Shown: piece after piece, positions 1-24,877 of the stretch
Layout: the number at the start of each line of letters is the position of its first letter
Position numbering within the stretch: position 1 is the stretch's first letter
Virus record (IMG/VR): IMGVR_UViG_3300027708_000279
Location: 1 to 24,877 of that record
Source: a virus
Strand: one strand, 5' to 3'
DNA length: 24,877 bases
Made by a program: the position numbers and the translations under genes
Notes under the pieces: generated by a model
The model's input: the letters and a program-made list of their open reading frames with translations, nothing else
Databases searched by the model: none
Told to the model about the DNA's origin: nothing

Positions 1-132
1 ATCATGCTTACGCATACGGCCGCTGATGTATCCTGTTATAACAGGACCGGCTTGCATTTCTACTTTAAAAACAGCATTAGGTAGTACATCAACTACCTTG
101 CCGTCCATCTTAATACCCTCTTCTTTTGCCAT
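1..132 (-). CDS. infA: Translation initiation factor IF-1, 5' part (gene runs off window)
   Basis: Only the first 44 residues are in the window; the 3' end lies beyond position 1. The start is MAKEEGIKMDGKVVDVLPNA, and the last visible part holds the ISGRMRKHD segment. This matches the IF-1 pattern of MAKE, G-V-x3-LPN-x2-F-V and SGxMRK, the first strands of its single OB fold. IF-1 is normally about 72 residues; it binds the 30S A site and works with IF-2 and IF-3 in start-site selection. The ATG directly follows the stop of the upstream gene (0-base gap), so it is probably translationally coupled. It is the third gene of a unit behind a consensus sigma-70 promoter at 853-881, suggesting early expression. 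Identity is confident from the conserved core. Whether the C-terminal half is intact cannot be seen here. Confidence 0.9.
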   Translation of the reverse strand, partial: MAKEEGIKMDGKVVDVLPNAVFKVEMQAGPVITGYISGRMRKHD

Positions 133-438
133 TTAAAATCGCAACTCCTTTGCTTTTAACTTGATCCACATAAATTCCTTTATTAGCTTTTCATTTTTAG
201 TAACGTATCCATACATTTTTCCTGGATAGGCTATTCTATCTTTAACAATCTGAACACCACCACGAGGGCCTTGACACCATACCCTATCACTGTTGTATGA
301 TAATCTACTTTGCCCGCCGTACCATGCACCCATATAACCCGAGGATGAATACACACCGGCTTCCCAAAAATTGATACCATCATTACGATTGTTTGATAGT
401 TCAAAATAATAAGTGCATCTACTATTAGGTTTAGCCAC
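133..438 (-). CDS. Conserved-looking phage protein of unknown function (GTG start)
   Basis: A 101-residue protein I do not recognise. It is rich in aromatic residues and glycine in its first two thirds (YYFELSNN, NFWEAGVYSSSGYMGAWYGG), with a basic C-terminal tail. It has no signal peptide or membrane segment. The start is GTG at 438, giving an 8-base overlap with the end of the upstream gene at 431-820; infA begins on the base after its stop. It therefore sits between an unknown phage protein and IF-1 in one sigma-70-driven unit. No function is proposed. Confidence 0.75.
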   Translation of the reverse strand: MAKPNSRCTYYFELSNNRNDGINFWEAGVYSSSGYMGAWYGGQSRLSYNSDRVWCQGPRGGVQIVKDRIAYPGKMYGYVTKNEKLIKEFMWIKLKAKELRF

Positions 439-820
439 GGCGCATCCTTGAAATTTCTACTGCTTGCTCATCGCTAAACACAGGCACAGCATTTGATTTG
501 TGCATAGTAGCGATACCGATAATTTTGTCACCAGTGTACACTTTGTGAACAGCGGCAGTAGAACCGCCGGGTGTGCTTAGACTGTTGATTTTTTGTGTCT
601 CACGACCGGGAGGTGCAGACAATTTATATGTAAGTGTAGGAGCCTTAAGTGCCTTAGCACGTTTCTTTTCTTCGGCTTCAATGCCTTGACGTTTTAACAA
701 CTCTGACCATGATTGTTCTAAATCACGGGCACGTTTAGCTTCCTCAGCATTGCGAAACTTTACTTTACCCTTGCGTTTGCCGCCAAGACTGAGCCAAGGG
801 CCCTCAAGATGCATAGTCAT
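431..820 (-). CDS. Conserved phage protein of unknown function (LEGPWLS family)
   Basis: A 129-residue basic protein. The N-terminus has a short MHLEGPWLS block followed by a G-K/R-rich stretch and an Ala/Arg/Lys-rich helix (about residues 24-55). The C-terminus holds HKSNAVPVF and ends in RMRRG. Proteins with this N-terminal block, a charged middle and an HKSNAVPVF-like end recur in uncultured marine and freshwater phages; I know no assigned function. Two starts are possible: ATG at 820, or the third codon, where the family block begins; neither has a good Shine-Dalgarno sequence. It is the first gene after the sigma-70 promoter at 853-881. Confidence 0.8.
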   Translation of the reverse strand: MTMHLEGPWLSLGGKRKGKVKFRNAEEAKRARDLEQSWSELLKRQGIEAEEKKRAKALKAPTLTYKLSAPPGRETQKINSLSTPGGSTAAVHKVYTGDKIIGIATMHKSNAVPVFSDEQAVEISRMRRG

Positions 821-852
821 AATATGTAGGTCATAGTGTTGAACATGTACAT

Positions 853-881
853 ATTATATAGTAAAGGGTAATTACTGTCAA
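853..881 (-). promoter_or_regulatory. Consensus sigma-70 promoter
   Basis: On the minus strand, TTGACA (876-881) and TATAAT (853-858) are separated by exactly 17 bases: a perfect consensus for the host housekeeping sigma factor. It lies just past the stop of the 885-1304 gene and points at the 431-820, 133-438, infA unit. Confidence 0.85.
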
Positions 882-884
882 GTA

Positions 885-1304
885 CTACTTTTTTAGTATA
901 TCCCACATCTTTTCTTTCTCTATGATTTCGGCTTCGAGTTCCATGTATTGTTTGCGTAGTTCTCGCAAGTTGTCCCATTTCTTTTCTAGTTCTATATTTG
1001 GGTGTAGTATGGCTAATCGTTCTTCAATGGCTAACAGTGACTCTTTGATTGACTTACCTTTAATGGCAACATCCCCTTCAAAAGTAACATCACCCTCAAA
1101 TTCAGCATTACCTTTAACGTGTAATGTTGCCCCTTTAAGATTGGGATCGGTTGCAATGGTGTAACCAGCACTACCATTGCTCATAGTACTACCCCAGTTT
1201 ATTCCATTAGTATTTGGCCAAGTAACTGTATTAGGTGTGACAGTTAGTGGGGTTAGTACAGGGTTTGTTCCGGGTATACCGGTACTAGTGTAAACGTAAG
1301 ACAT
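885..1304 (-). CDS. Probable virion protein with C-terminal coiled coil
   Basis: A 139-residue protein in three parts. Residues 1-50 are Thr/Asn/Gly/Pro-rich low-complexity sequence. Residues about 55-85 form a beta-rich stretch with the repeated element EFEGDVTFEGDVAIKGKSI. The C-terminal third is helical and coiled-coil-like, with LAIEERLAILHPN, then LEKKWDNLRELRKQYMELE. This C-terminal pattern is common in small structural or tail-associated proteins of uncultured marine and freshwater phages, so a virion role is likely but not shown. It starts 1 base after the stop of the AbrB-like gene and is probably read from the late-type box at 1490-1497. Confidence 0.75.
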   Translation of the reverse strand: MSYVYTSTGIPGTNPVLTPLTVTPNTVTWPNTNGINWGSTMSNGSAGYTIATDPNLKGATLHVKGNAEFEGDVTFEGDVAIKGKSIKESLLAIEERLAILHPNIELEKKWDNLRELRKQYMELEAEIIEKEKMWDILKK

Positions 1305-1305
1305 A

Positions 1306-1485
1306 TTATGATTTCTTTAGAATATATTCACCTGTATTCTCATCTACTGTAATTTCAATAGTATCAGTTTCGGTCCATCCGAGACGTTTGAGTAATATAG
1401 GTGGAATGGGTACTAGTAAATCACCGTTGTCATCCTCATGTACAGTGACAACATGTTTTTGTAGTGATTTCTTTTTATCGGTCAT
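1306..1485 (-). CDS. Small AbrB/SpoVT-like DNA-binding protein
   Basis: A 59-residue protein. Residues about 12-55 fit a swapped-hairpin AbrB/SpoVT (MazE antitoxin-like) domain: a GDLLVPIP strand, the LLKRLGW helix, a TDTIEI strand, and a final strand ending EYILKK. Such phage proteins are usually dimeric DNA binders, sometimes antitoxins, but no toxin partner lies next to it. I chose ATG 1485 over the in-frame TTG one codon upstream because the late-type TAAATA box (1490-1495) ends 4 bases before this ATG. There is no Shine-Dalgarno sequence, so it may be translated from a leaderless mRNA. Confidence 0.7.
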   Translation of the reverse strand: MTDKKKSLQKHVVTVHEDDNGDLLVPIPPILLKRLGWTETDTIEITVDENTGEYILKKS

Positions 1486-1489
1486 CAAA

Positions 1490-1497
1490 TATTTAGC
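1490..1497 (-). promoter_or_regulatory. T4-late-like promoter box (leaderless arrangement)
   Basis: GCTAAATA on the minus strand resembles the T4 late box TATAAATA. The TAA of the box is also the stop codon of the HAD gene (1493-1495), and only 4 bases separate the box from ATG 1485. A late start site would normally fall about 6 bases after the box, i.e. at the start codon. Confidence 0.45.
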
Positions 1498-2020
1498 AGT
1501 TTAGGTACGGCTCATAGATTTTGTTCAACTGCATTATGGTATGTTCAGTTGTTGCATCACTGTGCTTAACTGCAATGCCACCAGCCTCTGACCAACTATT
1601 TAAGTAATAATTGAAGTCATCTACTAACACATTGGGTTTACCGTCTATAGTTGCATATTGGAACTTACGTTTAGTAAAGATAGCATTTTGACTGGTTCCG
1701 GGATTAAACTCATCTAACCAGTCACGTTTTGCTCTAACACTTGCATTACCCTCATTGCGTAATGGAGCACTTAATACAGTAAATGGTATCTTGTTATCAT
1801 GTAACCATTTAACAATAACTTGTCCACCGGGTAGTGGCTTCAATACACGAAATAATTCATATGCAACCTCTGGGCCCTGTAAACTTAATTTGGTAAAAAC
1901 TTCATCGGGATTAGGTATATCATCCCAATGTTTGACCCCGCATCTAGTTGCTACTTCAGTAAATAAGTCTGCTTGGACACCGTCCATGTCTAGGTATAAA
2001 TGTGGCATGTTTAATTTCAT
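1493..2020 (-). CDS. HAD-superfamily 5'(3')-deoxyribonucleotidase-like phosphatase
   Basis: A 175-residue protein with HAD-fold motifs. Motif I is LDMDGVQAD (nucleophile D11, acid D13), motif II a serine in TVLSAP (S84), motif III probably a lysine of TKRKF (117-119), and motif IV VDDF (D134, D135). Layout and length match phage 5'-nucleotidase-like HAD enzymes that dephosphorylate (deoxy)nucleoside monophosphates, which fits a role in nucleotide recycling. Motif I has Gln where many relatives have Leu or Val. ATG 2020 is assumed; the Met five codons in (MPHLYLDMDG) is also plausible. It stands alone behind a sigma-70-like promoter. Confidence 0.8.
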   Translation of the reverse strand: MKLNMPHLYLDMDGVQADLFTEVATRCGVKHWDDIPNPDEVFTKLSLQGPEVAYELFRVLKPLPGGQVIVKWLHDNKIPFTVLSAPLRNEGNASVRAKRDWLDEFNPGTSQNAIFTKRKFQYATIDGKPNVLVDDFNYYLNSWSEAGGIAVKHSDATTEHTIMQLNKIYEPYLNC

Positions 2021-2026
2021 AACATA

Positions 2027-2055
2027 ATAGTATCATATTTTGCATACGCCAGTCA
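2027..2055 (-). promoter_or_regulatory. Probable sigma-70 promoter for the HAD gene
   Basis: On the minus strand, TTGACT is followed after 18 bases by TACTAT (2027-2032). The -35 is good and the -10 weaker (4 of 6). The predicted start site falls almost on ATG 2020, so the mRNA may have little or no leader or use the internal Met. Confidence 0.45.
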
Positions 2056-2072
2056 AATGTTTTGGGCAAAAT

Positions 2073-2080
2073 AATAAATA
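2073..2080 (+). promoter_or_regulatory. T4-late-like promoter box
   Basis: AATAAATACTAC on the plus strand upstream of the 2114 gene. The predicted leader is about 28 bases and contains the Shine-Dalgarno sequence AGGGAG. The same AATAAATACTACT string recurs at 3996. Confidence 0.6.
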
Positions 2081-2113
2081 CTACTATAATAACTATAACT
2101 TAGGGAGTTCAAC

Positions 2114-2656
2114 ATGGCAGAAGAAAAGAAACCGCTATCACGTAGCGAAAGAGAAGCATTAATCAAGGATAAAGCAGGATGGGTTATTGTCGTATTTGCG
2201 GCACTACTTGCTATCAATACCTACATGGGTGGTAGCAATAGTAGCAAGATACTAAACAATACAATTGATGCTAATAATACTTGGTCATTCTATCAAGCAA
2301 AAAGTATTAAACAAACATTGACTGAAATGCGATATGATGATGCATTGGCTGTTAAGAATACAGTACGTGCAACTGAACTAAAAGCAAAAATTGACCGTTA
2401 TGAATCTGATCCTGCAACAGGTGAGGGTAAAAAAGAGTTAATGGCCAAAGCACGTAAATTAGAAGATGACCGTGCCGTCGCAAAACAACGCAGTCCGTGG
2501 TACACATTTGCAGGCAGTTTATTTCAAATTGCTATGGTATTATTGGCAGCAAGTATATTAGCAGTTAATAATTCATTGTATAAAGCAAGTCTTTGGGTAG
2601 GCGGTGTAGCAATCATACTAATGAGCCAAGCAATTTGGCTTTGGTTACCTATCTAA
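2114..2656 (+). CDS. Membrane protein, DUF4337-like
   Basis: A 180-residue protein with a charged N-terminus, one hydrophobic segment at about 22-40, a soluble middle and two more at about 129-153 and 158-178. The middle has the NTWSFYQAKSIKQT segment, the hallmark of the DUF4337 family (W-x-x-YQAKS-x-K), then Lys/Glu-rich helices. DUF4337 proteins occur in bacteria and many phages; their function is unknown. The Shine-Dalgarno AGGGAG lies 7-8 bases before the ATG. It is the first gene of the plus-strand membrane-protein island and is followed by a hairpin. Confidence 0.8.
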   Translation: MAEEKKPLSRSEREALIKDKAGWVIVVFAALLAINTYMGGSNSSKILNNTIDANNTWSFYQAKSIKQTLTEMRYDDALAVKNTVRATELKAKIDRYESDPATGEGKKELMAKARKLEDDRAVAKQRSPWYTFAGSLFQIAMVLLAASILAVNNSLYKASLWVGGVAIILMSQAIWLWLPI

Positions 2657-2659
2657 TTT

Positions 2660-2678
2660 GATACGGCTATGCCGTATC
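2660..2678 (+). terminator. Hairpin after the DUF4337-like gene (weak terminator)
   Basis: GATACGGC-TAT-GCCGTATC forms a perfect 8-bp stem with a 3-base loop, followed only by GTTT. It may end or attenuate transcription or protect the 3' end; without a strong T run, read-through into the 2694 gene is likely. Confidence 0.5.
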
Positions 2679-2693
2679 GTTTAAGGACCCAAT

Positions 2694-3518
2694 ATGGATC
2701 CGTTTACCCTTTTTGCACTAGCTAATGGCGCAGTTCAAGCCGTCAAGAAGGGCTGCCAACTTTATAAAGACATTAAAGGTGCGGCGGGTGAAGTAAAGGG
2801 TGTACTTAAAGATTTAGATGACCAATTTCATAAAAAGTATGAGGGCAAGCCTGTTCCCGAAGCCGCAGTTAAACAATTAGCAGAAGAAAAAACCCGCGTA
2901 AAAGAACTAAACAAACGTAGTGAAGAAACTACTAATATCTATGCTGAGATTGGTGACTATCTTGGTCAATATTATGACAACTACTTCAAATGTATTGCGG
3001 TGCTTGAAGAGGAAGAAAAGCGTAGTGCTACTGAAGTATATAGTGGTGGTGATAGTCTAGCTAAACGTGCATTGAAACGTGTTCTAATGAAAAAACAATT
3101 AGAACAAATGGGTACTGAATTACGTGAACTAATGATATATCAAAGCCCGCCTGAACTGGGTGCATTGTTTACTGATGTTGAAGCCATGACCAAAGTAATG
3201 GGTGCTCAACAAAAGATTCTTGTTGCAAAACAAATGCAGGCAGAAGCTGCCAAGGCTAAAAGACGCAAAGATAGAATGGCCAAGTATCAATTTGAATTTG
3301 CATTCGGTGTTAGTATTCTTATATTGATGTTATTTATGGGTGGATTCTTTATGTGGGTAGCATACGATGCACAACAGCGTTGGGGTGGTGTTACCGGTAC
3401 AAGATATAGAGACACCTTAGAAAAAGTTAGAAAACAAGAATGGTATGAACATCAAAAGAAATTACAAGAATATGAACTTTTCTTAAAACAAAAACAAGAA
3501 AATGAATCCAGTAACTAA
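2694..3518 (+). CDS. Coiled-coil membrane protein, conserved in phages, function unknown
   Basis: A 274-residue protein. The N-terminus MDPFTLFALANGAVQAVKKG is Ala/Gly-rich and recurs in uncultured phage proteins. Residues about 30-195 are long charged helices with coiled-coil character (EEKTRVKELNKRSEE; KRALKRVLMKKQLEQM). One transmembrane segment lies at about 203-225 (FGVSILILMLFMGGFFMWVA), followed by a charged helical tail. The Shine-Dalgarno AAGGA is 6 bases from the ATG. It could be a virion-associated or inner-membrane phage protein; nothing in the sequence decides this. Confidence 0.75.
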   Translation: MDPFTLFALANGAVQAVKKGCQLYKDIKGAAGEVKGVLKDLDDQFHKKYEGKPVPEAAVKQLAEEKTRVKELNKRSEETTNIYAEIGDYLGQYYDNYFKCIAVLEEEEKRSATEVYSGGDSLAKRALKRVLMKKQLEQMGTELRELMIYQSPPELGALFTDVEAMTKVMGAQQKILVAKQMQAEAAKAKRRKDRMAKYQFEFAFGVSILILMLFMGGFFMWVAYDAQQRWGGVTGTRYRDTLEKVRKQEWYEHQKKLQEYELFLKQKQENESSN

Positions 3519-3837
3519 AACACTGTTTATTGTATTAGGATCCATACTTGGTATATTTTTAGTTCCTGTAATACTAATAGTATTTCACGATTACATTTAT
3601 GCCTTCATTGCAATAACTTCTATTGTTGCTTGTTTTTGGTTATTTGGTTACTATACCTATCAAGAGTTTTATCCAGAAATACAAAAAAGGTATTTAGAGG
3701 AAGAACAAATCTTTCATCAGTTCCATGGTGATAAAGATAAGATACGTTATTATAAGGGATTTAGAAAACACTTTGACGGGGAGTTAGATTTAGAACAATT
3801 AGAGAAATGGTTTGAACGTCATCCGCATAAAGATTAA
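3502..3837 (+). CDS. Small two-helix membrane protein, unknown
   Basis: A 111-residue protein with two hydrophobic segments (about 7-27 and 31-50), then a cytoplasmic-looking charged tail ending FERHPHKD. It overlaps the preceding gene by 17 bases with no strong Shine-Dalgarno sequence, so translation is probably coupled to it. It ends convergently against the minus-strand gene at 3834-3983 with a 4-base overlap. No family recognised. Confidence 0.7.
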   Translation: MNPVTKTLFIVLGSILGIFLVPVILIVFHDYIYAFIAITSIVACFWLFGYYTYQEFYPEIQKRYLEEEQIFHQFHGDKDKIRYYKGFRKHFDGELDLEQLEKWFERHPHKD

Positions 3838-3983
3838 TGATGACGGGTATAAAAATATACACCGGTCAGCGTGAGTACAGCCATAACAGTAAAAAATAAT
3901 ATAGCTATAGCAATAGCTAGCCAATAGTTTTCTACACCTTCAAGGTAAATACGTAATTCGTCTAATATAGATTCTTTAGCCAT
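3834..3983 (-). CDS. Very small single-span membrane protein
   Basis: A 49-residue protein with an acidic amphipathic N-terminus (MAKESILDELRIYLEG) and one transmembrane segment at about 20-44, ending YTRHH. I chose ATG 3983 over an upstream in-frame start because a late-type box (TCTAAATA at 3989-3996) ends 5 bases before it; the longer version would read through that box and the divergent plus-strand one. There is no Shine-Dalgarno sequence, so it is another candidate leaderless gene. Function unknown; size and topology would suit a lysis or exclusion accessory protein, but that is a guess. Confidence 0.6.
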   Translation of the reverse strand: MAKESILDELRIYLEGVENYWLAIAIAILFFTVMAVLTLTGVYFYTRHH

Positions 3984-3988
3984 ACTAA

Positions 3989-4003
3989 TATTTAGAATAA
4001 ATA
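3989..4003. promoter_or_regulatory. Divergent, touching T4-late-like promoter boxes
   Basis: TCTAAATA on the minus strand (3989-3996) and AATAAATA on the plus strand (3996-4003) abut each other. The minus box ends 5 bases before ATG 3983 (leaderless arrangement). The plus box is followed by a leader of about 30 bases with a GGAG Shine-Dalgarno sequence before ATG 4040. Confidence 0.55.
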
Positions 4004-4039
4004 CTACTGTAGATATAGTACTATACAAACGGAGAAACT

Positions 4040-4255
4040 ATGCCCAAAACAATTAAATCAATGCTTGATAGAATTAAGAATTTAAGTGAATTTGAGATAA
4101 CAACTGACTTACCTGACGGATTTGCATTTAACGGAGCAGTTCCGTTTGATACTAAAATCAAAGGGGATAAAGCAACCTTTACATTATTAGCATTAAACGC
4201 AAAAGAGGCAGCTGAAAAGGTAAATCAATATTTAAGCGAGAACACAGAATATTAA
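4040..4255 (+). CDS. Small soluble protein, unknown
   Basis: A 71-residue protein without membrane segments. A basic N-terminal helix (MPKTIKSMLDRIKNL) is followed by a beta-rich middle (FEITTDLPDGFAFNG) and a C-terminal helix (LNAKEAAEKVNQYL). The Shine-Dalgarno GGAGA is 5-6 bases from the ATG. A clear intrinsic terminator follows it, so it is probably a single-gene late transcript with some read-through. No family recognised. Confidence 0.7.
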   Translation: MPKTIKSMLDRIKNLSEFEITTDLPDGFAFNGAVPFDTKIKGDKATFTLLALNAKEAAEKVNQYLSENTEY

Positions 4256-4260
4256 CATTT

Positions 4261-4280
4261 GCCCCGTAAGGGGCTTTTTT
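4261..4280 (+). terminator. Rho-independent terminator
   Basis: GCCCC-GTAA-GGGGC hairpin followed immediately by TTTTTT, just after the stop of the 4040 gene. It is the clearest plus-strand terminator in the window. Confidence 0.85.
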
Positions 4281-4282
4281 AT

Positions 4283-4534
4283 ATGCGATATATAATCATA
4301 TTATCATTGATATTCATCCCGGCATTCACACTTAGTGATATGAGTGAATGTGCCAGAAAAAATACACAGGATGACAAAAATTATTGCATGGCTAAGTATG
4401 CAGGCAGTGCAACTTTTTGTGATAAAATTAAAAACTATGAACTTAGAACTCAATGTATGAGAATGGTAGTCGCAAAACAAAGAGAAGTACAATACAGTAC
4501 AATAAGACCGAAAGAAGAAAAAAAAGGAGAATAG
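4283..4534 (+). CDS. Small secreted Cys-rich protein, unknown
   Basis: An 83-residue protein. The start at 4283 (MRYIIILSLIFIPAF) gives a clear signal peptide (about 1-18); an upstream in-frame ATG at 4259 is unlikely because its first codons are the terminator stem. The mature part has four cysteines in SECARKN, NYCMAK, TFCDKI and TQCMRM, suggesting two periplasmic disulfides, and ends in a Lys/Glu-rich tail. Similar short Cys-patterned exported proteins are frequent in large phages; their role is unknown. No strong Shine-Dalgarno sequence is seen, since the terminator occupies that place. Confidence 0.65.
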   Translation: MRYIIILSLIFIPAFTLSDMSECARKNTQDDKNYCMAKYAGSATFCDKIKNYELRTQCMRMVVAKQREVQYSTIRPKEEKKGE

Positions 4535-4535
4535 C

Positions 4536-4682
4536 ATGAGTTGGTTTAAACGTAGCCCACCCAAACACCCACCATATAGAACACCTAGTGCCCCGCATAG
4601 AACTAGTCCTACTACAGAAAAAATGATGGATGAAGCAAAAAAAACTCGTCCTAAGGACATTTTGCAACGCAAATCAAACTAA
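4536..4682 (+). CDS. Small Pro/Lys-rich phage protein (MSWFKR type)
   Basis: A 48-residue protein starting MSWFKRSPPKHPPYRTPSAP. It is proline- and lysine-rich, with a short helix (TEKMMDEAKKTRPKD) near the end. Very small proteins with this MSWFKR-PPK start and an EKMxxEAKK core recur in uncultured phages; function unknown. A strong Shine-Dalgarno AAGGAGA lies 6 bases before the ATG, and the gene begins one base after the previous stop. Its TAA stop is the first three bases of the TAAATA late box for the next gene. Confidence 0.7.
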   Translation: MSWFKRSPPKHPPYRTPSAPHRTSPTTEKMMDEAKKTRPKDILQRKSN

Positions 4683-4685
4683 ATA
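4678..4685 (+). promoter_or_regulatory. T4-late-like promoter box
   Basis: ACTAAATACTAG on the plus strand, 19 bases before ATG 4705, with an AAAGGA Shine-Dalgarno sequence in the short leader. The TAA of the box is the stop codon of the preceding gene. Confidence 0.55.
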
Positions 4686-4704
4686 CTAGTTTAAAGGAAC
4701 CACT

Positions 4705-5019
4705 ATGAAAAAGTTATTAACAGTGGCGTTCCTATTCTGCCTAACTAGCTCTATAGCAAACGCCCAGGAAGTGATAGAATTGACCAAGGGAATGAAATGT
4801 TCCAATGCTGAATTTTTAATGAATTACTTTGTAACAGAGCATAAAGAAACACCAATCTGGGTTGGAAAGACCGGGTTTAATACAAATATTACATTACTAG
4901 TAAACAAAGAAAAACGCAGTTGGACTATGATAGAGTATGATGCTAGAATAGCATGTGTGATAGGTACTGGTGAAACAAGCAGTGACCCAAATTTAAGTGT
5001 AAGACTCAACACATATTGA
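4705..5019 (+). CDS. Small exported protein, conserved in phages, unknown
   Basis: A 104-residue protein with a textbook signal peptide, MKKLLTVAFLFCLTSSIANA, and predicted cleavage before QEVIEL. The mature domain (about 84 residues) has the pattern KCSNAEFLMNYF, then PIWVGK, LLVNKE, and SWTMIEYDARIACVIG, with two cysteines that may pair. This pattern recurs in periplasmic proteins of uncultured phages. Its place among other envelope proteins suggests it acts in the host periplasm; function unknown. Confidence 0.8.
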   Translation: MKKLLTVAFLFCLTSSIANAQEVIELTKGMKCSNAEFLMNYFVTEHKETPIWVGKTGFNTNITLLVNKEKRSWTMIEYDARIACVIGTGETSSDPNLSVRLNTY

Positions 5020-5031
5020 TTCACAGTCTCT

Positions 5032-5063
5032 AGTAAATATTGTTATAGTGCTCCTATAACAAT
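5032..5063 (+). promoter_or_regulatory. T4-late-like box followed at once by a 10-bp hairpin
   Basis: AGTAAATA (5032-5039) is followed by ATTGTTATAG-TGCTC-CTATAACAAT (5039-5063), a perfect 10-bp stem with a 5-base loop. A Shine-Dalgarno GAAGGG then precedes ATG 5078. The hairpin would form at or near the transcript's 5' end, which could protect it from decay. The clpS leader has the same arrangement. Confidence 0.55.
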
Positions 5064-5077
5064 AAAAAGAAGGGACT

Positions 5078-5380
5078 ATGATGAAAAAATTCAATAATTT
5101 CTTATTGGGTGTTGCTGCCGTAGTTACTGTGGTATCACCGCTTGTCCCAAAGAATTTATATATAAACATAAATTCAGAACCAACTCATAAGATAGAAAAA
5201 ACAAAACTAGTAAATAGTCAATGTGATTTAGCCTATACCTCGGTTACAGATAACGGAATACAAGTATGTGAGTACCACTGTAGAGAGGGTAATAAGGCAA
5301 CAATATATAAAACATTTCGTAGCAATGCAGTTAGTTGCTCAGATACTACAACAGAAAGGGTGCAACAAAGTAAAAAATGA
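5078..5380 (+). CDS. Small exported or membrane-anchored Cys protein, unknown
   Basis: A 100-residue protein. Residues about 6-24 (NNFLLGVAAVVTVVSPLVP) are a hydrophobic signal or anchor; the rest looks periplasmic, with four cysteines (SQCDL, QVCEYHC, VSCSD) that could form two disulfides. Two adjacent ATGs (5078, 5081) are possible; GAAGGG serves either. It overlaps the next gene as ATGA. No family recognised. Confidence 0.7.
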   Translation: MMKKFNNFLLGVAAVVTVVSPLVPKNLYININSEPTHKIEKTKLVNSQCDLAYTSVTDNGIQVCEYHCREGNKATIYKTFRSNAVSCSDTTTERVQQSKK

Positions 5381-5559
5381 AAGATATTATTAAATCAATT
5401 AAAGAGTTATTGCTTCACCCTACATTTCATTCTCTAGTAGTGGCAGTAACTGCAATATACTTGATGTTTGGTGTATTAAATGCTGGATTTATTTTAGTTC
5501 AAGTACTATATAGTATAGGATCATTTTTTGCAGAAAATAATAACCTCACTGTTTTCTAA
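5377..5559 (+). CDS. Small single-span membrane protein
   Basis: A 60-residue protein with an amphipathic N-terminal helix (MKDIIKSIKELLLHP) and one long hydrophobic segment (about 20-50). It starts in an ATGA overlap with the exported protein before it, so the two are probably made together. Its end overlaps the convergent minus-strand gene by 14 bases. A membrane partner of the upstream protein is a reasonable guess; nothing more can be said. Confidence 0.65.
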   Translation: MKDIIKSIKELLLHPTFHSLVVAVTAIYLMFGVLNAGFILVQVLYSIGSFFAENNNLTVF

Positions 5560-5791
5560 TAGGGATGTAATCCATATATGGCTGAGGGGAATAATCTTTC
5601 GTTAATCGGGTGATACTCTCGCCATACTTTAATTCAATATAGGTAATTAACCCTTCGTCTGTGTAGCTATTAACACCTATCTCTAAATGTTTTGACCAAC
5701 GCAATTTGAAATGTATCTTTTTCTTAAGCGCAATGTCAGTTAAGATATCATCAAAGTTATTTGATTCACGGTAAAAAGTAAAGTGTCTCAT
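5546..5791 (-). CDS. Small protein of unknown function, last gene of the nucleotide operon
   Basis: An 81-residue protein starting MRHFTFYRESNNF. It has alternating beta-like segments (IHFKLRW, LEIGVNSY, LITYIELKYG) and no membrane segment. I chose ATG 5791, in an ATGA overlap with the upstream stop, over an in-frame TTG at 5800. It ends the long minus-strand unit and meets the plus-strand 5377 gene tail-to-tail. No family recognised. Confidence 0.65.
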   Translation of the reverse strand: MRHFTFYRESNNFDDILTDIALKKKIHFKLRWSKHLEIGVNSYTDEGLITYIELKYGESITRLTKDYSPQPYMDYIPIRKQ

Positions 5792-5988
5792 TTTTGCCAA
5801 AGTATAAAGTTAATGTAGTCTGTCTCTGATTCAAAGTAAAATGTATATTTTCCGGGATGAAACCCTGCCATGTCTTTTATATCATATCCCCAATCAGCAA
5901 TACACTGGCTTTGACACCAATGCATAACTGGTGCAAGCTGACCAAACTTAATGTCTATTTCAGTTCTGTACTGTGTGTTGGGTGACAT
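5788..5988 (-). CDS. Small phage protein of unknown function with WCQSQC motif
   Basis: A 66-residue protein from ATG 5988, which has GGAG just upstream; an in-frame GTG at 5997 is the alternative. Its core is IDIKFGQLAPVMHWCQSQC, then DWGYDI, and its end is YTFYFESETDYINFILW. Small proteins with a W-C-x3-C centre and a YxFYFE-x2-DYxxFIL end recur in phages, often near nucleotide-metabolism genes; function unknown. The paired cysteines could bind metal. It overlaps the end of the dCMP deaminase gene by about 29 bases, so it is very likely coupled. Confidence 0.65.
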   Translation of the reverse strand: MSPNTQYRTEIDIKFGQLAPVMHWCQSQCIADWGYDIKDMAGFHPGKYTFYFESETDYINFILWQK

Positions 5989-6499
5989 TGACTCCACTCT
6001 TGTTTAAGAAATTTATACCATCATCGCTACGATAAGTGTTACGGTATAAAACGTTGTTAATACCACTTTGGTAGATAAGTTTGGCACAGTCCAAACATGG
6101 AGCATGGGTAATAAACAAAGTAGCACCCACACCAGATTCGTTAGACTTAGCAAGTTTCGCAATCGCATTTGTTTCAGCATGTAGTACCTCCGGTTTAGTT
6201 TTAAGACAATAACGTCTGTTTATTTCAAAACTCCCATAACTGTTTGTAATTACTTGAATTTCTTCAAACGGCCATCGTTCTTCAATTTCTTCAGGATCTA
6301 ACCAACCTCCTGCGTCTACGCTCATATAATCTTTATCTTCACAGTCGTTATCCCAACCACTGGGCATACCATTATATCCAATGCTGATGATTCTGTCATC
6401 TTTAACAATGATAGCACCAACGTGTAATCGTCTAGCATGGCTTAGCTGACTTGTTCGTTCAGCAACATCCATGAAGTAATCAATAAATTTTTGTTTCAT
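5960..6499 (-). CDS. dCMP deaminase family protein (zinc deaminase)
   Basis: A 179-residue protein of the cytidine/deoxycytidylate deaminase superfamily. Zinc motifs are HAE at 107-109 (with catalytic Glu109) and PCLDC at 134-138. Upstream are HARRLHVGAIIV and GYNGMPSG, typical of phage dCMP deaminases. The reaction converts dCMP to dUMP, feeding dTMP synthesis. About 50 residues between GYNG and HAE form an insert with its own Cys and acidic stretch, like the insert of T4-type enzymes. Start ATG 6499 overlaps the upstream stop as TAATG; an in-frame GTG at 6508 is less likely. It belongs to the same early operon as the MazG-like gene. Confidence 0.92.
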   Translation of the reverse strand: MKQKFIDYFMDVAERTSQLSHARRLHVGAIIVKDDRIISIGYNGMPSGWDNDCEDKDYMSVDAGGWLDPEEIEERWPFEEIQVITNSYGSFEINRRYCLKTKPEVLHAETNAIAKLAKSNESGVGATLFITHAPCLDCAKLIYQSGINNVLYRNTYRSDDGINFLNKSGVNVTQHTVQN

Positions 6500-7035
6500 T
6501 AGTCCCACAAATTTCTAAAGTATTTACCAAACAGGTCAAGACCTTCTTGTATACGTTCATTGTGTAGCTTATGACCTTCAATGTCATACCAGCAGTCAGG
6601 ATTTTTATTAATCATTTGAAATGTTGGTTCTATTTTACCTGTAACAGGATTAGGATATGTTTTATCAGACTCAACAAACTCATAATCACCTTTGCCATGA
6701 TGATATTTCTCATCATAGTCACCGCTTACTAATTGCTGAAAGCTCCAAATCATTTTGTCAAGTATTTCATCCCAACGCTCTGATGCAATTTCCCAAGATT
6801 CTTTGTGTGTTTCTTTATAAAAATCAAAACTTTCTTGGTCTATATAATCTTCGCCACCAACGTTCTCAACCAACTCACTGGGCACTCCGTGCTTTGAATC
6901 ACGTAATTGAACAAGCATGGGATAGATAATCATAGCCAATGTTCCATCAGCATTCCAAGTATCCCAAGGATCTATTTGGATATCAACCTTACGATTATCA
7001 GATGTTTTAGGCCAGTTGCCTATTTTTGCTTTCAT
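6499..7035 (-). CDS. Conserved phage protein of unknown function (IDPWDTW family)
   Basis: A 178-residue acidic protein with many Trp. Recognisable blocks are KIGNWPK near the start, IDPWDTWNADGTLAMIIYPM, LRDSKHGVP, WDEILDKMIWSFQQL, and a C-terminal HNERIQEGLDLFGKYF. These blocks recur in T4-like and other large phages without an assigned function. It has no membrane segment or known catalytic motif; the conserved W/D/H residues suggest a binding or enzymatic role. It starts in an ATGA overlap with the upstream gene and ends overlapping the deaminase start. Confidence 0.85.
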   Translation of the reverse strand: MKAKIGNWPKTSDNRKVDIQIDPWDTWNADGTLAMIIYPMLVQLRDSKHGVPSELVENVGGEDYIDQESFDFYKETHKESWEIASERWDEILDKMIWSFQQLVSGDYDEKYHHGKGDYEFVESDKTYPNPVTGKIEPTFQMINKNPDCWYDIEGHKLHNERIQEGLDLFGKYFRNLWD

Positions 7036-7370
7036 GCTATTTTATCAGATACTTTGCCGTCAACAAAATAAACAGAGGTATTATTGTATTCTAACATACC
7101 CAACGCTTTACTCTTTCTTTCATTAAAGAGTTTTGCTAGGTCTTCTAATGTAGAACCTTGGCAAATAAATTCTTGTGCATCGCTATCATACAAGAATTTG
7201 ACACCTTGATGTTCTTCTACTTCTAGTTTAAAAACTTCAAGACTGGGTAATCTTTCAAGGGTATCACCAATATGTTCTTTTACTAAAATATCAACAATTT
7301 TAAAGGTTTGATAAATTTTACCAATATAGAAACCAATAATAAACAATCCAATACCAATGAACCAATCCAT
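7032..7370 (-). CDS. Single-span membrane protein, unknown
   Basis: A 112-residue protein with an N-terminal membrane segment (MDWFIGIGLFIIGFYIGKIY) and a soluble rest, with a helix (EDLAKLFNERKSKALG) and a final beta-like stretch (TSVYFVDGKVSDKIA). The Shine-Dalgarno GGGGA lies 6 bases before the ATG, after a short gap from the MazG-like gene. Membrane-anchored proteins of this layout are common in phages; no function known. Confidence 0.75.
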   Translation of the reverse strand: MDWFIGIGLFIIGFYIGKIYQTFKIVDILVKEHIGDTLERLPSLEVFKLEVEEHQGVKFLYDSDAQEFICQGSTLEDLAKLFNERKSKALGMLEYNNTSVYFVDGKVSDKIA

Positions 7371-7387
7371 AATTATCCCCTGTTAAA

Positions 7388-7669
7388 TTATTTATTAATT
7401 TTCAAGTCAGACCAGATTTTAAGCTTTTCAAATTTGTTTCGTTTGGCTTGCATTAGTCCATCAGTTGTTACCCCGATATCTAAATCAGTAAGCAATTCAA
7501 CCATAGCAAGCAAATCACCAATTTCCTCTTCAAGCATATTGAGATTAGTTCGTTCTTTACCTGGTTTCATTTGATCGGGACCAAAGCGAAAACATTTACT
7601 AACTGCTTGAGTTACTTCTGCACATTCCTCTTGTAGTATCAACAATACTTCACGTGTATCTTCATTCAT
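7388..7669 (-). CDS. MazG-like nucleoside triphosphate pyrophosphohydrolase
   Basis: A 93-residue protein of the all-alpha NTP pyrophosphohydrolase group. The metal-binding pattern is visible as EECAEVTQAVSKCFRFG and, after a short linker, EEEIGDLLAMVELL, i.e. E-E-x-x-E and E-x-x-D. Such enzymes hydrolyse (d)NTPs to monophosphates and pyrophosphate, cleaning or shifting the nucleotide pool; phage MazG has also been linked to (p)ppGpp, but results differ. Start ATG 7669 forms an ATGA overlap with the upstream stop; ATG 7681 in frame is also possible. Confidence 0.88.
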   Translation of the reverse strand: MNEDTREVLLILQEECAEVTQAVSKCFRFGPDQMKPGKERTNLNMLEEEIGDLLAMVELLTDLDIGVTTDGLMQAKRNKFEKLKIWSDLKINK

Positions 7670-7890
7670 TTTTTGTTCCATTCTAAACTATTCAATTCTT
7701 TTACAACATCTTCAAGTGATTCACTAACTTCCCAAGTCCCATGCGGTGGACAGAAAATATAAGTAACATGTCCAATAATACCATCATCTTGTTTAACTGT
7801 TGTTTGATGTACAGTTGCAATCAAACTTGTATTAATTGCAATCTTATTTCCTTTATGTGCCTCTGCGGCGTTTGATAGTGTGATATACAT
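7666..7890 (-). CDS. Small FlbD-like beta protein, unknown
   Basis: A 74-residue protein starting MYITLSNAAEAHKGNKIAIN, then SLIATVHQTT, a VTYIFCPPHGTWEV block and a C-terminal helix (SLEDVVKELNSL). The order (a short strand, an xIN-x2-LI strand, a V-E-S-E-D-V-V end) resembles the FlbD family of short flagellar-operon proteins, and similar ORFs recur in phages. That resemblance is weak and gives no function here. It starts one base from the cupin stop and overlaps the MazG-like start. Confidence 0.65.
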   Translation of the reverse strand: MYITLSNAAEAHKGNKIAINTSLIATVHQTTVKQDDGIIGHVTYIFCPPHGTWEVSESLEDVVKELNSLEWNKK

Positions 7891-8349
7891 TTATACTTTC
7901 TTTTTGTTTAAATATTCATCGTGCTTAATCCATTTAGTTTTTGATAAGAATCCCCACTCACGTTGTTGAGGTCCCATAAAAAACAATGTAGTAGCATAGC
8001 CAATCATACAATCAAGTTCAAGCCAATGATAGTCATTTGCTTTGCGAATGATTATACTGCCTGGGCCACGCCATACTTGTTTCTCTGCAAACTTGTTGCC
8101 CTTAGCATCAAAGACAGGAGTATGTTCCCAATAGCCACCGTCTAACACAATAGTCATATAGGGCCAAGGATGGTCGTGAAAGATTGGATCATCGCTTTTT
8201 ACAATCTTATGCAACGTAACATTAAAGGGAAACCATTTACGATCCTTTAAAAACAAATAGTAGCGATGCATATAATCTTGACCAGTCTTGCGGTCTGGGA
8301 TTAAACGATAACGACCTAGCTTATTCATAACATCGTGAAACATACTCAT
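7891..8349 (-). CDS. Cupin-fold protein, possible metal-binding enzyme
   Basis: A 152-residue protein. The cupin pattern is FHDHPWPYMTIVLDGGYWEH (motif 1: H-x-H, x3-4, E-like) followed by RGPGSIIIRKANDYHWLEL (motif 2: G-x5-P-like, final His). These His residues could hold a metal ion. Phage cupins are mostly uncharacterised; the family includes dioxygenases, isomerases and sugar-binding proteins. Start ATG 8349 has AGGAGAA 7 bases upstream. It is the first gene of the early operon through the deaminase and beyond, behind the extended -10 promoter at 8369-8397. Confidence 0.75.
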   Translation of the reverse strand: MSMFHDVMNKLGRYRLIPDRKTGQDYMHRYYLFLKDRKWFPFNVTLHKIVKSDDPIFHDHPWPYMTIVLDGGYWEHTPVFDAKGNKFAEKQVWRGPGSIIIRKANDYHWLELDCMIGYATTLFFMGPQQREWGFLSKTKWIKHDEYLNKKKV

Positions 8350-8368
8350 CTGAGTTCTCCTTTTGTGT

Positions 8369-8397
8369 ATTATAGCACAAAACTTAATTTACCGCAA
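8369..8397 (-). promoter_or_regulatory. Extended -10 sigma-70 promoter
   Basis: On the minus strand, TGCTATAAT (extended -10; TATAAT at 8369-8374) lies 17 bases after TTGCGG (8392-8397). It drives the cupin to deaminase operon. Confidence 0.75.
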
Positions 8398-8400
8398 ATG

Positions 8401-8426
8401 AAAAAAGGGTGTTAAACACCCTTTTT
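8401..8426. terminator. Bidirectional Rho-independent terminator
   Basis: AAAAAA-GGGTGT-TAA-ACACCC-TTTTT: a 6-bp stem flanked by A and T runs, so it works on either strand. On the minus strand it ends the HTH gene transcript just before the cupin operon promoter. Confidence 0.8.
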
Positions 8427-8448
8427 CATAAAATCTACAATACTAAGA

Positions 8449-8712
8449 TTATAGACCCAATGCCAATGCACGATAGCCTGCGGCTACGATTTTACGACTA
8501 GGATTACCTAAACGGTACTTGGTGCTAACACGACCTTTAGTATCGGTGTGTTGATTTGCATAGATAGCAAATCCACCACGCAAACGCAAATCACTTACGG
8601 TTGCTGTTGGGTTCTTAACACCAAAACGTGACTTGATTTGTGCCGCTGTTAGTTTCTCACCTGCTTTAAACGCTTCAATAAGGCGTTCTTGTTTTGTTAC
8701 TTGCTTAATCAT
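8449..8712 (-). CDS. Small helix-turn-helix protein
   Basis: An 87-residue basic protein. Residues about 8-40 form a winged-HTH-like start (KQERLIEAFKAGEKLTAAQI, then RFGVKNPTATVSDLR), followed by a wing-like RGGFAIYANQ, a DTKGRVSTKYRLG block and a short AAGYRAL end. Related HTH proteins are common in phages and probably bind DNA. It is a single-gene transcript between its own sigma-70 promoter and a terminator. An inverted repeat at the start of its own mRNA (8734-8749) could be an autoregulatory operator. Confidence 0.82.
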   Translation of the reverse strand: MIKQVTKQERLIEAFKAGEKLTAAQIKSRFGVKNPTATVSDLRLRGGFAIYANQHTDTKGRVSTKYRLGNPSRKIVAAGYRALALGL

Positions 8713-8733
8713 AATTTTCCTTCTTTAAAAAAT

Positions 8734-8749
8734 CGTTGTTCTCACAACG
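8734..8749. promoter_or_regulatory. Inverted repeat at start of the HTH transcript
   Basis: CGTTGT-TCTC-ACAACG, perfect 6-bp arms with a 4-base loop, beginning about where the transcript should start (-10 at 8757-8762). It could be an operator for the encoded HTH protein or a 5' stabilising hairpin. Confidence 0.5.
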
Positions 8750-8756
8750 TACAAAG

Positions 8757-8785
8757 ATTATAACAATTTTTTGTTGTTATTACAA
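8757..8785 (-). promoter_or_regulatory. Extended -10 sigma-70 promoter for the HTH gene
   Basis: On the minus strand, TTGTAA (8780-8785), 17 bases, then TATAAT (8757-8762) preceded by TGT (extended -10). An AAGGAA Shine-Dalgarno sequence lies 5 bases before ATG 8712. Confidence 0.75.
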
Positions 8786-8787
8786 TA

Positions 8788-8815
8788 CATTCTGGGTACA
8801 TAGGTACCCAGAATG
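8788..8815. repeat. Perfect 12-bp inverted repeat
   Basis: CATTCTGGGTAC-ATAG-GTACCCAGAATG: a 12-bp stem with a 4-base loop, between the stop of the phosphoesterase gene and the -35 of the HTH promoter. It may terminate the phosphoesterase transcript, although the minus-strand tail (TATTGT) is not a clean T run. It may instead be a protein-binding site next to the -35. Confidence 0.6.
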
Positions 8816-8820
8816 GTTGT

Positions 8821-9663
8821 TCATATTTCCAAATACTTCAATGTAAAGATATCAGCATTTTCGTCCCAACCAGCATAGCCTCGTGGATTACATACAATGC
8901 GTGTCTCACCTAACATATAGTCAAATGGGTCATGTGTGTGACCATGCGTCCATAGTTTAATTTGAGGATGATCTAGTATGAATTCACTCAAATCACTATG
9001 ATAACCACCATTCATAAGGTCCTGACCTTTGTACTTCTCATGGATGCTCATGTGACTAGGGCTGTGATGGCCAACGATAACACACTTTTCATCTTTTCTA
9101 TCAGATAAAACCTGTTTGAGGTAACTCATTGTTTGGTGATGCCGACTAGCAGTATGAGCAGGACGCAACTTAGTATATCCAAGCGAATCATTACGAATAA
9201 CACGATAGTCATTCATCATATCAGCTAATGCATGAAGTGTCAATGGATCACCCTTGTTACAGTCTGTCCACAATGTTGCACCAATGAAATATATATCATT
9301 GATAACTTTAATATCATTCTCAAGGAAGTATATGTTTGAATATCTTGCACACTCGTCACGCAAATGTTGTAGACTAGCTACCCACTTGCCGTGATAGAAT
9401 TCGTGATTACCTGCAATGTAAATTACATGCGGAAATTGAAAACTACAACGACTTAAAAAGTCACGGAATCGTAATGCAGTCTCTTGTCTACGACCCAAGT
9501 TCGGAATCTTGACTGGGTCATTGGGATGCACAGGTGGATGGTCATGTAAATCTTCCGCAGTCATAATGTCACCTGACAGGATAAGGAGTTCTGCACCTTC
9601 CTCATTCTTGAGGTTGATGTCCATAAACTCTAAATGCAAATCACTACATACTGCTATCTTCAT
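8821..9663 (-). CDS. Calcineurin-like metallophosphoesterase
   Basis: A 280-residue protein with all the family's metal-binding motifs: D8-x-H10 (SDLHLEF), G31-D32 (SGDI), G85-N86-H87-E88 (GNHEFY), H199 (VGHHSP) and G241-H242-x-H244 (THGHTH). The pattern predicts a dinuclear-metal phosphoesterase. The substrate is unknown; candidates are nucleotides, phosphoproteins or RNA/DNA ends. I chose ATG 9663 (MKIAVCSD) over an upstream in-frame start because it overlaps the preceding stop as TAATG. A degenerate relative without these residues is encoded at 13387. Confidence 0.92.
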   Translation of the reverse strand: MKIAVCSDLHLEFMDINLKNEEGAELLILSGDIMTAEDLHDHPPVHPNDPVKIPNLGRRQETALRFRDFLSRCSFQFPHVIYIAGNHEFYHGKWVASLQHLRDECARYSNIYFLENDIKVINDIYFIGATLWTDCNKGDPLTLHALADMMNDYRVIRNDSLGYTKLRPAHTASRHHQTMSYLKQVLSDRKDEKCVIVGHHSPSHMSIHEKYKGQDLMNGGYHSDLSEFILDHPQIKLWTHGHTHDPFDYMLGETRIVCNPRGYAGWDENADIFTLKYLEI

Positions 9664-9800
9664 TATCCAAACATCCATTCAGCAAGTTTCATACCTGCAG
9701 CCAAACAAAATATCATAAAGGGAAATCCTACTAGTGCAATACATATTAGTAGCACCTCAAACTTTACCCAGCTATTCCTTTGCAAACTGAATTTGCTCAT
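9663..9800 (-). CDS. Very small membrane protein between SWIM and phosphoesterase genes
   Basis: A 45-residue protein: a basic N-terminus (MSKFSLQRNSWVKFE), one transmembrane segment (VLLICIALVGFPFMIFCLAA), and a short tail ending EWMFG. It starts in an ATGA overlap with the SWIM gene stop (9797-9800) and ends overlapping the phosphoesterase ATG (TAATG), so the three are almost certainly translated as a coupled set. It may tether the phosphoesterase to the membrane, which is inference from gene order only. Confidence 0.7.
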   Translation of the reverse strand: MSKFSLQRNSWVKFEVLLICIALVGFPFMIFCLAAGMKLAEWMFG

Positions 9801-10126
9801 ACCAACTCCGTAATATGTTTACAACTACCACGATACATGTATCCAGGACACGTACATGTTTTATCTTCCGTATCAATACTATATATATTGCCTTTGCTAC
9901 CTGTGACTTTAATCACAGTAGATTTTTCTTTTATCTTTTTGAAAGGGTTGACTTTTAGTGACTGGAATTTGCGACCACGCTTGTCAATAGTGATCGGGTT
10001 CTTGAAATAGAATGGTACAGTGTCGCCTACTTTGATGTATGCAATCATTTTAGATCCATCTAGTAGATAGGTGTGATTAGCATTGTTGCTATCGTTCCAG
10101 ATTGTAGTCTCGACCACTGCTTCCAT
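9797..10126 (-). CDS. Small protein with C-terminal SWIM zinc finger
   Basis: A 109-residue protein. The C-terminus has C-x-C-x8-C-x-H (CTCPGYMYRGSCKHI), the SWIM zinc-binding pattern, preceded by GSKGNIYSIDTEDKT. The N-terminal half is beta-rich and basic (YIKVGDTVPFYF, ITIDKRGRKFQSLKV). SWIM domains bind DNA or proteins; phage versions with this layout recur but are not characterised. An AAGGG Shine-Dalgarno sequence lies 7-8 bases before ATG 10126. It is the first gene of the operon behind a consensus sigma-70 promoter. Confidence 0.85.
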   Translation of the reverse strand: MEAVVETTIWNDSNNANHTYLLDGSKMIAYIKVGDTVPFYFKNPITIDKRGRKFQSLKVNPFKKIKEKSTVIKVTGSKGNIYSIDTEDKTCTCPGYMYRGSCKHITELV

Positions 10127-10155
10127 ATGATACCCTTTTATAAATCAATACAAGT

Positions 10156-10184
10156 ATTATATACCCGTATTGAATTATTGTCAA
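10156..10184 (-). promoter_or_regulatory. Consensus sigma-70 promoter with repeated core
   Basis: TTGACA (10179-10184), 17 bases, TATAAT (10156-10161), all on the minus strand. The TGA of TTGACA is the stop codon of clpP (10181-10183). A 22-bp stretch covering the -10 and start site (10143-10164) is identical to 24856-24877. Confidence 0.85.
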
Positions 10185-10768
10185 CCACGCTTTGTAACTA
10201 TTTCGTCTACAAGACCATAATCAAGTGCTTGTTGGGCACTCATAAAATTGTCTCGTTCCATGTCGGCTTGTAGTACATCAAAAGTTTTACCTTTACTATT
10301 GTGCTTAACATAGATATCGGTTAGGTTCTTTTTCATAGCCATAATTTCATTGACTTGAATTAGCATGTCGGTTGCTTGACCTCTTGCACCACCTGAGGGC
10401 TGATGAATCATATGGCGTGCGTTTGGTAGCATAAAACGTTTACCAGGTGCACCTGCTTGCGCTAACAAACTTCCCATAGAACATGCTTGACCCATGACGA
10501 TAGTATGGATATCGGGCTTGACAAATTGCATAGCATCATAGATAGCCATACCTGCTGTTACGCTACCACCGGGAGAATTGATATACATACTGATATCTTT
10601 CTCGCCCTCTGATTCTAAAAATAGTAATTGGGCAACGATAAGATTTGCCATTTGGTCATGTACTTCACCCTCAAGTAAAATTACACGGTCACGCAATAGG
10701 CGACTGTAAATGTCATAACTACGTTCACCTTTGCTTGTTTGTTCAATGACGATTGGTACTAGACTCAT
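10181..10768 (-). CDS. clpP: ATP-dependent Clp protease proteolytic subunit ClpP
   Basis: A full-length 195-residue ClpP with the catalytic triad intact: S97 (GQACSMGS), H122 (HMIHQPSGG) and D173 (ERDNFMSA). The N-terminus [20 protein letters not shown] is the usual mature-like start, so little propeptide is present. ClpP forms double heptamers fed by ClpX or ClpA; the phage also encodes ClpX at 15182-16411. AAAGGAAG lies 5 bases before the ATG, and the likely promoter is an extended -10. Chimeric assembly with host ClpP is possible. Confidence 0.96.
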
Positions 10769-10792
10769 AAACTTCCTTTAAAATGTTTTACA

Positions 10793-10798
10793 AGTATA
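10793..10798 (-). promoter_or_regulatory. Extended -10 promoter for clpP
   Basis: TGTTATACT on the minus strand (TATACT at 10793-10798), with only a poor -35 (TTTTAA-like) 17 bases upstream. The leader is short and carries the AAAGGAAG Shine-Dalgarno sequence. Confidence 0.5.
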
Positions 10799-10830
10799 AC
10801 ACTTTATAAAACAAATTAAAAGAGTTTTGG

Positions 10831-12465
10831 TTAAGGAATTTTGAATGCCAACCCACTACTTACTGGCGCTCTTGTTGCCATGTAGTTGGTGTCAGCGTTG
10901 AGTTCGATTTTACCATCGAATATGGGAGGATAAATGACCGTAAACTGAGAGAAGGCTGCCCCTCCCATAGTATCATCACCTGATGGTTTGGATGTTGTCA
11001 TACCAGTTTTTACTTGAATCATATTACTACGTTCAAGTACTGCTTTGAAAAATTGGTCTATTTTAATTGTTGTATCACTGTTAACATGATTAGCTACTTT
11101 TTTGGCTAGTGCTGCCAATAAATGCCAACCACAACTATAACCAGGGTCGTTGTAATTTTTAGCACCCTTAATTTTTATTAAATTATGTAGATTTTTCGTA
11201 ATGACTTTTTTCTGTAAAGCTACGTCAGGATGTACACCCTTCCCTCGTTTAATCATGTCAAGAATCATTTCTGCTTCTTGTCTATTAATGAATCCAAATT
11301 CAAACTCTGCCAAATACAAAGGACCGTTAATACCCATATTACCTTGAACCGATACTTGTTGTTTGAAGGTACTGTGTTTCTTGTTATTATCGGTGCGTGT
11401 TTTTGGAATAACTGCCCCTGTTTTAGGATTCTCCTGTCTTTCAAAATCTGCCTTTCCACTATGCCAATATATGGGCGGGGGTTTAGCAATGATTTTTATT
11501 AGCCTGTACGCTTTAGTGAATTTTTTAGTAACTTCAGCATAACGCTCTGGATTCATTGCAATATCATCTACGATACCTGCAACACTAGCGGCTGCACCAC
11601 CTTTTTTATCTTTACTACTGATATTAATTTTGATTTCATCTGTCACATAGATAAAACTATCATACAAGTTAAAGTTACCTTCATCAGGGTACTCAACTTT
11701 TGACAAATCACGCCATGTTAAATTATAAGGTGCAAGTAGTGCTTTTTCTGCCAATGCATAACCAGAACCAACTGCTAAATTACCAGTAATCAATGATACA
11801 GGAGCAGCAACTTCTCCAAAGTCTACTTCTAAACTTCCTATGTAATCTGCTAAACCTGGAATAGGAGTTTTGTCACCTTTGGCAATATGGTCAATTAATT
11901 GTGAAAGTCCGTTACGTAAATTTTCATCTAAGTCTTGTCTATTTGCAACAATCTGTGCCACTGATTGTGCAATAGTATTTACATCTAATGGTTGATTCGT
12001 GGGTATTGTTCTATTTGGCTTTAAATTTAATGTAGCACGTTGAGCTACTTTAGTTTTTGCACCATAACCGGATACTTTGCTAAAATCCTTATTAGCCCAC
12101 ATGATCGGTGCAGGTTTTCCTTCTTCTGCTTTACTTTTAACTAATTTTATATAAGCAACGTGTTTTTCATTTGCATTATCATACCAAACTGTGACAAGTG
12201 CGGCACCTGGATTTTTTGTTACGCCACTTACATGAATATCTTCGGGCGCAACATTAACATCTGCTAGATATTGCATGTAATCTTGTTCTAATTCTTCGGA
12301 ACTCAAATATGGTGGTTGATTATTATCAGGAAATAATTGAGTTCCTAATAACTGTATTTCTTGGTTGTCTTTATTGGCAAATTGTATATTGGCGCCCATT
12401 TCTACTTCTTGGCCACGTCTATAAATTCCGCCCTGGGATTCTTGTAAAAATTCAAATGCTCTCAT
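10831..12465 (-). CDS. Large conserved-looking phage protein, unknown (possible virion or nuclease-like)
   Basis: A 544-residue protein. I chose ATG 12465 (MRAFEFLQESQGG) because a late-type box ends 7 bases before it and the ATG at 12513 would start inside the upstream gene. No membrane segment or signal peptide. In the middle is DEGNFNLYDSFIYVTDEIKI followed by NISSKDKKGGAAAS; the D-x-x-x-E-x-K then S-S-K pattern loosely resembles a PD-(D/E)xK nuclease core, and a K-ISSK-x3-GGAAAS motif recurs in proteins of other large phages. Sequence before and after is unfamiliar. A structural protein or internal virion enzyme fits late expression; this is inference. Confidence 0.75.
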   Translation of the reverse strand: MRAFEFLQESQGGIYRRGQEVEMGANIQFANKDNQEIQLLGTQLFPDNNQPPYLSSEELEQDYMQYLADVNVAPEDIHVSGVTKNPGAALVTVWYDNANEKHVAYIKLVKSKAEEGKPAPIMWANKDFSKVSGYGAKTKVAQRATLNLKPNRTIPTNQPLDVNTIAQSVAQIVANRQDLDENLRNGLSQLIDHIAKGDKTPIPGLADYIGSLEVDFGEVAAPVSLITGNLAVGSGYALAEKALLAPYNLTWRDLSKVEYPDEGNFNLYDSFIYVTDEIKINISSKDKKGGAAASVAGIVDDIAMNPERYAEVTKKFTKAYRLIKIIAKPPPIYWHSGKADFERQENPKTGAVIPKTRTDNNKKHSTFKQQVSVQGNMGINGPLYLAEFEFGFINRQEAEMILDMIKRGKGVHPDVALQKKVITKNLHNLIKIKGAKNYNDPGYSCGWHLLAALAKKVANHVNSDTTIKIDQFFKAVLERSNMIQVKTGMTTSKPSGDDTMGGAAFSQFTVIYPPIFDGKIELNADTNYMATRAPVSSGLAFKIP

Positions 12466-12472
12466 AGTAATG

Positions 12473-12480
12473 TATTTATC
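12473..12480 (-). promoter_or_regulatory. T4-late-like promoter box (leaderless arrangement)
   Basis: GATAAATA on the minus strand, ending 7 bases before ATG 12465, in the 19-base gap after the SprT stop. No Shine-Dalgarno sequence; it also decides the start of the downstream gene. Confidence 0.55.
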
Positions 12481-12484
12481 TTTT

Positions 12485-12958
12485 TTATGCTTTAAATAAA
12501 TCTTGTTTGTCAAACCATTGTCTGGCAGAATAGCTTACTTTTAAAGAGATATTGTGTCTGTATAGACTTAACTGGTATCTATAAAAACTAGGACCATGAC
12601 TCATAACTCTAGTCTTACGTCCGTGACTGTAAATGTCCCATTGATATTGATGACTCATTTCATGTGCTAACATAGTAACCATCCATTGTATACAGTACCA
12701 TTTATCGCTTAACTTGATTCTACAGTAAGTCCCGTTGTTATAGGGCTTTTCTTCCCCATAACACATACCCCAGTATTCACGGCACTTGCCCAACTTAATG
12801 TTGGGCCTAATTAATACATTATTGAAAACTTGCTCATTTAGCAAATCATAGACATGTTCTACATCCTGTAAGTCTGGTCTAAATAGTAGTCTTTTTTGCG
12901 CGGTACGGGTGGGTAAGGGTGTATCCATTAATTCTCGCAATGATAAGGACTTGAACAT
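12485..12958 (-). CDS. SprT-like zinc metalloprotease
   Basis: A 157-residue protein with the SprT/Spartan-like pattern: H99-E100-x-x-H103 (LAHEMSHQYQWD) and a third ligand, probably H121 (SHGPSFYRY). Upstream is an N-terminal helix and a beta-rich stretch with GKCREYWGMCYG. Spartan-type enzymes cleave proteins crosslinked to DNA; bacterial SprT and phage versions are less studied. The ATG lies 5 bases after a perfect TATAAATA late box and has no Shine-Dalgarno sequence, so the mRNA is probably leaderless. SprT-like proteases are frequent in large phages. Confidence 0.88.
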   Translation of the reverse strand: MFKSLSLRELMDTPLPTRTAQKRLLFRPDLQDVEHVYDLLNEQVFNNVLIRPNIKLGKCREYWGMCYGEEKPYNNGTYCRIKLSDKWYCIQWMVTMLAHEMSHQYQWDIYSHGRKTRVMSHGPSFYRYQLSLYRHNISLKVSYSARQWFDKQDLFKA

Positions 12959-12963
12959 AATTG

Positions 12964-12971
12964 TATTTATA
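12964..12971 (-). promoter_or_regulatory. Perfect T4-type late promoter box (leaderless arrangement)
   Basis: TATAAATA on the minus strand, identical to the T4 late consensus, ending 5 bases before ATG 12958. With T4 spacing, the transcript would start on the A of the ATG. Confidence 0.7.
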
Positions 12972-12996
12972 AAAAATACGCTTGGAAACCTATCAT

Positions 12997-13004
12997 CATA
13001 AATA
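12997..13004 (+). promoter_or_regulatory. T4-late-like promoter box
   Basis: CATAAATATTATTG on the plus strand, 21 bases before ATG 13026, with a strong TAAGGAG Shine-Dalgarno sequence in the short leader. It is divergent from the box at 12964-12971. Confidence 0.55.
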
Positions 13005-13025
13005 TTATTGTAAGGAGAATTTACT

Positions 13026-13331
13026 ATGGAAATTATTGTAATTATTGCTGTTGTATTAATTGCTTATGCAATCTATACACAGTACACTAAACCTACTGAA
13101 TCAACAGAACCTACTAAGGTGGATGAAGTTGCTAAGGAAGTTGTTGCTGAGGTTAAAACCGAAGTTAAAGCAGAAGTAGCCGCTGTAAAAGAAGTTGCTA
13201 AAAAGACTACCGCCCGTGTTAAAAAAGCATTGGACGTTAATCAAGATGGCAAAGTTGATGCTAAAGACGCAGTTGCTGCCGTTAAAAAAGTAGCCGCTAA
13301 AACTGCAAAGCCTAAGGCTGTTAAAAAATAA
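13026..13331 (+). CDS. Membrane-anchored Ala/Lys-rich protein with EF-hand/dockerin-like motif
   Basis: A 101-residue protein. An N-terminal membrane segment (IIVIIAVVLIAYAIYTQY) is followed by a Thr/Pro linker, then a long Val/Ala/Lys/Glu-rich helix. Then comes LDVNQDGKVDAKDAVAAVK, which carries the D-x-N-x-D-G-x-V-x3-D spacing of a calcium-binding EF-hand or dockerin loop. The C-terminus is Lys/Ala-rich. A single loop may bind Ca2+ or be structural only. It is a short late-type transcript with a strong Shine-Dalgarno sequence, probably abundant. Function unknown. Confidence 0.78.
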   Translation: MEIIVIIAVVLIAYAIYTQYTKPTESTEPTKVDEVAKEVVAEVKTEVKAEVAAVKEVAKKTTARVKKALDVNQDGKVDAKDAVAAVKKVAAKTAKPKAVKK

Positions 13332-13351
13332 TATGTAAAAACATATTTGGG

Positions 13352-13369
13352 ATAGGGCGAAAGCCCTAT
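13352..13369 (+). terminator. GAAA-tetraloop hairpin after the EF-hand-like gene
   Basis: ATAGGGC-GAAA-GCCCTAT forms a 7-bp stem with a GNRA loop, then TACCATTT. The T tract is poor, so it may be an inefficient terminator or a 3' stability element. The late box for the next gene starts 5 bases later. Confidence 0.5.
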
Positions 13370-13374
13370 TACCA

Positions 13375-13382
13375 TTTAAATA
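13375..13382 (+). promoter_or_regulatory. T4-late-like promoter box (leaderless arrangement)
   Basis: TTTAAATACTAT on the plus strand, with the box ending 4 bases before ATG 13387. No Shine-Dalgarno sequence is possible in this spacing. Confidence 0.5.
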
Positions 13383-13386
13383 CTAT

Positions 13387-14082
13387 ATGAATTTAAGTTT
13401 TGATGTTATTAGCGATTTAAATCTGACTGCTGAAGATGACTTCAATTGGTCGGATAAAGTTACCGGACTATTCTGTCTCGTACCCGGAAATATAAGTAGT
13501 GATTATACGGTTGTGCAAAGGACACTAAGCTACCTTTCTAAGCTTTATAAAGGTGTGTTCTATATTGACGGTGAATTAGAACACGCGGATGACTATAAAA
13601 ATAAATCTGATAATGTAGACTTGTTGACGCAAATTTGTAGTGCTATTCCTAATGTAGTTTATCTACATAGTAGTGTTACAGTTATGAATGGTGTAGCAGT
13701 TATCGGTGTTAATGGTTGGTACAAATCACACAAAGATTTAGGTTTATTAGAAAGCGGATACATCAGTTCCTATATGTATGATGACCTAGCATATTTGAAT
13801 AACACTATAAAAAAACTTCAATTGCACATGGAAGTCAAAGATATTATTGTTATGAGCAGTTCTATCCCAGACAAACAATTATATTACGGTAATGACAAAA
13901 ATGAACTTGAAGAATTATGTCTTACAACCTGTGTAGTAGCAGACACAGAAAAGAAAATTAAACACTGGGCTTACGGTACTTATGAAATGGCGAATGCCAA
14001 CTTAAGTGGCATTCAGTTTATTTCAAATCCTCGTAACGGTAAAGATCCGTATTATGCTAAGTGCATAAATCTACAGTTTTAA
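13387..14082 (+). CDS. Degenerate metallophosphoesterase-like protein, probably catalytically inactive
   Basis: A 231-residue protein that follows the layout of the active phosphoesterase at 8821 but has lost its metal ligands. SDLH becomes SDLN (D10, N12); GD becomes GN (G34, N35); GNHE becomes DGELE (61-65); the GHHSP position reads SSSIPD; WTHGHTH becomes WAYGTYE; the CNPRGY end is kept as SNPRNG. The fold is therefore probably retained without hydrolysis, pointing to a binding or structural role. I know similar inactive relatives in other phages. The late box is directly upstream, with no Shine-Dalgarno sequence. The end overlaps clpS convergently by 4 bases. Confidence 0.78.
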   Translation: MNLSFDVISDLNLTAEDDFNWSDKVTGLFCLVPGNISSDYTVVQRTLSYLSKLYKGVFYIDGELEHADDYKNKSDNVDLLTQICSAIPNVVYLHSSVTVMNGVAVIGVNGWYKSHKDLGLLESGYISSYMYDDLAYLNNTIKKLQLHMEVKDIIVMSSSIPDKQLYYGNDKNELEELCLTTCVVADTEKKIKHWAYGTYEMANANLSGIQFISNPRNGKDPYYAKCINLQF

Positions 14083-14384
14083 CCCTCAGGTTCAATTTTA
14101 ACTTGTAACGGATATCCTGCACTACGTGCTGATACGGTCACCTCAATACCCTTTTGTTCTGCAATCTCATAGGGCATTACTGCTACTACAGCACTTCCTG
14201 CTTCGTGTATATTTTGTGTAATATTATGAGCAGTATCAATTGTATAATTAAAAAAATCAACCAATGTCTCTATGACAAAATCAGCCGTAGTTGTTTCATC
14301 GTTCATGTAAATTACTCTAAACATGGGAGGCTCTGCAATAGTTAAGTCGGGTTTAATAGTAACTTTAATTTCTGATTGTGACAT
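14079..14384 (-). CDS. clpS: ClpS-like N-degron adaptor of Clp protease
   Basis: A 101-residue ClpS-family protein. After a short N-terminal tail (1-18) comes PPMFRVIYMNDETTTADFVIE, matching the ClpS signature with N28-D29-E30 at the substrate-binding site, then a helix with NITQNIHEAG (H60 at the conserved His position), VMPYEIAE and AGYPLQV. ClpS normally delivers proteins with destabilising N-termini to ClpA. The phage encodes ClpX and ClpP nearby but no ClpA here, so it may use host ClpA or a changed partner. The leader has a late-type box and a 10-bp hairpin, plus an AAGGT Shine-Dalgarno-like sequence. Confidence 0.9.
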   Translation of the reverse strand: MSQSEIKVTIKPDLTIAEPPMFRVIYMNDETTTADFVIETLVDFFNYTIDTAHNITQNIHEAGSAVVAVMPYEIAEQKGIEVTVSARSAGYPLQVKIEPEG

Positions 14385-14404
14385 TGTTTTACCTTGTTAT
14401 TGTT

Positions 14405-14437
14405 CTAGTGTGCGAAAGCCGCACACTAGTATTTATG
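14405..14437 (-). promoter_or_regulatory. T4-late-like box followed at once by a 10-bp hairpin (clpS leader)
   Basis: CATAAATA (14430-14437, minus) is followed directly by CTAGTGTGCG-GCTTT-CGCACACTAG (14405-14429), a perfect 10-bp stem with a 5-base loop. The predicted clpS mRNA begins in or next to this hairpin. The hairpin also follows the hsp20 stop, but lacks a T tract for termination. Confidence 0.6.
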
Positions 14438-14443
14438 ATGATA

Positions 14444-14887
14444 TCACTTTATATAAGTGATAGCAATTGATTTGGGCTTTTGGTCTTCGGGTACTTTACG
14501 TTCTAAATCTAAAACTAAAATACCATCACGCATAATAGCCCCAATAATCTCTACATGTTCGGCTAATGTCCAATTGCGAACAAAATCACGGGCACTGATA
14601 CCACGATGTAGATATTCTACATTATTTGGTACAGGGTCTTTTTGTGATCCTGAAATCGTAAGTATGTTCTTTTCAACTGTTACATCAACTTCACCTTGTT
14701 TAAAACCCGCAACTGCAACTTCAATGGTGAAATGGTCTTCATCAATTTTAATTACATTATATGGGGGATAATTAGTTTGTTGTTGAGCGGTTGCTCTAAG
14801 TAACTCATCAATAACAGATTCAAATCCTATTCCGAATTTGTTAATTGTTGGTATGTCGAAGGAACGTAATGTTAAAGTGTTTGTCAT
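14444..14887 (-). CDS. hsp20: Small heat-shock protein Hsp20 (IbpA-like)
   Basis: A 147-residue alpha-crystallin-domain protein. The N-terminal arm ends at NYPPYNVIKIDEDHF; the core (about 40-135) has IEVAVAGFKQGEVDVTVEKN, ISARDFVRNWTLAEHV and the DGILVLDLER strand; the tail ends KSIAI, with an I-x-I-type motif. These features are typical of IbpA-like ATP-independent holdases. Related Hsp20 genes are widespread in T4-like cyanophages, where a virion-assembly role is discussed. A strong AAGGAG Shine-Dalgarno sequence precedes the ATG, and a late-type box is 65 bases upstream. Confidence 0.95.
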   Translation of the reverse strand: MTNTLTLRSFDIPTINKFGIGFESVIDELLRATAQQQTNYPPYNVIKIDEDHFTIEVAVAGFKQGEVDVTVEKNILTISGSQKDPVPNNVEYLHRGISARDFVRNWTLAEHVEIIGAIMRDGILVLDLERKVPEDQKPKSIAITYIK

Positions 14888-14951
14888 GTTTTTCTCCTTA
14901 AATAAGCGATATGACTAGTTAAATAGACCCGAGAATCGGCATCTACAACTC

Positions 14952-14959
14952 TATTTATT
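14952..14959 (-). promoter_or_regulatory. T4-late-like promoter box for hsp20
   Basis: AATAAATAGAG on the minus strand between bS21 and hsp20, with a leader of about 60 bases holding a small CCGA-TTC-TCGG hairpin and AAGGAG before ATG 14887. The TAAATAGAG variant recurs at 15244. Confidence 0.55.
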
Positions 14960-14994
14960 ATATCTTATTTGCGTAAAGAAATAAACTATTTAGG

Positions 14995-15210
14995 TTAGAA
15001 TAATTTTTTGGGAAGTAGTTGTTCTTGCAACTTCTTTTTCCAACGGCGTTTAGCTTGACTTTTAGCTAACTTTCTTTTGATGGTGGGTTTGATAAATTCT
15101 TGACGGTCACGAACCTCTTGAAGAAGTCCGGAGTCAGCCACTTTCTTCTTAAATTTACGAAGGGCTTTCTCTACTTGATTATCATGTACTATTACTTTTT
15201 TTCCTGTCAT
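14995..15210 (-). CDS. rpsU: Ribosomal protein bS21 homologue
   Basis: A 71-residue, highly basic protein, the usual bS21 length. It has the pattern VIVHDNQVEKALRKFKKKVA, then SGLLQEVRDRQEFIKPTIKR (the bS21 G-L/V-L-x-E-V-R-x-R-x-x-F-x-K-P core), then KRKLAKSQAKRRWKKKLQ. bS21 sits on the 30S head near the anti-Shine-Dalgarno end of 16S rRNA and affects start-site recognition. The gene overlaps the clpX 3' end by 29 bases and has its own perfect TATAAATA box inside clpX. No clear Shine-Dalgarno sequence precedes the ATG. Phage bS21 copies are known in pelagiphages and huge phages. Confidence 0.93.
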   Translation of the reverse strand: MTGKKVIVHDNQVEKALRKFKKKVADSGLLQEVRDRQEFIKPTIKRKLAKSQAKRRWKKKLQEQLLPKKLF

Positions 15211-16411
15211 TTGTAAATATTTTCGGGTTTAACACCTGCTCTCTATTTATATTTAGCTTTTTGGTATCATTTTCCTTGTATCTACGAACATGGAACATAT
15301 GCGGCATCAATACACGCTCAATTTCAGTATGCAATCCACGTGCCCCGGTCTTTAATTCTACTGTATTTTCAGCAATTTGCTCTAGTGCATCTTCCGAGAA
15401 TTCTAGGTCAATATCGTCTAATTTGAACAAATACTTATACTGTGCAGTATAGTTGTTTTTAACGTCAGTAAGTACTTGGATCAACTGTTCTTTGTTCAAA
15501 TTGCTAATACTAACTGATGTGGTGAACCGACCGATAAACTCAGGAATCATACCAAACTTAGTTAAGTCATCAGGCATGACTTTGCTTAAATCACCTTCAA
15601 GTTTAGTGTCTTTGATATTAGCACTAAAGCCAATACTGGTTCCACTAAGTCTATTGCTGATAATATCTTTCAATCCTACAAAAGCACCACCTGCAATGAA
15701 TAGGATATTCTTTGTATCAATCTCGGTCATATCATTGCCGGGATGCTTGCGACCACCACCTGAGGACACTCTGCAAACAGTGCCTTCTACCAGCTTAAGC
15801 AATGCTTGTTGTACACCTTCACCTGATACGTCACGTGTAATGCTAGTACTTTCGCCTTTACGTGCAATTTTATCAATCTCATCAATAAAGATAATACCCT
15901 TTTCGGCTTTCTTGATATCACCGCCGGCGGCATTGACTAACATGTTAATCATTGATTCAACATCATCACCTACGTAACCGGCTTCTGTTAAGCTTGTTGC
16001 GTCTGCTACTACAAAAGGAACTTTAAGATACTGTGCTACTGTTTTAGCAAGCAATGTTTTACCTGAACCAGTTGGTCCAATAATCAATACATTACCCTTT
16101 TGTATCTCTAAGTCTTTTGGTGGATGCGTGATTCGTTTATAGTGATTACTGATAGCTACACTTAGTACAATCTTAGCTTGCTCTTGTCCAATGACACGCT
16201 CATCTAAATATGCTTTGATAGCCTCAGGATCATAATCTATACTAGATTCTTTTTTCGTTGGGGGAGTTTTAGGGTCCTCTAAAATCAAGTCTTGGCACAA
16301 CTCAATACACTCACTGCATATTGCCGCTGATTCACTGACTATTAATTTTTCGACTAACTCTTTACTCGTCCCGCAAAAACTACAATGGTTCAGTTTGATT
16401 TCTTCTGTCAT
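15182..16411 (-). CDS. clpX: ATP-dependent protease ATPase subunit ClpX
   Basis: A 409-residue full-length ClpX. It has an N-terminal zinc-binding domain (C10, C13, C32, C35), Walker A GPTGSGKT at 112-119, Walker B FIDEID at 175-180, pore loop GYVG at 145-148, RKH loop at 221-223, the ClpP-docking IGF at 260-262, and sensor-2 region KTGARGL near the C-terminus. All signatures are intact, so it should be an active unfoldase that can dock ClpP (phage or host). It follows the two lipoproteins in one operon (gap 12 bases) and has no good Shine-Dalgarno sequence. It could target host regulators or host defence proteins for degradation; targets are unknown. Confidence 0.97.
   Translation of the reverse strand: MTEEIKLNHCSFCGTSKELVEKLIVSESAAICSECIELCQDLILEDPKTPPTKKESSIDYDPEAIKAYLDERVIGQEQAKIVLSVAISNHYKRITHPPKDLEIQKGNVLIIGPTGSGKTLLAKTVAQYLKVPFVVADATSLTEAGYVGDDVESMINMLVNAAGGDIKKAEKGIIFIDEIDKIARKGESTSITRDVSGEGVQQALLKLVEGTVCRVSSGGGRKHPGNDMTEIDTKNILFIAGGAFVGLKDIISNRLSGTSIGFSANIKDTKLEGDLSKVMPDDLTKFGMIPEFIGRFTTSVSISNLNKEQLIQVLTDVKNNYTAQYKYLFKLDDIDLEFSEDALEQIAENTVELKTGARGLHTEIERVLMPHMFHVRRYKENDTKKLNINREQVLNPKIFTNDRKKSNST
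15244..15251 (-). promoter_or_regulatory. Perfect T4-type late promoter box inside clpX, for bS21
   Basis: TATAAATAGAG on the minus strand, 34 bases upstream of the bS21 start, within clpX coding sequence. It gives bS21 its own late transcription apart from the clpX operon. Confidence 0.65.
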
Positions 16412-16423
16412 CTAGTACTTATC

Positions 16424-17455
16424 TTAGTACTGACACTTGCCATTAATTTTCTTGCTGTTGTCAACCAATGACACTTCTACTCGTTTCATTTGTTTAGCTG
16501 AAAACTTGCTTAATGGAATATTTGCACGATTATCCTCACCCCACATAATTGCATCTAATTCAAAACCCCAGCCATTGTTTTCGGTATAAACGGGAACTCC
16601 TGCATCGGGTAAATATATCTGTGAATAAAGTACGTTATCACTTACATCATATACATTTACACGAATTTTGAAAGCATAACCACACTCACCCATTAGTTTG
16701 TCTTTAACCAGCCTAGGTGTTTCCATATCTGAGAAAAAATAATGATGCATACTTGGGATAATGCTACGGTCGGGCACGTATTTAACATTAAATTTAGGTT
16801 CTCGGGAACAACCGCCTACCAATTGATTAGCTACCGTTACTTCACATTTTTCTTCTAACTTTGATAGTGTGTAGTTTAGAGCCTTAAGAAAATCACTATT
16901 CATGGTTATATTATATTTTACAACCATATATGTTTCACGATTATCTTTGACATATTCAATTGGATATTGCTCTAATTTATAGGCGCGTTTTACATAATCA
17001 GTAAAAAATCCATTGATAACTTTGTCACTACGACCCTTACCATCTAGGTATGTATTGACTTGTGTGCTTACTTTGTTGCCATTTAAATCTTTAGAATCTG
17101 TTGGATTGTTAAAGATATATTGATTAACCATGCTGGGTTTAACAGTAGCGGTCAATTTCACAGTACAACCTGAACCGTTCTTTTCAGTATTCAGTATGGT
17201 ATAATCTTCAATAAAACCACTGCTGTGACTTAATACCTCGTCACGGGTCAGAACATCATTTTTTACTTGACGTTCTGCCATGACTGCGGTACCGAATGCT
17301 TGTTCTACTGCAATACGAAACGCAACATCTCTTGCTTTGTCACAGGTGCTATCTGCACCAGTGACATTATAAGGACCATATGTTTTGCTTGCAGGGGATG
17401 AGGCACAACCATATATCGCAATAGAACATATTGCGGCTATTGCTAGTGATTTCAT
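16424..17455 (-). CDS. Lipoprotein with FlgT-like N-terminal domain
   Basis: A 343-residue protein with a signal peptide and lipobox IYGC (Cys17), so probably outer-membrane attached. Residues about 35-110 (KARDVAFRIAVEQAFGTAVM, then SGFIEDYTILNTE and TVKLTATVKP) resemble the N-terminal domain of FlgT and related LPP20-like proteins, which bind near the flagellar motor or outer membrane. The remaining 230 residues are beta-rich and unrecognised, with Cys pairs. It overlaps the smaller lipoprotein's stop (ATGA). A phage lipoprotein of this type could act in the host envelope; role unknown. Confidence 0.75.
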   Translation of the reverse strand: MKSLAIAAICSIAIYGCASSPASKTYGPYNVTGADSTCDKARDVAFRIAVEQAFGTAVMAERQVKNDVLTRDEVLSHSSGFIEDYTILNTEKNGSGCTVKLTATVKPSMVNQYIFNNPTDSKDLNGNKVSTQVNTYLDGKGRSDKVINGFFTDYVKRAYKLEQYPIEYVKDNRETYMVVKYNITMNSDFLKALNYTLSKLEEKCEVTVANQLVGGCSREPKFNVKYVPDRSIIPSMHHYFFSDMETPRLVKDKLMGECGYAFKIRVNVYDVSDNVLYSQIYLPDAGVPVYTENNGWGFELDAIMWGEDNRANIPLSKFSAKQMKRVEVSLVDNSKKINGKCQY

Positions 17456-18081
17456 TGCATTGCTTTAAGGAGTTGCTTACGTGATGTACCGCTTTCAACG
17501 TCCCAACGAATAGTAACTGCGACTTCTTGGTCACCAACCACTCGTTCATCAACTTTAACAAAGCCACTCAAAATAGCTTTAGCTGATGTTTGGATATTCT
17601 CAGTAAGAGAAACGACTGTATCATTGTGGTTTTCACGCAATGATATTTTGCTTGCTTCCTTATCGGTCAATTCAACTGTAGATTCATCTGCATTACCAGA
17701 TTTAACCTTATCAGAAGCCTTTTCAATATTTTTAGCAATAGTATTTTGCACACGGTTGCTAGTAACTTCTTCATTCAAGAATCGTGCGACTTGAGCCTGT
17801 GCATTCATTTCAGCTTTGGTCAATGCAGTTTTACGATTTGATGTAGTGTTACCAAATGTAGCCGCTGTGCCGGTAGCCTCGATAGCAGACACATGACATT
17901 CGTCCTTACCAAATAAGGACCAACTGCATTTAGTCTCAATTTTAACTTTCTCGCCAACAAATGATGTAGAAAGCTTTTGATTAGCAATCGGAGTATTAGT
18001 ATTCGTACCGTTGCTGGTTTTCATACTAGAACATGCAGTCAATGACAGGGCAATGACTAGTGCAGACAATTTAAGTTTCAT
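17452..18081 (-). CDS. LPP20-like lipoprotein
   Basis: A 209-residue protein. I chose ATG 18081 (MKLKLSALVIALSLTACSSM), with a lipobox LTAC and AGAGG 5 bases upstream, over a start 20 codons earlier that would cross the promoter. After the Cys the mature part has a Ser/Thr/Asn linker, a CSWSLFGKDECHVSAIEATG segment, then Ala/Gln/Lys-rich helices (LTKAEMNAQAQVARFLNEEV) and a beta end (VDERVVGDQEVAVTIRW). This layout is typical of LPP20-like lipoproteins. First gene of the operon that continues to clpX. Confidence 0.8.
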   Translation of the reverse strand: MKLKLSALVIALSLTACSSMKTSNGTNTNTPIANQKLSTSFVGEKVKIETKCSWSLFGKDECHVSAIEATGTAATFGNTTSNRKTALTKAEMNAQAQVARFLNEEVTSNRVQNTIAKNIEKASDKVKSGNADESTVELTDKEASKISLRENHNDTVVSLTENIQTSAKAILSGFVKVDERVVGDQEVAVTIRWDVESGTSRKQLLKAMQ

Positions 18082-18112
18082 AAAAACCTCTAAGTAGTTA
18101 AACAATAAAGAT

Positions 18113-18141
18113 AGTATAGCACCAAAGCTATTTAATGTCAA
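18113..18141 (-). promoter_or_regulatory. Strong sigma-70 promoter for the lipoprotein-clpX operon
   Basis: TTGACA (18136-18141), 17 bases, then TGCTATACT (TATACT at 18113-18118, extended -10) on the minus strand. It implies early expression of the lipoproteins and ClpX. Confidence 0.82.
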
Positions 18142-18161
18142 TGTTTTTTTGAGATTTTGGG

Positions 18162-19787
18162 TTAACCGTTATTGATATGTGTTTGGATAGCATCCATTTC
18201 CACTTCAGTTAGGATATCAGGATCAACTTCCCCGGTACTGATTTTTTCTACTAAATGCTGTACATAATTAGTATTACTTAAATAGGTATCAGAATTTTCA
18301 CGACCGATATCTATCCATTTTGCTCCGTTGAATTTATAGACTCGGTGAGGCATAGAATCGGTACGCACATAAATATCACTAATAGCAGAATACTCAGGGA
18401 ATGTTGTTCCAAAGTTTACTTTTTGTGTATTTGTAAAGAACTCAGGGTGTAGTTCCTTTAGGGCTTCGGTATGCATACGTTTACCTTCAAATTCAACATA
18501 TTCACCTTGTAACCTTCTGAAAGATTCTTTAGTAACACCCTCGGCATCTGGAATATCATCAACTACTGGTTGTGCAACTTCTTCAACGACTGGCTCGGTA
18601 ACATCAGGTAGTATTTTGAACCCTTCTCTTAGACCTTCTTCTGGATAATTCATGGGCCAACGATTCTTTATTGGCTTGGGTTCTTCTGCAATTGCAATCT
18701 CAACTTCTGTGCCATTGATGTTGTCAATTACATCACATTCCTTGTTAGGGCAGTATGGTCCGATACCAGGTGCTATTTGTAATTCAGTGTCACATTTTGG
18801 GCAACGTTCTACAATTTCTTGTACTACAATTGGGTCAACAACATAATTAAAGTCATTGGGTACATATTGCTCAGTATCTAATGGCTTATCGTCAAATCCA
18901 GGAAAAGGCCAAGCTGCCTTGGGCAGATTATCCGGAGGGGTTATGGTTTCTTCTATAGCCTCGTCAACTGGTTCTTCAACAGTTTCAGTAACTGGTTGTT
19001 CAACCATAGAACGATATTTGTTCTCACGATCCTCTTTGATCCATTCCATTTGCTTATTAGCGGCAAGAATCAAACACAGTGCTAGTGGGTCAAATACAAC
19101 AACAATAAGAATAATAACCCAACGTACTGCTCGTTCTAATACATTAGAGTCTGGATTATCACCATAAATTAACGCCGCGATATACTTAATTGGCCCAACT
19201 TCTGCTTCGACTTTACGTACCTCGGCGGCAATAGGCGCACGTGCATCGTTAAGTTCCGCAATAAGCTTCTGCGACTGTGATATTTCAGCTTGAAGTCTAA
19301 TACGCTCTTTCTGCTGGGTTTTTCTAAGAGCCACAGCTTTGTCGGCACCTTTTTCATCTGTTGAGCGGCCCAGTACAGAGTCCACTCCCTCATCCATTTG
19401 TTTAAGTACTTTACGGTTGGACTCAATATTCTCTTTTTGGGTTTTGATTTTTTCATCATATATTGCAACTTTGCTTTGTACGTCACCACTTACTAGAGTT
19501 TGGTCACTATGTGCTTTAGATAAAAATCCAAAGATTCCCATACTCGTTAGTAACATTAAGAATAAAATAGCTGGGATCAAATAACTTTTATAAACCCAGT
19601 TAATTCGTCTCCAGTTGTTGTGTAGCCAAACAGTGGCAACGACTTTACCTAATTCAAGTGTCGCACCCATAATGATAACAGGTATCACAGCCGCCGCAAA
19701 GATTGCGGTTAAGCCTGCGATTGAGTAATAAGCGGCAACCACACTAAGCATTAGTGCAGTTAAAAACATTGTAAATGCGAATATCAT
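18162..19787 (-). CDS. Large membrane coiled-coil protein with a zinc ribbon, unknown
   Basis: A 541-residue protein. Three hydrophobic segments lie in the first about 90 residues (FTMFLTALMLSVVAAYYSIA; IFAAAVIPVIIMGATLEL; YLIPAILFLMLLTSMGIFGF), then a long charged coiled coil (about 95-200), a fourth membrane segment (VIILIVVVFDPLALCLILAA), acidic low-complexity sequence, a four-Cys zinc ribbon (CPKCDTELQIAPGIGPYCPN), and a C-terminal domain with SMPHRVYKFNGAKWIDIG, similar to motifs of small tail proteins. Similar proteins recur in pelagi- and cyanophages. ATG 19787 lies 7 bases after a late box. Function unknown; a virion or membrane-remodelling role is possible. Confidence 0.8.
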   Translation of the reverse strand: MIFAFTMFLTALMLSVVAAYYSIAGLTAIFAAAVIPVIIMGATLELGKVVATVWLHNNWRRINWVYKSYLIPAILFLMLLTSMGIFGFLSKAHSDQTLVSGDVQSKVAIYDEKIKTQKENIESNRKVLKQMDEGVDSVLGRSTDEKGADKAVALRKTQQKERIRLQAEISQSQKLIAELNDARAPIAAEVRKVEAEVGPIKYIAALIYGDNPDSNVLERAVRWVIILIVVVFDPLALCLILAANKQMEWIKEDRENKYRSMVEQPVTETVEEPVDEAIEETITPPDNLPKAAWPFPGFDDKPLDTEQYVPNDFNYVVDPIVVQEIVERCPKCDTELQIAPGIGPYCPNKECDVIDNINGTEVEIAIAEEPKPIKNRWPMNYPEEGLREGFKILPDVTEPVVEEVAQPVVDDIPDAEGVTKESFRRLQGEYVEFEGKRMHTEALKELHPEFFTNTQKVNFGTTFPEYSAISDIYVRTDSMPHRVYKFNGAKWIDIGRENSDTYLSNTNYVQHLVEKISTGEVDPDILTEVEMDAIQTHINNG

Positions 19788-19794
19788 AACTATA

Positions 19795-19802
19795 TATTTA
19801 TC
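19795..19802 (-). promoter_or_regulatory. T4-late-like promoter box (leaderless arrangement)
   Basis: GATAAATATATAG on the minus strand, ending 7 bases before ATG 19787; no Shine-Dalgarno sequence. The same GATAAATA, 7-base, ATG layout occurs at 12473. Confidence 0.55.
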
Positions 19803-20027
19803 TTAGGGTTGTTTGGGAATTTCTTTTAGACCATACAAATGACCAAAATTGTCAAAGAATTCTCTAGCAGTTAATACTAGTTTTTGCGGTAATGCACCTT
19901 GGTGAGTTGACGTATATGTAACCCACTCTACGTGTTCGTCACGTGTTTTAATTTGAATGATTTTTAACTCAACACCATCACTAAAGGTATATGGTTTATT
20001 GATAAATTGGTGTAATTCTGATGGCAT
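19803..20027 (-). CDS. Conserved phage protein of unknown function
   Basis: A 74-residue protein. The pattern DGVELKIIQIKTRDEHVEWV, then PQKLVLTAREF and FGHLYGL recurs in small proteins of uncultured phages. It is beta-rich with a C-terminal helix and has no membrane segment. Its ATG overlaps the preceding stop by one base (TAATG). Function unknown. Confidence 0.75.
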   Translation of the reverse strand: MPSELHQFINKPYTFSDGVELKIIQIKTRDEHVEWVTYTSTHQGALPQKLVLTAREFFDNFGHLYGLKEIPKQP

Positions 20028-20272
20028 TAGTATACTGTTAATCGTTTAACATCCTTGTGTTTTACGATTATAACAGAACGATTTACATTGTCAATGCGAA
20101 TCGGTAAATCTAAATGAATGCTGATTCTGGGTCCTTCTATTTCACTTATTAATGTGTCATTACCCACACTTCCAATAAAGGGTATTGATTTGTATTTACC
20201 AAACACTCTATCACCAATATAGTATTTTGGCTTATAGCCCTTTTTTTGAAAGTAATCAGTTTGATTTGCCAT
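20027..20272 (-). CDS. Conserved phage protein of unknown function (GYKPKYYIGDRV family)
   Basis: An 81-residue protein with GYKPKYYIGDRVFGKYKSIP, SVGNDTLISEIEGPRISIHL, DLPIRI and the ending IIVKHKDVKRL. Blocks such as GYKPKYW-G-RVFG and EGPRISIHLDLP recur in phage proteins without a known role. It is mostly beta. Its start overlaps the stop of a 45-residue upstream gene as TAATG, and it overlaps the next start. Confidence 0.78.
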   Translation of the reverse strand: MANQTDYFQKKGYKPKYYIGDRVFGKYKSIPFIGSVGNDTLISEIEGPRISIHLDLPIRIDNVNRSVIIVKHKDVKRLTVY

Positions 20273-20409
20273 TATGTTATGATTTCTCTAATTATATCTG
20301 CCGCTAATTTTACTGTTTCTAAATCAACATTCATTTTTTGTGCAATGTCAACTACATTTAAATGTCTTTCCAATAATTCTCTAACTTGATTAATGATATC
20401 ACGGCTCAT
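20272..20409 (-). CDS. Very small HTH-like protein
   Basis: A 45-residue protein with a strong AGGAG Shine-Dalgarno sequence 6 bases before ATG 20409. Residues about 6-40 look helix-turn-helix-like (QVRELLERHLNVVDIAQKMN, then VDLETVKLAADII), resembling the short HTH at 21110-21223. It may be a small regulator; it is too short for certainty. Confidence 0.6.
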   Translation of the reverse strand: MSRDIINQVRELLERHLNVVDIAQKMNVDLETVKLAADIIREIIT

Positions 20410-20469
20410 GTAAACTCCTAAGGGTTACTATATATAACGCCTCGGAAGATATTTCCGTTGACAAATTCT

Positions 20470-20679
20470 TTAGATTTGGGTAAGATAATCATTTGGTTCT
20501 TTTTTAACTTTAACACATTGCAATTTGTATTTTAGACCGTACAAGTTTGGGTCTTTTTGTATTTCTTTTAATCTTATTACACAACTTTGTTGTGTGTTCA
20601 AAGGACCTTCGGTATATTTCTGAATTAAATCACCACCGGGACTAAACAATGACACCATTACAAAATATTTAAACATCAT
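20470..20679 (-). CDS. Small protein of unknown function
   Basis: A 69-residue protein with a short hydrophobic N-terminus (MMFKYFVMVSLFSPGG) that is weak as a signal peptide, then TQQSCVIRLKEI and KYKLQCVKVKKE. Two Cys residues could pair if exported. The ATG at 20679 forms an ATGA overlap with the upstream stop. No family recognised. Confidence 0.6.
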   Translation of the reverse strand: MMFKYFVMVSLFSPGGDLIQKYTEGPLNTQQSCVIRLKEIQKDPNLYGLKYKLQCVKVKKEPNDYLTQI

Positions 20680-21113
20680 AGTTTAACTCCGGTTTGTGCA
20701 GTAGCAATCATTGGGCAGTCACCAGTCAATGCGGCACTGTCACCTTTAGGACAAACATCTTTAGTTCTGTCAATACCGCACTTAGGACAAACCCAACCTT
20801 GTTTTTGTTCTGCTAATTGCTTTTCCATTTGTGCAATACTTCTATCAAGCATAAAGATCGTGATTTCTTTTGGATTGATACCAAAGTGTTCTAGTATCAA
20901 TTCACAACCTTGACCACGACTAATCATATCACGTAACATGGGATGTAATGCCATACAACATTCACGAATAATAGCCTCAGCAAACAGTTCTAATTGACGT
21001 TCACGTTGTTGTTTTGATACAGTATTATCTAAGAAGTCAACCGCATCTTTAGTTTCATGCAATGCATAAACAGTGGCTTCATCTAAAAGTTCTTTAATTC
21101 GTTCGTTCATCAT
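20676..21113 (-). CDS. MNERIKEL-module protein with C-terminal zinc ribbon
   Basis: A 145-residue protein. The first module is MNERIKELLDEA, FAEAIIRECCMAL and LILEHFG, the same module as in the smaller gene at 21220. The C-terminal part adds CPKCGIDRTKDVCPKG, a zinc ribbon with further Cys near the end (GDCPM). Such MNER-IKEL proteins recur in phages, usually uncharacterised. Two adjacent ATGs exist; the first (21113) gives an ATGA overlap with the 37-residue gene. Function unknown; the zinc ribbon suggests nucleic-acid or protein binding. Confidence 0.75.
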   Translation of the reverse strand: MMNERIKELLDEATVYALHETKDAVDFLDNTVSKQQRERQLELFAEAIIRECCMALHPMLRDMISRGQGCELILEHFGINPKEITIFMLDRSIAQMEKQLAEQKQGWVCPKCGIDRTKDVCPKGDSAALTGDCPMIATAQTGVKL

Positions 21114-21223
21114 TTACCCCAGATTGCTTCCAATACAGTATCGAGAGACACATTCAGTATCCTTGAGATTACTTCTATTTGGAATCCTTCTTTATAATAC
21201 ATATCCCTTATTTCATCGTTCAT
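21110..21223 (-). CDS. Very small HTH-like protein
   Basis: A 37-residue protein, MNDEIRDMYYKEGFQIEVIS, then RILNVSLDTVLEAIWGK. The pattern is helix, turn, recognition-like helix. It starts in an ATGA overlap with the 21220 gene and ends in another with the 20676 gene, so it is read as part of one coupled chain. Coding is supported by this double coupling rather than by homology. Confidence 0.6.
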   Translation of the reverse strand: MNDEIRDMYYKEGFQIEVISRILNVSLDTVLEAIWGK

Positions 21224-21438
21224 TCTTCAACTCCAAAATGTTGTTTAATCAGATCCGAAGCAAGGAATGGTTCTGCAATATCAGCAATATTGGCACATTC
21301 CTGAACAATCAATTCGGCGAACTTTTCAGCAAAATCATTGCTAACAACCTGATATTCTCTATCAGTTTCATCAGTTGATGGTTTATAGTTAACATTGTAA
21401 CCTAGTTGTTTAGCAAGTTCTTTCATTCGTTCGTTCAT
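21220..21438 (-). CDS. Small MNER-KEL module protein
   Basis: A 72-residue protein with MNERMKELAKQLGY, EKFAELIVQECANI and LIKQHFGVEE. It has the same three blocks (MNER-x-KEL, FAE-x-I-x2-EC, HFG) as the first half of the 20676 gene, so the two are probably related by duplication. It starts in an ATGA overlap with a 13-codon leader ORF. Function unknown; such modules are frequent in phages. Confidence 0.75.
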   Translation of the reverse strand: MNERMKELAKQLGYNVNYKPSTDETDREYQVVSNDFAEKFAELIVQECANIADIAEPFLASDLIKQHFGVEE

Positions 21439-21476
21439 CGTAACTCCTCTAATGCTCGTTTAACGTTTGTAAACAT
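21435..21476 (-). CDS. 13-residue leader peptide ORF
   Basis: ATG 21476 has AGGAG 5 bases upstream and reads MFTNVKRALEELR before TGA. Its stop overlaps the next ATG (ATGA at 21435-21438), so its translation would deliver ribosomes to that gene. It could be a coupling or regulatory leader, or simply a chance ORF with a good Shine-Dalgarno sequence. Confidence 0.45.
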   Translation of the reverse strand: MFTNVKRALEELR

Positions 21477-21498
21477 ACTATCTCCTAGTTAAAAACAC

Positions 21499-21504
21499 AT
21501 TATA
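21499..21504 (-). promoter_or_regulatory. Probable sigma-70 promoter for the small-gene cluster
   Basis: TATAAT on the minus strand (21499-21504). Seventeen bases upstream is GTGACG, inside the 3' end of the ligase gene. It would drive the leader ORF and the 21438 to 19803 gene chain. Confidence 0.55.
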
Positions 21505-21513
21505 CACGAAAAA

Positions 21514-22851
21514 TCATTTATCGTCACGGAAACGGACAAATCGGGGGAAACGCAAACTATAAGTACCATCACGATTTTGAGTAATCACATCACACATGAT
21601 TTCAGCAGTGCGCCCAATGATATGATTACTGTTAGCCCAATACTCATCTCTATCAGTGTCACTAAAACCACTACCAACATTGACAGTGATATCTTTCCCG
21701 TCATCTTGTCCGGAGCAAACCAATGCACCAAGACGTCCTGCATTTCTTCCAGTACCTTCTTCAACACCTACGACCTCCAAGTCTACAGTAATTGTGGGTT
21801 TCCACTTCATCCAGTCTGTACTACGTTTACAGATATAAGGGGCATCAACATTTTTAATCATAATGCCTTCAAATCCAGCATTTACTTGATCCTTAGCATA
21901 TCGTTGTAGTTGATCCTGACCTGCCGCTGTATCCAAGTCAACCATGATATGTGGTAACAATTCAACATTAGGCATGTCATCAATGATACTACGCATATCT
22001 TCTAAAATAGTAATGCGTTTGCTCAGTTGTGCATTCCAATGACCTTCACGGAAAGCCGCTAAAGGTAGAATGTCAAAGACATTGAACACACTATCTTCTG
22101 CTTGTACATCAGTCTTGCGGCGTGCTTGACGCATAAGTTCTTGGAATGTATTACCAATCACTTCACCATCCATTACAAAGCCCAAACTTAAATTACTTGA
22201 TGCGGCTTTGTGTGTAAGTTTTACAAAGTTCTCACGTATTTGATTTTCAATATGACCAAAGTTATCAAACTGTTTGCCATTGCGACTGAAACAAATAGTA
22301 ACAACATTACCCTGTTCATCAGGGATAGCCATCAACAACACACGAACACCGTCAAGTTTAGGTTCAAGACGTTTGATGCCTTTCATCTCGGGGCGACCTT
22401 CGCTGTTAGTTGCTAGTTGACAACCAAAGATTGGAATCTCGTAGTCAGTACCTTTACAAATTTTGTTGATAGTTTTATCACTGATACCAGCACGTAAGTC
22501 TCTACGCAACACCGGTGCACAGAATGTATTCCATTCAACACTATCAAATCGTTCAGATATGTTTTGTACAGCATCACGTGCCGCATGACCGGTCAATTTA
22601 CGTTGACTAAGTTCTACCATCAACTCGTTAAAATCATCCCAGGGATTCTCTGCGTCAACAATACCCACAGTATCAGGCACTTGACGAATACCAAATGTAA
22701 CATAGGGGTTGTAACAGGCTTTAGTAAAGCCCAAGAAAATTTGACTATTGCGACTGCCTAGGACACTTGCCTCAAGCGCCTGCAAAATTACATCTTCTTT
22801 GTGAAGGCGACTATCGCTCTCGTTTAATTTATTAATCCATGACGCACTCAT
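21514..22851 (-). CDS. ATP-dependent DNA ligase
   Basis: A 445-residue protein with nucleotidyltransferase motifs: motif I KLDGVR with the AMP-accepting K165, motif III FVMDGE (228-230), motif IV EGIMIK (328-333) and motif V WMKWK (347-351). An N-terminal helical domain of about 140 residues and a C-terminal OB-like region (VDLEVVGVEEG to VRFRD) match the T4 gp30-type layout. It seals nicks in duplex DNA during replication and repair using ATP. Start ATG 22851 overlaps the upstream stop as ATGA. It lies in the operon behind the promoter at 23628-23656. Confidence 0.95.
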   Translation of the reverse strand: MSASWINKLNESDSRLHKEDVILQALEASVLGSRNSQIFLGFTKACYNPYVTFGIRQVPDTVGIVDAENPWDDFNELMVELSQRKLTGHAARDAVQNISERFDSVEWNTFCAPVLRRDLRAGISDKTINKICKGTDYEIPIFGCQLATNSEGRPEMKGIKRLEPKLDGVRVLLMAIPDEQGNVVTICFSRNGKQFDNFGHIENQIRENFVKLTHKAASSNLSLGFVMDGEVIGNTFQELMRQARRKTDVQAEDSVFNVFDILPLAAFREGHWNAQLSKRITILEDMRSIIDDMPNVELLPHIMVDLDTAAGQDQLQRYAKDQVNAGFEGIMIKNVDAPYICKRSTDWMKWKPTITVDLEVVGVEEGTGRNAGRLGALVCSGQDDGKDITVNVGSGFSDTDRDEYWANSNHIIGRTAEIMCDVITQNRDGTYSLRFPRFVRFRDDK

Positions 22852-23093
22852 TCGGTATCCCTTTTTCTTGTCTGTTTTGCAAATAACTCAAGTTGCTCAA
22901 TCAAATTGTGGGCACCTTCCTCGTTCATAGTAAGTGTAGTGTACCCTATTCTTAAAGTGATACGATTATCATCAGTTATACCAATGCTATAGTGCTCTTG
23001 TTCTTTTTTAGGAGGTTCAACATATGGTACCTTAGTTTCTGGAAATTGAAGTACATTGCTATGTTCACGTTTTTTAAAAAAATCAAATATCAT
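22848..23093 (-). CDS. Conserved phage protein of unknown function
   Basis: An 81-residue protein starting MIFDFFKKREHSNVLQFPE, then VPYVEPPKK, and the block DDNRITLRIGYTTLTMNEEG, NLIEQLELFAK. Short proteins with an FFKKR start and an IGYTTLTMN core recur next to replication genes in phages; no function is known. It overlaps both neighbours as ATGA. Confidence 0.78.
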   Translation of the reverse strand: MIFDFFKKREHSNVLQFPETKVPYVEPPKKEQEHYSIGITDDNRITLRIGYTTLTMNEEGAHNLIEQLELFAKQTRKRDTE

Positions 23094-23368
23094 TCTTCAA
23101 TTTCCTCTTCTACTGGTTTATCAGGGATATTTTCTGTATCACCGTCTTGTGCAAACACAAACCCCATGCTTGCCATTGTTTCCATTTCAGTAGGTGTACA
23201 GTGAGCACGAAATACAAAAAGTCGGCAAGTAAGATTGTCCTTACTATAGTAAATTCTATAACTTACCCGTTCCACATTCAATGCGTTAGCAAGGTCGTCT
23301 AAAGAAAAACTTTCGGGCCAGTCATCATCTACACTATTACGTGTCTTTTCAAAATAAAAATCCTGCAT
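23090..23368 (-). CDS. Small acidic protein of unknown function
   Basis: A 92-residue protein with a beta-rich middle (VSYRIYYSKD, CRLFVFRAHCTP) and an acidic tail ending VEEEIEE. ATG 23368 follows a 29-residue membrane ORF by 7 bases. It ends in an ATGA overlap with the 22848 gene. No family recognised. Confidence 0.7.
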   Translation of the reverse strand: MQDFYFEKTRNSVDDDWPESFSLDDLANALNVERVSYRIYYSKDNLTCRLFVFRAHCTPTEMETMASMGFVFAQDGDTENIPDKPVEEEIEE

Positions 23369-23375
23369 TATTTTG

Positions 23376-23465
23376 TTACTCTAATAACAAAATAAGAAAT
23401 GCCAAAAGCAATGCTAGCAAGGGCTCACCTACGAACACTAACATTAGTACAGCAATCCAAGCCAT
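23376..23465 (-). CDS. 29-residue single-span membrane peptide
   Basis: MAWIAVLMLVFVGEPLLALL followed by LAFLILLLE: almost entirely hydrophobic. Its ATG overlaps the upstream stop (TAATG), and AAGGAAC lies upstream as a Shine-Dalgarno sequence. Coupling between two better-supported genes supports it as real. Confidence 0.55.
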   Translation of the reverse strand: MAWIAVLMLVFVGEPLLALLLAFLILLLE

Positions 23466-23596
23466 TATTGTTCCTTAGCTTGTTCTTGTACGATTGCTTT
23501 AGTCTTGTTGACACCGTTGTCAAGCATTTTAGCAACACCAGTAAAGCCTACTGTTGCGACTACGATACCAAGAATGAATGCGATTAAATGGCTCAT
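23465..23596 (-). CDS. 43-residue single-span membrane protein
   Basis: One membrane segment near the N-terminus (LIAFILGIVVATVGFTGVAK), then a basic/Gln-rich helix (NKTKAIVQEQAKEQ). Short proteins of this design recur in phages. A strong CAGGAG Shine-Dalgarno sequence is 6-7 bases before ATG 23596. It is the first gene of the ligase operon. Confidence 0.65.
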   Translation of the reverse strand: MSHLIAFILGIVVATVGFTGVAKMLDNGVNKTKAIVQEQAKEQ

Positions 23597-23627
23597 GTGA
23601 AACTCCTGTGTGTGAAAATATGATTGT

Positions 23628-23656
23628 AGTATACTATATAAAGGTTATTTTGTCAA
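23628..23656 (-). promoter_or_regulatory. Strong sigma-70 promoter for the ligase operon
   Basis: TTGACA (23651-23656), 17 bases, TATACT (23628-23633) on the minus strand. The TGA of TTGACA is the stop codon of the 23653-24381 gene. Confidence 0.82.
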
Positions 23657-24381
23657 ACTACCTTTACCCGATTCAGTTGCGTACTGTTGTCACGGTGTGC
23701 TTTAACAGTACCCTGAATTGTGTAAGTATCTCCTACTTCCAATCTATCAATATGATTGTAAGCAAAAAATACTACTTGGTCGTCACTTGTGATACCTGTG
23801 AAATAACTTGTGTTCCACTTTTGGCTGTAAACAGTTTTCAGTACTTCAATAGTAACCGTAATTTTGTCACCACTTGTACCAATGTATCCGCCGGTAGCAA
23901 ATTTAACTCGTTGGTCTGCACCATCACGTTTGACACCGCGCTCGTAGCTTTGAGGCAAACTAACGATAACCGCCATATCATAATTAGAGTCAATTACATT
24001 ACGATTACTAAGTACCATAGCATTGTTGTCAAACTCACTTAATTTAATACCTTTGAGAATTTTAAAAGTATATGCTTGGTAGTATTGACGAACTTTTTTA
24101 CCTTGCTCACGGGACTCATCTGTAATTTGTGTAGTGTCCGCCAACAACAATTCTACTATTGAACGATTAGATTGTTTATCAGTACTACCTGCCTTGACAT
24201 AACTACCATTGATACGTTGAGCCATGCAAGCAGCCGCCCATACGTCATCCGCCGCATAACTAAATGTAGGTTGTTTAGGTTTATTGCGATAGGTTCTTGT
24301 GTTTGGTGTATCGTCATCCTCATGACCAAGACGTTGAATGTCACGACTTGACCAACCTGTAACATCTGTAAATCCAGGCAT
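23653..24381 (-). CDS. Conserved phage protein, possible OB-fold or binding domain, unknown
   Basis: A 242-residue protein. The first third is Arg/Asp/Asn-rich. The middle has AADDVWAAACMAQRINGSYV, and the last third is beta-rich, with TGITSDDQVVFFAYNH, VGDTYTIQGTVKAHRDNSTQ and LNRVKVV. Proteins ending in GTVKAHRD-x2-TQLNRVKV recur in phages; this strand order could be an OB fold for single-stranded nucleic acid, which is inference. AAGGAG lies 5 bases before ATG 24381. It precedes the ligase operon. Confidence 0.78.
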   Translation of the reverse strand: MPGFTDVTGWSSRDIQRLGHEDDDTPNTRTYRNKPKQPTFSYAADDVWAAACMAQRINGSYVKAGSTDKQSNRSIVELLLADTTQITDESREQGKKVRQYYQAYTFKILKGIKLSEFDNNAMVLSNRNVIDSNYDMAVIVSLPQSYERGVKRDGADQRVKFATGGYIGTSGDKITVTIEVLKTVYSQKWNTSYFTGITSDDQVVFFAYNHIDRLEVGDTYTIQGTVKAHRDNSTQLNRVKVV

Positions 24382-24390
24382 GATTACTCC

Positions 24391-24564
24391 TTAGTACGTT
24401 TCTTTGATGATATCAAATTTATCAGCAGGATATTTTTCTTTGAACTCGTCAGACTTTACATATTCATTGTAAGACTTGGCATCAAAGAAAACCCTAGTAA
24501 AAATGCTTTGCAGTTGACCCTTAGGAGTAACTGTAAGATATATTGATTTTGCTTTACCTGCCAT
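24391..24564 (-). CDS. Small protein of unknown function
   Basis: A 57-residue protein, MAGKAKSIYLTVTPKGQLQS, then a helical end (SYNEYVKSDEFKEKYP). I chose ATG 24564 over an in-frame start 5 codons earlier that lies inside the upstream gene. It starts 2 bases after the upstream stop; the nearest GGAG is about 10 bases away. No family recognised. Confidence 0.65.
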   Translation of the reverse strand: MAGKAKSIYLTVTPKGQLQSIFTRVFFDAKSYNEYVKSDEFKEKYPADKFDIIKETY

Positions 24565-24566
24565 GA

Positions 24567-24839
24567 TTAGTTGCTCCAAAAAGATTCGCTAGACGGTGAA
24601 CAGAAATACGGGGTATCATAACGCTCCTGATATGTTTTACCAGTCATCATATTACGTTTGGTTACCCAAGTCTCACGTGCCTCGACAATGAAACCCAACT
24701 TAGTTTTTGACTCAATCACAGCCTGAATGTAGGCTCTAGTGACAGGGGCAAATTCTTCTTTAGTGACAAGACGCTTACCGCCTTTAACACGTTTATCAGA
24801 TTTGTACAGTTCCAATGTGTATTCAACTAGTGCAGACAT
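24567..24839 (-). CDS. Conserved phage protein of unknown function
   Basis: A 90-residue protein starting MSALVEYTLELYKSDKRVKG, with GGKRLVTKEEF, then LGFIVEARETWVTKRNMMTG and YDTPYFCSPSSESFWSN. The LVEYTL-LYK-DKR start and the P-SSE-x-FW end recur in uncultured phage proteins. A strong AAAGGAG sequence is 5 bases before ATG 24839, which is preferred to the ATG six codons upstream that covers the Shine-Dalgarno sequence. It is driven by a promoter whose -10 is at 24869-24874. Confidence 0.78.
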   Translation of the reverse strand: MSALVEYTLELYKSDKRVKGGKRLVTKEEFAPVTRAYIQAVIESKTKLGFIVEARETWVTKRNMMTGKTYQERYDTPYFCSPSSESFWSN

Positions 24840-24868
24840 TTCAACTCCTTTAATCAATCAATACAAGT

Positions 24869-24874
24869 ATTATA
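24869..24874 (-). promoter_or_regulatory. TATAAT -10 element at window edge (copy of the 10156 promoter)
   Basis: TATAAT on the minus strand; the -35 lies beyond the window end. The 22 bases at 24856-24877 are identical to 10143-10164, so it is probably the same promoter type. Confidence 0.65.
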
Positions 24875-24877
24875 TAC

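Follow-up and report, generated by a model that had tools for sequence, protein, structure and literature searches.

The 24,877-nt stretch of viral DNA analyzed here (the window) raises the question of whether a phage can place its late promoters so close to its start codons that the late mRNAs would carry no leader. A preliminary description had read six genes in this way, each with a TAAATA box 4 to 7 nt before the ATG, and all six boxes and their gaps (the nucleotides between TAAATA and the ATG) proved exact:

1490..1495, minus strand: TAAATA box, full form GCTAAATA, gap 4 to the ATG at 1485
1306..1485, minus strand: predicted leaderless gene for a small AbrB/MazE-like protein of 59 aa (phrog_661, E 3e-12)
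3989..3994, minus strand: TAAATA box, full form TCTAAATA, gap 5 to the ATG at 3983
3834..3983, minus strand: predicted leaderless gene for a 49-aa protein with one likely membrane helix; uncertain as a gene
12473..12478, minus strand: TAAATA box, full form GATAAATA, gap 7 to the ATG at 12465
10831..12465, minus strand: predicted leaderless gene for a 544-aa protein of no known family
12964..12971, minus strand: perfect T4-type late box TATAAATA (TAAATA at 12964-12969), gap 5 to the ATG at 12958
12485..12958, minus strand: predicted leaderless gene for a 157-aa SprT-like metallopeptidase (PF10263)
13377..13382, plus strand: TAAATA box, full form TTTAAATA, gap 4 to the ATG at 13387
13387..14082, plus strand: predicted leaderless gene, 231 aa
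19795..19800, minus strand: TAAATA box, full form GATAAATA, gap 7 to the ATG at 19787
18162..19787, minus strand: predicted leaderless gene for a 541-aa N-terminal membrane protein

As had also been described, a Shine-Dalgarno sequence precedes none of these genes (0/6). The two perfect TATAAATA boxes cited for the pattern fared differently: the one at 12964-12971 belongs to the set, as the single perfect form among the six close boxes of the window (1/6), whereas the other lies outside it and precedes the leadered gene for ribosomal protein bS21. The window thus also holds boxes of a leadered kind:

15244..15251, minus strand: second perfect TATAAATA box, a leadered contrast case with the ATG at 15210 lying 33 nt downstream
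14995..15210, minus strand: gene for ribosomal protein bS21 (PF01165, E 5e-16), which follows the leadered late box
12999..13004, plus strand: leadered-class late-type box, gap 21 to the ATG at 13026, with the Shine-Dalgarno sequence aaggag in between

Some boxes share or adjoin other elements: the TAA of the box at 1490-1495 also terminates the reading frame of the upstream gene (1493-2020), a plus-strand box at 3998-4003 stands back to back with that at 3989-3994, and another TAAATA (15250-15255) overlaps the second perfect box. The 49-aa gene is the least certain of the six as a real gene, and the PF04014 match of the 59-aa protein fell just below the cut-off. Megablast of the window against phages gave no match, family and relative searches with the 544-aa protein found none, and a pattern scan of viral contigs confirmed no relatives of the 59-, 49-, and 231-aa proteins. 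Orthologs that also carry the box were found for the genes at 19787, 12958, and 13387, those of the last coming from fetched genomes (G008, G016, and G002), where the box stands at gap 6. For the gene at 12958, the gap was 4 in four relatives at 81 to 84% and 5 in one at 51%, while the 19787 family had TAAATA 4 to 7 nt before the ATG in 74/80 relatives, or 48/52 distinct upstream sequences.

Counted across the window, the box words occur no more often than expected, with 40 copies of TAAATA against 43.5 and 2 of TATAAATA against 3.6, so that only their position is informative; the caution that AT-only TAAATA would be frequent by chance was thus well placed. Among 49 hand-listed gene starts, TAAATA stood at gap 4-8 in 6/49, against a mean of 0.48 in dinucleotide shuffles, of which 0/2000 reached six close boxes (Poisson 1e-5), and at gap 9-14 in 0/49.

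Position was then decisive in eight relatives with 2,161 genes, whose starts were called blind to the upstream sequence by a home-made gene caller that misplaced some starts and missed the 19787 start itself. The gap between TAAATA and the start was sharply bimodal, with 141 boxes at 4-8 nt, 6 at 9-14, and 183 at 15-27, over a background of 2.8 to 3.3 boxes per gap position and with ∼14 expected at 4-8. The preliminary description had proposed comparing position with off-position controls across whole genomes and had named a lack of enrichment as evidence against its reading; no such lack was seen, because close-gap boxes were strongly enriched in these relatives. Whole-genome pattern counts had given a first hint, but counting gaps at called starts is more specific. 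After dereplication by ortholog, the split persisted (56.9, 1.7, and 72.1 at 4-8, 9-14, and 15-27, against 1.07 per position), and loci picked by gp55 rather than by the box replicated it (50, 1, and 107). Moreover, in an unbiased hexamer-by-gap scan the top word after the Shine-Dalgarno words was TAAATA at gap 5 (55 versus 3.1). Orthologs retained box and spacing although their flanks differ, and those below 60% identity fell into the same class in 56 cases, against 10.6 expected.

The genes behind close boxes also differ from the rest. Shine-Dalgarno sequences were present in 2/141 genes of the close class (4-8) versus 119/183 of the far class (15-27), and ATG was the start codon in 140/141 versus 1962/2161 overall (p 3e-5). 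A second late box lay upstream of just 3/141, and a -35 element was seen at 15/141 close boxes, at or below random. Close-box genes of the relatives include those for portal, large terminase, baseplate wedge, and endolysin, all late functions. In the leadered class, an A-rich stretch begins at the fifth base past the box, which is compatible with initiation at the sixth without proving it.

A second group of promoters, missed by the preliminary description, resembles the first. TATAAT occurred at gap 5-8 in 46 genes of the relatives, with a mode of 6, the canonical sigma70 distance to +1; a -35 element lay at 16-18 bp in 37/46 (TTGACA-17-TATAAT type), and a Shine-Dalgarno sequence was found in 0/46. 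These promoters show a second, predicted leaderless class at its own canonical gap.

Several other explanations of the close boxes were weighed. That an AT-only word in an AT-rich genome was picked out as a pattern by chance agrees with the chance-level window totals, but the shuffles, the enrichment in relatives outside the view of the preliminary description, and the lack of such a pattern for other words made of the same letters (except, in part, ATAAAT and AAATAT, which overlap the box) speak against it, as does the presence of the pattern in relatives of 45-46% GC. Chance is refuted by the gap counts in relatives, the dereplicated counts, and the gp55-picked loci, and its probability is close to nil. 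Wrongly called starts, with the true ones downstream behind a leader and a Shine-Dalgarno sequence, have a very small probability: start calling from sequence without ribosome data is fallible, but a Shine-Dalgarno-led in-frame start within 14 codons downstream exists in 2/141 close-box genes, which is rarer than in other genes (1.4% versus 4%), and nearly all relatives' proteins of the 19787 family align from residue 1-3.

If the box were an A/U-rich signal for translation initiation, such as an S1 site or a Kozak-like context, carried within a longer mRNA, it would not be a promoter, and some Shine-Dalgarno-less bacteria (Bacteroidetes) do use other upstream contexts (PMC6847099). Such an element would not jump, however, whereas exactly this word is found again at 15-27 nt, a Shine-Dalgarno sequence lying between it and the ATG, and leaves 9-14 empty; the sigma70-type TATAAT with its -35 at 17 bp repeats the pattern at gap 6; and close-box genes are enriched at divergent boundaries (24% versus 7% of box-less genes), where upstream mRNA cannot arrive. 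We regard this explanation as very unlikely. Alternatively, the boxes could be operon-internal promoters or relics, with translation mainly coupled on polycistronic mRNAs started further upstream. Consistent with coupling, 23/140 close boxes overlap the TAA stop of the upstream gene, so that longer transcripts might also express these genes, and the same-strand intergenic distance has a median of 15 nt. Against it, 33/140 boxes stand at divergent boundaries and 32 lie in intergenic stretches of 40 nt or more, box and spacing are kept in orthologs despite changing flanks, and coupling would neither empty the 9-14 zone nor demand ATG, which leaves it unlikely as the main explanation.

The reading of the preliminary description, leaderless late mRNAs, was instead supported by the bimodal gap, the absence of Shine-Dalgarno sequences, and the strictness of ATG. 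We consider it highly probable that the boxes are gp55-type late promoters from which transcription would start at the A of the AUG or no more than ∼3 nt away, making these late mRNAs leaderless; the sequence itself shows the position of the boxes, their bimodal spacing, the lack of Shine-Dalgarno sequences, the near-exclusive use of ATG, conservation among orthologs, and the presence of gp55. The gp55 family (phrog_234) was detected in large relatives (five contigs, G001-G005, E 1e-21 to 1e-24) and in phages XacN1, HTVC008M, and Mosig, while the same search gave no gp55 in the 25-kb window fragment, G006-G008, or shorter contigs. In T4, the late box begins at -13 and ends at -6, leaving 5 nt to +1 (PMC2988020), so with the mode gap of 5 found here, +1 would fall on the A of ATG. 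Under this model, the gp55-RNA polymerase would start 5 nt after the box as in T4, the 5' end would stay unprocessed, and host ribosomes would accept the leaderless mRNA, binding its 5'-terminal AUG without Shine-Dalgarno pairing. With a gap of 7, as at 12465 and 19787, the mRNA would carry a 2-nt leader and not be strictly leaderless, and a gap of 4 needs a 1-nt shift of start choice. Each promoter class in this lineage would come in two designs, one abutting the ATG without a leader and the other lying ∼10-25 nt further back with a Shine-Dalgarno sequence within a short leader, intermediate distances being avoided.

It is conceivable, though rather doubtful, that the lineage runs both sigma70-type and late transcription partly leaderless and shifts host ribosomes toward such mRNAs late in infection, for example via phage bS21; if so, leaderless and leadered late genes would form two separately tunable expression classes. 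The correlation between bS21 and leaderless use is imperfect, since no bS21 was detected in XacN1 or G003 although both have leaderless genes, and the reverse holds for SCTP-2 and Mel-JY01, and bS21 as the cause of leaderless use is thus retained as an idea only.

A family of large, mostly uncultured phages with a putative late promoter abutting the start codon is well supported by sequence across many relatives and two cultured phages. The close-box pattern is common to cultured XacN1 and HTVC008M, and weak in Mosig, while in T4, Syn9, and S-PM2 none of the called starts had a box at gap 4-8; neither this sharing nor this absence figured in the preliminary description. XacN1 and HTVC008M make the leaderless prediction directly testable. 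As a host guess, ClpP best matches were mostly from Proteobacteria (a Rhodanobacter, Rickettsiales; ∼64%), which is not decisive. Xanthomonadales have leaderless genes and most other gammaproteobacteria do not, and many cyanobacterial genomes use neither initiation signal (PMC3160421); the contrast with T4 and the cyanophages suggests that the trait may track the host's own leaderless-gene use. Stenotrophomonas phage RAS14 has an XacN1-like gene order around the homolog, yet just 4 leaderless boxes, so that the order to which the host belongs cannot by itself account for the trait. If the reading is true, large phages could express part of their virion program, including portal and terminase, outside Shine-Dalgarno selection, and TAAATA ending 4-8 nt before an ATG would mark the start codon in such genomes.

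Among known systems, the gp55/gp33/gp45-dependent late promoters of T4 share with those described here the TATAAATA box, the absence of a conserved -35, an encoded gp55 homolog, late structural genes downstream, and, as predicted, the spacing to +1. T4 gp55 has 185 aa, in contrast to ∼300-340 aa in the relatives, and in T4, Syn9, and S-PM2 the boxes lie further upstream, whereas the abutted, Shine-Dalgarno-less class is common in the present lineage. Leaderless genes of Deinococcus-Thermus with a -10-adjacent TANNNT (PMC12340547) and TA-led genes in bacteria (PMC3160421) likewise have a -10 a few bp before the ATG, no Shine-Dalgarno sequence, and two classes (leaderless and Shine-Dalgarno-led), but they are cellular and use a host sigma, whereas here a phage late-sigma-type box is combined with sigma70-type promoters. 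The bS21-encoding freshwater phages (PMC9723584), in whose text promoters and leaderless mRNA are not mentioned, are also large phages with a ribosomal protein acting in initiation; they were assigned Bacteroidetes hosts, and the phages here use Shine-Dalgarno sequences strongly elsewhere. Leaderless initiation in phages is known from single genes such as lambda cI, whose mRNA begins at the AUG (PMC9031893; PMC3160421), as predicted here; lambda cI is one repressor gene of a temperate phage, whereas the present class would run to dozens of genes in each genome of these large phages, virion genes among them.

All six TAAATA boxes that the preliminary description placed just before an ATG, together with their gaps (nucleotides between the end of the box and the start codon), proved exact on rechecking, and the claimed absence of Shine-Dalgarno sequences held for all six genes (0/6, versus 21 of the 49 genes of the window). 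The caveat that TAAATA is frequent by chance was likewise borne out, the window totals of TAAATA and of the full T4-type late promoter box TATAAATA equaling the dinucleotide expectation; thus, the claim rests on position. Across 49 hand-listed gene starts, TAAATA occurred at a gap of 4 to 8 before 6 starts, a count attained by none of 2,000 dinucleotide shuffles, which averaged 0.48; it occurred at 9 to 14 before none and at 15 to 27 before 4. Two perfect TATAAATA boxes had been reported; one of the six is indeed perfect, but the other perfect copy lies outside the set and is leadered.

Late-box genes and other features of the window
ATG at 1485: 59-aa MazE/AbrB-like protein
ATG at 3983: 49-aa protein of doubtful status
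ATG at 12465: 544-aa orphan
ATG at 12958: SprT-like protein
ATG at 13387: 231-aa protein
18162-19787 (ATG at 19787): 541-aa membrane protein
15244-15251, minus strand: perfect TATAAATA, 33 nt upstream of the bS21 gene; leadered
14995-15210, minus strand: bS21 ribosomal protein gene, downstream of the perfect late box
10181-10768, minus strand: ClpP
14079-14384, minus strand: ClpS
14444-14887, minus strand: Hsp20
15182-16411, minus strand: ClpX

The window encodes a full phage Clp protease set (ClpP and ClpX) with an adaptor (ClpS) and a small heat shock protein (Hsp20). Opposite-strand late boxes stand back to back, 3 nt apart, at 3989-3994 (minus) and 3998-4003 (plus), adjoining the gene at 3983, of the leaderless class, and one at 4040. 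Another divergent pair, more widely spaced, occupies 12964-13004. A small protein (13026-13331, plus strand), whose gene is driven by a leadered late box, contains an EF-hand/dockerin-like stretch (DVNQDGKVDAKDAV).

The proposed comparison of TAAATA position with off-position controls was run on eight relatives (1.8 Mb, 37 to 46% GC), in which genes were called by a simple caller with a hexamer coding model and a start choice blind to upstream sequence, and revealed strong enrichment at gaps of 4 to 8. Gaps between TAAATA and the called start were bimodal, with 141 at 4 to 8, 6 at 9 to 14, and 183 at 15 to 27, over a background of 2.8 to 3.3 per position. Because kinship among the eight genomes inflates these raw counts, we also counted one gene per ortholog cluster, which gave 56.9, 1.7, and 72.1 versus 1.07 per position. 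Other words of the same letters had no such pattern, except two overlapping the box, and an unbiased scan of all hexamers at all gaps ranked Shine-Dalgarno words at the top, followed by TAAATA at gap 5 (55 observed versus 3.1). Moreover, 80 loci picked by the T4-type late sigma gp55, not by the box, yielded 50, 1, and 107 in the three ranges, with Shine-Dalgarno sequences in 1/50 of the close class versus 82/107 of the far class.

The T4 late box starts at -13 (PMC2988020) and so ends at -6, leaving 5 nt to +1; with the modal gap of 5 in the relatives, T4 spacing would put +1 on the A of the ATG. Shine-Dalgarno sequences preceded 2 of the 141 close-class genes versus 119 of the 183 far-class genes (Fisher, 4e-38), and the close-class start codon was ATG in 140/141. 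A Shine-Dalgarno-led alternative start lay downstream in 1.4% of the close-class genes, and a second late box upstream in 3/141. A requirement that mRNAs have either no leader or one that can accommodate a Shine-Dalgarno sequence would be expected to leave the 9-to-14 zone empty, as observed. Close-class genes were divergent to their neighbor three times as often as box-less genes (24% versus 7%); among 140 close-class boxes, 33 were divergent, 32 stood in intergenic spaces of 40 nt or more, and in 23 the TAA of the box was the upstream gene's stop codon. In same-strand gene pairs 7 to 11 nt apart, the upstream stop was TAA in 86/106, and 23 of these 86 formed the first half of TAAATA, so that stop codon and promoter share bases. 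On this positional evidence, close-class late boxes very probably signify leaderless mRNAs.

The arrangement was conserved in orthologs. For the gene starting at 19787, TAAATA lay 4 to 7 nt before an in-frame ATG in 48 of the 52 distinct upstream sequences, corresponding to 74 of the 80 relatives, the box being kept where sequence farther upstream differed. The SprT-like gene kept its box in four relatives at 81 to 84% and one at 51%, and three genomes have orthologs of the 13387 gene carrying it at gap 6. Over whole genomes, orthologs sharing less than 60% identity agreed in the leaderless class in 56 pairs versus 10.6 expected.

The window is an IMG/VR fragment of 24,877 bases, for which no DNA match was found among cultured phages. 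On IMG/VR contigs ranging up to 524 kb, at least 80 relatives of the 541-aa gene were found; weaker homologs occur in Pelagibacter phage Mosig, Stenotrophomonas phages CM1 and RAS14, Xanthomonas phage XacN1, and Salicola phage SCTP-2; in SCTP-2, ClpX adjoins the homolog, much as in the window, and ClpS lies in the same neighborhood. gp55 (phrog_234) is encoded in relative contigs G001 to G005 (264 to 525 kb; E values of 1e-21 to 1e-24), XacN1, RAS14, SCTP-2, HTVC008M, Mosig, and Syn9, and was not found in G006 to G008 or shorter contigs, possibly fragments. The contig proteins and XacN1 gp55 align over a common conserved, sigma2-like block, ahead of which the relatives' gp55 (L117:975-1871 and L150:642-1658; ∼300 to 338 aa versus 185 in T4) has ∼130 additional residues that XacN1 lacks.

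In the relatives, the leaderless class included virion structural proteins, portal, large terminase, baseplate wedge, endolysin, radical-SAM proteins, and metallo-phosphoesterases, and the leadered class comprised tail fibers and other structural proteins. bS21 occurred in most family members, HTVC008M, Mosig, SCTP-2, and Mel-JY01, and was not found in T4, Syn9, S-PM2, KVP40, XacN1, or RAS14; phage bS21 may tune ribosomes late in infection.

A sigma70-type leaderless class adds to the preliminary description, which covered late boxes only. TATAAT peaked at gap 6, the canonical sigma70 distance, before 29 genes of the eight relatives (L083 to L178), with 46 genes at gaps of 5 to 8 and a second peak at 29 to 31. 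None of the 46 had a Shine-Dalgarno sequence, and 37 matched TTGACA in at least 4 of 6 bases at 16 to 18 bp (16% of random positions), the typical promoter being TTGACA-17-TATAAT ending 6 nt before the ATG. It is difficult to see why both promoter types would lie at their respective canonical distances from the ATG unless transcripts start there.

Leaderless mRNA, T4-type late promoters, and -10-adjacent genes are each already known, the last in Deinococcus-Thermus (PMC12340547), and one phage paper calls phage transcripts "often leaderless" (PMC5312081), citing an E. coli leaderless mRNA binding study. Searches of open-access full texts yielded no account of leaderless T4-type late mRNAs, though subscription literature may hold earlier reports, and the text of the XacN1 genome paper does not mention promoters. 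Among cultured phages, late boxes at gaps of 4 to 8 numbered 12 in XacN1 (9 at exactly 5; one sequence, probably in the terminal repeats, counted twice), 13 in HTVC008M (8 at exactly 5), 6 in Mosig (5 at exactly 5, a weaker signal relative to that phage's background), and 4 in RAS14, and none was found before called starts in T4, Syn9, or S-PM2, which had 13 to 16 at 15 to 27. XacN1 has, besides, 10 sigma70-type leaderless promoters. In gammaproteobacteria, leaderless genes are found mainly in Xanthomonadales and Legionellales, and many cyanobacterial genomes use neither signal (PMC3160421). The phage distribution roughly follows this published host use, but a simple host rule does not hold for RAS14. 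RAS14 and XacN1 (L190 and L191) share gene order around the 541-aa homolog, and a clear leaderless class is present only in XacN1, making them a natural pair for studying gain or loss of this class.
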